This document shows positions 1 through 51,529 of a stretch of DNA of 51,529 nucleotides, one piece after another; position 1 is the stretch's first letter, and each line of letters begins with the position of its first letter. Under the pieces are notes generated by a model. The model saw only the letters and a program-made list of their open reading frames with translations. It did no database searches and was not told where the DNA came from. The DNA comes from an uncultured Bacteroidales bacterium (GTDB taxonomy: Bacteria > Bacteroidota > Bacteroidia > Bacteroidales > WCHB1-69): positions 1-51,529 of the forward strand of contig CAJOKR010000011.1 of NCBI GenBank assembly GCA_905235135.1, given 5' to 3'. The position numbers and the translations under genes were made by a program.

Positions 1-99
1 TACCAGCATGATATGATTTAATTTTAACTAATGAGGTTCAATTAGTTAATTTATTTTCCTTGTTTTTCGGAAGATTTTCGCTATAAGAAGAAATTTTTG

Positions 100-107
100 T
101 ATTTTTG
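100..107 (+). promoter_or_regulatory. -7 promoter element of the SDR gene
   Basis: TATTTTTG matches the Bacteroidota sigma-ABfr -7 consensus TAnnTTTG and lies 20 bp before the ATG at 128. No clear -33 element was picked out in the AT-rich stretch upstream. Confidence 0.55.
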
Positions 108-127
108 CCAAATCTTAAGGAAAGAGT

Positions 128-931
128 ATGAAAAACACCTATACTAACAAAGTCGTTTGGATTACCGGCACCTCCTCCGGCATCGGGAAGGAGACCGCGT
201 TTCGCTTCGCGGAGGCGGGGGCGCGACTGATCCTCACGGCATTGGAGCCCGACCTGTTAGAGCAGGTGCGCGAGGAATGTCTGCGGCTGGGTGCCAAAGA
301 CGTGACCTGCCTGCCGTTCGACCTTGGGCAGACGGAAGCGCTGCCGCAGCTCGCACAGGACGCCCTCAACGCCTACGGACGCATTGACGTCTTCTACAAC
401 AACGCTGGCATCAGTCAGCGTGGCACCACCGTGGAGACCGACATGGCCGTCATCCGCAAGGTGATGGACATCGACTTCTACGCGCCGGTCATCCTTACTA
501 AAGCCGTGCTGCCCAGCATGATCGCGCAGGGCGGCGGACAGTTGGCCGTCACCACCAGCATCGCCGGACTCTTCGGATTCCCGTTGCGCTGCGCCTACTC
601 GTCAGCCAAACATGCCCTCTACGGCTTCTTCGAGACCGTGGCCGCCGAGAACTACAAAGACGGCATCCGCGTCACCATCCTCACCCCTGGTCGCGTGCAG
701 ACCAACATCTCCGTCAACTCGTTGGAGAAGGACGGACGCAAACACGGCAAGATGGACGCGGGCCAGGCTGGCGGCATTACCCCTGAGAAGGCATCCCGCA
801 TCATCTACAATGCCATCGCCAAGGAGAAACGCGAGCAGCTCGTCGGCAGCTCCGAACTCATCATGGCGCATATCAAACGGTTCTTCCCTGGATTGTGCGC
901 GAAGCTGACGAGGAAGATCAAGCCGATGTAA
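128..931 (+). CDS. SDR-family NAD(P)-dependent oxidoreductase
   Basis: Classical short-chain dehydrogenase of 267 residues, probably cytosolic, oxidising or reducing an unidentified alcohol/carbonyl substrate. The Rossmann glycine motif TGTSSGIG is at residues 13-20, the structural NNAG at 91-94, and the catalytic Ser144, Tyr157 and Lys161 (YSSAK) are all present. The length is normal for the family. The start is supported by a TAnnTTTG element 20 bp upstream. The aldehyde dehydrogenase follows 65 bp downstream on the same strand, so an alcohol-aldehyde-acid route is plausible but inferred. The C-terminal ~20 residues are basic, which could help membrane association; this is not certain. Substrate cannot be told from sequence. 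Confidence 0.9.
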   Translation: MKNTYTNKVVWITGTSSGIGKETAFRFAEAGARLILTALEPDLLEQVREECLRLGAKDVTCLPFDLGQTEALPQLAQDALNAYGRIDVFYNNAGISQRGTTVETDMAVIRKVMDIDFYAPVILTKAVLPSMIAQGGGQLAVTTSIAGLFGFPLRCAYSSAKHALYGFFETVAAENYKDGIRVTILTPGRVQTNISVNSLEKDGRKHGKMDAGQAGGITPEKASRIIYNAIAKEKREQLVGSSELIMAHIKRFFPGLCAKLTRKIKPM

Positions 932-996
932 CGATGATGCAGATCGTCGAAGAGGCAACACGTACGAAACGCAATCTGGTGCAAAAAAGCAAACGT

Positions 997-2412
997 ATGT
1001 CATACACCAACGAACAAATCACCGAAATCGTCGCGACCCAGCGCAAATTCTTCCGCACAGGCGCGACACTTCCAATCAAATGGCGAATACAACAGCTCAA
1101 GAAGCTAAAATCAGCCGTGATAGAACATGCCACCGAGTTTGAGGACGCACTGGCCGAGGATCTCGGACGCAGCCGCGTGGAGGCTTACCTCTGCGACGTA
1201 GGCCCCAACATCGTGGAAATCAACGAAATGATACGCGGACTACGGCGATGGGCACGTCCCGAAACGCACTTCAGCGGGTTGATGTGCTTTCCAAGCACCG
1301 TCACTAAAGTCTATAAGATGCCTTACGGCGTGTCGTTAGTCATCAGCCCCTTCAACTTCCCGATTCTGCTCACCATCGGGGTGGTGGCGGCGGCGATTTG
1401 CGGGGGCAACACCGTGGTTGTCAAGGCGAGCAGCAAGTCCGCTGCCTGCACCGAAGTGCTCAAACGCTTCTTCGCGGAGATTTTCCCGCCCGAGTACGTC
1501 ACCCTCATCGACGGCGGTCACGACGTGGCGGATATGTGCCTCGCCCAGCGTTTCGACAAGATCTTCTACACCGGCTCGCCCGCAGTGGGCAAGCACGTGA
1601 TGGCGGAAGCAGCCAAAAACCTCACCCCCGTGGCGTTAGAGTTGGGCGGCGAGACCGGCAACTGGTGCGTCGTGCGCAAGGATGCCGACCTCAAAGATGC
1701 GGCACGCAAAATCGCTTTCTTCAAGCTCTGCAACGCCGGACAGATTTGCATCAATATCAACCAAATAGCCGTGGCAGAAGAAGTTGCGGAACCTTTCTTG
1801 GAAGAATTGAAAAAAGCCTTCACGAAACAGATTGGCGAGCATCCAACCACCAATCCCGAATACCCGAAACTCATCACAACGGCAGCGTACGACAAGTGCG
1901 CGGCATTGGCTGACGAGTACCGCGAACGCATCGTCTTCGGCGGTGAGGGCGACCGCGAATCTCGCCGCTACTCCCCCACCCTCATCTACCCCGTCAACAA
2001 GGATGAGCACATCGTACTGCACGAGCTCTTCAACCCGCTACTGCCCGTGGTGCACTTCCCCGACGCGGAAATCGATGCTATGATGGAGACTATCGCCGAC
2101 CGTGAGCACCCGTTGGCAATGTACATATTCACCAAAGACATGCATTGGGCAAACCGCGTGATGCAGACCCAACAGTACGGTGGCGGCTGCATCAACGAAG
2201 TCTGCATCCACCTGATGGTCAAGGGTGTACCCTTTAACGGCACGGGCCATTCCGGTATGGGCGCATACCATGGCGAATGGGGCTTCCGCGAGTTTACGCA
2301 CCCTCAGACCGTCCTCAAAGGCCGCACCCGCTTCAACCTCACCCTGCGCGAGCATCCCTATACGGGAAAAGGCTCTTGGAAGTTGAAAATATTGCGGTTG
2401 TTCGAACGATAG
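997..2412 (+). CDS. Aldehyde dehydrogenase family protein
   Basis: NAD(P)-dependent oxidation of an aldehyde to an acid; 471 residues from the ATG at 997. Longer in-frame starts back to 895 overlap the SDR gene and add a non-conserved leader, so they were not used. The general-base Glu215 lies in LELGG and the nucleophile Cys251 in GQIC. The short N-terminus resembles class-3 (AlkH-like) enzymes. The usual K-S-P after ELGG is replaced by E-T-G, and the usual Arg after the catalytic Cys region is Gln (ININQ), so the cofactor site is atypical. The TAG stop at 2410-2412 lies inside a degenerate copy of the window's 28-bp palindrome. Probably co-transcribed with the SDR. Confidence 0.88.
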   Translation: MSYTNEQITEIVATQRKFFRTGATLPIKWRIQQLKKLKSAVIEHATEFEDALAEDLGRSRVEAYLCDVGPNIVEINEMIRGLRRWARPETHFSGLMCFPSTVTKVYKMPYGVSLVISPFNFPILLTIGVVAAAICGGNTVVVKASSKSAACTEVLKRFFAEIFPPEYVTLIDGGHDVADMCLAQRFDKIFYTGSPAVGKHVMAEAAKNLTPVALELGGETGNWCVVRKDADLKDAARKIAFFKLCNAGQICININQIAVAEEVAEPFLEELKKAFTKQIGEHPTTNPEYPKLITTAAYDKCAALADEYRERIVFGGEGDRESRRYSPTLIYPVNKDEHIVLHELFNPLLPVVHFPDAEIDAMMETIADREHPLAMYIFTKDMHWANRVMQTQQYGGGCINEVCIHLMVKGVPFNGTGHSGMGAYHGEWGFREFTHPQTVLKGRTRFNLTLREHPYTGKGSWKLKILRLFER

Positions 2413-2436
2413 AGACGCGCCAGGGCACGTATCCGA
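2410..2436. repeat. Degenerate family-1 palindromic element
   Basis: ATAGAGACGCGCCAGGGCAC followed by GTATCC matches the family-1 arms imperfectly. Its core is closest to the copy at 33415-33442. The first bases provide the TAG stop of the aldehyde dehydrogenase. Confidence 0.6.
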
Positions 2437-2475
2437 ACGGTGAAAATCGTGTGACGTGTGTATTCGAGAAATGCG

Positions 2476-2483
2476 TATCTTTG
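2476..2483 (+). promoter_or_regulatory. -7 promoter element of ffh
   Basis: TATCTTTG (TAnnTTTG consensus) followed by CCGCC, 62 bp before the ffh ATG. It lies in the only non-coding gap between the aldehyde dehydrogenase and ffh. Confidence 0.5.
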
Positions 2484-2545
2484 CCGCCGCTTTCCCGATT
2501 TGGGAAATATCAGATTTAGAATAGTTTATAATCAGCAATATAGCA

Positions 2546-3886
2546 ATGTTTGAAAGTTTATCCGACAGATTAGAACGATCATTTAAAATACTGCGCGGCC
2601 AGGGCAGGATCACCGAGATCAACGTGGCCGAGACCACCAAGGAAATCCGCAAGGCGCTCATCGACGCCGACGTGAGTTACGCTATCGCCAAGGAATTCAC
2701 CAACAGCGTGAAGGAGAAGGCTATCGGCATGAATGTCATCAACGCTGTGTCGCCCAACCAGCTGATGGTGAAGATCACTTACGACGAACTCATCGCCCTC
2801 ATGGGCAACCAAGCCGTCGATATCAACCTCAAAGGTTCACCCGCCATTATCCTGATGGCCGGTCTGCAAGGTTCTGGTAAGACCACCCACAGTGCGAAAC
2901 TCGCCAACCTGTTGAAGACCAAACGCGGCAAGAAACCGTTATTGGTTGCCTGCGACGTCTATCGTCCTGCAGCTATCGACCAGTTGCAAGTCCTCGGCAA
3001 ACAAATCGAAGTGGAAGTCTATTCCGAGCCCGACAACAAAAAGCCCGTCGAAATTGCCAAGAACGCGGTGAAATACGCTAAGGACTACGGCTACGACGTG
3101 GTCATCATCGATACCGCCGGCCGCCTCGCCGTGGATGAGGAGATGATGAAGGAAATCTCCAACATCAAGGAGGCAGTGAACCCGCAGGAAATCCTCTTCG
3201 TGGTGGATGCCATGACCGGTCAGGATGCCGTGAACACCGCCAAGGCCTTCAACGACCGCCTCAACTTCGACGGTGTGATCCTCACCAAACTCGACGGCGA
3301 CACCCGCGGCGGTGCCGCGCTCACCGTCCGCAAGGTCACCGGCAAACCCATCAAGTTCGTCGGTATGGGCGAGAAGATGGAAGCCCTCGACGTGTTCCAC
3401 CCCGAACGTATGGCGGAGCGAATCCTCGGCATGGGCGACATCCGTTCCTTCGTGGAGCGCGCACAGGAGCAGTTCGACGACGAGGAAGCCGCGAAGCTCT
3501 CCAAGAAGCTGGCCAAGAACCAGTTCGACTTCAACGACTTCAACCAGCAGATCCAGCAAATCAAGAAGATGGGTAACGTGAAGGATCTCATGGGCATGAT
3601 TCCCGGCATGGGCAAGATGATCCGAAACATGGACATCGACGACAACGTCTTCAAGAGCGTGGAGGTGATGATTCAGTCAATGACCCCCGAGGAACGTGCC
3701 AATCCCGACATCATCAACGGTTCGCGCCGCAAACGCATCGCACGCGGCTCCGGCCGTGACATCCAGGATGTGAACCGCCTCATCAAGCAGTTCGACGACA
3801 TCCGCAAGGTGATGAAGGCCGTAAACAACGGTTCCGGCAAGACCAAAGGCATGATGCGGGCGATGAAAGCTCGTGGCAGAAGATAA
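2546..3886 (+). CDS. ffh: Signal recognition particle protein Ffh
   Basis: GTPase of the signal recognition particle. It binds SRP RNA and signal sequences and delivers ribosomes to FtsY at the membrane. 446 residues with an N-terminal helical bundle (about 1-90), then the G domain with GLQGSGKTT (106-114), DTAGR (189-193) and TKLDGD (247-252), then a methionine-rich M domain from about residue 300. The M domain carries the RNA-binding segment RRKRIARGSGRDIQDVN. Length is standard. Its partner SRP RNA is encoded at 24.7 kb in this window. It ends in a bidirectional hairpin terminator shared with the converging gpmA. Confidence 0.98.
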   Translation: MFESLSDRLERSFKILRGQGRITEINVAETTKEIRKALIDADVSYAIAKEFTNSVKEKAIGMNVINAVSPNQLMVKITYDELIALMGNQAVDINLKGSPAIILMAGLQGSGKTTHSAKLANLLKTKRGKKPLLVACDVYRPAAIDQLQVLGKQIEVEVYSEPDNKKPVEIAKNAVKYAKDYGYDVVIIDTAGRLAVDEEMMKEISNIKEAVNPQEILFVVDAMTGQDAVNTAKAFNDRLNFDGVILTKLDGDTRGGAALTVRKVTGKPIKFVGMGEKMEALDVFHPERMAERILGMGDIRSFVERAQEQFDDEEAAKLSKKLAKNQFDFNDFNQQIQQIKKMGNVKDLMGMIPGMGKMIRNMDIDDNVFKSVEVMIQSMTPEERANPDIINGSRRKRIARGSGRDIQDVNRLIKQFDDIRKVMKAVNNGSGKTKGMMRAMKARGRR

Positions 3887-3905
3887 TGCCATTCAACGCC
3901 AAAAC

Positions 3906-3944
3906 AAAACGCAGGCAGTCTCCTCTGACCACCTGCGTTTTTTA
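3906..3944. terminator. Bidirectional terminator between ffh and gpmA
   Basis: AAAACGCAGG (3906-3915) pairs with CCTGCGTTTT (3932-3941) around a 16-nt loop. It is followed by T on the plus strand and flanked by A on the 5' side, so it can act in both directions for the convergent ffh and gpmA. Confidence 0.8.
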
Positions 3945-3987
3945 TTTCCGCAAATATCCGCTTTTCCGCGCTTTTCCGCAAAAAAAT

Positions 3988-4740
3988 CTACGCTTTCGTC
4001 TGATTCGCGACCCCCTCCTGTTTGGCCTTCAGCTCCTCATCGGAGAGGCCCAGGTAGCGGTCGCTGATCACCTGCATCTCGCTGTCGAGCTCCAGCAGGT
4101 AAGGCACGCCTGTGGGAATATTCAGCTTCACGATCTCTTCATTCGACATGTTCTTCATGAACTTGATGATACCGCGAATACTGTTGCCGTGGGCCACGAC
4201 CATCACCTGCTTGTATTGGCGCAGCGACTCCACAATGCTGACGTTCCACAGCGGAATGATACGCTTGGTGGCATCCATCAGCGATTCCGTGGCAGGACGG
4301 GCGGCCTTGAACTTGATGTCCTGATAGCGGATGTCGAATTTGGGATGGCGCGGGTCATCGTCGGCTAACGGTTCAGGCTCCACATCGTAGCTGCGACGCC
4401 ACTTGGTAACCTGTTCCTCACCATAGATTTCCACAGCCTGTTTCTTATTCTGTCCCTGCAATGCACCGTAGTGTTTCTCGTTCAGCCGCCAGGTCTTATA
4501 CACCGGCAACCACATCCGGTCCATCTCCTCCAAAACGTAGTTCAGCGTCTTGATGGCGCGTTTGAGGAAAGAAGTGTAGGTGTAACGAATATCCAGCCCC
4601 GGCTCGTCGCGCAGGATGCGGCCAGCCTGCTTAGCCTCCTCAATGCCTTGCGGCGTGAGATCCACATCCGTCCATCCGGTGAACTGGTTCGACAGATTCC
4701 ATTCGCTCTGTCCGTGTCTTATGAGTATGAGTTTGTACAT
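3988..4740 (-). CDS. gpmA: 2,3-bisphosphoglycerate-dependent phosphoglycerate mutase
   Basis: Interconverts 3- and 2-phosphoglycerate in glycolysis/gluconeogenesis. 250 residues, the normal dPGM length. The phosphohistidine motif RHGQSEWN is at residues 8-15 (His9 accepts the phosphate) and the second histidine lies in VVAHGNSIRG. The extra C-terminal region that separates dPGM from generic histidine phosphatases is present. The start follows the panD stop by 3 bp, so it is the last gene of a panC-panD-gpmA operon read leftwards, ending at the terminator shared with ffh. No functional link between pantothenate and mutase is implied beyond co-transcription. Confidence 0.95.
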   Translation of the reverse strand: MYKLILIRHGQSEWNLSNQFTGWTDVDLTPQGIEEAKQAGRILRDEPGLDIRYTYTSFLKRAIKTLNYVLEEMDRMWLPVYKTWRLNEKHYGALQGQNKKQAVEIYGEEQVTKWRRSYDVEPEPLADDDPRHPKFDIRYQDIKFKAARPATESLMDATKRIIPLWNVSIVESLRQYKQVMVVAHGNSIRGIIKFMKNMSNEEIVKLNIPTGVPYLLELDSEMQVISDRYLGLSDEELKAKQEGVANQTKA

Positions 4741-4743
4741 AGT

Positions 4744-5088
4744 CTATAATTTATTATTCCCATCCGGGAAAATAATAGTGGGATTGAAGGTTTTGGCCTC
4801 CTCGAAATCCATGGAGGCGTAAGAGATGATGACGACCACATCGCCGACGGCGGCCTTGCGGGCGGCGGGACCGTTGAGGCAGATCACGCCGGAGTCTTTT
4901 TCGCCCTTGATGACGTAGGTTTCCAAACGTTCGCCATTGTTGACGTTCAGCACCTGCACTTTCTCATTCTCAATCATATTGGCGGCATCCATCAGCGTCT
5001 CATCAATGGTGATGCTGCCCACGTAGTTCAGGTTCGCCTCCGTGACGGTGGCCTTGTGTATTTTCGATTTGAGGATTTCGATGTTCAT
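4744..5088 (-). CDS. panD: Aspartate 1-decarboxylase (pyruvoyl enzyme)
   Basis: Makes beta-alanine from aspartate for pantothenate/CoA synthesis. 114 residues, typical for the proenzyme. The self-cleavage site is Gly24-Ser25 (YVGS), where Ser25 becomes the pyruvoyl group. Lys9 and the later NGPAAR segment match the family. It sits directly before gpmA (3 bp) and 67 bp after panC, which makes the pantothenate precursor partner step. The panC-panD gap contains a perfect family-1 palindrome at 5121-5146, so the two are probably still one transcript with a structured spacer. Confidence 0.96.
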
Positions 5089-5120
5089 TTTTTTTATAAA
5101 GGTTATAGGTTATGAGGTAA

Positions 5121-5147
5121 TAGAGACGCAAAATTTTGCGTCTCTAC
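5121..5147. repeat. Family-1 palindromic element between panC and panD
   Basis: A perfect 26-bp palindrome, TAGAGACGCAAAA and its reverse complement, with centre AAATTT. It starts 9 bp beyond the panC stop. In the operon transcript it would form a hairpin. Confidence 0.9.
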
Positions 5148-5155
5148 AGTCTTCG

Positions 5156-5986
5156 TTAACAATAGCGGACGTTATCAATGAGGCGTACGGGGCCAACATA
5201 GACCGTGATGAATCCCATCACGCCGTGCGGGTTGTTGAGAGAGTCGGCGGTGAGGAGGGTTTCGGCATCGGCGAGTTCAAAATAGTCGAGCTGGAACTCG
5301 GGGATTCTGGCGATTTCGGTCTCCACAAACTTCTTGATTTCCGGCAAACTCTTGAACTGGCGGGATTCCTCGAGGATGCGGTGAATGTTGGCGGCCGTCT
5401 CGAACTCGTGGACGGAGAGGCGGCGGTTGCGGGAGCTCATGGCCAATCCGTTGGGCTCACGAACAATGGGACAAGGCACGATCTCGGCGAGGATACGGCA
5501 CTGGGCACACATCTCGCGGATGACGGCAATCTGCTGGTAGTCCTTCTCCCCGAAGTAAGCCTTATGCGGGCGCACCCATTCGAGCAGGCGACGCACGATG
5601 ACCCCCACGCCGTTGAAATGTCCCGGGCGGGCGGCACCTTCCATCACGTCGGCCACAGTACCGAAATCATAGACCTCAGTGGGAGCGACGGGGAAGACCT
5701 CCTCCACAGTCGGGGCAAAAACGTAGTCGGCCAAATCGCCGATAAGCTGCACGTCAGCGTCCAAAGTACGGGGATATTTCTCCAAATCTTCAGCGTTATT
5801 AAACTGCACGGGATTCACGAAAATGGAGCAGAACACCACGTCGTTTTCCTCGTGGGCGCGGCGGATGAGTGAGAGATGTCCCTCATGCAGGGCACCCATC
5901 GTGGGCACCATACCGATTGTTTTACCAGCAGCACGCTCGCGTACCGCGATGTCCATCAACTTCGCAACAGAATAGATAATTTCCAT
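5156..5986 (-). CDS. panC: Pantothenate synthetase
   Basis: ATP-dependent ligation of pantoate and beta-alanine. 276 residues, slightly under the usual 280-285. The class-I nucleotidyl-transferase HIGH-like motif is in VPTMGALHEGH (residues 27-37), FVNPVQF follows, and the KMSKS-like segment is AMSSRN. First gene of the leftward panC-panD-gpmA operon. A minus-strand TAnnTTTG element lies at 6042-6049, and the gap to the divergent response regulator is 157 bp of AT-rich DNA. panB is not in the window. Confidence 0.96.
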   Translation of the reverse strand: MEIIYSVAKLMDIAVRERAAGKTIGMVPTMGALHEGHLSLIRRAHEENDVVFCSIFVNPVQFNNAEDLEKYPRTLDADVQLIGDLADYVFAPTVEEVFPVAPTEVYDFGTVADVMEGAARPGHFNGVGVIVRRLLEWVRPHKAYFGEKDYQQIAVIREMCAQCRILAEIVPCPIVREPNGLAMSSRNRRLSVHEFETAANIHRILEESRQFKSLPEIKKFVETEIARIPEFQLDYFELADAETLLTADSLNNPHGVMGFITVYVGPVRLIDNVRYC

Positions 5987-6041
5987 ATCAGTATATCTTT
6001 CAATTACTTACAAGCAAAACTCCGTTTGCCAAAAACGGTCG

Positions 6042-6049
6042 CAAAGGTA
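6042..6049 (-). promoter_or_regulatory. -7 promoter element of the panC operon
   Basis: CAAAGGTA on the plus strand reads TACCTTTG on the minus strand (TAnnTTTG), 56 bp before the panC start. Confidence 0.55.
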
Positions 6050-6110
6050 TATTTTTTTTTGATGTGCGAAATATTTTTTTCAGCCATTGTGCTCTTTCAA
6101 AGATTTTTTT

Positions 6111-6118
6111 TATTTTTG
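6111..6118 (+). promoter_or_regulatory. -7 promoter element of the response regulator
   Basis: TATTTTTG followed by CTG, 25 bp before the ATG at 6144. It is divergent from the panC promoter. Confidence 0.6.
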
Positions 6119-6143
6119 CTGTTTCGTTTGAAAAACATATACT

Positions 6144-6827
6144 ATGGATAGTAAAAAGATATTATTGGCAGAAGATGACATGAATTTAGGCAAGGTGCTC
6201 ACCACCGTGCTCACCGGCAAAGGCTTCGATGTGAAGCACGCCAACAACGGCGAGGCCGCCTACGAACTCTTCTGCACCGACGAATTCGACCTCTGCCTCA
6301 TCGATGTGATGATGCCCATCAAGGACGGCTTCACGCTGGCGCAGGAGATCCGCAAAATGGATCGTCGAATTCCGATTATCTTCCTGACCGCCAAGACGAT
6401 GCAGGAGGATATGATCAAGGGGCTTTCCATCGGCGGCGACGACTACATCACCAAGCCGTTCACCATGGAGATCCTGCTGGCGCGGATGCAGGCGCTGCTG
6501 CGTCGCTCGGGCGTGCAGGAAGAGCCGGAAAGCCACATCGTGAACATCGGCAACATCCAGTTCGACCGCAAACGGCAGGTACTGATCATCAATGGCAAAG
6601 AACAGAAGATGACCTCCCGCGAGGCCGCCCTCCTCGACATGCTATACGAACAGCGTAACGACGTGCTCTACCGCAGCTACGCGCTAAAGAAAATCTGGGG
6701 CGAAGACAGTTTCTACAACAGCCGCAACATGGACGTCTATATCACCCGTCTGCGTAAGCTGCTGAAGAGCGAGCCTAACGTGCAGATCATCAACGTCCAC
6801 AGTACAGGCTTCAAGCTGATTTGGTAG
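6144..6827 (+). CDS. OmpR/PhoB-family response regulator, RprY-like
   Basis: DNA-binding transcriptional regulator of 227 residues. The receiver domain (about 1-120) has the acidic pair Asp11/Asp12, the phospho-acceptor Asp54 (LIDVMMP), Thr82 and Lys104. A C-terminal winged helix (about 130-227) follows with the usual RNMDVYITRLRK recognition region. The receiver segment KDGFTLAQEIR closely recalls Bacteroides RprY from memory. No kinase gene is adjacent; a histidine kinase of the matching general type lies 8 kb away at 14243. Single-gene unit with its own promoter, ending 2 bp before the convergent lpxB stop. Confidence 0.9.
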   Translation: MDSKKILLAEDDMNLGKVLTTVLTGKGFDVKHANNGEAAYELFCTDEFDLCLIDVMMPIKDGFTLAQEIRKMDRRIPIIFLTAKTMQEDMIKGLSIGGDDYITKPFTMEILLARMQALLRRSGVQEEPESHIVNIGNIQFDRKRQVLIINGKEQKMTSREAALLDMLYEQRNDVLYRSYALKKIWGEDSFYNSRNMDVYITRLRKLLKSEPNVQIINVHSTGFKLIW

Positions 6828-6829
6828 GG

Positions 6830-7984
6830 TTATCCCCGCGCAGCGGCGACCACCACCTCCGCAGCCTTCGCAGAGGCGGAACCGTTGCCGAGCTTCGTGT
6901 AAAGTTCACTATACTGCGCTTTCATCGTGGAGATGCGAATTTCATCTTCCGTGATGAGGCGCAATTCTTTTTCCAACCGTTCCGGATTGTAGTCGTGCTG
7001 GATAAGTTCCGTCACGACAGGCGCGTCCATGATGAGGTTGGGCAGGGAAATGTAGTTGATTCCGGAAATCAAATGCTTGGCTATCAGGTAGGAAATCTCG
7101 CTGCCGGCATAGCAGACCACCTGCGGAGTGCCGATTATGGCAGTCTCCAACGTGGCGGTGCCGGAAGCCACAATCGCGGCCTTGGCATTCGCGACAAGCG
7201 CGTATGTGCTGCCACAGACCGTATGCACATTGCCGTTTTGTAGAGACGCACCATGGTACGTCTCTACAGGCAAATATTTGTCATACAGTTCTTTCGGCAA
7301 CCACGAAACCGTCGATACCACAAACTGGTACTGCGGAAAACGCTCCGCCATCATCAGCATCTGCGGAAGAATGGCACTAACCTCCTGCCGACGGCTGCCG
7401 GGCAGCAGGGCAATAATTTCGCGGTCGTCCAAATGATTGTCAGTCCTGAAATTGCGAACATCCGGGCGGTTGGGCAGGTCGCGGCTCACCGCATCCAAGA
7501 GCGGGTGCCCCACATAATGCACGTCCATGCCGTGTTTGGCGTAAAAGTCCTTCTCGAACGGCAGAATCACCATCATCTCATCCACATCGCGCTTAATCTG
7601 CTTGATGCGGCCTTTCTTCCACGCCCAAATCTGCGGGGAAATGTAATAAACGACCTTGAGGTGTTGTTCCTTGGCGAACTGGGCGATGCGCAGGTTGAAA
7701 CCAGGATAGTCCACCAGCACCAGCACGTCCGGCTTCCAGTTGAGGATGTCGGCCTTGCAGCGTTTGATGTTGCCGAGCACGGTGCGTAGGTTTACGAACA
7801 CCTCCCAAAATCCCATGAAGGCCATCTCACGATAGTGCATAAACAGCTCTACACCAGCCTGATGGGAAAGATCACCGCCGCAGCCTCGAAACTGGGCTTC
7901 AGGGTTCTTCTCCCGGATGGCTTTAATGAGGTTGGAGGCGTGCAGATCGCCCGACGCCTCGCCCGCCACGATATAGTACCGCAT
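6830..7984 (-). CDS. lpxB: Lipid-A-disaccharide synthase
   Basis: Condenses UDP-2,3-diacylglucosamine with lipid X to form the lipid A disaccharide at the inner membrane. 384 residues. N-terminal GEASGDLH (8-15), central VDYPGFNLRIA, QIWAW and LPGSRRQEV, and C-terminal SGTATLETA are all family hallmarks. The odd part is residues 240-249 (VETYHGASLQ). They are encoded by a copy of the 28-bp palindrome (7240-7267) inserted in frame in the linker between LPGSRR and SGTATLE. Downstream of yqeY with a 2-bp gap, so likely co-transcribed with it. Confidence 0.95.
   Translation of the reverse strand: MRYYIVAGEASGDLHASNLIKAIREKNPEAQFRGCGGDLSHQAGVELFMHYREMAFMGFWEVFVNLRTVLGNIKRCKADILNWKPDVLVLVDYPGFNLRIAQFAKEQHLKVVYYISPQIWAWKKGRIKQIKRDVDEMMVILPFEKDFYAKHGMDVHYVGHPLLDAVSRDLPNRPDVRNFRTDNHLDDREIIALLPGSRRQEVSAILPQMLMMAERFPQYQFVVSTVSWLPKELYDKYLPVETYHGASLQNGNVHTVCGSTYALVANAKAAIVASGTATLETAIIGTPQVVCYAGSEISYLIAKHLISGINYISLPNLIMDAPVVTELIQHDYNPERLEKELRLITEDEIRISTMKAQYSELYTKLGNGSASAKAAEVVVAAARG
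7240..7267. repeat. Family-1 palindromic element inside lpxB
   Basis: Arms GTAGAGACG and CGTCTCTAC flank a palindromic ACCATGGT core, with one mismatched pair. It is read in frame in lpxB as V-E-T-Y-H-G-A-S-L-(Q). Confidence 0.92.
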
Positions 7985-7986
7985 CG

Positions 7987-8436
7987 CTATTGGGCTAACA
8001 GCCGTTTCACAATGTCAGACACGAGCTTGTTGTCGGCCTTGCCGGCGAAGGTCTTGGTGGCCATGCCCATCACCTTGCCCATGTCCTTCATGCCACTGAA
8101 TCCGTTGTCGGCGATGATGCCCTTGAGGGTGTTCTCGACTTCCTCTTCGCTGAGCATCTGCGGCAGGTAGCCTTTGATGATGTCGAGCTGGTACTGCTCC
8201 TCGGCGGCCAAATCCTCGCGGTTCTGCGCCAAGTAGGTTTCCGCCGATTCTTGACGCTGTTTAACTAACTGCTTCAGGATCTTGATTTCAGCCTCCTCGT
8301 CCAGTTCAGCGTTGCCGCCCTTCTGGGTCTTGGCTAACAGGATGGCGGACTTTACTGCGCGTAACGCATTGAGTTTCTGAGACTCGCGGGCCAACATCGC
8401 CGCCTTGATGTCGTTGTTGATTGTTTGTTCTAACAT
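7987..8436 (-). CDS. GatB/YqeY domain-containing protein
   Basis: 149-residue protein related to the tRNA-binding C-terminal tail of GatB. A role in tRNA-dependent amidation is assumed for the family but not shown. The start chosen is ATG 8436 (MLEQTIN). The longer frame to 8523 runs through the family-3 repeat and is not protein-like. Recognisable segments are the N-terminal LNALRAVKSAI, the central EEEQYQLDIIKGYLPQ-like helix and the C-terminal GKVMGMATKTFAGKAD. Followed 2 bp later by lpxB; upstream lie the repeats at 8453-8629. Confidence 0.9.
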   Translation of the reverse strand: MLEQTINNDIKAAMLARESQKLNALRAVKSAILLAKTQKGGNAELDEEAEIKILKQLVKQRQESAETYLAQNREDLAAEEQYQLDIIKGYLPQMLSEEEVENTLKGIIADNGFSGMKDMGKVMGMATKTFAGKADNKLVSDIVKRLLAQ

Positions 8437-8452
8437 AATCTTTTGTGTTTGT

Positions 8453-8511
8453 CCCCACACTGCGCTCCGCTTGTGTGGGGTTATTGAAATATTGTCCCTT
8501 CGGGACTGCTT
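8453..8511. repeat. Family-3 bipartite hairpin element, copy 1
   Basis: First hairpin: CCCCACAC (8453-8460) pairs with GTGTGGGG around a loop containing GCTCCGCTT. Second hairpin, GTCCC-TTCG-GGAC, is at 8494-8506 and has a UUCG-type loop followed by TGCTTAA. It shares both parts and their order with 37211-37280. Confidence 0.75.
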
Positions 8512-8537
8512 AATGTATATCAATCATTAACTATTTT

Positions 8538-8581
8538 CCCACCTCCATTCCGCCTGACGTTAGGAGGGCGGAACCTCGAAC
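8538..8581 (+). repeat. Family-2 hairpin element, copy A
   Basis: CCCACCTCCATTCCGCC, then loop TGACGTTAGGA, then GGGCGGAA and CCTCGAAC. The TTCCGCC/GGCGGAA arms form a hairpin. Nearly the same unit occurs at 43988-44031 and, inverted, at 12791-12829. Confidence 0.8.
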
Positions 8582-8603
8582 ATCACCTACGCACTACCAT
8601 ACC

Positions 8604-8629
8604 CCGACGTTAGGAGGGCGGAACCTCAA
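8604..8629 (+). repeat. Family-2 element, partial copy B at the tcdA 3' end
   Basis: CGACGTTAGGAGGGCGGAAC plus CTC repeats the right half of copy A, 23 bp downstream of it. The tcdA stop codon (TAA, 8610-8612) and last codons (VEVPPS) are read from this element on the minus strand. Confidence 0.75.
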
Positions 8630-9392
8630 CCAATCCACCCACAACTTCCTTAACAAGCATTCCCGCCAACATAAACCCAAAGATCGCCGTGATATGCGCC
8701 AAGGTGCCATTCGTCTGCACCTTGTGGAACTCGTCGGGAGTGTTGTCCTCGCAAATCGATTCTTCTTGGTTCTCAAGCACTTCCGGCGAATAGACGCACT
8801 GAAACTTGCGCTGCGGAAACTGCTTCCAATGCTTGAACTTCTTACGGAGACCGCGAGCCAGCGGGCAATATTGCACCTTCCAAAACTCCGCAACACGAAT
8901 CTTCGTGGGGTCGAGTTTGAGGGCCGAACCCATGGAGGAGAGCAGCGTGACGGGCAGGCTGGTGGCGTGAAGGATGAGGTGAGCCTTGGGCGAGAGGCTG
9001 TCAATGGCATCAATGACGAAATCGTAGTCTTCGAGATGGAACGAATCGGCGGTGGTGGCGTCATAGACCTCCGCACGGGTGGTGATTTCGGCTTCGGGGT
9101 TGATGGTGAGCAACCTTTCCCGCAACACCTCTACCTTCAGCTGACCTACCGTTTCGATGGTGGCCTGCACCTGTCGGTTGAGGTTGGTGACATTTACTGT
9201 GTCGCAATCGACAAGAGTGAGATTGCGGATGCCGCTGCGGACGAGGCTTTCGGCGCACCAGCCACCGACGCCGCCCACACCGAAGAGGATAACCCGCACA
9301 GTGGCGAGCCGTGCCATAGCTTCGGATCCCAACAACCGCTCGGTACGGTCGAATATCGTAGGGGTGTTGTATGTCTGATTCTCCATCGTCAA
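8610..9392 (-). CDS. tcdA: tRNA threonylcarbamoyladenosine dehydratase (E1-like)
   Basis: ThiF/E1-family ATP-dependent enzyme that cyclises t6A37 to ct6A in tRNAs. 260 residues. The ATP-binding GVGGVGG is at 38-44, LVDCDTV at 60-66 and LNRQ at 71-74. Later segments DYDFVIDAIDSLSPK and PTKIRVAEFWKVQYCPLARGLRKK match TcdA/CsdL rather than ThiF or MoeB. The start overlaps the stop of the upstream unknown gene by 4 bp (ATGA), indicating translational coupling. The last six codons and stop come from a family-2 repeat, so the native C-terminus may have been replaced. Confidence 0.9.
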   Translation of the reverse strand: MTMENQTYNTPTIFDRTERLLGSEAMARLATVRVILFGVGGVGGWCAESLVRSGIRNLTLVDCDTVNVTNLNRQVQATIETVGQLKVEVLRERLLTINPEAEITTRAEVYDATTADSFHLEDYDFVIDAIDSLSPKAHLILHATSLPVTLLSSMGSALKLDPTKIRVAEFWKVQYCPLARGLRKKFKHWKQFPQRKFQCVYSPEVLENQEESICEDNTPDEFHKVQTNGTLAHITAIFGFMLAGMLVKEVVGGLVEVPPS

Positions 9393-10108
9393 AAGTCCTC
9401 CCTTCGTAGTAACGAGCTTATAATCATACGATTGTCCTCCATCGGGAATTTCAGCTTGCCGTAATTGGCCTCCGCAACCGACATCTTATGATGCAGTTTC
9501 TGGAAAATCTTCTTCCGCCGGTAAGCCTTAATCGCTGCCTCGGACTCATAATATATATATTGTATGAAATCAAGCACCTGACGACTCTTTTTCTGACTTT
9601 GGGCAATAAGCTGCGGGGTGTTCTGGCATAGAATCCGATTGTCGGCCAGTTTCGGGAGCAATTCAACGTAATCCTCCATGTCAGCCTCCTTGTCGGCGGA
9701 AAGCAACAGTACGAAATCGGCCTGCGGATAGGAGAATGGTATCTTAACAAGTCCCTGGTTGTTAAAAAGATAATAGTCATCTTCAAATAGCAGACCGCCC
9801 AGAAGCGGATTCTGCTGATCCAAGGAGAGGTCCATCGGGGCGGTCACGTGGTTGGCGAGAATCACCAAATTGATGTCAAAATCCTGATTGAAACAGGTAT
9901 AGTACATCGGGAACGAGAGGTCGGGATGAATATCCTCCAATTTGATGCCGCCGATGTAAGATATCGGACGTTTGAGCTGCCGCGATGCCTGATTGGCGAA
10001 GGAAAAATGCGTCAACGGGGACTTCACCCAGCAGAGCCAGTAATTTTTGGCACTGCCGAACGTGTCCAACGAGATGACACTTGCGTCATTCTTCCTTCTG
10101 GCGGCCAT
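9389..10108 (-). CDS. Conserved hypothetical protein in the sod-tcdA operon
   Basis: 239 residues; I do not recognise the family. No signal peptide or membrane helix is visible. The middle has alternating hydrophobic strands (DINLVILANH, ADFVLLLSAD) and the C-terminal third is lysine-rich and helical (IKAYRRKKIFQKLHHK), which could bind nucleic acid, though this is a guess. The ATG at 10108 is 8 bp after the sod stop, and the gene overlaps tcdA by 4 bp, so it is certainly in one transcript with both. That context hints at stress or tRNA biology, no more. Confidence 0.7.
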   Translation of the reverse strand: MAARRKNDASVISLDTFGSAKNYWLCWVKSPLTHFSFANQASRQLKRPISYIGGIKLEDIHPDLSFPMYYTCFNQDFDINLVILANHVTAPMDLSLDQQNPLLGGLLFEDDYYLFNNQGLVKIPFSYPQADFVLLLSADKEADMEDYVELLPKLADNRILCQNTPQLIAQSQKKSRQVLDFIQYIYYESEAAIKAYRRKKIFQKLHHKMSVAEANYGKLKFPMEDNRMIISSLLRREDF

Positions 10109-10116
10109 AACCTACT

Positions 10117-10731
10117 CTATTTCAGCACTTCCTGATAACGGTTTTCGATTACGGTCCAGTCGAGGATTTTGCTGAGATCCTTGAGCTGGTCGGCGCGACG
10201 GTTCTGGTAGTCGAGGTAATAGGCGTGCTCCCAAACATCGAAGGTGAGCAGCGGATGAAGCCCATGCTGGAGCGGGTTGCCGGCGTTGGGTTCCTGCGTA
10301 ATCTGCAGCTTGCCCTGATCATCGGCGGCGAGCCACACCCAACCGGAGCCGAACAGCGAGACACCCTTCTGCACAAACTCCGTCATAAAGGCCTCGAAAG
10401 AGCCGAAGTCGCGGTCAATAGCGGCGGCAAGAGGTCCCGTCGGGGTAGTTTTGGCAGGTTTCGGGGAGAACTGCAGGAAGTACAGGTTGTGGTTGAGGGT
10501 CTGGCCGGCGTTGTTGCGCACTCCGCCCTCGGACTTTACCACGACCTCTTCGAGCGACAGATTCTCGAACGGGGTGCCGGGCAGCGCGGCGTTGAGGTTG
10601 TTCACGTATGCCTGGAGGTGCTTGCCGTGATGGAAGCGGATGGTTTCCACCGAAATCACCGGCGCAAGCGCGTCTTCCGCGTAAGGCAGCGCCAAAAGTT
10701 CGAATTTTCCGTTAGTGGGATTGGTAATCAT
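10117..10731 (-). CDS. sodB: Superoxide dismutase, Fe/Mn family
   Basis: Dismutates superoxide; 204 residues. Metal ligands by alignment from memory with E. coli SodB are His34 (FHHGKH), His81 (LNHNLYF), Asp165 and His169 (DVWEHAYYLDY). Gln77 in NNAGQ is at the Fe-type Gln69 position; in this phylum such enzymes can be cambialistic. The start is ATG 10731. The longer frame to 10761 begins within the -7 promoter element and would lie upstream of the transcript. First gene of a sod-unknown-tcdA operon, divergent from the porin. Confidence 0.96.
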   Translation of the reverse strand: MITNPTNGKFELLALPYAEDALAPVISVETIRFHHGKHLQAYVNNLNAALPGTPFENLSLEEVVVKSEGGVRNNAGQTLNHNLYFLQFSPKPAKTTPTGPLAAAIDRDFGSFEAFMTEFVQKGVSLFGSGWVWLAADDQGKLQITQEPNAGNPLQHGLHPLLTFDVWEHAYYLDYQNRRADQLKDLSKILDWTVIENRYQEVLK

Positions 10732-10758
10732 ACATTTAGATTTTGATGAAAGAAAGCG

Positions 10759-10766
10759 CAAAGATA
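10759..10766 (-). promoter_or_regulatory. -7 promoter element of the sod operon
   Basis: Plus-strand CAAAGATA reads TATCTTTG on the minus strand, 28 bp upstream of the sod ATG at 10731. It decides the sod start. Confidence 0.6.
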
Positions 10767-10777
10767 CATTTTTTCAC

Positions 10778-10799
10778 TTTTGAAAAATATGTACATTTG
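10778..10799 (+). promoter_or_regulatory. Promoter of the porin gene
   Basis: TTTTG at 10778-10782 as a -33-like element and TACATTTG at 10792-10799 as the -7 element; the spacing is shorter than ideal. The porin ATG is at 10833. It is divergent from the sod promoter in a 101-bp gap. Confidence 0.5.
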
Positions 10800-10832
10800 C
10801 GCGAAAAAATCAAAATCGGAAATTGAATCCTA

Positions 10833-12746
10833 ATGCGCTACAAATCAGTCACATATATTATAATCGCACTGATCTTGACCTTTCTTTCGGGAAGGGTTCA
10901 GGCGCAGACGGAAGGTGAATCGGGCGGTCAACGCCACATCGACACGGCCATGGCCATTTCGCCGGACTACTTGCCCACTCAAACGGCACAGTTCCCCACT
11001 ATCAATTTCAATCCACTGATTTACAAACCGATAGACACTTCTATCGTACATATCGCCGAATACGACCCGCTGCTGCGGACGGAGAACATGTACCAGTCGT
11101 TGGGCATCAACGGGCAGGCGCACAAGAATATGGTTTTCGAGCTCAATCATCAGATGGGTTTCACGTGGATGACCCTGCCCTACCCTCTCTATTTCAAGAA
11201 GATGTCGGATTTGAAGATTTACGACCTCGAAACTTCCTATACCAACATCGACTTCACCTACGGTGTAATGACCGAATACACCTTCCGGGCCACGCACGCG
11301 CAAAAGGTGCGGCAAGCTGATTTCACCGTCGATCTTGATGGCGCGAGTAACAAAGGCTACTTCCTCCATCAGGAGCTTAACCGACTGACGCTCAACGCCA
11401 CCGCCCGCTATGAAACCCCCAAAAAAATCTACGGCTTCGTGTTCGCCTACATTTTCAACCATGCCATATTCTCCGAAAACGGCGGTTTGGAGCACTGTGA
11501 CGACTTCACCGAGCGCGATTCCCGCGACACGTCCCAAGTCATCACCAAAGACCTCGGCAGCTTCGCAGTAATGTTCAGCAACGCGAAGACACACATCAAC
11601 ACCCATAGTGCACAGTTGCTTAACTACGTGAATATCAAAGACAAGCAAGGGCATTACTTCGGCACATTCAGCCACACCTTTGACTTCCACCATCAAATCA
11701 ACCAGTTCACTGACTATAATCTAAACGACGCGTTCTACGTCAACCGCTACTACATCAATACCGACACCACCAACGACTCGCTGCGGTTCTATTCGATTGC
11801 AAACACGCTGCAGTGGTCGAACTACAGCCCCGTTGATACCATCAGTGGGCAGCCCTACTTTTTCCGGTTCGCAGGCGGCTTGCGCCACGAATACGCGAAC
11901 TTGAACGTTCCCCGCCTTTCCGACAACAGCTTAACCCTGTTCGCCCGCACCACCATCCGGCTTTTCAAGGTGTGGGAGATTTACGGCAACATCTCCTACA
12001 GTCTGTTCGGCTACACCCAAAACGACGCCCTCGCGCGTGCCGGATTCCGGTTCACCATCAACCCGAAGCACCGCAACTACTTGGGTTTCGAGGCTTCGTT
12101 CGGCCGCTACGCCCCCGACTATCTCCTCAGCCATTATTTCGGCAACAATAACTGCTGGGACACCACGTGGCGCAAGCAGAACATCTTCAGGGCCAGCGCC
12201 TACTGGACCATTTTCGACTACAAGGTGGGAATCAACTTCTACAACTTAGGGCGGTACGTCTTCCTCAACAGCGAATACGAGCCCATGCAGCTGGAGAAGA
12301 TGACGCAGGTACTGCAGCTGCGAATTTCGGTCCCCGTGCGTACGAAGCACTTCGCCATCGACGCTGACCTGGCCGTGCAGCACTCCACGCAGAAGTTCGT
12401 CACGGTGCCGCTGTTCGCCGGCAAGCTCAGCGCCCTCTACACCACCCTTATCTTCAAAAAGAAGCTGCGTTTCCAAGTGGGCGTGGACATCTGGTACAAC
12501 ACCCAATACTACGCCGACGGCTACAACCCCATACTCCACCAGTTTTACAGTCAGCAGTACTCCTCCGTCGGCAACTACCTGTATGTCAACGCGCACCTCG
12601 CTATCCGGGTCAAGCGGACCTCTTTCTTCGTGCGCGGCGGCAACCTCCTCGCCGGACTCTTCAGCTTCCACTACATCACCACCCCCAACTATCCCATGCA
12701 GGGCAGAAACTTCGAGGTGGGCGTGAATTGGAAGTTCTATGATTAG
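10833..12746 (+). CDS. Putative beta-barrel porin (Porin_10-like)
   Basis: Outer-membrane protein of 637 residues with an N-terminal signal peptide (hydrophobic about 8-20, cleavage near VQA-Q at about 25). The remainder has the alternating aromatic/polar pattern of transmembrane beta strands, with many Tyr/Phe/Asn-rich segments (KVGINFYNLGRYVF, YLYVNAHLAIRV). The overall architecture recalls the 'putative porin' family common in Bacteroidota; no substrate is suggested. No TonB-dependent plug or carboxypeptidase-like domain is seen. Monocistronic with its own promoter; downstream lie repeats and then fumC. Confidence 0.75.
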   Translation: MRYKSVTYIIIALILTFLSGRVQAQTEGESGGQRHIDTAMAISPDYLPTQTAQFPTINFNPLIYKPIDTSIVHIAEYDPLLRTENMYQSLGINGQAHKNMVFELNHQMGFTWMTLPYPLYFKKMSDLKIYDLETSYTNIDFTYGVMTEYTFRATHAQKVRQADFTVDLDGASNKGYFLHQELNRLTLNATARYETPKKIYGFVFAYIFNHAIFSENGGLEHCDDFTERDSRDTSQVITKDLGSFAVMFSNAKTHINTHSAQLLNYVNIKDKQGHYFGTFSHTFDFHHQINQFTDYNLNDAFYVNRYYINTDTTNDSLRFYSIANTLQWSNYSPVDTISGQPYFFRFAGGLRHEYANLNVPRLSDNSLTLFARTTIRLFKVWEIYGNISYSLFGYTQNDALARAGFRFTINPKHRNYLGFEASFGRYAPDYLLSHYFGNNNCWDTTWRKQNIFRASAYWTIFDYKVGINFYNLGRYVFLNSEYEPMQLEKMTQVLQLRISVPVRTKHFAIDADLAVQHSTQKFVTVPLFAGKLSALYTTLIFKKKLRFQVGVDIWYNTQYYADGYNPILHQFYSQQYSSVGNYLYVNAHLAIRVKRTSFFVRGGNLLAGLFSFHYITTPNYPMQGRNFEVGVNWKFYD

Positions 12747-12766
12747 ACGTAAGACTTGAGACTTAA

Positions 12767-12829
12767 GAGCTGCGTGCCCTGGCGAGTCGGAGATTCCGTC
12801 CTCTTTACGTCGGACGGAATGTAGGTGGG
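12767..12829 (-). repeat. Family-2 hairpin element, inverted copy C, with possible family-1 remnant
   Basis: Read on the minus strand, 12791-12829 gives CCCACCTACATTCCGTCC, a short loop starting GACGT, then GGACGGAAT, matching copies A and D. The TTCCGTCC/GGACGGAA arms are perfect. Immediately beside it, 12769-12789 (GCTGCGTGCCCTGGCGAGTC) resembles a decayed family-1 core; that part is uncertain. Confidence 0.65.
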
Positions 12830-12871
12830 CATCAACAAACATAAACAGTAAACAGTAAACAATAAACCATA

Positions 12872-14242
12872 ATGGAATATAGAATTGAAAAAGACACTTT
12901 AGGCGAGATGCGCGTCGAGGCCGACAAGCTTTGGGGCGCGCAGACGCAACGGGCTATGGAGAACTTCCAAATCGGCAAGAAGCACATCCCCATCGAAATC
13001 ATCTATGGCATCGCAACGGCCAAGAAGGCGGCGGCATGCGCCAACTTCGACTGCGGCGTTCTGCCCGAGGAAAAACGCGACCTCATCGTGCGCGTGGTCG
13101 ATGAAATCACCAGCGGGCAGTGGGACGACCAATTCCCGCTGCACATCTGGCAGACCGGCTCAGGCACACAGACCAACATGAACGTCAACGAGGTGATCGC
13201 TCACCGGGCACAGCAGCTGCGCGGCGGTCAGCTCACCGACTACCCGCTGTTCCTCTCGCCCAACGACGACGTCAACAAATCGCAATCCACCAACGACATC
13301 TTCCCCACGGGCATGAGAATTGCCACGGCGAAGAGCATCCTCACGCGCACACTACCTGCATTGGAGCGCATGATGGAGACATACCGCGAGAAGGTCGCCG
13401 AATACGCCGACATCAAGAAAATCGGGCGCACCCACCTGATGGATGCCACCCCGTTGACCTTGGGCGACGAACTTTCTGGACACCTCTCACAGTTAGAGCA
13501 CGGTCACGAGGTTATCAAACAGAGCCTCAAGCACTTGATGGAGCTTCCCATCGGTGGCACGGCGGTCGGCAACGGCATCAACACCCCCAAGGGTTACGAC
13601 AAGATTGCGCTGCAATACATCAACCAGTTCACGGGGCTCGAATTCAGCAACTGCCCGAACAAGTTCGAGGCCATGGCCACCCACGACTCGCTGTGCGAAA
13701 TGTCGGGCGCGTTCAAGCGGCTGGCAGTCTCACTGATGAAGATCGCCAACGACTTCCGGCTACTGAATTCCGGTCCGCGATGCGGTTTCGGGGAGGTGAT
13801 CCTGCCCGCCAACGAACCCGGATCATCCATCATGCCCGGCAAGGTGAACCCCACGCAGTGCGAGGCCCTGTCGCAGGTCTGCTGTCAAGTCATCGGCAAC
13901 GATGTGGCCATTACCACCGGCGCCATGCAGGGACATCTGCAGCTCAACGTCTTCATGCCGCTCATCGGTCGCAACCTGCTGCAGTCGTCGCGGTTGTTAG
14001 CGGATGTCATCAACTCCTTCAACGACCACTGTCTCAAGGGGATAAAGCCCAACTTAGAGCGCATTTCCATGCACCTGCACAATTCGCTGATGCTGGTCAC
14101 GAAGCTGAACCCGCACATCGGCTACTACAACGCTGCAAAGATCGCGCAACACGCGCACGAGCATGGGCTCACGCTGCGCGAATCAGCCCTGGAATTGGGA
14201 CTCGTAAGCGCTGAAGATTTTGACAATTGGATGAAATTGTAA
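12872..14242 (+). CDS. fumC: Class II fumarate hydratase
   Basis: Iron-independent reversible hydration of fumarate to malate. 456 residues, standard for FumC. The family signature GSSIMPGKVN is at 317-326, and GSGTQTNMNVNEV and GRTHLMDATPLTLG (active-site His) are present, as is TNDIFPTGMRIA. The C-terminus keeps the usual helical domain. It is followed with no gap by the sensor kinase (stop TAA 14240-14242, kinase ATG 14243), so the two are presumably co-transcribed. Direct repeats of AAACAGT/AAACCAT (12842-12868) occupy the leader. Confidence 0.96.
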   Translation: MEYRIEKDTLGEMRVEADKLWGAQTQRAMENFQIGKKHIPIEIIYGIATAKKAAACANFDCGVLPEEKRDLIVRVVDEITSGQWDDQFPLHIWQTGSGTQTNMNVNEVIAHRAQQLRGGQLTDYPLFLSPNDDVNKSQSTNDIFPTGMRIATAKSILTRTLPALERMMETYREKVAEYADIKKIGRTHLMDATPLTLGDELSGHLSQLEHGHEVIKQSLKHLMELPIGGTAVGNGINTPKGYDKIALQYINQFTGLEFSNCPNKFEAMATHDSLCEMSGAFKRLAVSLMKIANDFRLLNSGPRCGFGEVILPANEPGSSIMPGKVNPTQCEALSQVCCQVIGNDVAITTGAMQGHLQLNVFMPLIGRNLLQSSRLLADVINSFNDHCLKGIKPNLERISMHLHNSLMLVTKLNPHIGYYNAAKIAQHAHEHGLTLRESALELGLVSAEDFDNWMKL

Positions 14243-15793
14243 ATGAAAAAACGCATCATCGTCACCCTGTTCATCTTGGTCGGTCTGTCGGCCATCCCGC
14301 TGATTATCGGCATCTTCTACCTATACACCGAGGCCGAGAAGGTGCAGCGTAGCATTTTCGTCAACGAGGTGCTGACGGCGGGCAACGCGGTGGTCGATCG
14401 CATCGACGCCACCATCAAGAACGACACGGCAGCGCTGTTCGAGGCTGAATCACAGAACGTGAGCAAGCATGACCTCGACACCCTGCACTTCGTCTCCATG
14501 CAGCAGACCCGCAAGTTCTTGATTGACAGCGTAAACAACCAGCCTATCGGGGTGATTAAGACCTCCATTTACTTCCAAGAGAACAACAGTCAGGTTGTCG
14601 CCAACGACACGGAGTACTTCACAGCGGCGTTCCGCAGGCTTTTCCCGCTCTACAACGAGCCGTGGGACCCGAAAACCTTTCAAAACGGCATCTCCAACAG
14701 CTTCAACATCAAGGACCAAAACCTGATCCAGATTGATAGCGCTACCTTAGAGCTATTAAACCTGGGAGCACTGCGCCTCATGATTTCGGAAGCCCTGAAA
14801 AACGAAAACATCGACTCCCGTTTCGACTTCGCGCTTTTCAACGCTTTCACCTCGCAGTTCGTCGTGCAACCGCAGTCCACCCCACTCGACCAGATGCTCA
14901 ACAGCGAATTCGTGTTCCTGCTCAAGTACAACGAGAAAATCAGTTCGCCTCACTACCTGATCATCCATTTTCCTACCGTGCGCGGCATCGTCTTCAAGCG
15001 GATGAGCAACATCATCATCCTGATTGTCGTCTTCTTCGTCATCACCTTCACAGTCGCATTTGTCGCGCTTTACTCGCTATACCGGCAGAAAAAAACGACG
15101 GAGGTCACCAACGACTTCATCAACAACGTCACGCACGAGTTTAAAACCCCGATTGCGACCATCTCCCTGGCCTGCGAGGTCTTAGCCGACCCCACCATGC
15201 TGGAAGACAAGGACATACGGGCCTCCTACGTGGAAATTATCAACGACGAGAACAACCGTCTGAAGGACATGGTGACCACCGTATTGGAGACGGCGCAGCT
15301 GCGCAAGGGACAGATCAAGATGAATGTGGAACTCCTTGACATGCACGAGCTTATCCAAAAGGTAACGGACAGTTTCGCGCTGTTGGTCAACTCGTCGAAC
15401 GGCACTCTGAGCGTCGCGCTGAACGCCGACCAACACCAGATTTTCGGCGACCGCACCCATCTGACCAACACGCTTACAAACTTGATTGAAAACGGCATCA
15501 AATACTCCACCGGCAGCCCCGAGATTTTGGTGAACACAATCTCCGACGGGAAGCATTTCATCGTCTCCGTTTCCGACAAGGGCATCGGCATCCCGCAGAC
15601 GGCCCTCGGAAAAATTTTCGACAACTTCTACCGCGTCCCGCACGGCAATATCCACAATGTCAAGGGTTACGGCCTCGGCTTAGGCTACGTAAAGAAAATC
15701 GTGCAGCTCCATCACGGCCGCATCGAGGTCCAGAGCGCGGAAGGCAAGGGCAGCACGTTCACGATCTATTTGCCGGTGAAGGCTGGGAAATAG
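14243..15793 (+). CDS. Sensor histidine kinase, RprX-like
   Basis: Membrane histidine kinase of 516 residues. Transmembrane helix 1 is about 6-27, a periplasmic sensor follows (about 28-253, no recognised domain), and helix 2 is about 255-279. There is no clear HAMP. The phospho-acceptor is His298 in NNVTHEFKTPIATI, the N-box is Asn417 (NLIENGIKYS), and the G boxes are DKGIGIP (445-451) and GYGLGLG (475-481). ATG abuts the fumC stop. No response regulator is adjacent; the RprY-like regulator at 6144 is the only candidate partner in the window. Pairing is an inference. Confidence 0.9.
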   Translation: MKKRIIVTLFILVGLSAIPLIIGIFYLYTEAEKVQRSIFVNEVLTAGNAVVDRIDATIKNDTAALFEAESQNVSKHDLDTLHFVSMQQTRKFLIDSVNNQPIGVIKTSIYFQENNSQVVANDTEYFTAAFRRLFPLYNEPWDPKTFQNGISNSFNIKDQNLIQIDSATLELLNLGALRLMISEALKNENIDSRFDFALFNAFTSQFVVQPQSTPLDQMLNSEFVFLLKYNEKISSPHYLIIHFPTVRGIVFKRMSNIIILIVVFFVITFTVAFVALYSLYRQKKTTEVTNDFINNVTHEFKTPIATISLACEVLADPTMLEDKDIRASYVEIINDENNRLKDMVTTVLETAQLRKGQIKMNVELLDMHELIQKVTDSFALLVNSSNGTLSVALNADQHQIFGDRTHLTNTLTNLIENGIKYSTGSPEILVNTISDGKHFIVSVSDKGIGIPQTALGKIFDNFYRVPHGNIHNVKGYGLGLGYVKKIVQLHHGRIEVQSAEGKGSTFTIYLPVKAGK

Positions 15794-15905
15794 GTCTCGT
15801 CATCTCCAACAAACTGCCATACAAATCCACACAATCGGACCTGACATCACCGTGCTTTCCAGCGAATCGGTCTGGTTTGCTGTATTTGGGATTTGAATTT
15901 CATCC

Positions 15906-16267
15906 TTAATCGTTTTGCCTTGCTCTATACTTCTGTCTAGGATGATTGGGGATGCTCTCATACATTTTTTCAAGAATATCTGTCATTCGAGGCAAGACTT
16001 CGTTTCCAAGATAATTCCTATCTCGTTCAATAAAAGAGGATATATCATCCAGTGTGCGCCATTCAGTACAATAATCAAGAATTTTTTTCTTAACTCTTCC
16101 TTTGAATAATGTCTTTTTGTGGTTGCAACCTTTTGATCCGAGGTTGCAACCTTTTGGTTTGAGGTTGCAACCTTTCGGTCCGAAGTTGCAACCTTTTGAC
16201 TCGAGGTTGCAACCTTTCCCATTTGAGGCATGTCAACACCATACAAATGATGTTTTTGAAAGTGCAA
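15906..16267 (-). pseudogene. Frameshifted C-terminal remnant of an AAA-4/AlbA-type DNA-binding protein
   Basis: On the minus strand from about 16267 the frame reads five KVATS(D/S)xx repeats, then YSKEELRKK. After that a one-base loss in an A7 run (plus-strand T7 at 16082-16088) breaks it. Restoring one A continues as ILDYCTEWRTLDDISS, then NYLGNEVLPRM and IPNHPRQKYRA to a TAA at 15906-15908. This is the winged-helix C-terminus typical of Bacteroidota ATP-binding, Schlafen/AlbA-like regulators (family assignment from memory). The N-terminal domains are absent: upstream the sequence switches to an unrelated gene remnant on the other strand. Confidence 0.65.
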
Positions 16268-17073
16268 ATGTTTCGAGTGTCATCTATTTATTTAGAAATG
16301 AGCAATTGAAAGATTATAGTTTCGAATACATTAAAGCTGATAATGTAACACAATGGAAAGCAGGCGAAGTTGTAGTCCGAAAAAGTGTTGTAGAGAAAGC
16401 GGAATTTTATAAAGTTTGTTTCTCATCAGAAGTAGAGACAGACTTATTGATTAAGATAAACAATACGGATAAGTTATCTTCAATAATGAAGGTTTGGAGA
16501 GGAGAAGAAATAGGGCGAAAGTCAAGTCTTATATCTTTCTATCCAACAACTAATGATAGACCACTATTGGCTGGAGATAATGTGCATCGTTATGAACCTA
16601 TTACATGGAGTCGATATATTGACATAGATGATGTCGGAAAAGGTAATTATGAGAAGCCGAAGATTCTTATTCGACAATTAGGTTCTTGTATCAATGCCAC
16701 TTTAGATTTAGATGGATGTGTCACCTTGCAATCAATTTACAATTTGGCTTTGCAAAAGGGTAATGTCCAAACTTTAAAATATGTACTTGGACTACTCAAC
16801 TCTAAATTATATGATTTCATATACAATAAGATATCTGGAGACAAACAAACTTTTCAGAGAATAATTCTTGAAAACGTCAAGCAACTTCCTGTCCCCACCG
16901 CCACTCCCGCCCAGCAGCAACCCATCATCGCCTTAGTTGACAAGATCCTTGCCGCGAAGAAGACGAACTCGCAGGCGGACACAGGTGCGTGGGAGCGGGA
17001 GATTGATGGGCTGGTATATGAGCTGTATGGGCTGACGGAAGATGAGGTGAAGGTAGTGGAAAGGGGCGCGTAA
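16102..17073 (+). CDS. Truncated type IIG-like restriction/methyltransferase, specificity (TaqI-like C-terminal) fragment
   Basis: Open frame of 323 codons. Residues 1 to about 45 are antisense to the 21-bp repeats (LQPFDPR units) and are probably not real. From about NDVFESANVSSVIYLFRN (16246) onward it resembles the target-recognition C-terminus of Eco57I/TaqI-type m6A enzymes: RPLLAGDNVHRYEP, PKILIRQLG, LNSKLYDFIYNK, a helix beginning QQQPIIALVDKIL and the closing VYELYGLTEDE. The methylase domain with NPPY is missing, so this is a remnant without catalytic capacity. Codons are AT-rich compared with both neighbours, consistent with transfer. The last 70 residues return to GC-rich usage. 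Confidence 0.6.
   Translation: MNNVFLWLQPFDPRLQPFGLRLQPFGPKLQPFDSRLQPFPFEACQHHTNDVFESANVSSVIYLFRNEQLKDYSFEYIKADNVTQWKAGEVVVRKSVVEKAEFYKVCFSSEVETDLLIKINNTDKLSSIMKVWRGEEIGRKSSLISFYPTTNDRPLLAGDNVHRYEPITWSRYIDIDDVGKGNYEKPKILIRQLGSCINATLDLDGCVTLQSIYNLALQKGNVQTLKYVLGLLNSKLYDFIYNKISGDKQTFQRIILENVKQLPVPTATPAQQQPIIALVDKILAAKKTNSQADTGAWEREIDGLVYELYGLTEDEVKVVERGA
16121..16214. repeat. Five 21-bp tandem repeats centred on GGTTGCAACC
   Basis: The palindrome GGTTGCAACC (one copy AGTTGCAACC) starts at 16121, 16142, 16163, 16184 and 16205, an exact 21-bp period. On the minus strand each unit encodes a seven-residue KVATSDQ-type repeat. Confidence 0.9.
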
Positions 17074-17230
17074 GAACGAGGAATACTTTCATTGACGGAC
17101 TCTGATGTACCAATTTCGCGCTATATTCCCTTTTTCTTGCCAAAATCCATTCTAAAAATTTAACTATTCGCAAATCGAATTGTTAAGACAAAATTGTATT
17201 TCGTTCGTTTCCAGGGGTTAGTGTAATACC

Positions 17231-17261
17231 TTGACAAACGAACGTTTTTGTTGTATATTTG
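17231..17261 (+). promoter_or_regulatory. Promoter of the four-helix-bundle protein
   Basis: TTGACA-like TTG at 17231 and -7 TATATTTG at 17254-17261, about 20 bp between elements, 42 bp before the ATG at 17304. Confidence 0.6.
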
Positions 17262-17303
17262 CCGTCAAAATTCATCTAAACGATAAATGAAATTGTATGT
17301 ATT

Positions 17304-18044
17304 ATGGAAATAGGAAATTTCGGATACTACTGGTTGGATACTTGGGTAATGTCCAACGTAATACAGCTGGCCACACAGAACTTCTGCCAACGCTATCTCA
17401 ACCGCACCAATGATCCGTGCGGCAGACAATACGACCAAATGACGCAGGCGGCGCGATCGGTTCCGGCCAACATCGCCGAGGGAAACTCCCGGCATGCCAC
17501 CTCGAAGGAGACCGAGATGCGCCTCACCGACGTGGCACGCGCCAGCCTCTCGGAACTGGCTAACGACTACTTGAACTGGCTTTTGCAGCACGAGGAAGTC
17601 CCATGGTCGGTGAAATCAGAAAAGTACCGCGAAGTGGCAAACACCCATCTTGACAGACCCACCTACAAGGACGATGTACAACACTTGAGCAGCCTCCACA
17701 TTTTGGCTCAAAAGCACAAGTTTGACGAGTGGCTGGAGTCAAAGAACTCCATCGTGACGGCCAACTGTCTGCTGATTCTTTGCAACCGCTTGGTTATGAT
17801 GCTGAAAAAACAGTTAGCCAATCAACTGGCAACTTTCCGAGAAGAAGGTGGTTTCACAGAGGCTCTGACCGCCGAACGACTCGCCTACCGAGCCGATCGA
17901 AGCGCGAAGGCTAACTCCCCCTCTTGCCCGAAATGCGGCAAGCCGATGCTAAAACGCATGGCAAAAAAAGGGATTAATTCGGGAAAGGAGTTCTGGAGTT
18001 GCTCCGATTATCCGAAATGCAACGGAACGAGGAATCTGGGATAG
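17304..18044 (+). CDS. Four-helix-bundle protein with C-terminal topoisomerase-type zinc ribbon
   Basis: 246 residues. The N-terminal part (about 15-190) resembles the 23S-rRNA intervening-sequence/four-helix-bundle family: ATQNFCQRYLN, then RSVPANIAEGNS (the family's hallmark), EMRLTDVARASLSEL and LNWLLQ. The C-terminus (about 207-245) is a Cys4 zinc ribbon, CPKCGKPM...CSDYPKC, as in the tail of topoisomerase I. The combination matches what is often called a 'four helix bundle suffix domain' protein. Nucleic-acid binding is likely; the function is unknown. The start is supported by the promoter at 17231-17261. Directly downstream of the restriction remnant but with its own promoter. Confidence 0.8.
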   Translation: MEIGNFGYYWLDTWVMSNVIQLATQNFCQRYLNRTNDPCGRQYDQMTQAARSVPANIAEGNSRHATSKETEMRLTDVARASLSELANDYLNWLLQHEEVPWSVKSEKYREVANTHLDRPTYKDDVQHLSSLHILAQKHKFDEWLESKNSIVTANCLLILCNRLVMMLKKQLANQLATFREEGGFTEALTAERLAYRADRSAKANSPSCPKCGKPMLKRMAKKGINSGKEFWSCSDYPKCNGTRNLG

Positions 18045-18356
18045 GGGCATAGAGTTACAGAGTCACAAGTTCCATGATCACGTTATAACGTGTGATTATT
18101 ATCAATTATCGTTTAAATGTTGCAATCCATCGTAGGGTATTTTTTGAATTATCCTTTGTAACAATCATAAAGCATAGGTTTCTTTAAGGACAAGACACTT
18201 TGTTTCCCGCAGACCAAAACAACGCTTCTTTCTGATGAACAAAAAAACAGTCAATCAAAGAGTCATCCGATTCAGACTACAACACCATTTAAAACAATGT
18301 AGAGACGCACGGCCGTGCGTCTCTACAACATTATATAGGGTTATAAAATCCGAAGA
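18045..18356. other. 312-bp intergenic region between the zinc-ribbon gene and ppdK
   Basis: No protein-like frame is convincing here. It holds a 14-bp perfect palindrome CACGTTATAACGTG (18079-18092, within ATCACGTTATAACGTGTGAT) just after the zinc-ribbon gene, which could be a weak terminator or an operator. It also holds a perfect family-1 element at 18299-18326 beyond the ppdK stop. The remainder is AT-rich with nothing recognisable. Confidence 0.6.
18299..18326. repeat. Family-1 palindromic element downstream of ppdK
   Basis: A perfect 28-bp palindrome with arms GTAGAGACG/CGTCTCTAC and core CACGGCCGTG. It lies 30 bp beyond the ppdK stop. Confidence 0.95.
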
Positions 18357-21080
18357 TTATTTCCCGGCCTTGATGGCAGCCTGGGCGGCAGCCAAACGTG
18401 CGACGGGCACGCGGAACGGGGAGCAGGAGACATAGTTCATACCTGCATTATAGAAGAACTCGGCAGCCGTCGGGTCGCCACCGTGCTCGCCGCAGACACC
18501 GCACTTGAGGTTGGGACGGGTGGAGCGGCCGCGCTGAATGCCGGTCTGCACCAGTTCGCCTACGCACTCGCGGTCGAAGGAGTTGAACGGGTCGGCGGGG
18601 ATGATTTTCTCATCGACGTATGTCTTCACGATGGCATTCACGTCGTCGCGGGAGAAGCCGAAGGTCATCTGGGTAAGGTCGTTGGTACCGAAGCTGAAGA
18701 ACTCGGCCACCTCGGCGATCTGGTTGGCGACCAGTGCGGCGCGCGGAATCTCGATCATGGTGCCGAACTTGTACTCGAACGGAATGCCGTAGGCTTTCTC
18801 GACCTCTTCCTTCACCTCCGTGGCGATAGCCTTCTGGTGGCGCAGCTCGGCGGCGTTAATGGTCAGCGGAACCATGATTTCGAGCATCGGGTGCAGGCCT
18901 TCCTTCATCAACTCAACGGTGGCACTGAACAGGGCTCGGAACTGCACGCGGGTGATTTCGGGATAGATGATGCCGAGACGCACGCCGCGAAGACCCATCA
19001 TCGGGTTCACCTCGTGGAGCGACTCCACGCGCTTCTTCACATCCTCGTAGCTGATGCCGAGACGCTGGGCGGCCTCTTTCATCTTGGCCTCACCCTGCGG
19101 GGCGAACTCATGCAACGGGGGATCCATCAGACGGAAGGTCAGCGGTTTGCCATCCATCACCTTGAGGGTACCCTTGGCGGCTTCCTTGATGTAAGGCTCC
19201 AGCTCGTTGAGGGCGGCGATACGCTCCTCTTTCGTGTCGGAGAGAATCATGTTGCGCAGCTTCTCCAGCGGTTTCTCGCTGTTCTTGCCGTAGAACATGT
19301 GCTCGATACGGAACAGACCGATACCCTCGGCACCGAAGTTGACGGCGTTCTGAGCATCTTCCGGAGTATCAGCGTTGGTGCGGACACCCATGGTGCGGTA
19401 TTTGTCAACTAACTTCATGAATTCCACGAAGAGCGGATTCTCAGTGGCGTCAATCATCTTGACTTCCTCGCCATAGACCCAACCCTTAGAGCCATTCAAG
19501 CTGAGGATGTCGCCTTCCTTGAAGGTCTTGCCGTCGATGGTGACGGTGCGGGCTTCCATGTCGATCTTGATGGCATCGCAACCCACGATACAGCACTTAC
19601 CCCAGCCACGAGCCACGAGAGCAGCGTGGGAGGTCATACCGCCGCGAGCGGTCAGAATGCCGGTAGCAGCGCGCATACCCTCCACATCTTCAGGGTTGGT
19701 TTCCTCGCGGACGAGGATGTTTTTCACCTTATTGGCGGTGTAAGCCATAGAGGTTTCGCTGTCGAAGGCGATTTTACCGACGGCACCGCCAGGACCTGCG
19801 GGCAGACCCTTCGCGATGACGCTGTGCTTCTTCTCGTCAGCGGCATCCAAAATCGGGTGCAGCAGTTCGTCGAGCTGGGCGGGAGCCACGCGGAGCACCA
19901 CTTCCTTCTCGTCGATGAGGCCTTCGTGCAACATGTCGAGAGCCATGGTCATAGCGGCAACACCGGTACGTTTACCAACGCGGCACTGCAGCATATAAAG
20001 TTTGCCCTCTTGGATGGTGAACTCGATATCGAGCATGTCGTGATAGTTCTTCTCCAAGATGTTGCGGATGTCGCAGAGTTCCTTGTAGGTCTCGGGCATC
20101 AGCTCCTGCATGGAGTGCATCATCTTGTTCTGCTCGTTCTTGGTCTCGTCGTTCAGCGGGTTGGGGGTACGGATACCGGCCACCACATCCTCGCCTTGGG
20201 CGTTGATCAACCATTCGCCATAGAACTGATTGTCGCCGGTAGCGGGGTTACGGGTGAAAGCAACGCCGGTAGCGGAGTTGTCGCCCATGTTGCCGAACAC
20301 CATAGCCTGCACGTTGACGGCGGTACCCCAATCATCGGGGATGCCCTCAATGCGGCGGTAAGCGATAGCCTTCTTGCCATTCCAGCTCTTGAACACGGCC
20401 TTGATGCCGCCTTCCATCTGGGCGCGAGCATCATCGGGGAACTCGGTACCGAGCACCTCTTTCACCTTGGTTTTGAAATTCTCGGCCAAAATCTTGAGCT
20501 CGTCAGCGGTGATTTCCGTATCGCTCTTGTAGCCACGAGCGGCCTTGAATGCGTCAAGCATGTCATCCAGCTGTTTGCGGATGCCCTTGCCGTCGGCGGG
20601 CTCGATGCCTTCGGATTTCTCCATCACGACATCGGCGTACATCATGATCAGACGACGGTAGGAGTCATACACGAAACGGGGGTTGTTGGTCTTCTTGATG
20701 AGTCCGGGGATAGTCTTGGAGCTCAGACCGATATTGAGGACGGTGTCCATCATGCCGGGCATGGAGCTACGGGCGCCGGAGCGGCAGGAGACGAGCAGCG
20801 GGTTCTCCGGATCGTCGTATTTGAGACCCATGATGGCCTCCACATTCTTCATTCCGGCCCAAACCTCGTCCATGAGGCCTTCGGGGAGCTGGCAGTTGTT
20901 GGCGTAATACGCCGTGCAGCATTCCGTGGTGATGGTCAGACCCGCAGGAACGGGCAAGCCCAGTAAGCACATTTCAGCCAAGTTGGCGCCTTTACCGCCC
21001 AACAAGTTCTTCATGTCCGCCTTACCTTCGGCCTTTTTTCCGCCAAAAGTATAGACATACTTCACATCATTCTTTGTCAT
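18357..21080 (-). CDS. ppdK: Pyruvate, phosphate dikinase
   Basis: Reversibly converts pyruvate, ATP and Pi to PEP, AMP and PPi; in anaerobic Bacteroidota it serves glycolysis/gluconeogenesis. 907 residues from ATG 21080 (MTKNDVKYVYTFGGK). The frame extends to 21206, but those 42 codons run through the promoter and are not conserved. The N-terminal ATP-grasp region has GGKGANLAEM, SCRSGARSSMPGMMDT and GVAFTRNP. The swivelling phosphohistidine is His485 in GGMTSHAALVARG. The C-terminal PEP/pyruvate barrel ends with SFGTNDLTQMTFGFSRDD and the catalytic Cys in CGVCGEHGGDP. Complete and monocistronic. Confidence 0.97.
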   Translation of the reverse strand: MTKNDVKYVYTFGGKKAEGKADMKNLLGGKGANLAEMCLLGLPVPAGLTITTECCTAYYANNCQLPEGLMDEVWAGMKNVEAIMGLKYDDPENPLLVSCRSGARSSMPGMMDTVLNIGLSSKTIPGLIKKTNNPRFVYDSYRRLIMMYADVVMEKSEGIEPADGKGIRKQLDDMLDAFKAARGYKSDTEITADELKILAENFKTKVKEVLGTEFPDDARAQMEGGIKAVFKSWNGKKAIAYRRIEGIPDDWGTAVNVQAMVFGNMGDNSATGVAFTRNPATGDNQFYGEWLINAQGEDVVAGIRTPNPLNDETKNEQNKMMHSMQELMPETYKELCDIRNILEKNYHDMLDIEFTIQEGKLYMLQCRVGKRTGVAAMTMALDMLHEGLIDEKEVVLRVAPAQLDELLHPILDAADEKKHSVIAKGLPAGPGGAVGKIAFDSETSMAYTANKVKNILVREETNPEDVEGMRAATGILTARGGMTSHAALVARGWGKCCIVGCDAIKIDMEARTVTIDGKTFKEGDILSLNGSKGWVYGEEVKMIDATENPLFVEFMKLVDKYRTMGVRTNADTPEDAQNAVNFGAEGIGLFRIEHMFYGKNSEKPLEKLRNMILSDTKEERIAALNELEPYIKEAAKGTLKVMDGKPLTFRLMDPPLHEFAPQGEAKMKEAAQRLGISYEDVKKRVESLHEVNPMMGLRGVRLGIIYPEITRVQFRALFSATVELMKEGLHPMLEIMVPLTINAAELRHQKAIATEVKEEVEKAYGIPFEYKFGTMIEIPRAALVANQIAEVAEFFSFGTNDLTQMTFGFSRDDVNAIVKTYVDEKIIPADPFNSFDRECVGELVQTGIQRGRSTRPNLKCGVCGEHGGDPTAAEFFYNAGMNYVSCSPFRVPVARLAAAQAAIKAGK

Positions 21081-21124
21081 TTTCAAATAGTTTTGGATAA
21101 AAATTATTATTCTAAAAACGGCCG

Positions 21125-21132
21125 CGAAAATA
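21125..21132 (-). promoter_or_regulatory. -7-like promoter element of ppdK
   Basis: Plus-strand CGAAAATA reads TATTTTCG on the minus strand, one base off TAnnTTTG, 45 bp before the ATG at 21080. Confidence 0.45.
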
Positions 21133-21214
21133 CAAAAAAAGTGGGTACGATTCCCCATAATCCTGAAACTTTTTTCACGGCAGCTCAGCTGTAAATAAAC
21201 ACACAAAAAAAGTG

Positions 21215-21222
21215 TATTTTTG
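21215..21222 (+). promoter_or_regulatory. -7 promoter element of the GH3 gene
   Basis: TATTTTTG followed by CCGCC, 35 bp before the ATG at 21258. Divergent from the ppdK promoter. Confidence 0.6.
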
Positions 21223-21257
21223 CCGCCCGAATTGAATGGTGGACTAACATATCGCTT

Positions 21258-23144
21258 ATGGCAAGAAAACTACGCTATCCGCTGATCATCAACTCCCTGC
21301 TCTCCGTAGCGGGCGGGATTCAGATCGTGCGATTGAAGCTGGCCTCCAGAAGACCCCGATTCGCCGCCGAAAACACCCTCCGCGACATCCTGAAAATCAG
21401 CCAGAACACATTCTACGGACGCACACACCACTTCGAACATATCCTCTCCGCCCCGACCAGCGAAGAGTTGTTCTCACTCTACCAACACTTAGTCCCCGCC
21501 AACGACTACGAGGCACTGCGCCCCTTTGTAGAACGGCATAAGAACGGCGAGAAAGACGTGCTGTTCCCCGGGCGCCCGCTCATGTACGCCACCACCTCCG
21601 GCACCACCTCGCAACCCAAATGGGTGCCCATGACCCGCAAATATTTAAAAGATGTCTATGGCAAGATGTCGCACGTGTGGATTTGGAACTTCATCAAGCA
21701 CCGCCCGCTGGCCCTCGCGGGACACATCTTCCCTATCGTCGGCAAAGAGTGCGAAGGTTACGCGCCCGACGGAACCCTGTACGGATCGGTGAGCGGCGTG
21801 CTGGTGCGCGACATTCCCCCGATCATCAAACGGAAATACACCGCCCCGGCCAGCGTGATGTCCATTGAGGACTACGCCGCCCGCAACTACACCCTCATGC
21901 GGTTGGCTGTCCAGCACTGGGACGTCACCCTTTGGGCCACCGCCAACCCTTCGACCATCCTCGAATTGCAACGCGCTGTGGATGAGAATCTTGACACGAT
22001 GATTGACGACATTGAGCGCGGCACTTTAACCGACAAATTCGAAATCGCTCCCGAAATCCGCAAGGAGCTCCGCAGCTATATGCGCCCCAATCCGAAACGC
22101 GCTGCCGAACTGCGACAGATTCGCGACAACCACAACGGACGCATCCTGCCCAAACAATACTGGCCGCACCTACAGATTCTCAGCACTTGGAAATGCGGCA
22201 ATACTAAAATTTATATGGAGAAGTACCTCGACTTCTTCGACCTGCAACAGACTTTCTATCAAGAACTTGGATATATTGCCACGGAATGCCGCTTCGGGTT
22301 CGCCCTAGACGACACCATCGAATCTGTGATGTTCCCGCACATGCACTACTACGAGTTTGTGGCCGAAGAGGAGCTCGACTCACCCCAGAAGCACTTCCTC
22401 CAGCTCGACGAATTGGAACAGGGCAAACGTTACTGCGCCTATGTGACCACCTATTCTGGGCTGTTCCGTTACAACATGAACGATCTCATCGAGGTGGGCG
22501 GCAAGTTCGAGGAGACCCCAACCATCCACATGGTTAGCAAGGTGAATGGCATCGTGTCGCTAACCGGCGAGAAACTCTACGAGCCGCAGTTTATCGACGC
22601 TGTGAAGCAAGCCGAAGCTGCAACGGGCATAAAGACCACCTTCTTTGTGGGCTTTGCCGACGTAAACGAGTCGGTTTACCATTTCTACTTTGAATTTGAA
22701 GATCCCGAAACCACCCAGGAGACTGCTGAGGATTTTGCCAAGGTGGTGGATGAAAAGCTGTGCGCCATTAACATCGAATACGAGTCGAAGAGGGCTAGTT
22801 TCAGGCTCAACCCGCCTGTGGCGCATCGACTTATCAACAACGCCTACTCCCGTTTCAAGGCGGCCTGTTTGGAAGAGGGAATGCGCGACGGACAGTTCAA
22901 GTTCAACCAGCTGATGCAGGACGAAGGCCGTCGCCGGAAATTCCAAGTGTTGGTGTTAGGCGACATCATCTCCGGTGTGCGTAGCAATGTCATCAACCGC
23001 CTTGCCGAACGTGCCGACCGCCATCGGGAGCGCCAGCAACGCATCGAAGAACGTCTCCAGCGTATTGAGGAGCGCCGCTTGGAACGAATGGAGCGTCGGA
23101 AGCAGCGCCGCAAATCCAAATCATCCGCATCATCCAAAAAGTAG
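21258..23144 (+). CDS. GH3-family acyl-adenylate-forming protein
   Basis: 628 residues of the GH3 auxin-responsive promoter family, which adenylate carboxylic acids and, in plants, conjugate them to amino acids. Bacterial substrates are unknown. The ATP-binding loop ATTSGTTSQPK is at 111-121. Other family blocks are ATANPSTILELQ, YIATECRFG, ATP-contacting FRYNMNDLIEVGGKF and SLTGEKL, followed by the C-terminal lid. The last ~60 residues are an Arg/Lys/Glu-rich helical tail (ERQQRIEERLQRIEERR) ending in a lysine/serine stretch, beyond the normal GH3 fold. It has its own promoter; no neighbour explains the substrate. Confidence 0.9.
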   Translation: MARKLRYPLIINSLLSVAGGIQIVRLKLASRRPRFAAENTLRDILKISQNTFYGRTHHFEHILSAPTSEELFSLYQHLVPANDYEALRPFVERHKNGEKDVLFPGRPLMYATTSGTTSQPKWVPMTRKYLKDVYGKMSHVWIWNFIKHRPLALAGHIFPIVGKECEGYAPDGTLYGSVSGVLVRDIPPIIKRKYTAPASVMSIEDYAARNYTLMRLAVQHWDVTLWATANPSTILELQRAVDENLDTMIDDIERGTLTDKFEIAPEIRKELRSYMRPNPKRAAELRQIRDNHNGRILPKQYWPHLQILSTWKCGNTKIYMEKYLDFFDLQQTFYQELGYIATECRFGFALDDTIESVMFPHMHYYEFVAEEELDSPQKHFLQLDELEQGKRYCAYVTTYSGLFRYNMNDLIEVGGKFEETPTIHMVSKVNGIVSLTGEKLYEPQFIDAVKQAEAATGIKTTFFVGFADVNESVYHFYFEFEDPETTQETAEDFAKVVDEKLCAINIEYESKRASFRLNPPVAHRLINNAYSRFKAACLEEGMRDGQFKFNQLMQDEGRRRKFQVLVLGDIISGVRSNVINRLAERADRHRERQQRIEERLQRIEERRLERMERRKQRRKSKSSASSKK

Positions 23145-23232
23145 CAATCCGACTTCGCTACATTCTCATTTTTTATCCAATCCAATTTATTCGGATGTGA
23201 AAAATTTTTGCATTCCGTATTCTTTTTTTATA

Positions 23233-23240
23233 TACTTTTG
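23233..23240 (+). promoter_or_regulatory. -7 promoter element of the arginine decarboxylase-like gene
   Basis: TACTTTTG followed by CGGCG, 30 bp before the ATG at 23271. AAGAAGG immediately before the ATG is a rare Shine-Dalgarno-like stretch for this genome. Confidence 0.5.
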
Positions 23241-23270
23241 CGGCGTTTTTAATTTCAAAAGTCAAGAAGG

Positions 23271-24692
23271 ATGAAAACCAAGTACATCGATCTGATTTCA
23301 CAAACCTACGACTTCCCGCAAGAGGAGTTCAATGTGGAAGACAACAATCTGTTATTCAACGAAGTACCGTTGATGGACATCATCAAACAGTACGGCACGC
23401 CGCTGAAAATCACCTACCTTCCGAAAATCTCCGCCAACATCCAAAAAGCGAAGCGTTGGTTCAATGTAGCCATTGCAAAAGCCGACTACAAAGGCAGTTA
23501 CCATTACTGTTACTGTACCAAGAGCAACCATTTCGAGTTTGTGATGTCGGAGGTGCTGAAAAACGACGTGCATATCGAGACTTCCTCCGCATTCGACATC
23601 AATCTGATCGAAACGCTGCACGAAGCGGGTCTGTTCGACAAGCAGAATTACATTATTTGTAACGGATTCAAGCGGCAGATCTACATCGACAACATCGTAG
23701 ACATCCTGAACAAAGGATATGTGAACACGATTCCGGTTTTCGACAGCAAGAAAGAATTCGACATGCTTGCGCAGAAGGAAATCAAGGCTAAGTGCAAGGT
23801 TGGCATCCGCATCGCCTCCGAGGAGGAGCCGCGGTTCGAGTTCTACACTTCGCGCCTCGGCATCCGATACAACGATGTGATCCCGTTCTACCGTGAAAAG
23901 ATCAAGGACAGCCCCAACTACGAGCTCAAAATGCTCCATTTCTTCATCAACACGGGCATCCAGGACACTGCTTACTACTGGAACGAGCTCACCAAGTGCG
24001 TGAACCTCTACTGCGACCTCAAGAAGATCTGCCCCGAGCTCGACTCGCTGAACATCGGCGGCGGCTTCCCCATCAAGAACTCGCTCTCCTTCGACTACGA
24101 CTACGAGTACATGGCCGAGGAGATTGTGGCCCAGATCAAGAACATCTGCGACCGCGAGGGGGTGCAGGAACCCGACATCTTCACCGAGTTCGGGTCATTC
24201 ACCGTGGGCGAGGCCAGTGCCGCACTCTTCTCCGTGCTGCAACAGAAGCGTCAGAACGACAGGGAGTTATGGAACATGATCGACAGTTCCTTCATGACCA
24301 CCCTGCCCGACACCTGGGCCATCAACCAGCAGTTCATCATCTTGGCCATCAACAACTGGGACAAGGCCTACGAACGCGTCTTCATGGGCGGCCTCACCTG
24401 CGACAGCCACGACTACTACAACTCCGACTCGCACCTGAATGCCGTCTTCCTCCCGCAGATCGACTCCGCCAACTATCCTGCCGGCGACAGTCCGGAGGAC
24501 ATCCAATACATCGGACTGTTCAATACCGGAGCCTATCAGGATGCCCTCGGCGGTTACGGCGGAATACAGCATTGCATGACTCCCGCGCCGAAACACATCA
24601 TCATCTACCGCGACGAGGAGGGCGAAATCTGTACCAAACTATTCGCTAAAGAACAGAGTTACAAGTCGATGCTGAAAATTTTGGGCTATTAG
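23271..24692 (+). CDS. speA: Arginine decarboxylase-like PLP enzyme (alanine-racemase fold)
   Basis: 473-residue fold-type III PLP decarboxylase. The PLP lysine is expected at Lys84 (YCYCTKSNH). HIETSSAFDIN, EPRFEFYTSRLG, LNIGGGFPIKNS (phosphate-binding glycines), FTEFGSFTVGE and the substrate-side GGLTCDSHDYY follow in order. It recalls the short, ~470-residue Bacteroidota proteins annotated as arginine decarboxylase, distinct from the 630-residue SpeA. Carboxynorspermidine or diaminopimelate decarboxylase activity cannot be excluded from sequence. The product would feed polyamine synthesis. It is followed by the SRP RNA promoter 21 bp after its stop. Confidence 0.78.
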   Translation: MKTKYIDLISQTYDFPQEEFNVEDNNLLFNEVPLMDIIKQYGTPLKITYLPKISANIQKAKRWFNVAIAKADYKGSYHYCYCTKSNHFEFVMSEVLKNDVHIETSSAFDINLIETLHEAGLFDKQNYIICNGFKRQIYIDNIVDILNKGYVNTIPVFDSKKEFDMLAQKEIKAKCKVGIRIASEEEPRFEFYTSRLGIRYNDVIPFYREKIKDSPNYELKMLHFFINTGIQDTAYYWNELTKCVNLYCDLKKICPELDSLNIGGGFPIKNSLSFDYDYEYMAEEIVAQIKNICDREGVQEPDIFTEFGSFTVGEASAALFSVLQQKRQNDRELWNMIDSSFMTTLPDTWAINQQFIILAINNWDKAYERVFMGGLTCDSHDYYNSDSHLNAVFLPQIDSANYPAGDSPEDIQYIGLFNTGAYQDALGGYGGIQHCMTPAPKHIIIYRDEEGEICTKLFAKEQSYKSMLKILGY

Positions 24693-24696
24693 TCGA

Positions 24697-24721
24697 TTGA
24701 ACCGAAAAAATTGTATTTTTG
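24697..24721 (+). promoter_or_regulatory. Promoter of the SRP RNA
   Basis: TTGA at 24697-24700 and -7 TATTTTTG at 24714-24721. The RNA helix begins 5 bp after the -7 element, as expected for a start about 7 nt downstream. Confidence 0.7.
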
Positions 24722-24725
24722 CCGC

Positions 24726-24823
24726 GGGTAAGTCTCATACGATCTGCTCCCTTATAACTCCCCCAGGACAGGAATGTAGCAAGGGCATTAAGGTTGTAGC
24801 GATGCGATATGAGTAGCTTACCC
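24726..24823 (+). ncRNA. ffs: Signal recognition particle RNA (4.5S type)
   Basis: RNA partner of Ffh. The conserved domain-IV apical part is AGGACAGGAATGTAGCAAGG, with a GGAA tetraloop (24771-24774) closed by ACA/TGT and the asymmetric internal loop that the Ffh M domain binds. The ends pair: GGGTAAG (24726-24732) with CTTACCC (24817-24823), then CTCATA (24734-24739) with TATGAG (24808-24813). About 98 nt, a single long hairpin of the small bacterial type without an Alu domain. A run of T follows (TTCTTTGTTTT), compatible with termination. Preceded by a good promoter. Confidence 0.93.
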
Positions 24824-24884
24824 TTCTTTGTTTTAGGCAATAGGCATTAGGCAAAAGGCAATAGATATTTATAATTGTTGGATT

Positions 24885-25502
24885 ATGTTGTTAAAGATAT
24901 ACCCTGAGAATCCGAACCCAAAAGCCGTGAACACCGTGGTGGAGTGTTTGCGGGATGGCGGCATCGTCATTTACCCGACCGACACGATTTACGGCATCGG
25001 GTGCGACATTTTCAAGCAGAAGAGCATCGAGCGCATCATCTCCATCCTCGGCGAGAAGAAGAAAAAGGACTCGCTGACGTTCATCTGCCACGACATGAGC
25101 AACCTGTCTGACTACACCAAACCGCTGGACAACAGCGTGTTCAAGACGATGAAACGGGTATTGCCGGGACCGTACACCTTCATCCTCGAAGCCAACAACA
25201 GCGTGCCGAAACTGCTGCAGAGCAACAAGAAGACCGTCGGTATCCGTATTCCCGACAACAACATCATCCGCGAGATTGTGCGACAGCTCGGCCACCCCAT
25301 CCTCTCCACCTCCGTGAAAGACGACGACGAGGTCATCGAATACACAACCGACCCCGAGCTCATCTACGAACGTTACGGCGACATGGTCGATATCGTCATC
25401 AACGGCGGCTACGGCGACAACACACCTTCCACCGTGGTGGATTGCACTGGCGGCGGAATTGAGGTTGTTCGTGAAGGGAAGGGCGATATCACCCTTTTGT
25501 AG
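24885..25502 (+). CDS. L-threonylcarbamoyladenylate synthase
   Basis: Sua5/YciO/YrdC-family enzyme making threonylcarbamoyl-AMP from threonine, bicarbonate and ATP for the t6A37 tRNA modification. 205 residues, the short YrdC-like form without the Sua5 C-terminal domain. YPTDTIYGIGCD is at 30-41, followed by KRPxxKxx-equivalent EKKKKDSLTFICHDM, LPGPYTFIL, VGIRIPDN and the closing STVVDCTGG. Product chemistry links to tcdA (8610), which acts on the same tRNA position. The TAG stop (25500-25502) lies within a family-1 palindrome. Confidence 0.93.
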   Translation: MLLKIYPENPNPKAVNTVVECLRDGGIVIYPTDTIYGIGCDIFKQKSIERIISILGEKKKKDSLTFICHDMSNLSDYTKPLDNSVFKTMKRVLPGPYTFILEANNSVPKLLQSNKKTVGIRIPDNNIIREIVRQLGHPILSTSVKDDDEVIEYTTDPELIYERYGDMVDIVINGGYGDNTPSTVVDCTGGGIEVVREGKGDITLL

Positions 25503-25526
25503 AGACGCAAAATTTCGCGTCTCTAC
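25499..25526. repeat. Family-1 palindromic element at the end of the Sua5/YwlC gene
   Basis: Arms GTAGAGACG/CGTCTCTAC around a near-palindromic CAAAATTTCG core. It provides the TAG stop codon of the upstream gene and ends 35 bp before mnmE. Confidence 0.92.
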
Positions 25527-25561
25527 CATCGGCCATCTTTCTACATTCTACATTCTTTATT

Positions 25562-26941
25562 ATGAAAACCATTTGTGCCATAGCGACGCCCGCTGGATTA
25601 GGGGCCACGGCGATGATCCGAATCTCAGGTCCCGAAGCGTTCAATATTGCCGAAAAACTCTTTTCGGAGAAATCCGGTTTCGGCGTATTGGAGCCAAATA
25701 GGGCGAAATTTGCCACTATATATAATATTGACACGAATAATCCGGATTGCGATCAACACAAAATCCTCGACCAAGTGGTGGTGACCAAGTTTGCCGCGCC
25801 GCACTCGTTCACAGGCGAGGACGTGGTGGAGATCAGCTGTCATGGTTCTGTATATATCCAACAGAGAATCATTGAGTTACTTATTAAGAACGGTTGCCGG
25901 ATGGCCGCGCCGGGCGAGTTCACGCAACGGGCTTTCCTCAACGGGAAGTTCGACCTACCACAAGCAGAAGCTATCGCCGACCTCATCGAAGCGCAGTCAG
26001 AAATCGCTCACCACGCTGCCATGAAGCAGCTGCAAGGCGAACTCTCAGACAAGATGGCCGTGCTGCGCGAGGAACTATTGCAGATGGCATCGCTCTTAGA
26101 ACTGGAATTGGACTTCAGTGAAGAAGAGGTGGAGTTTGCCGACCGCATCACCCTGCTAAACCTGCTTGCGCACATCAAAGACGAAGTGAACCGGCTGCTC
26201 CAAAGCTACAAATGGGGAACGATGCTGAAAAACGGAATTCCCGTGGCCATTGTAGGCGAGCCTAATGTCGGGAAATCGACACTTTTGAATGCGATACTTC
26301 AACGCGAGCGTGCCATCGTATCCGACATTCCTGGCACTACCCGCGACACGATTGAAGATACTTTTGTCCTTAACGGCACCCTGTTCAGGTTTATCGACAC
26401 GGCTGGCATCCGCGAATCCGGCGATGCTATTGAACAACTCGGCATCGAAAGAAGCCTCGACACTATCCGCCGTGCCGCTGTCATCCTCTGGATCTTCGAC
26501 GCACGCAAAACCATCCAAGAAGTTGAGACAGAAATCGCCAAAATTACCAGTTCAATCGCATCGGACGACAAAAAAGTCATCCTTATCGGCAACAAAACCG
26601 ACCTTATTGATGACAATTCCGAGAAAGCCGGAAAAGCCATCTACATCTCTGCCAAGAAAGGCGAAAACATCAACTTAGTACTTAACGAGATTGATTCCTT
26701 CGTCCAAGAAAACGGCATCCGCGACCTCACCCTGCTGACCAACGAACGTCACCAGGCGTTGCTGAACGGCATCCTCGCCTCCATCGAACGCACCGAAAAC
26801 GGTCTTCGCCAGCAAATGCCCACCGATCTCGTTGCCGAGGACGTGCGCATGGCGTTGCACGATTTGGGCGAACTCACCGGCACGGTCTCGTCTGATGATA
26901 TTCTAAATAATATCTTTGGAAAATTCTGTATTGGGAAATAA
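25562..26941 (+). CDS. mnmE: tRNA uridine-5-carboxymethylaminomethyl(34) synthesis GTPase MnmE
   Basis: With MnmG, installs the cmnm5 group on wobble uridine 34 of certain tRNAs. 459 residues. The N-terminal folate-binding domain is about 1-120; the helical domain is interrupted by the G domain with GEPNVGKST (232-240), PGTTRD (257-262), DTAG (279-282) and NKTDL. The C-terminal CIGK (456-459) holds the essential Cys. Length is standard. Its stop is directly adjacent to the stop of convergent aroC with no intergenic base. Confidence 0.97.
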   Translation: MKTICAIATPAGLGATAMIRISGPEAFNIAEKLFSEKSGFGVLEPNRAKFATIYNIDTNNPDCDQHKILDQVVVTKFAAPHSFTGEDVVEISCHGSVYIQQRIIELLIKNGCRMAAPGEFTQRAFLNGKFDLPQAEAIADLIEAQSEIAHHAAMKQLQGELSDKMAVLREELLQMASLLELELDFSEEEVEFADRITLLNLLAHIKDEVNRLLQSYKWGTMLKNGIPVAIVGEPNVGKSTLLNAILQRERAIVSDIPGTTRDTIEDTFVLNGTLFRFIDTAGIRESGDAIEQLGIERSLDTIRRAAVILWIFDARKTIQEVETEIAKITSSIASDDKKVILIGNKTDLIDDNSEKAGKAIYISAKKGENINLVLNEIDSFVQENGIRDLTLLTNERHQALLNGILASIERTENGLRQQMPTDLVAEDVRMALHDLGELTGTVSSDDILNNIFGKFCIGK

Positions 26942-27916
26942 TCAACAAGGGTTCCGCATATTTTCTGCATTTTCCGCTATATTTCCGCAATAAAAGTCCA
27001 TCACCACCATCGCGGCCATAGCCTCCACCACCGGAAGCACTCTCGGCACAACACTGAGATCATTGCGGTCGGATCCGCGCATTATCGTCTTATTTCCTTC
27101 GAAATCAATCGTTTCCCTATCATAACGAACCGACGGAATCGGCTTGAACGCTACTCGGAAGTAAACCTCTTCGCCGTTGGTGATTCCACCCTGAATGCCG
27201 CCGTCGTGGTTGGTGCGGAACGAGAAATCGGGGTTCTGCACATCGTGGTACTCGCTGCCGGACATCTCCGCCGCCTTAAACCCCAACCCGTACTCGAAGC
27301 CCTTCGCCGCGTTGATGCTGAGCATCGCGTAGGCTAACCGCGCCGAAAACTTGTCATAAATCGGCTCACCCAAACCCGCCGGCAGCCCGCTGATGCGACC
27401 TTCCACAAGTGCGCCCACGCTATCGCCCTCGCGTGCGGGAGTCGCAATGTTAACCACCTTCGAGGTAATCCGCACTCCCCTATCCCGCAGCCACAGTTTG
27501 GCGATAGCACCCGCCACCACCCGACACACCGTCTGTCGCGCCGATGCCCGCCCACACTGCTCGTTGTCCGTCGCGCCGTACTTGCGCATGTACGTATATG
27601 ATGCGTGTGACGGCTTCAGCACATAACGGTTTGCTTCCGAGACTTTTACGTCCTTATTCGGAATTCGAAAACGAATAGACTCACCGGTGGTTACGCCATC
27701 CGTAATGCCAGAGAGGAACTCCACACAATCGGTTTCTTTTCTCTTCGTGGAAAGCGCGTCGTCACTGGGCGCCCGCCGATTCAACTCGGCCGCTATGAAG
27801 TCCATATCCACCCACAACCCCACCGGACAGCCTTCAATCAGGCCCTCCAGCGAATCGCCGTGGGTGTCGCCCCAATCGGTTAAGCGGTATATTTTCCCAA
27901 ACGAATCGAACTTCAT
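26942..27916 (-). CDS. aroC: Chorismate synthase, short divergent form
   Basis: Converts EPSP to chorismate using reduced FMN, the last step of the shikimate pathway. 324 residues, about 30 shorter than usual; the gap falls around residues 160-170 (SKVVNIATPAREGDSVG). Retained features are THGDSLEG (active-site His), KPSHASYTYMRKYG (second His), GRASARQT, SINAAKGFEYGLGF, TNHDGGIQGGITNGE, FRVAFKP and VVPRVLPVVEAMAA. The usual GRHDPC is DRNDLS, and the first of the Gly run in RGGGRSSAR is lost. The fold is secure; activity should not be taken for granted. First gene after the thioesterase in a leftward set. Confidence 0.9.
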   Translation of the reverse strand: MKFDSFGKIYRLTDWGDTHGDSLEGLIEGCPVGLWVDMDFIAAELNRRAPSDDALSTKRKETDCVEFLSGITDGVTTGESIRFRIPNKDVKVSEANRYVLKPSHASYTYMRKYGATDNEQCGRASARQTVCRVVAGAIAKLWLRDRGVRITSKVVNIATPAREGDSVGALVEGRISGLPAGLGEPIYDKFSARLAYAMLSINAAKGFEYGLGFKAAEMSGSEYHDVQNPDFSFRTNHDGGIQGGITNGEEVYFRVAFKPIPSVRYDRETIDFEGNKTIMRGSDRNDLSVVPRVLPVVEAMAAMVVMDFYCGNIAENAENMRNPC

Positions 27917-27954
27917 GTTTGCAACTATCTGGTTTTAGAACTTGTGACTTAAGA

Positions 27955-28731
27955 CTAACGTCGCTTCGCGACTTCTGCTACATCCACCGTGCTCGTCAGC
28001 GGCTCCCAAATGGAGAGAATCTCGGCAGCCACGGTGCCGTCGGTACGGGTAAGTTTGTGCATGTAAGCGCCGTCGGGAAGGCTGTAAAGCGTGCAGGTCA
28101 GCGTTTCGCCAAGGTAAGTCTCACGCAGCCAGTGTACGGTGAAGCTCTGCGTGCGATGGGTGACAATGAACTCATCAGGCACGGTAAGCATGGCGATGTT
28201 GACGTAACTGCGGTTGTTGACGTGCCCGTTGAAGTCGAGGTCGAGTTGGTTCACCGTATGGTTGACCTGTTTGAGTACCTCACCTTCTTTCGGAAAATGG
28301 ACCTTCTTGTGTGTGGTCAGCATCAGTTCGGGCACCACAGTAATGCGCGGTGCGACAATGGCAGTGTCGTCCAGCTTGCGGGTGTCGGCGTTCATCAAGT
28401 TCCAGCAACTGGTGCCCTTGGCAATCATCACGCCCGTGTCGGCATTGGTGACGTGGTAGTCGGCATAGACCCGCAACGGCGTGATTTCGCTCACCCAAAT
28501 AGTCACGATGTCGTCGCCCCAAAACGTATCCACCGGCATCATCTCGGCACTCATCGCCGTGATGATCCACATCCGGCGCTCCTTTGCCAAGTCGAAAGCA
28601 GCCATATTCAGGCAACCCATGAACCGCGCATAACTCTCTTGGAAGTAGAGGAGTACCGCATGGGGACTAAGCCGGTAGTCCTTGTTCATGTCCTGACAAG
28701 TGACTGTAAACGTGTGCGAATATTGGTTCAT
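27955..28731 (-). CDS. Acyl-[acyl-carrier-protein] thioesterase
   Basis: 258 residues with a tandem hot-dog fold of the plant FatA/FatB-like, Acyl-ACP_TE family. It hydrolyses acyl-ACP to free fatty acids in the cytosol. The N-terminal hot-dog contains DMNKDYRLSPHAVLLYFQE and WIITAMSAEM. The second holds the conserved LDFNGHVNNRSYVNIA stretch with the Asn/His catalytic residues expected there. Lies 38 bp upstream of aroC on the same strand and 73 bp downstream of the large TPR gene. That 73-bp spacer contains a family-1 palindrome. Confidence 0.9.
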   Translation of the reverse strand: MNQYSHTFTVTCQDMNKDYRLSPHAVLLYFQESYARFMGCLNMAAFDLAKERRMWIITAMSAEMMPVDTFWGDDIVTIWVSEITPLRVYADYHVTNADTGVMIAKGTSCWNLMNADTRKLDDTAIVAPRITVVPELMLTTHKKVHFPKEGEVLKQVNHTVNQLDLDFNGHVNNRSYVNIAMLTVPDEFIVTHRTQSFTVHWLRETYLGETLTCTLYSLPDGAYMHKLTRTDGTVAAEILSIWEPLTSTVDVAEVAKRR

Positions 28732-28760
28732 TTAATTATGAATGATGAATGTTTGGTTTT

Positions 28761-28788
28761 GTAGAGACGCAAAAATTTGCGTCTCTAC
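28761..28788. repeat. Family-1 palindromic element between the TPR gene and the thioesterase
   Basis: Arms GTAGAGACG/CGTCTCTAC with A/T-rich core CAAAAATTTG; 16 bp from the TPR gene stop and 29 bp from the thioesterase start. Confidence 0.93.
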
Positions 28789-28804
28789 AAAACCCCATAA
28801 CTAC

Positions 28805-31800
28805 CTATTTTAATTTTTTCGACTGCTCCTTCAACTGCTTCGTCAGCTTCGCAATCTCGTCCGCATTGGCGGCTTTGTCTTTTTCAAGAACCTCGATCAG
28901 CTGGCCGAGGGAGGCGATGTAATACGGGGAGACCACCTTGGAGCGCTCGCCAAACGAGATAGCCTTGCGGAGATTTTCGATTCCTTTTTCATCGTTATCG
29001 TTGTCGAGGTAAATTGCCCCTTTGAGGAAATAGTTTTGGATTACATCATCCGCCACTTCCGCCTCAAACTCGCTGTTATAGAGCATCATCAGCAGGTCGG
29101 TCGATTTGTCAAAGTAGTCTTGCGCGGAGGGAATCATATCGAGATGATAGAACACCACCCCGTTGTTGCGGTACTGGATAGCGGTCTTGTAGGTGAGGTT
29201 CACATCGCCGTCGTCGTTGAGCTCCTTCATCAGCTCGATGAGCGAGTCGCGGGTGTCAATGGCGCGGTAGTACCAATTCTCGGAATGCGCGGTGTCAATG
29301 TCCTCAGCCATCCGCTCGAAACAGCCGGCCAACTTCAAGTAAATCTCAGCCATATTGCCCTGGTGCGTTCTCATCGCGGTGTCGGCAAACATGTACTCGC
29401 TGATGCGGGCGCAGTCGCGGTAGAGACCGATAGCCCGTTCCACGGAATCGTTAATAGTATAGACCTTAGCGAGGTTGAAGAGGCTACGCAGGTAAGGCAG
29501 ATCCACATCCTTGCCCGCATAATCGAGAGCAATAATGCCATCGACAATGTCCTTAGAATAGGTCAGCGCCTCCTCGTTGGTGATAGTACCGCTGTTGAGC
29601 ATCTTCTCGGCACTCTGCACCAGCCCAGCGGCATACTCCTCGTCCGCATTCACGAATTTGCGGTAGAAATCGGTAAGTCCCCTCAAGTTAGCATAGTATT
29701 TGCCCTCCTCGCCGTCCTGTTCATAGAAGGCACCGAGGGTCGATTTGGCGCGCTCGTAGCGGGTCAGCGGACGGTCCATCTCACACTTCTCGTAATAACC
29801 TACCGAAGTCACCAATAGTTGCTTGCACTTCTTCATATCTTCCTGATTGGCAGCAACAACGGCCTTTCCCCAGTACATCTCACCCAAGGAGTGATACGCT
29901 TTCTCATCGCCCATGGCAACGGCCTTCTTGAACCACTTCTCAGCCTGCTTGTACTCCTTCTCGGCGCTTTTCATGTCGCCTGTGGACTTGTAAACATCAC
30001 CAACATAGTAGTTTACATTGCCCTTCATCGTGGTGTATTGTGGCATCAAGGCAGCGGGAATCTGCGACTCGAATTCGAGAATCTTCTGATAAGTCATCAC
30101 AGCCTTGTCGAACTGGTTCTGGTAGAGGTGTGCATCGCCCATTTGCAGATAATTGGCCAGATAGGGAATCCAGAGCTGTTCATCGTTCGGGATGGCCTTC
30201 TGGTACCATTCGTCAGCCTGCAGGTAGTAACCGATGGCCTCGTCGTAGATTTCCTCCTGATAAAGGGACTCGGCAATGCCATTAGCGTATTCAGCCTTCG
30301 CAATCAGGACCTTCTGCGGATCGTTATCCTCACGGATACGGAACAGTTTGTCATTAAAAGCGGCAAGGTCCGCATTGAGCACCGTCTGCTGAAGACCAGC
30401 CAAATAGCCTTCCACGATGGCGTTCAGACGCTGATACACGTTGATGAATACTTTAGGATAGATGGCATTCACCACGTCGAAACTATGCTCATACTTACGG
30501 AATGCGCTCAGCATTTTATCACTGCTGGCATTTTTTGTCACCATATCGCCCAAATACTGCGATACTATCTGGATGTTCTGCACAGCATAATATTCCGGCA
30601 GTTCCTGCGCGAGTTCCGCCTCCAAATCCACAAGCATCTCGAGGATTTCGGAGTATTTAGCGGCAGTGGAATCATCCGCCTCCTCGTCCACATTCTTGAG
30701 CCATTCCAAGGCATTTTCAACCAACTGCAACTTCAGCATCCGATTAGACTTGTCAGCATCGTAGTTGGCCTTCGCCGCCTCATAAACCGTTGTGTATAAT
30801 TGGTTAACAGTTTCTTGCGGGATATAAGCAAGGTTATACCCCAGCGTGGCAATTATAGTCTGACACGTCGAGATAATCTTCTGGTTACGAGCATATTCGT
30901 CATTATTATAGTAAGTGTCAAGATTCTTCCACATGTACGCAATGGCACTGTCGATAGCGCGGGTGGCGGAGACACTGTCTTCCATCGTGACGTATGCGAA
31001 GTAGAGATTCTTATAGTTCCAAAAAACATTGCCCAGCATCTCCCGACAGGGATAATCGCGGTAAGTCTTAATCGCGGTTTCAAGGGTCTGCTCGGCAAGG
31101 GTCTTCAGCTTGGCATTATCCTTTTCACCCAAAACATAGCGGAAATAGCTGGGAATCATCACCACATTGTATCGAGGATTCCTGTTGCCGCTTTTCTCAA
31201 TCCGGATAATGGAATCGGCCTTGTCGTAAAGCATATCGCGGGTCAAATCCTCGATGTAACGGACATTCACTGTCGGAAAGAACTTATTCTGATAGAGCAG
31301 TTCGGTGTAGTCGCTCAACGGGGATTCGTCCATAGTTGAAAGCTCCAGACTGCGCAGCCAGCGGTAGAAATCAGTCCATTCGAGGTTCTCGCGGCTGTTG
31401 CTGGTCAAATCAACCTTTTCTTTAGCCATCTCCACTGCTTTGTTTACATCGCCGGAGCGTAACACCCGCAAGACTTCGGTATATTTTGGCGCAGTGTATT
31501 CGTAACAACCGTAGCGGCTGATGTCGTAAGCATCTGAAAGACAAGGTCTCACTATCGGGTCCAGCGTCCAGAAAGTCCGCATCCATTCCTGCGCCAGCCC
31601 GTTGGTCTGCTCAGGATTCTTGGCAATGGAATCCATATAGACATTCGCCGTATGGCGGATCACCGTGTCATAGATAAAGCGATACAACTCGTCAAACATC
31701 GCCCTCGCTGACGCCCTATACGACTGTTTGTCAGCCATATAATATTTGAGCGTATCTTTCGTCTGAAAATACTTACCAAAAGATTCCGGCATACGCCCTA

Positions 31801-32053
31801 TGGGGAAATACCCTTCCTTGTACCACTCGTCCATCAGCAAATAGGCATCTTTCTTGTCGGCCGGCAAGTTGGCCACAGCTACGCCTTTTGCATCAGTAGT
31901 GATTTTCTGCCCATAAACGTCGGTCGTTGCCCCTGCAATCGGCTGCTTCGTGTCATAATCCACGACCTTGAAAACCTGCTTCACCTGCGAAAACGCAAAA
32001 AACGGTACCGCGACCATCGCGATCGCCATTAATATAATATGTCTGTTTTTCAT
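28805..32053 (-). CDS. Large secreted tetratricopeptide-repeat protein
   Basis: 1082 residues. Signal peptide (hydrophobic about 6-20, cleavage near FAFS-Q at 22-23), then a short carboxypeptidase-D-like segment (KVVDYDTKQPIAGATTDVYG), then helical TPR-type repeats to the C-terminus. Clear repeats are around YLQADEWYQKAIP, QMGDAHLYQNQFDKAVMTYQK and KSAEKEYKQAEKWFKKAVAMGDEKA. The C-terminus is charged and lysine-rich (KLTKQLKEQSKKLK). Probably a periplasmic or outer-membrane scaffold; no enzyme domain is seen. No TAnnTTTG element was evident upstream. The 113-bp gap to lptB holds a possible diverged family-2 repeat at 32109-32159. Confidence 0.8.
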   Translation of the reverse strand: MKNRHIILMAIAMVAVPFFAFSQVKQVFKVVDYDTKQPIAGATTDVYGQKITTDAKGVAVANLPADKKDAYLLMDEWYKEGYFPIGRMPESFGKYFQTKDTLKYYMADKQSYRASARAMFDELYRFIYDTVIRHTANVYMDSIAKNPEQTNGLAQEWMRTFWTLDPIVRPCLSDAYDISRYGCYEYTAPKYTEVLRVLRSGDVNKAVEMAKEKVDLTSNSRENLEWTDFYRWLRSLELSTMDESPLSDYTELLYQNKFFPTVNVRYIEDLTRDMLYDKADSIIRIEKSGNRNPRYNVVMIPSYFRYVLGEKDNAKLKTLAEQTLETAIKTYRDYPCREMLGNVFWNYKNLYFAYVTMEDSVSATRAIDSAIAYMWKNLDTYYNNDEYARNQKIISTCQTIIATLGYNLAYIPQETVNQLYTTVYEAAKANYDADKSNRMLKLQLVENALEWLKNVDEEADDSTAAKYSEILEMLVDLEAELAQELPEYYAVQNIQIVSQYLGDMVTKNASSDKMLSAFRKYEHSFDVVNAIYPKVFINVYQRLNAIVEGYLAGLQQTVLNADLAAFNDKLFRIREDNDPQKVLIAKAEYANGIAESLYQEEIYDEAIGYYLQADEWYQKAIPNDEQLWIPYLANYLQMGDAHLYQNQFDKAVMTYQKILEFESQIPAALMPQYTTMKGNVNYYVGDVYKSTGDMKSAEKEYKQAEKWFKKAVAMGDEKAYHSLGEMYWGKAVVAANQEDMKKCKQLLVTSVGYYEKCEMDRPLTRYERAKSTLGAFYEQDGEEGKYYANLRGLTDFYRKFVNADEEYAAGLVQSAEKMLNSGTITNEEALTYSKDIVDGIIALDYAGKDVDLPYLRSLFNLAKVYTINDSVERAIGLYRDCARISEYMFADTAMRTHQGNMAEIYLKLAGCFERMAEDIDTAHSENWYYRAIDTRDSLIELMKELNDDGDVNLTYKTAIQYRNNGVVFYHLDMIPSAQDYFDKSTDLLMMLYNSEFEAEVADDVIQNYFLKGAIYLDNDNDEKGIENLRKAISFGERSKVVSPYYIASLGQLIEVLEKDKAANADEIAKLTKQLKEQSKKLK

Positions 32054-32108
32054 AATAGTGTTGATTTTTGTATTGTCATTTTCGTATTAATCATTTTTTT
32101 GTTCCAAG

Positions 32109-32159
32109 GCGACTCCATTCCGCTGCCGAGGATAGGGGACAACGGGATTTCTAACTCGC
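32109..32159 (+). repeat. Possible diverged family-2 element, copy E
   Basis: CTCCATTCCG, then GGATAGGGGACA, then ACGGGATTTCTAACTCGCC follows the order of the family-2 element loosely, and CTCGCC is shared with the flank of copy C. Similarity is weak. Confidence 0.35.
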
Positions 32160-32167
32160 CAAGGCAC

Positions 32168-32899
32168 TCACTTCCTCAGTTCGAAATTCGTTCCCAGATA
32201 CACCTTTTTCACCACGGGGTCTGCGGCAAGTTCCTCTGCGGTACCAGCCTTGAGAACCTTGCCTTCGAAGAGAAGGTAGGCACGGTCGGTGATGGAGAGC
32301 GTCTCGTGAACGTTGTGGTCGGTGATAACTATACCGATGTTCCACTCCTTCAGCTTCCGGACGATGTTCTGGATGTCCTCCACGGCAATGGGATCAACGC
32401 CCGCGAAAGGCTCGTCCAAGAGGATGAACTTGGGGGCGGAGGCCAGACAGCGGGCAATCTCCACGCGGCGGCGCTCACCGCCCGAGAGGTTGTTACCCTT
32501 GTTGTGGCGCACTTTCTCGATGTTGAAATCCGAAATCAGAGCCTCTAACTCCTCCTTCTGCTCGGCCTTGCTCTTGCCCGAAAATTCGAGGATGGCCTTG
32601 ATGTTTTCCTCAACCGTCAGATGACGGAAAACGGACGGTTCCTGCGGCAGGTAGGCAATGCCCATCTGTGCACGTTTGTACATCGGCTCCTCGGAGATGT
32701 CCTGGTCGTTCAAGAAGATACGGCCCGAAAACGGCTTGATCAACCCCACGATCATGTAGAACGAGGTGGTTTTGCCTGCACCGTTCGGACCAAGCAGTCC
32801 CACAATTTCGCCTTGGGTGAAATTGATGGAAACCTCGTTGACGACCGTCCGATTCTTGTATTTCTTGACTAACTTTTCGGTATGAATCGTATATCCCAT
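32168..32899 (-). CDS. lptB: LPS export ABC transporter ATP-binding protein
   Basis: Cytosolic ATPase that powers LptFG-driven lipopolysaccharide extraction from the inner membrane. 243 residues from ATG 32899, 1 bp after the stop of the SRPBCC gene; the longer frame to 32914 overlaps that gene. Walker [10 protein letters not shown] (37-45), Q-loop YLPQEPSVF (83-91), signature LSGGERRR (138-145) and Walker B FILLDEP (158-164). [14 protein letters not shown] is diagnostic of LptB. Translationally coupled to the upstream gene. Confidence 0.95.
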
Positions 32900-32900
32900 A

Positions 32901-33314
32901 TCAGCTGTTCTCAATAGCGGTTTTCAGATACTGCATCGCCGTGTTCATGAACTTGTCGATGGCACCCTTGACCAAACCCTGCAGGAAGAACGGCACTTGG
33001 ATGTCGGCGTGGCCCTTCAGCACACTTCCCTCCCCCGCAGGAGCGATGTCGAACGAAGCTTCGGCAGAGATGGACTTGTCGGTCTCAGCCTTATAGACCA
33101 CCCGACTGCACGGAACCTTATCAACGACAGCCAACCGACAGTGAATCTGATTGTTAACACTGAAGCTACAGCCGTTTTCAAAAGTCTCCAGCCCGCTCAG
33201 GCCCGGAATCTGGCTCAAATCCTTGTTCATAAACTGCGTCAGCACCTCGTAAACCTTCTCGGGGCTGGCTGCAACGGTCTCTTCATTACTGTTGATGTGA
33301 AGCATATTACTCAT
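32901..33314 (-). CDS. SRPBCC/START-like small protein upstream of lptB
   Basis: 137 residues from ATG 33314 (MSNMLHIN). The frame extends to 33329, but that codon lies inside the -7 promoter element. The sequence starts a typical helix-grip pattern ([15 protein letters not shown]), followed by [24 protein letters not shown] strands and a long C-terminal helix ([20 protein letters not shown]). The fold call is an inference from pattern. The ligand is unknown. Coupled to lptB (1-bp gap), so a lipid-related role is conceivable. Confidence 0.7.
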
Positions 33315-33326
33315 ATTTTGAATCCG

Positions 33327-33334
33327 CAAAAATA
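33327..33334 (-). promoter_or_regulatory. -7 promoter element of the SRPBCC-lptB unit
   Basis: Plus-strand CAAAAATA reads TATTTTTG on the minus strand. It places the transcript start at about 33320 and so rules out the longest reading frame start at 33329. Confidence 0.55.
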
Positions 33335-33414
33335 CAATATTTTCACATAGGACGGGGAAATATCAAAAGGTTGCACTCGGTAATAAAAAAACTTAAGGAA
33401 ATATGACGTTGGAC

Positions 33415-33442
33415 GTAGAGACGCGCCATGGCACGTCTCAAC
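33415..33442. repeat. Family-1 palindromic element downstream of uvrA
   Basis: GTAGAGACG arm, core CGCCATGGCA, right arm CGTCTCAAC with one arm mismatch. It ends 9 bp beyond the uvrA stop. Confidence 0.88.
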
Positions 33443-33451
33443 ACCACCCCA

Positions 33452-36289
33452 TTAACGTAATTCTTTCGCGAGGTACTCCGCCGTGAAACCAACCCCCTGA
33501 CGGACAATGTCTTCGGGGGTTCCAGTGGCCACAATCTCGCCGCCGCTGCGACCGCCTTCGGGACCCATGTCGATGATCCAGTCGGCCATCTTGATGACAT
33601 CCATGTTGTGCTCAATCACGATGACCGTGTTACCCTTCTCCACCAGCTTGTTCAGCACGTCAAGGAGAATAGCGATATCTTGGAAATGCAGTCCTGTGGT
33701 GGGCTCATCAAGGATATAGACGGTGCTGCCAGTGTCCTTCTTCGACAATTCCGCCGCCAACTTGATGCGCTGCGCCTCACCACCGGAGAGCGTCGTGGAG
33801 GGCTGTCCGAGCTTCAGGTAGCCGAGGCCCACGTCGTCCATGGTTTTGAGCTCGCGCACGATAAGCGGAATGTTCTCGAAGAACTCGATGGCCTGGCTGA
33901 TATCCATCTCCAAAACGTCGTTGATGGACTTGCCCTTGTAGCGAATCTCCAGCGTCTCGTCGTTGTAGCGCTTGCCACCGCATTTGTCACAGGTGACATA
34001 CACATCGGGGAGGAAGTTCATCTCGATGGTCTTCACACCAGCGCCCTTGCACTCCTCGCAACGACCGCCCGTCACATTGAAGGAGAACCGACCAGGCTTG
34101 TAGCCTCGAATCTTGGACTCCGGCATCTGCGTGAAGAGCTTACGAATATCCTCAAACACACCCACATACGTCGCCGGATTGGACCTCGGCGTGCGTCCGA
34201 TGGGCTGTTGATTGATGTCAATGACTTTGTTGATATGTTCCAAACCGACCACATCCTTGTACGGCAACGGTTTCTTCTCAGAACGGTAAATATAATGGTT
34301 CAGAATGGGATAGAGCGTCTCGTTGATAAGCGTCGATTTGCCACTGCCGGAAACGCCCGTCACGCAGATGAGCGTCCCGAGCGGGAACTCCACGGTGACA
34401 TTTTTGAGGTTGTTACCCGTCGCACCAATCACAGTCAGCCATTCGCCACTACCCTTGCGCCGCTGTTTCGGCACCTTGATTTTCTTCTTTCCTTTAAGAT
34501 AATCAGCTGTCAACGAGCCGCTTTTGAGAATCTCCCGATATGTACCGGAGGCTACGATCTCGCCACCATACTCGCCTGCCGCAGGACCCACATCCACGAT
34601 GTAGTCGGCGGCTTTCATCATGTCGCGGTCGTGTTCCACCACAATGACGGAGTTGCCCATGTCGCGCAGACTGCGCAGGGAGTTGATGAGGAAGTGGTTG
34701 TCGCGCTGGTGCAACCCGATACTCGGCTCATCGAGGATGTACATCACGTTGACGAGCTGCGAGCTGATCTGGGTGGCCAACCGGATGCGCTGCGCCTCAC
34801 CGCCCGACAGCGATGCCGACGAACGGTCGAGCGACAGATATTGCACGCCCACATTGCAGAGAAATTCCAACCGGAAGGTGATTTCGCGCAGGATTTCGCT
34901 GGCGATGTGCCGTTTCGCGGGATCGAGATGTGGCGGCAAAGCTTTGCACCAGGCCAACAGTTCCGCCATATCCAGATGCGCCAACTCGGCGATGTTTTTG
35001 TCGAGAATGCGAAAGTGAAGCGATTCCGTGCGCAAACGTGCACCGTGGCAGTGCGGGCACGGGATAGTGTTCACAAACTGCGAGATCCACTTCCGGAACG
35101 ATGCCGGCATGGCCTCCTCATTGAGGTTTCCGAGGAAGTTGACGACACCTTCGAAGGTCTTGCGCATCGGCGACAGTCCTTCCACCTCGCGTTTTACTTG
35201 CAGAATCTCCGTCGTGCCATACAGCACCGCATTCAGCTGCTGCTCGCTCAGGTTCTTGATGGGCTCGGTCATGGAGAAACTACACTTTTCCGCCAGCGCA
35301 TCCAACGTCCTGAACAACAGCGTGTTTTTGTATTCTCCGAGAATGGCGATACCACCGGCCTTGATGGATTTGTTGCGGTCGGGAATCACCTTGTCGATAT
35401 CAATCTCCGTGATACTGCCGAGACCGTTGCAATACTCGCACGCGCCGTAGGGCGAATTGAACGAGAAGGTGTTGGGCTCGGGCTCCGGATAGGAGATGCC
35501 GGTAGTCGGGCACATCAAGAACTTGCTGTAGTTCTTCACCTCTTTCGACTCATTGTCGAGGATCATGAGGGCGCCCTTGCCGTACTTCATCGCAATCTGC
35601 ACGCTGTTGGAGAGCCGCTTCTGCGAATAGTCCGACACCGTGAGGTTATCCACCGACAGCTCAATGTCGTGGATTTTGTAGCGATCGACCTGCATCCCCA
35701 TCAACAGGGGCTTCATCACGCCATCCACGCGGACGCGGGTGAACCCTTGCTTGCGGATATTCTCGAACAGCTCGCGGTAATGGCCCTTGCGGCGTTTTAC
35801 CACGGGCGCGAGCAGGGTGACGGAACGACCCTTGTAGCGTTCCAGAATAAGGTCGATAAGTTCCTTTACGGAATAATGGACCATCTTCTCCTCGGTGTTG
35901 TAGGAGTAAGCATCGGCCACGCGGGCGTATAGAAGTCGCAGGAAATCATACACTTCCGTGACGGTGCCCACCGTAGAACGCGGGTTTTTGTTCACCGTCT
36001 TCTGCTCAATGGAAATCACAGGATTAAGACCGGAGATCTTATCCACGTCGGGATGCTCCATGTTGCCAATGAAATGGCGGGCGTAAGCGGAGTAGGTCTC
36101 CATATATCGGCGCTGACCTTCAGCGTAAATCGTGTCAAAGGCGAGCGACGACTTACCGCTCCCGCTCAGTCCGGTGATGACCACCAACTGCTGCTGCGGG
36201 ATCGTAAGTGACACATTTTTAAGGTTGTTCTCACGCGCACCGGTGACAACCAAGGCATCCTCGGCCTCTGCGTTCTTCTCCTTTTTCAC
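33452..36289 (-). CDS. uvrA: Excinuclease ABC subunit A
   Basis: Damage-sensing ATPase of nucleotide excision repair. 945 residues, standard. First ATPase: GLSGSGKSS (40-48) and a signature LSGGEAQRIRLATQI. Second ATPase: GVSGSGKST, a zinc module CEECKGAG...CDKCGGKRY, and LSGGEAQRIKLAAEL. The first zinc module is degenerate: CPTT rather than CPxC, then CEYC. I believe this is usual in Bacteroidota but cannot check here. Complete gene with its own promoter at 36317-36344. A family-1 palindrome sits 9 bp after the stop. Confidence 0.97.
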   Translation of the reverse strand: MKKEKNAEAEDALVVTGARENNLKNVSLTIPQQQLVVITGLSGSGKSSLAFDTIYAEGQRRYMETYSAYARHFIGNMEHPDVDKISGLNPVISIEQKTVNKNPRSTVGTVTEVYDFLRLLYARVADAYSYNTEEKMVHYSVKELIDLILERYKGRSVTLLAPVVKRRKGHYRELFENIRKQGFTRVRVDGVMKPLLMGMQVDRYKIHDIELSVDNLTVSDYSQKRLSNSVQIAMKYGKGALMILDNESKEVKNYSKFLMCPTTGISYPEPEPNTFSFNSPYGACEYCNGLGSITEIDIDKVIPDRNKSIKAGGIAILGEYKNTLLFRTLDALAEKCSFSMTEPIKNLSEQQLNAVLYGTTEILQVKREVEGLSPMRKTFEGVVNFLGNLNEEAMPASFRKWISQFVNTIPCPHCHGARLRTESLHFRILDKNIAELAHLDMAELLAWCKALPPHLDPAKRHIASEILREITFRLEFLCNVGVQYLSLDRSSASLSGGEAQRIRLATQISSQLVNVMYILDEPSIGLHQRDNHFLINSLRSLRDMGNSVIVVEHDRDMMKAADYIVDVGPAAGEYGGEIVASGTYREILKSGSLTADYLKGKKKIKVPKQRRKGSGEWLTVIGATGNNLKNVTVEFPLGTLICVTGVSGSGKSTLINETLYPILNHYIYRSEKKPLPYKDVVGLEHINKVIDINQQPIGRTPRSNPATYVGVFEDIRKLFTQMPESKIRGYKPGRFSFNVTGGRCEECKGAGVKTIEMNFLPDVYVTCDKCGGKRYNDETLEIRYKGKSINDVLEMDISQAIEFFENIPLIVRELKTMDDVGLGYLKLGQPSTTLSGGEAQRIKLAAELSKKDTGSTVYILDEPTTGLHFQDIAILLDVLNKLVEKGNTVIVIEHNMDVIKMADWIIDMGPEGGRSGGEIVATGTPEDIVRQGVGFTAEYLAKELR

Positions 36290-36316
36290 GATAGGTTGCT
36301 GATTTTTTTAGGGCGG

Positions 36317-36344
36317 CAAAGATACGATTTTTTAGGGCACAAAA
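36317..36344 (-). promoter_or_regulatory. Promoter of uvrA
   Basis: On the minus strand, TTTTG (36340-36344) as -33-like element and TATCTTTG (36317-36324) as -7 element, 28 bp before the ATG. Confidence 0.6.
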
Positions 36345-36361
36345 CGCCATAGGAACGTATT

Positions 36362-37192
36362 TCATCGAATCCTCCAAGCATCCTTGTCGTACTCCGCCTC
36401 AATCCTTTTCTCGACATCGTCGGGCAGCAGCGGAAAGAAGTCCAAACCGGTGATGCGCTCCACTTCATCGACGGTGCGACAGTAGTGCGAGAGATTGTGG
36501 TGGGTGGGGTCGTTGGGACAGATGAAGCCGATCGCGTTCCACTCGCCGCGCATGTCGCAAAGCACGACCTTAAAGAAAGAATCGGGCACGGCGATGCAGT
36601 TCTCCCCTATCGTCTCGGGATGCTTGGACACGATGGGACCGCACACCACATAGACTTCCCCGAAGAAATTGGCCCAGCCGCGCACACGGTTCTCCAAATA
36701 GTTCCAATCGCCTTCGTTGAAGGTGTGGTCCTGCGGGGCGATGTTGCTCAGGTAGAAGCACTCGCGCATGGCCGTCTCATCCCACTTCATATCGCCAGCG
36801 GGCACCAAATGGCCGCGGTCGTAAGTGGTGTGCTTGTAATCCCACCACTGCGCCGTCGCACCCTTCACCTGCGGGTCGGCATCGAACTTGTTGTAACGCT
36901 CCACCGGTCCTTTGGTGTGCTCGGCCGTCAGCGGGTAGGCCACCCAGTTCGCCAATCGCCACTCTTCGTTGTAATCCACCGTATAGGCCTTATGTTCAAT
37001 TTGTTGCGAATGCTCACGCGCCCGTGTGTACGTGGGGATTTCGAGCGCGCCGTCAGGCACAACGACCGCACTGCCAGTATGCGCAACTTCCGTCTGCGCC
37101 CCGGTTTTTCCTTTGGTGGCAATACTGGCCACGATCAATGCAACGGATAATACCGCCGCCAAAATCAATATCGTTGTTTTTTTATTCATCAT
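36362..37192 (-). CDS. DNA/RNA non-specific endonuclease (NUC1 family), exported
   Basis: 276 residues. N-terminal hydrophobic segment (about 7-24) as a signal peptide or membrane anchor, then a beta-beta-alpha-metal nuclease domain. The catalytic motif DRGHLVPAGD is at 125-134 (His128) and the metal-binding Asn159 lies in FNEGDWNYLE. The C-terminus (VVDEV-like RTVDEVERITGLDFFPLLPDDVE) is the usual end of the family. Probably periplasmic or surface, degrading nucleic acid for nutrition. Starts 99 bp downstream of recX; the gap contains a family-3 element. Followed by the uvrA promoter. Confidence 0.92.
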   Translation of the reverse strand: MMNKKTTILILAAVLSVALIVASIATKGKTGAQTEVAHTGSAVVVPDGALEIPTYTRAREHSQQIEHKAYTVDYNEEWRLANWVAYPLTAEHTKGPVERYNKFDADPQVKGATAQWWDYKHTTYDRGHLVPAGDMKWDETAMRECFYLSNIAPQDHTFNEGDWNYLENRVRGWANFFGEVYVVCGPIVSKHPETIGENCIAVPDSFFKVVLCDMRGEWNAIGFICPNDPTHHNLSHYCRTVDEVERITGLDFFPLLPDDVEKRIEAEYDKDAWRIR

Positions 37193-37210
37193 TTATCGTC
37201 ATTTGAACCG

Positions 37211-37280
37211 TCCCACACTGTGCTTCGCTTGTGTGGGGTTAATTGCGCTCCGCGCATTTTGCCTCTCCGAGGCTGCTCAA
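37211..37280. repeat. Family-3 bipartite hairpin element, copy 2
   Basis: CCCACAC...GTGTGGG hairpin (37212-37238) with loop TGTGCTTCGCTT, a middle GCGCTCCGCGC hairpin, then GCCTCTCCGAGGC (37261-37273) and TGCTCAA. Same order as copy 1 at 8453-8511. Confidence 0.75.
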
Positions 37281-37291
37281 GGAATTATTTT

Positions 37292-37762
37292 TTAATATTG
37301 AGTTCTTCCGTCACAACTACTTACTGCTAACTCCCGCATGACCTCACCAATTCCGTACCCTTTCGACATCAAATGCCGCACCAATTTCGGGCTATTGGGC
37401 GCCTCGTCGGGGTGCGAACGGCGCCATTTCCCGATGGCAGTACGCAGGCGATCGGTATATTCGTCATCGGAGATTTCCTCACAACCGGCGGCGATGAGCT
37501 CCGAGGGGATGCCCTTCGCACGCAACGCCGCCACAATCTTCTGCCGACCCCAGGCGGATTTCACCTTGCTGCGCACAAACAGCTCTACATACCGTTCCTC
37601 GTCAAGATATCGGTTCTCGCGCAATGATTTCACAACCGCATCCTCCTGATTTTCAGATAAATAAAATGACATGAGTTTCCTTCTCACGTCATTTTCACAG
37701 CGTTCCTGCATCGCGCAGAAACGTTCCATTTTGGCCATAATGTCTGCGGGGACGTCCGTCAT
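37292..37762 (-). CDS. recX: Regulatory protein RecX
   Basis: Modulator of RecA filament activity; 156 residues, all helical. MQERCENDVRRKLMSF and VKSAWGRQKIVAALRAKGI, then LVRHLMSKGYGIGEVMREL are the three-helix repeats typical of RecX. It follows the RNase G stop by 1 bp and is therefore the last gene of a leftward HU-COX24-rng-recX series; recA is not in the window. No oddities. Confidence 0.9.
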   Translation of the reverse strand: MTDVPADIMAKMERFCAMQERCENDVRRKLMSFYLSENQEDAVVKSLRENRYLDEERYVELFVRSKVKSAWGRQKIVAALRAKGIPSELIAAGCEEISDDEYTDRLRTAIGKWRRSHPDEAPNSPKLVRHLMSKGYGIGEVMRELAVSSCDGRTQY

Positions 37763-37763
37763 G

Positions 37764-39356
37764 CTAATCGCGGGCGGGTTCGTTCCACAGGACGATGTCC
37801 TCGCCGTGCTCGTTCAGATAATGCACCTCCGTAAGGCGGCTGCTCTGGTTGGAGACGACGCGGATATTTTTCTTGTACTGCCAGCACCATTTCATCCGGA
37901 TGGACGGGAAACCCTTTGTCAGATAGGCATATACAAATGGGTGCGTCACCACGGTGATCTTGGGTTCGTGCTGTTTGTCGAACAGGAAGTCGAGGGCGTT
38001 GGCAATCTCGTCCTCAATCACAATCGGCGGTTTGATTTTGCCGGTGCCCTTGCAGGTCGGACAGACTTCGGTGTTCTCAATAATGGTAGCCTGCCGCACG
38101 CGCTGACGGGTAATCTGAATCAACCCGAACTTGTTGAGTGGCAGGATGGTATGCTTGGCCTTGTCGTTACGCATGAACTCGGCCATGGCCTTGTTGAGGG
38201 TGTTTTTGTTTGCAGCCTCGTGCAAATCCACAAAATCGATGGTGATGATGCCGCCCATATCGCGCAAACGCAGCTGACGGGCAATCTCTTGCGCCGCTAT
38301 CATATTGGTATTCAACGCATTCTGTTCGGGCGTCTGCGATGATTTCAACCGATTGCCGCTGTTCACATCGATGACGTGCATGGCCTCGGTGTGCTCAATA
38401 ATAAGATAGACGCCGTTTTTGATGGTGACCACCTTGCCGAAAGAGCCCTTGATCTGTTTGGCCACGTTGAAGTAGTCGAAAATGGGGCGCTTTTCGGTGT
38501 AGAGGTTGACGATGGACTCCTGCTCGGGCGCGTGCACGTGCAGGTAGTTCTTCACCTCGGTGAACATTTCGGGTGTATCGACATAGATGGCGTGGAACGA
38601 GTCGTTGAGGAAGTCGCGCAGCAGCGAGGCCACGCGGTTCTCCTCCTGAGCAAGCCGGACGGGGGCCTTGGAGGCGAAAAGGTTCTCCACAGTGGTGTCC
38701 CAACGGTAGCGCAGAATGTCGAGGTCGGCAGAGAGCTCCTCTATCGGTTTGTTCTCCGCAACGGTGCGGATGATGATTCCGAAGTTGCGCGGGCGGATGC
38801 TCTGCACAGCCGAGCGCAGACGCTTGCGTTCCTCGTTGCTCTTAATCTTCTGTGATACTGATACTTTATCGCTAAACGGTACCAGCACGAGATAACGTCC
38901 CGCGAAGGAGATCTCGGTGGTGATACGGGGGCCTTTGGTGGAGATGGGCTCCTTGGCCACCTGCACCATAATCTGCTGACCGGAGGTGAGCACATCGCTG
39001 ATTTTACCGTTTTTGGGGATTTCCTCCAGGTACTGCACGCGGCTTATACTGCGTTTGCCGGTGGTGATGGCCTGGCTGACGAATGCGTTGATAGTGCGGC
39101 CATGGATGCCGAGGTCGAGGTAGTGCAGGAAGGCTTCGCGCTCACTGCCCACGTCCACGAACGCGGCGTTGAGACCGGGCATGATCTTCTTGACCCTTCC
39201 TAAGTAGATATCGCCCACAGAAAACTGCGAAGACGACTTTTCCGTATGAATCTCCATCAGCTTCTTGTCCTCCAACAGCGCGACCTGAACCTCGTTGGCA
39301 CGGGAAGTGATGACGATTTCTTTAGTGATTTCTTCTTGCTTATTCTCCATATCCAT
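37764..39356 (-). CDS. rng: Ribonuclease E/G family endoribonuclease
   Basis: Endoribonuclease for rRNA/mRNA processing in the cytosol. 530 residues, the RNase G length without the RNase E scaffold tail. S1 domain around QFSVGDIYLGRVKKIMPGLNAAFVDVG (40-66). The RNase H-like/DNase I-like catalytic part holds HVIDVNSGNR and GIITIDFVDL with the metal-binding aspartates, and the zinc-link is CPTCKGTG. Two in-frame ATGs (39356 and 39350) are possible. The leader carries a strong 13-bp hairpin at 39363-39400. Followed by recX with a 1-bp gap. Confidence 0.94.
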   Translation of the reverse strand: MDMENKQEEITKEIVITSRANEVQVALLEDKKLMEIHTEKSSSQFSVGDIYLGRVKKIMPGLNAAFVDVGSEREAFLHYLDLGIHGRTINAFVSQAITTGKRSISRVQYLEEIPKNGKISDVLTSGQQIMVQVAKEPISTKGPRITTEISFAGRYLVLVPFSDKVSVSQKIKSNEERKRLRSAVQSIRPRNFGIIIRTVAENKPIEELSADLDILRYRWDTTVENLFASKAPVRLAQEENRVASLLRDFLNDSFHAIYVDTPEMFTEVKNYLHVHAPEQESIVNLYTEKRPIFDYFNVAKQIKGSFGKVVTIKNGVYLIIEHTEAMHVIDVNSGNRLKSSQTPEQNALNTNMIAAQEIARQLRLRDMGGIITIDFVDLHEAANKNTLNKAMAEFMRNDKAKHTILPLNKFGLIQITRQRVRQATIIENTEVCPTCKGTGKIKPPIVIEDEIANALDFLFDKQHEPKITVVTHPFVYAYLTKGFPSIRMKWCWQYKKNIRVVSNQSSRLTEVHYLNEHGEDIVLWNEPARD

Positions 39357-39362
39357 AAATAA

Positions 39363-39400
39363 GAAAACTAAATGACTTACGTATAAATCATTTAGTTTTC
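39363..39400. terminator. Perfect 13-bp hairpin between the COX24-like gene and rng
   Basis: GAAAACTAAATGA (39363-39375) is the exact reverse complement of TCATTTAGTTTTC (39388-39400), with a 12-nt loop. No clear U-run follows on the minus strand, so it may be a partial terminator, a processing site or an rng leader control element rather than a full stop. Confidence 0.6.
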
Positions 39401-39421
39401 ATTGTTTTTCCGCGAAAAAGA

Positions 39422-39511
39422 CTATCTGTTCTTATGTCTGTTCTTTCTGAGTCTTTTTTTGCGCTTGTGCGTATTCATTTTCGCACGTTTACGTTTTTTT
39501 CCGCTAGGCAT
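39422..39511 (-). CDS. COX24/AURKAIP1-like 29-residue basic protein
   Basis: A 29-codon gene below normal length cut-offs. On the minus strand it reads MPSGKKRKRAKMNTHKRKKR followed by LRKNRHKNR. This matches the highly basic 'MPSGKKRKR' mini-protein that I recall as conserved across Bacteroidota and grouped with mitochondrial ribosomal mS38 (AURKAIP1/COX24 domain), so it is probably ribosome-associated. Its position between HU (24 bp upstream) and rng supports a real gene. ATG at 39511, TAG at 39422-39424. Confidence rests on the motif and its placement. Confidence 0.85.
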   Translation of the reverse strand: MPSGKKRKRAKMNTHKRKKRLRKNRHKNR

Positions 39512-39535
39512 AATGAAAAAATATTGATGTTTGAC

Positions 39536-39820
39536 TTATTTTGTGTTCTTCTTAACAGCTTCCACGAAATCTTTGCAGGGCTTGAAAGCGGGGATATTGT
39601 GAGCCTTGATCGTGATGGTTTCATTCTTGGAAATGTTACGGGCGGTCTTCTCAGCTCTGTGTTTTACGATGAAACTGCCGAAACTTCTCAGATAAACGTT
39701 CTCACCATCAACCATAGTTTTCTTCACAGCTTCCATGAAAGCTTCGACGATGGTTTGCACGCTATTCTTCTCATAACCAGTGCGATTGGAAATTTCATTA
39801 ACGATTTCTGCTTTAGTCAT
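39536..39820 (-). CDS. HU-family DNA-binding protein
   Basis: 94-residue histone-like nucleoid protein. The N-terminal helices MTKAEIVNEISNRTGYEKNSVQTIVEAFM and the dimer body NVYLRSFGSFIVKHRAEKTARN are typical, as is the tip segment IKAHNIPAFKPCKDF, with Pro at the DNA-intercalating position. Complete, with its own promoter (39865-39872). Upstream of the COX24-like gene and rng on the same strand. Confidence 0.95.
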   Translation of the reverse strand: MTKAEIVNEISNRTGYEKNSVQTIVEAFMEAVKKTMVDGENVYLRSFGSFIVKHRAEKTARNISKNETITIKAHNIPAFKPCKDFVEAVKKNTK

Positions 39821-39864
39821 AATCTTAAAATGTTTAAAGTGTGATACTTAATTTTTTCGGGCTG

Positions 39865-39872
39865 CAAAAATA
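39865..39872 (-). promoter_or_regulatory. -7 promoter element of the HU gene
   Basis: Plus-strand CAAAAATA reads TATTTTTG on the minus strand, 45 bp before the HU ATG. Confidence 0.6.
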
Positions 39873-39897
39873 CAATAATTTCTTTATAATCCAACAC

Positions 39898-40767
39898 TTA
39901 TACAAAAAAATCTTGAATTTTTTCGAAAACCTTCCCAGCGAGGCGGCTTGTGCCCACTCGGAAGAGCTCCGGATTGACCCATTCGCGACCCATATTCTGC
40001 CGCCAAAGGTGCAAATATGTGTAAGCTTGTTCAAGAGTTGAGACACCACCGGCCACTTTTATGCCCACTTTGGCACCCGTATCCTGGTAATGTTGCCGGA
40101 TGGCGAACATCATCACCCAAAATGCCTCGGGGGTGGCATTCACGGCGATCTTACCGGTGGAGGTTTTCAGGAAATCGGCACCAGCGTGGATAGCCAGCTG
40201 CGATGCACGGAAGATGTTCTGCGGGGTCTGAAGCTCGCCGGTTTCGAGAATCACCTTCAGCACCTTGCCCGCACAGGCCTTGCGGATGGCACAAATCTCG
40301 TCGTAAACCTCCTGGTAGCGGCCTTCGAGGAATGCACCGCGGGAGATCACCATGTCGATTTCATCGGCACCCTGCGCAACGGCATATTCCACTTCGGCGA
40401 CTTTCAGCTCAATGGGAAGCTGACCCGCGGGGAAAGCACCCGCCACAGAAGCCACCTTCACGCCCGTGCCCTGCAACTTCTGCTTGGCCAACGCGACGAA
40501 ACGCGGATAGACGCACACGGAAGCTGTCGCGGGAATCCCACGATCCACATTCCGGAAGGAAACGGCCGTTTCACAGAGCTTTGTCACCTTCTCGGTATTA
40601 TCAGTGCCCTCCAAGGTGGTGAGATCGATGCTGCCCAAAATGATCCGGCACATCGCCAGTTCCTCCTCGGACGTATAGGTGAACGTGGTGTCGTTTTTCA
40701 CACGCTGTTTAAACTGCGACTCCGAAAATGGGAATTTCTGAATTGTAATCTTATGGTTTTCTGACAT
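39898..40767 (-). CDS. deoC: Deoxyribose-phosphate aldolase
   Basis: Class I aldolase splitting 2-deoxyribose-5-phosphate to glyceraldehyde-3-phosphate and acetaldehyde in nucleoside salvage. 289 residues, longer than the 250-residue E. coli type because of a ~30-residue N-terminal extension. The Schiff-base lysine is Lys201 (DFLKTSTGK), the helper is Lys237 (GIKVAGG), and Asp138 lies in EIDMV. The C-terminus WVNPELFRVGTSRLA is typical. Preceded by a 7-bp tandem repeat stretch (40777-40889). Confidence 0.95.
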   Translation of the reverse strand: MSENHKITIQKFPFSESQFKQRVKNDTTFTYTSEEELAMCRIILGSIDLTTLEGTDNTEKVTKLCETAVSFRNVDRGIPATASVCVYPRFVALAKQKLQGTGVKVASVAGAFPAGQLPIELKVAEVEYAVAQGADEIDMVISRGAFLEGRYQEVYDEICAIRKACAGKVLKVILETGELQTPQNIFRASQLAIHAGADFLKTSTGKIAVNATPEAFWVMMFAIRQHYQDTGAKVGIKVAGGVSTLEQAYTYLHLWRQNMGREWVNPELFRVGTSRLAGKVFEKIQDFFV

Positions 40768-40776
40768 ACTTATATA

Positions 40777-40889
40777 GGTTTAAGGTTTAAGGTTTAAGGT
40801 TTAAGGTTTAAGGTTTAAGGTTCAAGGTTCAAAGTTTAAGGGTTAAGGGTCAAAGGTTCGTTCTCCTTAAACCATAAACCATAAACCTT
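40777..40889. repeat. Tandem 7-bp TTTAAGG repeats with inverted partner
   Basis: About six perfect units of AGGTTTA (40777-40820) and further degenerate ones to about 40858. Inverted units (CCTTAAACCATAAACC) follow at 40865-40889. Fills the 125-bp gap between the deoC start and the PorV/PorQ stop. Confidence 0.85.
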
Positions 40890-40892
40890 AAA

Positions 40893-41972
40893 CTATTTTT
40901 TGAATTTATCGATGTTCACTTTCAAGGAAACAATATGCGAGTACTGCGCGATGGAGAGGTTGCCCAAGTCGGTGAATGCGTAGTCGATGGCCACCACATT
41001 CTTGATGTTCACCCCCACCCCGAAGTTAATCTGCAGGGTGGTCTTCATCTTGCCGTCGAAGTCGGGCTCGCGCTGGAAGTTGCCGATGCCCATTCGCAAC
41101 GCCACGATCTTCTTGTAGTCGAATTCCATCCCAAAATGCGGATCTATGCTGATGACATTGCTCTTAATCAGAGTATTACGTTTACCATCGAAGGTACAAT
41201 CCAATCCCAACGCGAAGGTGCCGTGGAAGCCCTTCCCGAAATGCACGGTCTTGCCGCCGCCCAACAGCAGCGCGGGAACGGTCAGTTCCAGGTCGTTTTC
41301 GGGAATCTCATTGCCCGTCTCCTCAAAAACAGCAATCACATCGTCGGTGAGCGAGTAGCGCCACGCATTGAAGGTGGAGGTACCGTCGCGCAACATCACG
41401 CCTGCCTGCCAGCCCTTGCGGTTGTACATCAGTCCGAAGTCGAGCCCGAAACCCCACGACTTCGCAAACTGTCCGATTTTGCGGTGTATGATCTTCGCAT
41501 TTGCACCCACCGACAACCCAGGCACCTGCGGGAAAGCATACGCATAACTCAGCAGGAAGGCGTTGTCGGCGGCGGAGAAGTAGGTAATCCTGTCGTAATC
41601 CACATTTCCTTGATCGTCAATCAATTGCGTAGTGTTCATAATGTTATCGACCCCGAAGCGGATGTAGGAAAAGGCCACAGCCTGGTTGGAATCGATTTTG
41701 AAGCCGATGCCGCCGTAGTCGTATTTGGCAATGCCTGCGAAGTACTCGGCGTGCATCAGCGCGAGCTGGTAGCGTTTGTCCATACGGGTCAGTCCGGCGG
41801 GATTCCAGTAAGCGGAGGTCACGTCATCGGTGATGGCGCACATCGTGTTCGCCATACCGAGCCCTCGCGCACCGAGTCCTAAAGACAGGAACTCGTTGCT
41901 GTACTTGTTCTGCGCATGTCCACCCAACACAGCCGCCAGCGACACCATCATTATGAACAGATTACGCTTCAT
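40893..41972 (-). CDS. PorV/PorQ-family outer-membrane protein
   Basis: 359 residues with a signal peptide (cleavage near HA-Q at 20-21) followed by FLSLGLGARGLGMANTMCAITDDVTSAYWNPAGL, the N-terminal block shared by PorV/PorQ (type IX secretion) and the FadL-like barrel family. The rest alternates beta strands ending NIDKFKK. It may be a T9SS component or a paralogue; no other T9SS gene is adjacent. Overlaps the methyltransferase by 4 bp and is read after it, so the two are coupled. Confidence 0.82.
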   Translation of the reverse strand: MKRNLFIMMVSLAAVLGGHAQNKYSNEFLSLGLGARGLGMANTMCAITDDVTSAYWNPAGLTRMDKRYQLALMHAEYFAGIAKYDYGGIGFKIDSNQAVAFSYIRFGVDNIMNTTQLIDDQGNVDYDRITYFSAADNAFLLSYAYAFPQVPGLSVGANAKIIHRKIGQFAKSWGFGLDFGLMYNRKGWQAGVMLRDGTSTFNAWRYSLTDDVIAVFEETGNEIPENDLELTVPALLLGGGKTVHFGKGFHGTFALGLDCTFDGKRNTLIKSNVISIDPHFGMEFDYKKIVALRMGIGNFQREPDFDGKMKTTLQINFGVGVNIKNVVAIDYAFTDLGNLSIAQYSHIVSLKVNIDKFKK

Positions 41973-43129
41973 TCGGGCTGGTGTTTTTGGGTAACAAACT
42001 GTTTGCGGTCGCCGGAAAAGAGCTCATATTCCTGGAACAAGCACTCCAACGAGCCATTGAGCATGGGCCACTTGCGCGACGGTTTCAGCCCGATACGCTT
42101 CAGCGCATCTTTGTCGGAACTGATGATATAGGCCTTGCAGCCGGCGTAACGCTGTTTCAGCGTATCGCCGATCTCGCGATAAAGGTTTTGGATGTCATCT
42201 ACAGAAAGCCGCTCGCCGTAGGGCGGGTTCATCATTACCACAGAAGGCAGGGTTTCGGGATTGGAACGACGCATGTCTTCTCTTTCCAAGACGATAAAAT
42301 CCTGCAAACGAGCCTTTTGCACATTCGCTCGGGCGGTGTCAAGATGACGACCGTCAATATCAGAGCCGTAAAAGTTTATGGCAACATCGTCTTTGATGTC
42401 AGCCTCGTCACGCACCAATTTCCAGAGTTGGCGGTCGAAATTCTTCCACTGGTAGAAGCCGTATTCGCGACGATAGAAACCAGCGGGGATATTCAGAGCC
42501 TGCATGGCCGCCTCGATAAGCAAGGTCGCACCGCCGCACATCGGGTCGATGAAGTCGCAATCGCCTTTCCAGCCACTTTTCATGATCATGGCGGCAGCCG
42601 TCACTTCGTTCAACGGCGCAGGATGGTTGCGGACCTTATAGCCGCGTTTGTGCAACGATTCACCAGAACTGTCCATAAAGAGCTGAGCCTCATTCTTGTA
42701 GATATGAAGATGGAACTGCACATCGGGGGAATCCTTATCCACGGAGGGACGACGACCAAAACGGTCGCGGAAACGGTCACAAATGGCATCCTTGGCCAGC
42801 ACGGAGGCATAGAGCGGCGTATTGAAGATGGAATCGACGATGGTGGCATGAACAGCCAAGGTGCCGTCGGGCGAGAGACACTCCTCGGCGGGGAAGTCGA
42901 ACAGCTGTTCGTAAAACTGACGGTTACTGCTGAAGGTGAATTGCTTGCGCCGCCAGAGAATCCGCAACGCCGTGCGACAAAAGTAGTTGGCACGGTACAG
43001 CATCGCCATGTCGCCCTCAAAGGCCACAGCGCGACTGAGCTTCTCGCAGTTCTTCGCACCTAATGCGTGCAACTCCTTGAAAAGCTCGGTCTCCAGTCCG
43101 GCAAAGGTCTTAGCCACAAAGTATTCCAT
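41969..43129 (-). CDS. THUMP-type class I SAM-dependent RNA methyltransferase (RlmL-like)
   Basis: 386 residues related to the N-terminal half of RlmL, a m2G methyltransferase of 23S rRNA. THUMP domain about 1-150, SAM-binding DPMCGGATLLIEAA at 195-208, FYGSDID (253-259) and catalytic NPPYGERL at 301-308. The C-terminal RlmK domain is absent, as is common in Bacteroidota. Target position is inferred from the family. Its stop overlaps the PorV/PorQ start by 4 bp. The upstream gap (65 bp) has direct repeats of ACGGTTA and a family-1 palindrome. Confidence 0.9.
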   Translation of the reverse strand: MEYFVAKTFAGLETELFKELHALGAKNCEKLSRAVAFEGDMAMLYRANYFCRTALRILWRRKQFTFSSNRQFYEQLFDFPAEECLSPDGTLAVHATIVDSIFNTPLYASVLAKDAICDRFRDRFGRRPSVDKDSPDVQFHLHIYKNEAQLFMDSSGESLHKRGYKVRNHPAPLNEVTAAAMIMKSGWKGDCDFIDPMCGGATLLIEAAMQALNIPAGFYRREYGFYQWKNFDRQLWKLVRDEADIKDDVAINFYGSDIDGRHLDTARANVQKARLQDFIVLEREDMRRSNPETLPSVVMMNPPYGERLSVDDIQNLYREIGDTLKQRYAGCKAYIISSDKDALKRIGLKPSRKWPMLNGSLECLFQEYELFSGDRKQFVTQKHQPE

Positions 43130-43170
43130 AAATCAGGTTACACGGTTAACGGTTAGATGTTACGGTTATT

Positions 43171-43198
43171 GTAGAGATGCAAAATCTTGCGTCTCTAC
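43171..43198. repeat. Family-1 palindromic element at the dolichol-P-mannose-synthase-like 3' end
   Basis: Arms GTAGAGATG/CGTCTCTAC with core CAAAATCTTG; one arm position and part of the core are mismatched. The CTA at 43195-43197 is the reverse complement of that gene's TAG stop. Confidence 0.88.
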
Positions 43199-43947
43199 TG
43201 ATTCTGCTTCGCCCGATTATCCACCCGTTCCCATTTCCGGAACCAGCTGCGGATTTTCAGACCGATGACGCCGAAGATGGCTTCGCGGAAGATGCCGGAG
43301 CTCATCTTAGAGACGCCTTCCGTGCGGTCTTTGAAAATGATGGGAACCTCCACGATCTTGAAGCCTAACTTCCAAGCCGTGAACTTCATCTCAATCTGGA
43401 AACCGTAGCCGATATGTTTGATCTTGTCGAAATCGATGGCGTTGAGGGTGTCGGCGCGATAACAGACGAAGCCAGCGGTGGTGTCCTTCACGGGCACGCC
43501 CAGGACCGTGCGCACGTATGCGGAGCCATAATACGACATCAGCAGACGCCCCATCGGCCAGTTCAACACATTGACTCCCTGACAGTAACGGGAGCCCACG
43601 GCTACATCGGCGTTCTGCGTCTCGCAGGCATCGTACAGCCGTTGCAGGTCGTGCGGGTCGTGCGAGAAGTCAGCATCCATCTCGGTGAAATAGTCGTAGT
43701 CACGCTTCAAGCCCCACTTGAAACCGTGGATGTATGCGGTGCCCAAGCCCAACTTACCGGTGCGCTCCTCCAAAAAGAGCCGCCCCTCAAACTCAGGCAT
43801 CAGCGACCTCACAATGTCGGCCGTACCATCCGGCGAGTTGTCATCTATTATTAATATATGTACATCAATCAATCCGAAAATCGCCCGGATGATATTCTCG
43901 ATGTTCTCTTTTTCCTTATACGTAGGAATAATGACTAACCTTTTCAT
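43195..43947 (-). CDS. Polyprenol monophosphomannose synthase-like glycosyltransferase
   Basis: 250-residue GT-2 enzyme of the DPM1 family: transfers mannose (or another hexose) from a nucleotide sugar to a polyprenyl phosphate on the cytosolic face of the membrane. Metal and donor motifs are DDNSPDGT (35-42) and MDADFSHDP (90-98). KLGLGTAYIHGFKWGL and the RxxRR-equivalent C-terminus are typical. No transmembrane helix, as in soluble DPM1. The TAG stop is contributed by a family-1 palindrome, so the C-terminal residues (RAKQNQ) may not be ancestral. Confidence 0.92.
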   Translation of the reverse strand: MKRLVIIPTYKEKENIENIIRAIFGLIDVHILIIDDNSPDGTADIVRSLMPEFEGRLFLEERTGKLGLGTAYIHGFKWGLKRDYDYFTEMDADFSHDPHDLQRLYDACETQNADVAVGSRYCQGVNVLNWPMGRLLMSYYGSAYVRTVLGVPVKDTTAGFVCYRADTLNAIDFDKIKHIGYGFQIEMKFTAWKLGFKIVEVPIIFKDRTEGVSKMSSGIFREAIFGVIGLKIRSWFRKWERVDNRAKQNQ

Positions 43948-43987
43948 ATTATCAATTATTTACTTTTTACTCTAAAGAAACCAATTC

Positions 43988-44031
43988 CCCACCTCCATTC
44001 CGGCCGACGATAGGAGGCCGGAATCTCGAAC
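43988..44031 (+). repeat. Family-2 hairpin element, copy D
   Basis: CCCACCTCCATTCCGGCC, loop GACGATAGGA, then GGCCGGAAT and CTCGAAC. The ATTCCGGCC/GGCCGGAAT arms pair perfectly; 26 bp from the EEP gene stop. Confidence 0.85.
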
Positions 44032-44056
44032 GAAAAACCACTCAAAATATTATACC

Positions 44057-45076
44057 CTACTTCGTCAAGACAATATACACCGGCAAATGGTCACTATACC
44101 CGCCCTGGTAGTTGCCGCCGGCGAAGGTGCGGTAGGGGTAGTCCATGTAGGAGCCGGTCTTGGTGAACATGTAGTCTTTGCGGAAGATATGGGCGGATCT
44201 GAAGCGGTAGGTGCCAGGCTCCGCATTCACAAGTCCAGCAGAGATGATGATGTTGTCAAGCATCTCCCATGAATCGCGATAGGCATACGAGCCGATACCG
44301 TCGCGGAAGAGCTTCCACATCGGGTTGTACAAGTCGGTGGAAGTCAGCTTTTCAGGTTTTGTCTTAGTGTTCATTTCCTGGATAATGCACTTGGAGGTGG
44401 GATTGTCGTTGAGGTCGCCCATGTAGATGAACTTGGCGTTGGGACGGGAATTCAGCACCGAATCCGCAATCTTGCGCCCCAGCTCACCTGCCGCCAAACG
44501 ACCGGGAAGGCTCCGTTTCTCGCCGCCGGACTTGGAAGGCCAGTGGTTGACCACGATGTCAAGGGTGTCAGTACCGTCCAGAATGCCCGTCATCAGCCAC
44601 TGGTCGCGGGTGATGAAATCGGGGGTGTTGGGCACGATGGTCGGGAACGCCTTGGTACTGAGAATCTTGAATCGTGAAGCGTCGTAGAAGAAGGCCACAT
44701 CCACACCACGGCGGTCGGGCGACTCGTGATGGCAGACCGACAGATGGTAGGGTTTCAGCAGTTCCGTGGCGGCCAGATCGAGCATAACCTGCTCATTCTC
44801 AATCTCGGAGACACCCAGCACAACCAACCCGCCGTCTAACTGGGCCATCTCGCTAATTACCTTGGAAAGGCTTGCCAGCTTGGCATTATAACGGTCGGAG
44901 CCCCAACGGTAATCACCATTCGGCAGGAACTGTTCGTCGTTCTTCAACGGATCGTCAATCGTATCAAACAGATTCTCAACATTATAGAAACCTATAACCG
45001 CCTTGTTGCGCGCCGGTTGAGCCATCGCACACAAGACGAAAACCGTCATCAATATGGTCAAAAAAGGTCTTCTCAT
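44057..45076 (-). CDS. Endonuclease/exonuclease/phosphatase-family secreted protein
   Basis: 339 residues from ATG 45076 (MRRPFLT); the longer frame starts at a TTG and was not used. Signal peptide with cleavage near MA-Q (19-20). Conserved EEP-fold residues are FYNVENLF (active-site Asn/Glu), GVSEIENEQV, VNHWPSKSGG, MGDLNDNP and the closing YSDHLPV. It should cleave phosphodiesters or phosphate esters in the periplasm; the substrate is unknown. Promoter at 45097-45104. Confidence 0.9.
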   Translation of the reverse strand: MRRPFLTILMTVFVLCAMAQPARNKAVIGFYNVENLFDTIDDPLKNDEQFLPNGDYRWGSDRYNAKLASLSKVISEMAQLDGGLVVLGVSEIENEQVMLDLAATELLKPYHLSVCHHESPDRRGVDVAFFYDASRFKILSTKAFPTIVPNTPDFITRDQWLMTGILDGTDTLDIVVNHWPSKSGGEKRSLPGRLAAGELGRKIADSVLNSRPNAKFIYMGDLNDNPTSKCIIQEMNTKTKPEKLTSTDLYNPMWKLFRDGIGSYAYRDSWEMLDNIIISAGLVNAEPGTYRFRSAHIFRKDYMFTKTGSYMDYPYRTFAGGNYQGGYSDHLPVYIVLTK

Positions 45077-45096
45077 ATCCAAAACTATAAAACTTG

Positions 45097-45104
45097 CAAA
45101 AATA
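45097..45104 (-). promoter_or_regulatory. -7 promoter element of the EEP gene
   Basis: Plus-strand CAAAAATA reads TATTTTTG on the minus strand, 21 bp before the start at 45076. Confidence 0.55.
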
Positions 45105-45155
45105 CAAAAATTTTAGGTATGGAGCCATCCGCGTCTCGCAGATGTTCATCACAAA

Positions 45156-46142
45156 TCACTGTTCACTGTTCAAAATATACTGCATGATTTGCACCGCATT
45201 CGTGGCGGCACCTTTACGGAGGTTGTCGGCCACCACCCAGAGGTTCAGGGAGTTGGGCTGGGAGAAGTCGCGGCGGATGCGGCCAACGAAAACATCATCC
45301 AAACCCTCAGCGTATTTCGGCATAGGATAGACATTCTCGGCGGGGGCATCCACCACCTTCACACCCGGCATCTCGTTCAGCAGCGCATAGACCTCTGCCA
45401 AGTCGTAATCTTGACGGAACTCCACATTTACCGCCTCGGAATGGCCGCCGGTGACAGGCACGCGAACAACCGTTGAGGTAACTTGTATCTCGTTATCTCT
45501 CAAAATCTTGCGGGTCTCATTCAGCAGTTTCATCTCCTCGGTAGTATAGCCGTTGTCAGTAAAATTACCACCATGCGGGAAGAGGTTCATGTCGATGGGA
45601 TACGGATAGGCGGGGTCACAGGGCAGACCGGCACGCTCGCTCATCAACTGATCAACGGCTTTCTTGCCCGTACCCGTGATGGACTGGTAGGTAGCCACCA
45701 CCAACCGCTTGATACCGAAGCGTTTGTGCAGCGGAGCTAAGGCCATCACCATCTGGATAGTCGAGCAGTTAGGGTTGGCAATAATCTTATCGTCGGGGGT
45801 GATGACATCGCCATTAATCTCCGGAACCACCAACGGAATCTTGGGGTCGCTGCGCCATGCAGCGGAGTTATCAACAACCACCGTACCGACGGCAGCGAAC
45901 TTGGGTGCGTACTCGAGCGAAGCAGCGCTACCCGCCGAGAAAATGGCGAAATCCGGCTTCTGCGCGATGGCATCTTCCACCGAGACAACCGTAACTTCGC
46001 GGTCGCCAAACAGTACCTTCTTTCCGAGAGATTTCGACGAAGCAACAGGGATAAACTCACAGCTATCGAATCCTCTTTCTACCAAGACTTTACGCATCAC
46101 TCCACCCACCAAACCGGTGGCTCCGACAAGGGCTATTTTCAT
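45156..46142 (-). CDS. asd: Aspartate-semialdehyde dehydrogenase
   Basis: Reduces aspartyl-4-phosphate to the semialdehyde for lysine/DAP, methionine and threonine synthesis. 328 residues from ATG 46142; the frame continues to 46220 without protein-like sequence and through the promoter, so was not used. NADP-binding GATGLVGG is at 7-14, catalytic Cys126 in NPNCSTIQM, and the catalytic His in GHSEAVNVEF. SITGTGKKAVDQL is typical. Its promoter (46195-46202) is back to back with that of the lamin-tail gene. Confidence 0.96.
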   Translation of the reverse strand: MKIALVGATGLVGGVMRKVLVERGFDSCEFIPVASSKSLGKKVLFGDREVTVVSVEDAIAQKPDFAIFSAGSAASLEYAPKFAAVGTVVVDNSAAWRSDPKIPLVVPEINGDVITPDDKIIANPNCSTIQMVMALAPLHKRFGIKRLVVATYQSITGTGKKAVDQLMSERAGLPCDPAYPYPIDMNLFPHGGNFTDNGYTTEEMKLLNETRKILRDNEIQVTSTVVRVPVTGGHSEAVNVEFRQDYDLAEVYALLNEMPGVKVVDAPAENVYPMPKYAEGLDDVFVGRIRRDFSQPNSLNLWVVADNLRKGAATNAVQIMQYILNSEQ

Positions 46143-46194
46143 ATTTTTTTGATTTTTTTGAAAAAAGTTATCAACAATACTTGATTTCTCGCCG

Positions 46195-46202
46195 CAAAAG
46201 TA
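46195..46202 (-). promoter_or_regulatory. -7 promoter element of asd
   Basis: Plus-strand CAAAAGTA reads TACTTTTG on the minus strand. It lies 1 bp from the divergent -7 element at 46204-46211. Confidence 0.6.
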
Positions 46203-46203
46203 G

Positions 46204-46211
46204 TATTTTTG
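46204..46211 (+). promoter_or_regulatory. -7 promoter element of the lamin-tail gene
   Basis: TATTTTTG followed by CAG, 27 bp before the ATG at 46239. Directly opposed to the asd -7 element. Confidence 0.6.
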
Positions 46212-46238
46212 CAGACACAAACCTAAACAAAAAGTATT

Positions 46239-47969
46239 ATGACAAAAAAAACTCTGAAAGCATTTTTGCTAAGCTTTTACATCCTGACCAACCCCAACGC
46301 CGTCCTGAGCCAGACAACCTCAGAACCAGGACGTTATGACATCATCATCAGCGAGATTATGGCCAAACCGACCCCTGAAATCGGGCTGCCAGCGGTGGAG
46401 TACCTCGAGCTCCACAACCGTCTCCCCCACCCCGTCACGCTACAGAAATGGCGACTCACCCTCGGCAACACGTCCAAAAATCTGCCCGACATCACGCTCG
46501 ACAGCTGCGGGTACGCCGTGCTGATCGCCCAGAAATTTTTGGAGGATTTCAGCCCCTACTGTGACAATATATATACATTGTCATCGCTGGCAGTCACCGA
46601 CGGCGGACAACCGCTAACACTTTACAACCAGAAAAGCGAAGTGATTCATTACGTGCATTTTAAGCCGACGTGGCACTCGGAGAAAATCAAGCAGGAAGGC
46701 GGCTGGTCACTGGAGATGATTGACGAGACGCAACCTTGCGCTGGACGTTGGAACTGGGACTCCTCCACCGACCCGCTCGGCGGTACTCCCGGACGACCCA
46801 ATTCCATCCGCAACACGCTGACCGACAACACGATGCTGACCGTCATAGGCGTGACCCTGCGCGATTCGCTTACCTTGCGCGTCCACGTCTCGAGAACCGT
46901 GTCGGCAGATGTGTTAGAGAATCCGGAGCTGTTTCGCATCCGACCAAAAAGCAACATCTTGAATGTCAGCGAGGTGCCGCCGGAATTTGCCTCTGTTGAT
47001 CTCCAGCTTTCCGAGGCGGTAAGTCCTCATGTAAACTACTGGTTGCTCGTTTCCGGCGAACTGCAGAGTTGCGGCGGAGAAAGCTGGCCGGTCAACCAGG
47101 AAATTCCGTTCGGAAGGGCATCGCAGCCCGAACACAACGATTTGGTAATCAACGAAGTGCTGACCAATTCCATCGGTGACGAAAACGCCGATTACCTCGA
47201 AATCTATAACCGTTCGGACAAAGTCATCGACCTCAAGGATGTCAAGGTCGGCTTCGGGGGCGACACGATGCCGCAAAAAGCAGCTGTTGCTGTCTCCAAG
47301 GGGCTGCAAATGTCACCTGGGAGCTACATTGCGCTGTGCAAACGAAAAGATCTCACGGAAGAGCAGTACTTCTGTAAGGACGAATTAGCGCTGGTCGAAT
47401 GCGACTCGCTGCCCGATTTCACCATCGCGCAGGGCATTATCCATCTGACCGACAGAAGTTTGCGTCCGATCGACCGATTGTCCTACACCGAAGAGATGCA
47501 CTACTCCAAACTGCTGACTACCAAGGGGGTGTCGTTGGAGCGGCTCTACGTGGACATGCCCACGCAAGATGAGAGCAACTGGCGGTCGGCGGCGGAAAAT
47601 GCGGGGTTCGGCACGCCCGGCTACCGGAATTCGCAAGCGGGTAACTCGATGGATGCTAACGGTTTCGAGGTTCTGCCGGAGGTTTTCTCCCCCGACAACG
47701 ACGGCTTTGAGGATTACTGCGAGTTTGTCTGTTCTTTCACGGAGGAGGAAAACCGTGTGCATATCGTCCTCTACAACAATCGGGGGCAACCAGTCAAGCA
47801 TTTGGCCAACAATGTGTTATGCGGATCTGAAGCCCGTTTCCGATGGGACGGCGACAACGACGACAACCAACCCGCCCCGGCGGGGATGTATGTGGCGCAA
47901 ATCGAATGCTGGAACTTGCGCACGCAGAAGTGTGTCCGAAAACGCAAAGCGGTCTCTATTTATCGATAA
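46239..47969 (+). CDS. Secreted lamin-tail-domain protein with FlgD-like C-terminus
   Basis: 576 residues. Signal peptide (about 6-25, cleavage near LS-Q). Two lamin-tail domains: residues about 33-150 (DIIISEIMAKP...VEYLELHN) and about 300-400 (DLVINEVLTNS...ADYLEIYNRS). The C-terminal ~95 residues (VLPEVFSPDNDGFEDYCEF...RWDGDNDD...AGMYVAQIE) are an FlgD-like/gliding-associated immunoglobulin fold. Extracellular or surface location is likely; T9SS dependence is possible but no classical sorting domain is seen. Overlaps the convergent MBL gene by 14 bp. Confidence 0.82.
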   Translation: MTKKTLKAFLLSFYILTNPNAVLSQTTSEPGRYDIIISEIMAKPTPEIGLPAVEYLELHNRLPHPVTLQKWRLTLGNTSKNLPDITLDSCGYAVLIAQKFLEDFSPYCDNIYTLSSLAVTDGGQPLTLYNQKSEVIHYVHFKPTWHSEKIKQEGGWSLEMIDETQPCAGRWNWDSSTDPLGGTPGRPNSIRNTLTDNTMLTVIGVTLRDSLTLRVHVSRTVSADVLENPELFRIRPKSNILNVSEVPPEFASVDLQLSEAVSPHVNYWLLVSGELQSCGGESWPVNQEIPFGRASQPEHNDLVINEVLTNSIGDENADYLEIYNRSDKVIDLKDVKVGFGGDTMPQKAAVAVSKGLQMSPGSYIALCKRKDLTEEQYFCKDELALVECDSLPDFTIAQGIIHLTDRSLRPIDRLSYTEEMHYSKLLTTKGVSLERLYVDMPTQDESNWRSAAENAGFGTPGYRNSQAGNSMDANGFEVLPEVFSPDNDGFEDYCEFVCSFTEEENRVHIVLYNNRGQPVKHLANNVLCGSEARFRWDGDNDDNQPAPAGMYVAQIECWNLRTQKCVRKRKAVSIYR

Positions 47970-48726
47970 TGGTCTGCAGACCGTCGTAACCCAAGGTCAC
48001 ATTCGGCGGCAGGGTCTTCTGCACATCGGCATAGAGGCCCATGTGGTGGGAGGAGTGTGTCAGGTAGGCGCGTTGCGGCTTGACAAGGTCGATGAACTGC
48101 AGGGCCTGCTCCAAGTTGAAGTGGGAATAGTGTTTGTCGTGGTGCAACGCATTGACCACTAACACTTCCAAATCGCGAAGGTGCGCTAATTCCGCCTCTG
48201 CCACGAAACTTGCGTCAGTGATGTAGGCGAACTTCCCGATGCGGTAACCGAGGATGGGAAGGGTGAGGTGGCGCACTTGGATAGGCTGAATCTCCACGTT
48301 CCCGACGTAGAACTTGTCGTAGCGCACGGGATGGAGATTGAAGGAGGGAGCACCAGGATAGGGATTCTCCTTGAAGGCGTAGTCGTAATCTTTGCGGACC
48401 ACGTTCAGCACGCGCTGCATGGCGTAGATGTCCATCGGCCGCTTCTGTCGGAAATAGACCGGACGGATGTCGTCGAGCCCGGCCAGGTGATCCTTGTGCT
48501 CGTGGGTAACGAGGACGGCATCCACTTTGGTGATATTCTCGCGCAGGAGCTGCTGCCGGAGGTCGGGACCCGCATCGATGAGCAGCCGCACGTCGTCGGT
48601 CTCCACGAAAGCCGCCGTGCGCAGCCGGTTGTCGCGGGGATCCGTCGAACGGCACACCTCGCAGCCGCATCCGACTACCGGAACGCCCTGCGAAGTGCCT
48701 GTGCCTAAAAGAGTTATCTTCATCAT
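47956..48726 (-). CDS. MBL-fold metallo-hydrolase (PhnP-like)
   Basis: 256-residue metallo-beta-lactamase-fold hydrolase. The metal-binding motif THEHKDH is at 74-80 and DAGPDLRQ at 51-58. A Cys cluster CGCEVC (20-25) near the N-terminus is shared with PhnP-type phosphodiesterases. THSSHHMG near the C-terminus gives the last His ligands. Substrate may be a cyclic phosphodiester but is not established. Two adjacent ATG codons (48726 and 48723) are possible starts; promoter at 48748-48755. Ends 14 bp inside the convergent lamin-tail gene. Confidence 0.9.
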   Translation of the reverse strand: MMKITLLGTGTSQGVPVVGCGCEVCRSTDPRDNRLRTAAFVETDDVRLLIDAGPDLRQQLLRENITKVDAVLVTHEHKDHLAGLDDIRPVYFRQKRPMDIYAMQRVLNVVRKDYDYAFKENPYPGAPSFNLHPVRYDKFYVGNVEIQPIQVRHLTLPILGYRIGKFAYITDASFVAEAELAHLRDLEVLVVNALHHDKHYSHFNLEQALQFIDLVKPQRAYLTHSSHHMGLYADVQKTLPPNVTLGYDGLQTIIDK

Positions 48727-48747
48727 ATCCTAACCGAGATTCGGCGG

Positions 48748-48755
48748 CAAAAGTA
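48748..48755 (-). promoter_or_regulatory. -7 promoter element of the MBL gene
   Basis: Plus-strand CAAAAGTA reads TACTTTTG on the minus strand, 22 bp before the start. Confidence 0.55.
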
Positions 48756-48829
48756 CATAAAATACGAACATGCTCAACGGAGGCTTTCGCGGCGAGAATG
48801 CGGCAACTCCTCTGCACAGCAAAAAAATG

Positions 48830-48837
48830 TACCTTTG
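48830..48837 (+). promoter_or_regulatory. -7 promoter element of the ATP-grasp-like gene
   Basis: TACCTTTG followed by CCGCC; it puts the transcript start after the in-frame ATG at 48798 and supports the start at 48879. Confidence 0.55.
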
Positions 48838-48878
48838 CCGCCGATTCTCCCGCATCGGAGAACAGAAAAGGACACCCG

Positions 48879-50018
48879 ATGGAAATTCTCATCTTCAACC
48901 CCGAACACGACTACGCGCTGGCAGACAACCAGCCGCAATATGTCACGCTGCGGTCGGCGGCGCAATTCGCCTACGACTGCGCCCCGTTCATGCGATATCT
49001 GACCGATAATGAAGCGTTTGTGCTGGATGCATACCGTCCTTTCGGGAAGGAGTTCCAGAAGAATTTCGACCCGATGGAGGATGCGGAACGAATCACGAAG
49101 GTGACCCCGTGGGGCTGGGATTCAGCGGTAGTCTATCAGCTGCGGCGGATTGGGATTGCAGAAAAGCTGCTGCCAACGGATGCGCAGCTGTCGAAACTTC
49201 GAGACTTAGCGCATCGCAAAACCGCCATCACCGCGATGGAGTTCTTGCGCGAAAAGCACCCTCATCCGGAACGCCTGCCCTTGCCTCCGTCATACTTAAC
49301 AGAGTTCCAACAAGTTGAGGATTTTGTGAAACAGATTCCCGATGTCCTTTTCAAATCGCCGTACTCGGGCAACGGTCGCGGGCACCTCTACGCGCACGGC
49401 ACGTGTACGCCCACGCTCCTACGCCAGTGCGCGGGCGTGATTCGGCGGCAAGGCGGTCTCATCGCGGAACGGATGTATGCGGTGGTCCAGGACTTTGCGA
49501 TGGAGTTCCGCTGCCACGACGGGCAGGCGGACTTTCTCGGCTATTCGCTCTTCCGCACCGAACATTACGGCTACGGCGGCAACCAGCTAATGCCCGACGA
49601 TGCGATACTGTCAGTGCTATCGCAATACATTGACACCCAAGAGATTCTACAAATCCAAGTCCTCGTCCGGGATTTCCTGCACCAGCACATCGCACCCCAT
49701 TACGACGGCGTGGCGGGGGTCGATATGTTTGTCTATCAGGAGGATGGCGCCTACCAGCTGCACCCCTTCGTGGAGGTGAACCTCCGCATGACGATGGGAT
49801 TGGCCGCACACGAGATTTTCCGCCGGCACTGCCATCCTGAGGCGCGGGGAACGTTCAGGATTGTGCGGGGGGATGTAGAGACGCAATGCATTGCGTCTCT
49901 ACAAACGGAAATGCAATTGCGTGACGGCCTGTGGTGGTCCGGGACGGCAGTGCTGAACCCAGTGACAGAAAAGACAGGGTATGCCGTAGTGGTGAATTTT
50001 ACCGACGCACCCAAATAA
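48879..50018 (+). CDS. Uncharacterised protein with ATP-grasp-like C-terminal motifs
   Basis: 379 residues from ATG 48879 (MEILIFNPEHDYALADN); the frame to 48798 runs through the promoter. No signal peptide. I do not know a named family. FKSPYSGNGRGHL resembles an ATP-grasp glycine loop, and GVDMFVYQEDG...HPFVEVNLRMTMG resembles the metal-binding Asp and Glu-x-Asn that close the ATP site in such ligases. This is inference from motif order. Residues 333-342 (VETQCIASLQ) are encoded by a perfect family-1 palindrome inserted in frame. The next gene is korA, but with a separate promoter. Confidence 0.72.
   Translation: MEILIFNPEHDYALADNQPQYVTLRSAAQFAYDCAPFMRYLTDNEAFVLDAYRPFGKEFQKNFDPMEDAERITKVTPWGWDSAVVYQLRRIGIAEKLLPTDAQLSKLRDLAHRKTAITAMEFLREKHPHPERLPLPPSYLTEFQQVEDFVKQIPDVLFKSPYSGNGRGHLYAHGTCTPTLLRQCAGVIRRQGGLIAERMYAVVQDFAMEFRCHDGQADFLGYSLFRTEHYGYGGNQLMPDDAILSVLSQYIDTQEILQIQVLVRDFLHQHIAPHYDGVAGVDMFVYQEDGAYQLHPFVEVNLRMTMGLAAHEIFRRHCHPEARGTFRIVRGDVETQCIASLQTEMQLRDGLWWSGTAVLNPVTEKTGYAVVVNFTDAPK
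49875..49902. repeat. Family-1 palindromic element inside the ATP-grasp-like gene
   Basis: A perfect 28-bp palindrome, arms GTAGAGACG/CGTCTCTAC, core CAATGCATTG. Read in frame as V-E-T-Q-C-I-A-S-L-(Q), the same frame as in lpxB. Confidence 0.95.
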
Positions 50019-50054
50019 AAAGAAAAATTCCGTTGCAAATGTCATTTATTTTGA

Positions 50055-50062
50055 TATTTTTG
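50055..50062 (+). promoter_or_regulatory. Distal -7 element upstream of korA
   Basis: TATTTTTG followed by CAC in the 183-bp gap before korA. It may be an additional, distal promoter. Confidence 0.4.
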
Positions 50063-50174
50063 CACCTGACTGTAAAAGAGGCTAAACGGAAAATTAAGTA
50101 CTTGTATCACAGATAATTGCTTGGTTTTTCGTTTCGTTCTTTTTGCAGTGTGGGAGTGTAAATTAGAAATCTAA

Positions 50175-50182
50175 TATATTTG
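50175..50182 (+). promoter_or_regulatory. Proximal -7 element of korA
   Basis: TATATTTG followed by CAA, 19 bp before the korA ATG at 50202. Confidence 0.55.
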
Positions 50183-50201
50183 CAATAAAATAAAAGAATT
50201 T

Positions 50202-51056
50202 ATGGCAACAGAGCAAATTACGAAAATTGACGACATCGTCGTCCGTTTTGCGGGTGACTCTGGCGACGGTATGCAGCTCTCCGGAACCTTGTTTTCGGAC
50301 GCTTCTGCGCTTACCGGCAACGACATCGCCACCTTCCCCGATTATCCGGCCGAAATCCGCGCCCCTCACAACACCATCGCCGGCGTGTCTGGCTATCAGG
50401 TGCACGTGGGTAATCACATCTACAGCTCCGGCGACAAGTGCGACATCCTCGTCGCCATGAACCCGGCCTCCCTCAAGTCGAACCTCAAGTGGGCCAAGAA
50501 GGGCGCCACCATCATCGTCGATATCGACACGTTCACCGACGAGGCCCTGGAGAAAGCCGGCTACACCGAGAACGACCACCCGTTCACCGATGAGATGGAA
50601 CGCGCTTACACTATCATCAAGGCGCCCGTCTCCTCGTTCACGCAACGTATCGGCAACGAGCAGGGCGCCGACAAGAAGACCGCCGACCGTTGCCGCAACA
50701 TGTTTGCATTAGGCATCATCTTCTACGCCACCCATAAGAAACTCGACCAGACCTACGCATATCTGGAGCGCAAGTTCGCCAAGAAGCCCGATGTTGTCAA
50801 ACTGAACAAAGCCGTTTTGACAGAAGGCTACGAATATGCCGACAAGCTGGAGGTCATGCACTCCCATATCTTCGAGATTGCGCATGCCGACAGCATGCCC
50901 AAGGGCCGTTACCGCAACATCACCGGCAACGTGGCCACCGCTTGGGGTCTCTTAGCCGCCTCCGAGAAATCCGGTCGCAGACTGTTCCTCGGTTCCTATC
51001 CTATCACCCCCGCCACGGACATCATGGTGGCAATACCTGGATCTCATTCTTATTGA
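50202..51056 (+). CDS. korA: 2-oxoacid:acceptor oxidoreductase alpha subunit, truncated by the contig join
   Basis: N-terminal ~274 residues of a gamma-alpha fused 2-oxoglutarate (or related 2-oxoacid):ferredoxin oxidoreductase subunit, normally about 610 residues. RFAGDSGDGMQLSG (the gamma domain start), FPDYPAEIRAP, and the beginning of the pyrimidine-binding domain (NITGNVATAWG, GSYPITPATDI) are all normal. After Ile at 51021-51023 the reading frame runs into foreign sequence (MVAIPGSHSY) and stops. It should be followed by the beta subunit, which is missing. Treat as a partial gene, real up to about 51023. Confidence 0.9.
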   Translation: MATEQITKIDDIVVRFAGDSGDGMQLSGTLFSDASALTGNDIATFPDYPAEIRAPHNTIAGVSGYQVHVGNHIYSSGDKCDILVAMNPASLKSNLKWAKKGATIIVDIDTFTDEALEKAGYTENDHPFTDEMERAYTIIKAPVSSFTQRIGNEQGADKKTADRCRNMFALGIIFYATHKKLDQTYAYLERKFAKKPDVVKLNKAVLTEGYEYADKLEVMHSHIFEIAHADSMPKGRYRNITGNVATAWGLLAASEKSGRRLFLGSYPITPATDIMVAIPGSHSY

Positions 51057-51528
51057 AAGCCTCCATGATCTGATCCTTTTCTTCACTATCCAGCCTTCCA
51101 TGTAACAGAGCGACTTTATAGGGCTGCAGCACATCCTTCAAAGAGGCATACAGACCATTGACATCCTTGGCATTGCTGCTTTCGGAAGCTTCGATCGCGG
51201 CGGCAACGATATAGATCTGCTGGCCTTTGTCTAACGTCGCTCTTACTTCATCCATGATATCGACGATCGAATTCTTGCGGATCAGATAAGTACGGCAGCC
51301 TTTACGCCCGGCCGGCAGCGTTTCGATCGTGGAGACATCCATATCCCCATAGATCGAAGAAGCCAGGGTACGCGGGATCGGGGTAGCCGACATGAGGATG
51401 AAATCTGCGTTCTCACCCTTGTCTCTTAAAGCCTGACGCTGTTTCACGCCAAAACGGTGCTGCTCATCAGCGATCACCAGACCCAGCTTGCGATATTCGC
51501 TATCTTTGGAAAACAAGGCATGCGTCCC
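51022..51528 (-). CDS. recG: ATP-dependent DNA helicase RecG, internal fragment from a different genome
   Basis: Reads in from the right window end as GTHALFSKDSEYRKLGLVI, then ADEQHRFGVKQRQALRDKG (motif II DEQH), LMSATPIPRTLA (motif III), ETLPAGRK and YLIRKNS, to LLHGRLDSEEKDQIMEAFNKNEIQVL. This is the central helicase part of RecG, lacking both termini. The frame is broken on its C-terminal side exactly where korA begins, just before the expected V-x-T-T-V-I-E-V-G. Head-to-head fusion of two interrupted core genes points to an assembly join rather than biology. Confidence 0.9.
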   Translation of the reverse strand, partial: GTHALFSKDSEYRKLGLVIADEQHRFGVKQRQALRDKGENADFILMSATPIPRTLASSIYGDMDVSTIETLPAGRKGCRTYLIRKNSIVDIMDEVRATLDKGQQIYIVAAAIEASESSNAKDVNGLYASLKDVLQPYKVALLHGRLDSEEKDQIMEAFNKNEIQVLPP

Positions 51529-51529
51529 G

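Follow-up and report, generated by a model that had tools for sequence, protein, structure and literature searches.

Double-foot REP palindromes of an uncultured Bacteroidales bacterium: constant boundaries and changing cores at orthologous sites

Introduction

The described elements closest to the palindromes studied here are the double-foot REPs (GTAG…CTAC) of the REP-associated tyrosine transposases (RAYTs) of group 4, which are the TnpAREP proteins of subclass 2.4 (Quentin et al., 2018; PMC6006769). In the available part of that account, GT[AG]G stands at the 5' side of a long hairpin and the complementary C[TC]AC at its 3' side, REPs flank the transposase gene and in-frame REPs occur within it between the HUH and Tyr motifs; the proteins carry NH[IFV]H, WQ and YIxNNP motifs, are about 194 residues long and come from Cyanobacteria, Bacteroidetes and scattered other phyla. 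A change of REP class at an orthologous locus, each class being tied to a RAYT, is known from Pseudomonas and Stenotrophomonas as the REP orthoswitch and is described, in the sections available, for REPs flanking RAYT genes (PMC3686654). The GTAG-tagged REPs of PMC3733652 have a GTAG end, a small palindrome, positions at gene 3' ends and occasionally within genes, and a RAYT association; as far as that text is available, the tag is defined as lying outside base pairing, at one end only. For RAYTs of groups 2 and 3 the known substrate is a single strand folded into a hairpin, group 4 being outside the set tested in the study concerned (PMC8266576, in part). The mechanism of REP dissemination is stated as not known in the available text of both PMC3686654 (2013) and PMC8266576 (2021).

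Sites at which the exact boundary is retained and the core is switched make the spread of REPs and their change of class an answerable question. Fixed arms around a variable centre, as seen here, are also a feature of the dRS3 repeats of Neisseria. Those repeats, which are classed as CGTC-1, differ in their end tag, and CGTC repeats are without an association with transposase genes according to the available part of PMC3733652.

Judged by their sequence, the palindromes described below are of the REP type already in print, namely the double-foot REPs of RAYT group 4/TnpAREP subclass 2.4. They differ from the subclass 2.4 account, as available, in that one arm pair spans many core classes and in that classes are exchanged at the exact site away from the transposase gene (PMC6006769). 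The switch seen here likewise concerns ordinary dispersed sites, unlike the orthoswitch at RAYT genes (PMC3686654). The GTAG end pairs with CTAC, which places the palindromes outside the definition of PMC3733652 as far as it is available, and neither GTAGAGAC nor TCTCTAC occurs in the main text of that paper. A literature search with the arm letters gave nothing relevant among the matches listed; exact-site class switching may still have been published.

Copies in the window and their placement

The window, the whole stretch of 51,529 nucleotides that was analysed, contains eight copies of a 28 bp self-complementary hairpin that begins with GTAG and ends with CTAC, every one with a core of 10 bp. 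Five have exact arms (7240, 18299, 25499, 28761 and 49875), compared with none in 100 shuffles, and three have one arm mismatch (5120, 33415 and 43171). An earlier, sequence-only reading of this DNA had counted nine copies; eight of these stand, and the ninth, at 2409..2436 (given there as 2410), pairs at just 8 of 14 positions and is therefore at best a decayed remnant (resembling the CGCCATGGCA class; family D18).

Four copies lie within 30 bp of the 3' ends of genes on the minus strand. The copy at 5120..5147 (core CAAAATTTTG, with the first base of the left foot changed to give ATAG) is 8 bp from the pantoate-beta-alanine ligase gene (5156–5986), that at 18299..18326 (core CACGGCCGTG, exact arms) is 30 bp from a gene for a PEP-utilising enzyme or PPDK-like protein (18357–21206), that at 28761..28788 (core CAAAAATTTG, one change from CAAAATTTTG, exact arms) is 16 bp from a TPR-protein gene (28805–32053) and that at 33415..33442 (core CGCCATGGCA, one arm mismatch) is 9 bp from uvrA (33452–36289). 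Stop codons are involved at two further copies: the Sua5/YrdC gene (24885–25502) takes its stop codon from the TAG of the element at 25499..25526 (core CAAAATTTCG, one change from CAAAATTTTG, exact arms), and the element at 43171..43198 (core CAAAATCTTG, one arm mismatch) overlaps that of a glycosyltransferase gene (43195–43947, minus strand). The remaining two are in frame within coding sequence. At 7240..7267 (core CACCATGGTA) the element codes for VETYHGASL in lpxB (6830–7984, minus strand), where an alignment with a solved LpxB shows a length difference at that point, and at 49875..49902 (core CAATGCATTG) it codes for VETQCIASL in an open reading frame on the plus strand (48798–50018).

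In the wider sample, a gene 3' end lies within 30 bp in 44 of the 62 cases measured (median 12 bp), and nine of 71 elements are inside genes, compared with 3153 of 4000 random positions. The palindromes are thus high-copy, dispersed, mostly extragenic and close to gene 3' ends, as is general for REPs.

Copy number and core classes

The whole genome holds 192 copies with exact arms and the reversed control none. Within the genus, exact-arm copies are present in 34 of 36 genomes, our own included, at 0 to 244 per genome; these counts cover whole genomes, and individual positions are available for some of the copies, among the matches listed.

Cores were compared in 411,827 bases of sequence from this genome, made up of the window and of stretches picked because they hold listed copies. 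Of the 49 exact-arm copies in this sample, the core is self-complementary throughout in 29, and the bases are complementary in 219 of the 245 core pairs. When each of the 25 distinct cores is counted once, 102 of 125 pairs match, compared with a mean of 41.7 and a maximum of 60 in 2000 shuffles, so that most cores are indeed self-complementary, as the earlier reading had held. Its further statement that the cores differ completely between copies is too strong: 31 of the 47 ten-base cores with exact arms are one of seven consensus cores, in either orientation, and 11 more are one base off. The commonest core in the sample is CAAAATTTTG.

The 16 non-consensus cores include 11 single changes, which are therefore uncompensated, and three two-base variants, one of which (CACCATGGTA, from CGCCATGGCA) is a compensated change of G-C to A-T. 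The C/A mismatch of CGCCATGGCA is itself preserved, uncorrected, in many copies. The core is a set of discrete palindromic classes, largely tracking the RAYT tree (see below), and is not free sequence. Since the classes are discrete and their variants mostly single and uncompensated, the proposal of compensatory core change was mostly wrong, and the pattern points to the copying of whole palindromes. As a caution, covariation in a dispersed palindrome family may come from whole-hairpin copying and not from structural selection in place. The companion proposal, of a copying mechanism that acts on structure, appears right in spirit, by analogy with the use of a folded hairpin by RAYTs of groups 2 and 3 (PMC8266576, in part).

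Associated RAYT genes

Searches for Y1 transposases and RAYTs gave no match on the contig that carries the window (C11) among the matches listed, in agreement with the earlier observation that the window has no transposase. A RAYT gene is present on another contig of the same genome (C86), with a CAAAATTTTG-core REP inside its reading frame, which is without the left foot, and a second REP of this core downstream, which belongs to a longer tandem. This RAYT gene, outside the window, is the likely mobilizer of the palindromes, and the description of the elements as non-autonomous and REP-like gains a likely class of mobilizer. Two other RAYT-like genes of this genome, the first to be found (L018 and L019), were rejected as mobilizers, no element being near either.

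The association extends to relatives. In a first set of loci, an element lies in the gene or no more than 150 bp away at seven of 11 RAYT-clade loci and at none of 53 other Y1 loci (Fisher test, 6e-7, each gene counted once), and ordinary IS200-type Y1 transposases were rejected as the mobilizer. Y1 proteins (PF01797) are present in 53 of 60 relatives; a palindrome within about 1.5 kb was found as an exact copy at two of 34 such loci and in degenerate form at two. In a second, overlapping set from across the Bacteroidales, 22 of 30 RAYT loci hold or adjoin a palindrome (by the same 150 bp limit), with 1.62 elements per kb near the gene compared with 0.18 per kb further out; some of the elements counted are weak (two arm mismatches), and eight loci have none nearby. 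Some of the RAYTs from which the search profile was made had come to notice through neighbouring palindromes; retrieval of the loci then relied on score only. At four loci (L336, L359, L326 and L357) one core is repeated in at least two of the upstream, internal and downstream positions, and many of the RAYT genes, not all, carry in-frame REPs between the HUH and Tyr motifs.

The proteins have the features of subclass 2.4 listed above. Both His residues, the Tyr, the Gln and the last Asn are invariant in the 30 RAYTs and the Trp is conserved in at least 90%; the RAYT of this genome has 197 residues and the motifs PNHIH, WQ and YIENNV, with V for P. The E. coli TnpAREP 4er8 is matched by the RAYT profile and is also the best fold match. 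The NCBIfam model of REP-associated tyrosine transposases, NF047646, is matched by each of the 30 RAYTs (E 0.01 or better); the protein from this genome scores 39.1 bits, below the NCBIfam cut-off of 80 bits, and has no Pfam match at E 0.01. The phyla among the matches listed are, as in the available account of subclass 2.4 (PMC6006769), Cyanobacteria, Bacteroidetes and scattered others, a scan that indicates range and not frequency and in which many records are metagenome bins, possibly misassigned.

With hand labels on 24 of the 30 rows and near variants merged, core class requires 13 changes on the RAYT tree, compared with a shuffled mean of 18.5 (no shuffle of 300 being as low). Without four near-identical orthologues, 13 changes compare with a mean of 15.4 (three of 300 shuffles). 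Each of two cores, CGCCATGGCA and CGATTAATCG, is found on two distinct branches of the RAYT tree. Within the genus, the 20 genomes with a RAYT (E below 1e-40) did not differ significantly in copy number from the 16 that had none (Mann–Whitney p = 0.16; incomplete assemblies). Taken together, we regard it as very probable that the palindromes are non-autonomous double-foot REPs spread by a RAYT/TnpAREP of group 4/subclass 2.4 whose gene lies in another part of this genome.

Orthologous sites

The earlier reading had suggested looking for presence/absence polymorphism at orthologous sites, and the comparison revealed more than this: the boundary is constant, but the core varies, as in some cases do the arms. 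This is the new part of the present analysis, and its unusual point is that related species have different hairpins at the identical spot. Cores differ in 33 of 54 strict orthologous site pairs, and among the 45 whose cores have ten bases identity is 94% in the arms and 58% in the core; the pairs fall into 13 clusters, with paralogues mixed in one, and are hence non-independent. More than one class is present in ten of the 13 clusters (three of the ten resting on a decayed copy).

At 18299 in the window the CACGGCCGTG core is found also in one relative (G012) and other cores in four (G013, G026, G020 and G006); at 25499 the core class is the same in G013 and G026; at 33415 the core is CATAATTATC in G013, and G012 has a decayed element of the GTAGGGGCG family. 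One pair, G006 and G020, has a common boundary and flanks that are 97% identical, with only three of ten core bases matching. At one gene end, a double-foot REP occupies the same place in all ten genomes examined; nine of these genomes show six core classes between them, and in the tenth the arms are different. Elements with unlike arms are exchanged as well: GTAGAGACG and either GTAGGGGCG or a form resembling GTAGGGCTG. Clean empty sites from which insertion ends could be read were sought and rejected: flanks were tight in 38 of 269 'empty' comparisons, and many of the 38 held decayed palindromes or palindromes of another family, or were themselves chance coding matches (for example L240).

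Possible mechanisms

In-place replacement of one REP by another is, on sequence comparison, the best reading of these sites. By inference from the family, the RAYT would bind the folded single strand, cut at the foot and rejoin, and would copy whole hairpins. Resident REPs may then be replaced by another class, with the GTAG and CTAC feet setting the boundaries; this would account for block-wise core changes that leave self-complementarity intact. That group 4 RAYTs themselves swap the hairpins, cutting out the resident REP at both feet and putting in another class, is a tentative proposal. The loci might then be fixed docking sites at which the hairpin is exchanged over evolutionary time, with the cognate hairpin lying in frame within the enzyme gene itself. 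On this view the core would serve as an address specific to one enzyme and the site as a slot that endures.

It is also possible, at no great probability, that the sites, mostly just past stop codons, are hotspots that attract REPs repeatedly, so that species acquire classes independently at the same base. The clustering at gene 3' ends agrees with this, as do half-palindromes beside five of those copies that were checked, as if insertion had occurred next to or into older elements, and a coding site (in what we read as a T9SS-like C-terminal domain) that has different arm families across genomes and paralogues. However, the flanking sequence shows only a weak base preference, distinct at just the first two positions (62% A, then 49% A, in 130 flanks), which is too little to steer ten insertions to one base, and at the ten-genome locus orthology of the flanks reaches as far as the feet in nine genomes, the tenth looking alike.

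Somewhat less probable is gene conversion, in which dispersed copies undergo homologous recombination or template switching by way of their common arms, and the core is overwritten. Half-and-half cores (TTGCATGCGGG and CCCGCATGCAA in G044, GATAATTATG in G013) fit an exchange at the dyad, and a core one base off the switched G006 core is present at two other G006 sites among the matches listed; the homology of the arms is, however, only 9–10 bp, and exchange also occurs across differing arms, as with GTAGAGACG. The main explanation of the earlier reading, in which selection for RNA or DNA structure (such as terminators or mRNA 3' ends) acts through stepwise compensatory mutation or through correction templated by the hairpin, is very improbable: pairing preserved across classes, the location at gene 3' ends and the compensated variant CACCATGGTA are in its favour, but the single uncompensated changes, the persistent CGCCATGGCA mismatch and the block differences between cores whose flanks are nearly identical all argue against it.

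Copies of the palindrome and classes of core

Five copies of the palindrome with exact arms lie in the window, where none is expected by chance, and three further copies carry one arm mismatch. These bear out much of the count of about nine made in the sequence-only reading; the copy that it placed at 2410 is a remnant with eight of 14 positions paired. Across the 118 contigs of the genome, 192 exact-arm copies were found and reversed control arms gave no match. Pairing of the cores was assessed in 411,827 bases (the window and further stretches of the same genome), in which 49 exact-arm copies pair at 219 of 245 core positions and 29 cores are fully paired. The self-complementarity noticed earlier is above chance: among 25 distinct cores, complementary bases face each other at 102 of 125 pairs, whereas shuffling gives a mean of 41.7.

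The cores do not covary freely, as had been proposed, and instead form classes. Exact-arm copies with a ten-base core number 47: in 31 the core is identical to one of seven consensus cores (both orientations counted), in 11 it differs by a single base and in five it is more distant. The main classes in the sampled sequence are CAAAATTTTG (the commonest, with ten copies), CAATGCATTG, CACGGCCGTG and CGCCATGGCA, the last of which retains an internal C/A mismatch. The same arms are combined with other cores in other species. One relative, G044, has both TTGCATGCAA and CCCGCATGCGGG, and its locus L321 (G044:C217) carries the hybrid cores TTGCATGCGGG and CCCGCATGCAA, which look as if two palindromes had exchanged halves.

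Among the matches listed, the arms occur in records whose titles name Bacteroidetes/Bacteroidales, Nostoc, Calothrix and other Cyanobacteria, and also Anaerolineae, Chloroflexaceae, Spirochaetales, Planctomycetaceae, Geobacter and candidate phyla; the CGCCATGGCA core is present in Planktothrix rubescens. Another palindrome family, GTAGGGGCG-AATAATTATT-CGCCCCTAC, is built in the same way; it has 11 copies in the genome and is present in 29 of 60 genomes (this one and 28 others). This kind of palindrome is already published: double-foot REPs are described for subclass 2.4/RAYT group 4, as are REPs within their own transposase genes (PMC6006769).

Placement was examined for 71 elements with at most two arm mismatches, relative to gene calls based on a simple codon score. 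Most (48) lie between co-directional genes, with seven between convergent and four between divergent genes, nine intragenic and three at edges; the distance to a gene 3' end is at most 30 bp in 44 of 62 measured. In the window, one element is in frame in lpxB (6830-7984), coding VETYHGASL, and another in an ORF that matches no Pfam family (48798-50018), coding VETQCIASL, while the stop codon of two genes is contained in an element foot.

Different hairpins at the same site

A total of 154 elements from 13 genomes were compared with flanks anchored at the element ends. The 54 strict pairs, which come from 13 clusters (one mixing paralogues), comprise 21 with the same core (at least eight of ten bases, either orientation), including window site 25499 versus genome G026, and 33 with a different core. 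In the 45 strict pairs with ten-base cores, identity is 94% in the arms and 58% in the core. At a looser flank threshold than that used for the strict pairs, 36 of 60,000 scrambled comparisons passed versus 105 of 17,354 real ones. More than one core class was read in ten of the 13 clusters, a decayed copy being involved in three of these.

The clearest locus, which we read as having a stop codon on one side and a terminator-like hairpin on the other, holds a GTAGAGACG-type element with a common boundary in nine genomes, the copy in the genome under study (G000) having degenerate arms. Its eight core sequences were grouped by us as six classes, and G009, the tenth genome for which the locus was available, has GTAAGGCTG...CAGCCCTAC in place. 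Genomes G006 and G020 share 97% of the flanks and only three of ten core bases; among the approximately 50 of 125 G006 copies listed, two more sites hold a core that differs by one base from the G006 core here.

Conversion may overwrite a resident hairpin, but conversion through the arms is disfavoured because the arm families themselves are swapped: they differ at the clearest locus, at window site 33415 and at L207:10451 (weaker flank scores), and also, between genomes and paralogues, at a coding site that we read as T9SS-like C-terminal-domain sequence (L223:18691, L224:4207, L259:4454 and 10070, L248:465 and L250:8406). A hairpin may also be lost and then replaced at a hotspot, which is disfavoured because base preference outside the element is weak. 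The resident hairpin may instead be swapped in place for another. Class switching has been published for REPs flanking RAYT genes (PMC3686654), whereas the sites here are ordinary loci and the switch is at the exact site; this was not found in the parts of the literature searched, a weak negative. The addition to the family picture is a core that is largely class-specific and moves as a block.

Association with RAYT genes

A locus was scored as associated when a palindrome from any of four arm families, allowing at most two arm mismatches, lay within the gene or no more than 150 bp away. This holds for seven of the 11 loci of one RAYT clade that were selected by score, for 22 of 30 in a further set that overlaps the first, and for none of 53 non-clade loci with ordinary Y1 transposases. 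Clade loci with elements extend beyond the phylum, to Planktothrix (L130), a Chloroflexi bin (L136) and an Uhrbacteria bin (L113). At L336, L359, L326 and L357 an identical core is repeated among the upstream, inside and downstream positions. The internal REP lies in the variable stretch from the HUH histidines to the tyrosine helix and, as we read it, is translated as VET...SL or DAINRVST-like peptides. The single clade match in the genome, G000:C86:47-634, contains a CAAAATTTTG element whose left foot has been lost; a second, in a longer tandem form, lies approximately 160 bp downstream.

A tree of 30 RAYTs was built with linker columns excluded, and 24 rows were labelled by adjoining or internal core class; labels were set by hand, and one-base variants were pooled into classes, as were the GTAGAGCCG and GTAGGGGCG forms. 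On this tree, core class requires 13 changes for 13 states, compared with a shuffled mean of 18.5 (none of 300 as low); with four near-identical orthologues removed, 13 changes compare with 15.4 (three of 300 shuffles). The four RAYTs labelled CACGGCCGTG, one of them through a core that differs by one base, come from different genomes and more than one family and form a single supported clade. The exceptions are CGCCATGGCA and CGATTAATCG, on two branches apiece. Core class largely tracks RAYT lineage. Enzymes of the RAYT family recognize a folded single strand via the GTAG foot and stem, cut it and rejoin it (PMC8266576, for groups 2 and 3; PMC6006769), and for the elements here the cognate RAYT probably likewise binds the folded single strand and cuts and rejoins the REP.

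All 30 aligned RAYTs match NF047646 (E of 0.01 or better) and 19 match PF01797; the RAYT profile search recovers Escherichia coli TnpAREP (4er8). The same structure is the best fold match (E 8e-7, TM 0.56/0.60) of a modest model of the L054 protein (seven sequences, pLDDT 72.9, pTM 0.71), in which the low-confidence part is the linker, residues 96-115.

Two further RAYT-like genes were seen in the genome. L018 (G000:C94) 51-1253 joins a RAYT-like transposase (NF047646, 78 bits) and a death-on-curing/Fic-like domain (TIGR01550, 30 bits) in one reading frame. Both ends of L019 (G000:C20) 1399-2160 code nearly the same peptide (GGAAFLPQN...FRQECR), which suggests a different repeat family flanking the gene.

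Other features

A Bacteroidales small SRP RNA (RF04183, 94.7 bits, Rfam) lies at 24719-24827 and assigns the window to Bacteroidales. A run of AGGTTTA-type 7-mers occupies 40776-40893, with an inverted counterpart at 40865-40893, and head-to-tail 21-nt repeats with GGTTGCAACC occupy 16116-16220. A longer dispersed repeat (8529-8581, 43979-44031 and 12790-12829; 53 nt, 85% identical, with an inverted partner) is unrelated to the palindromes. Dispersed repeats of about 80-200 bp at L207:3283-3375 and 4072-4182, L224:9147-9275 and L222:4796-5016 each match many places among the relatives searched.
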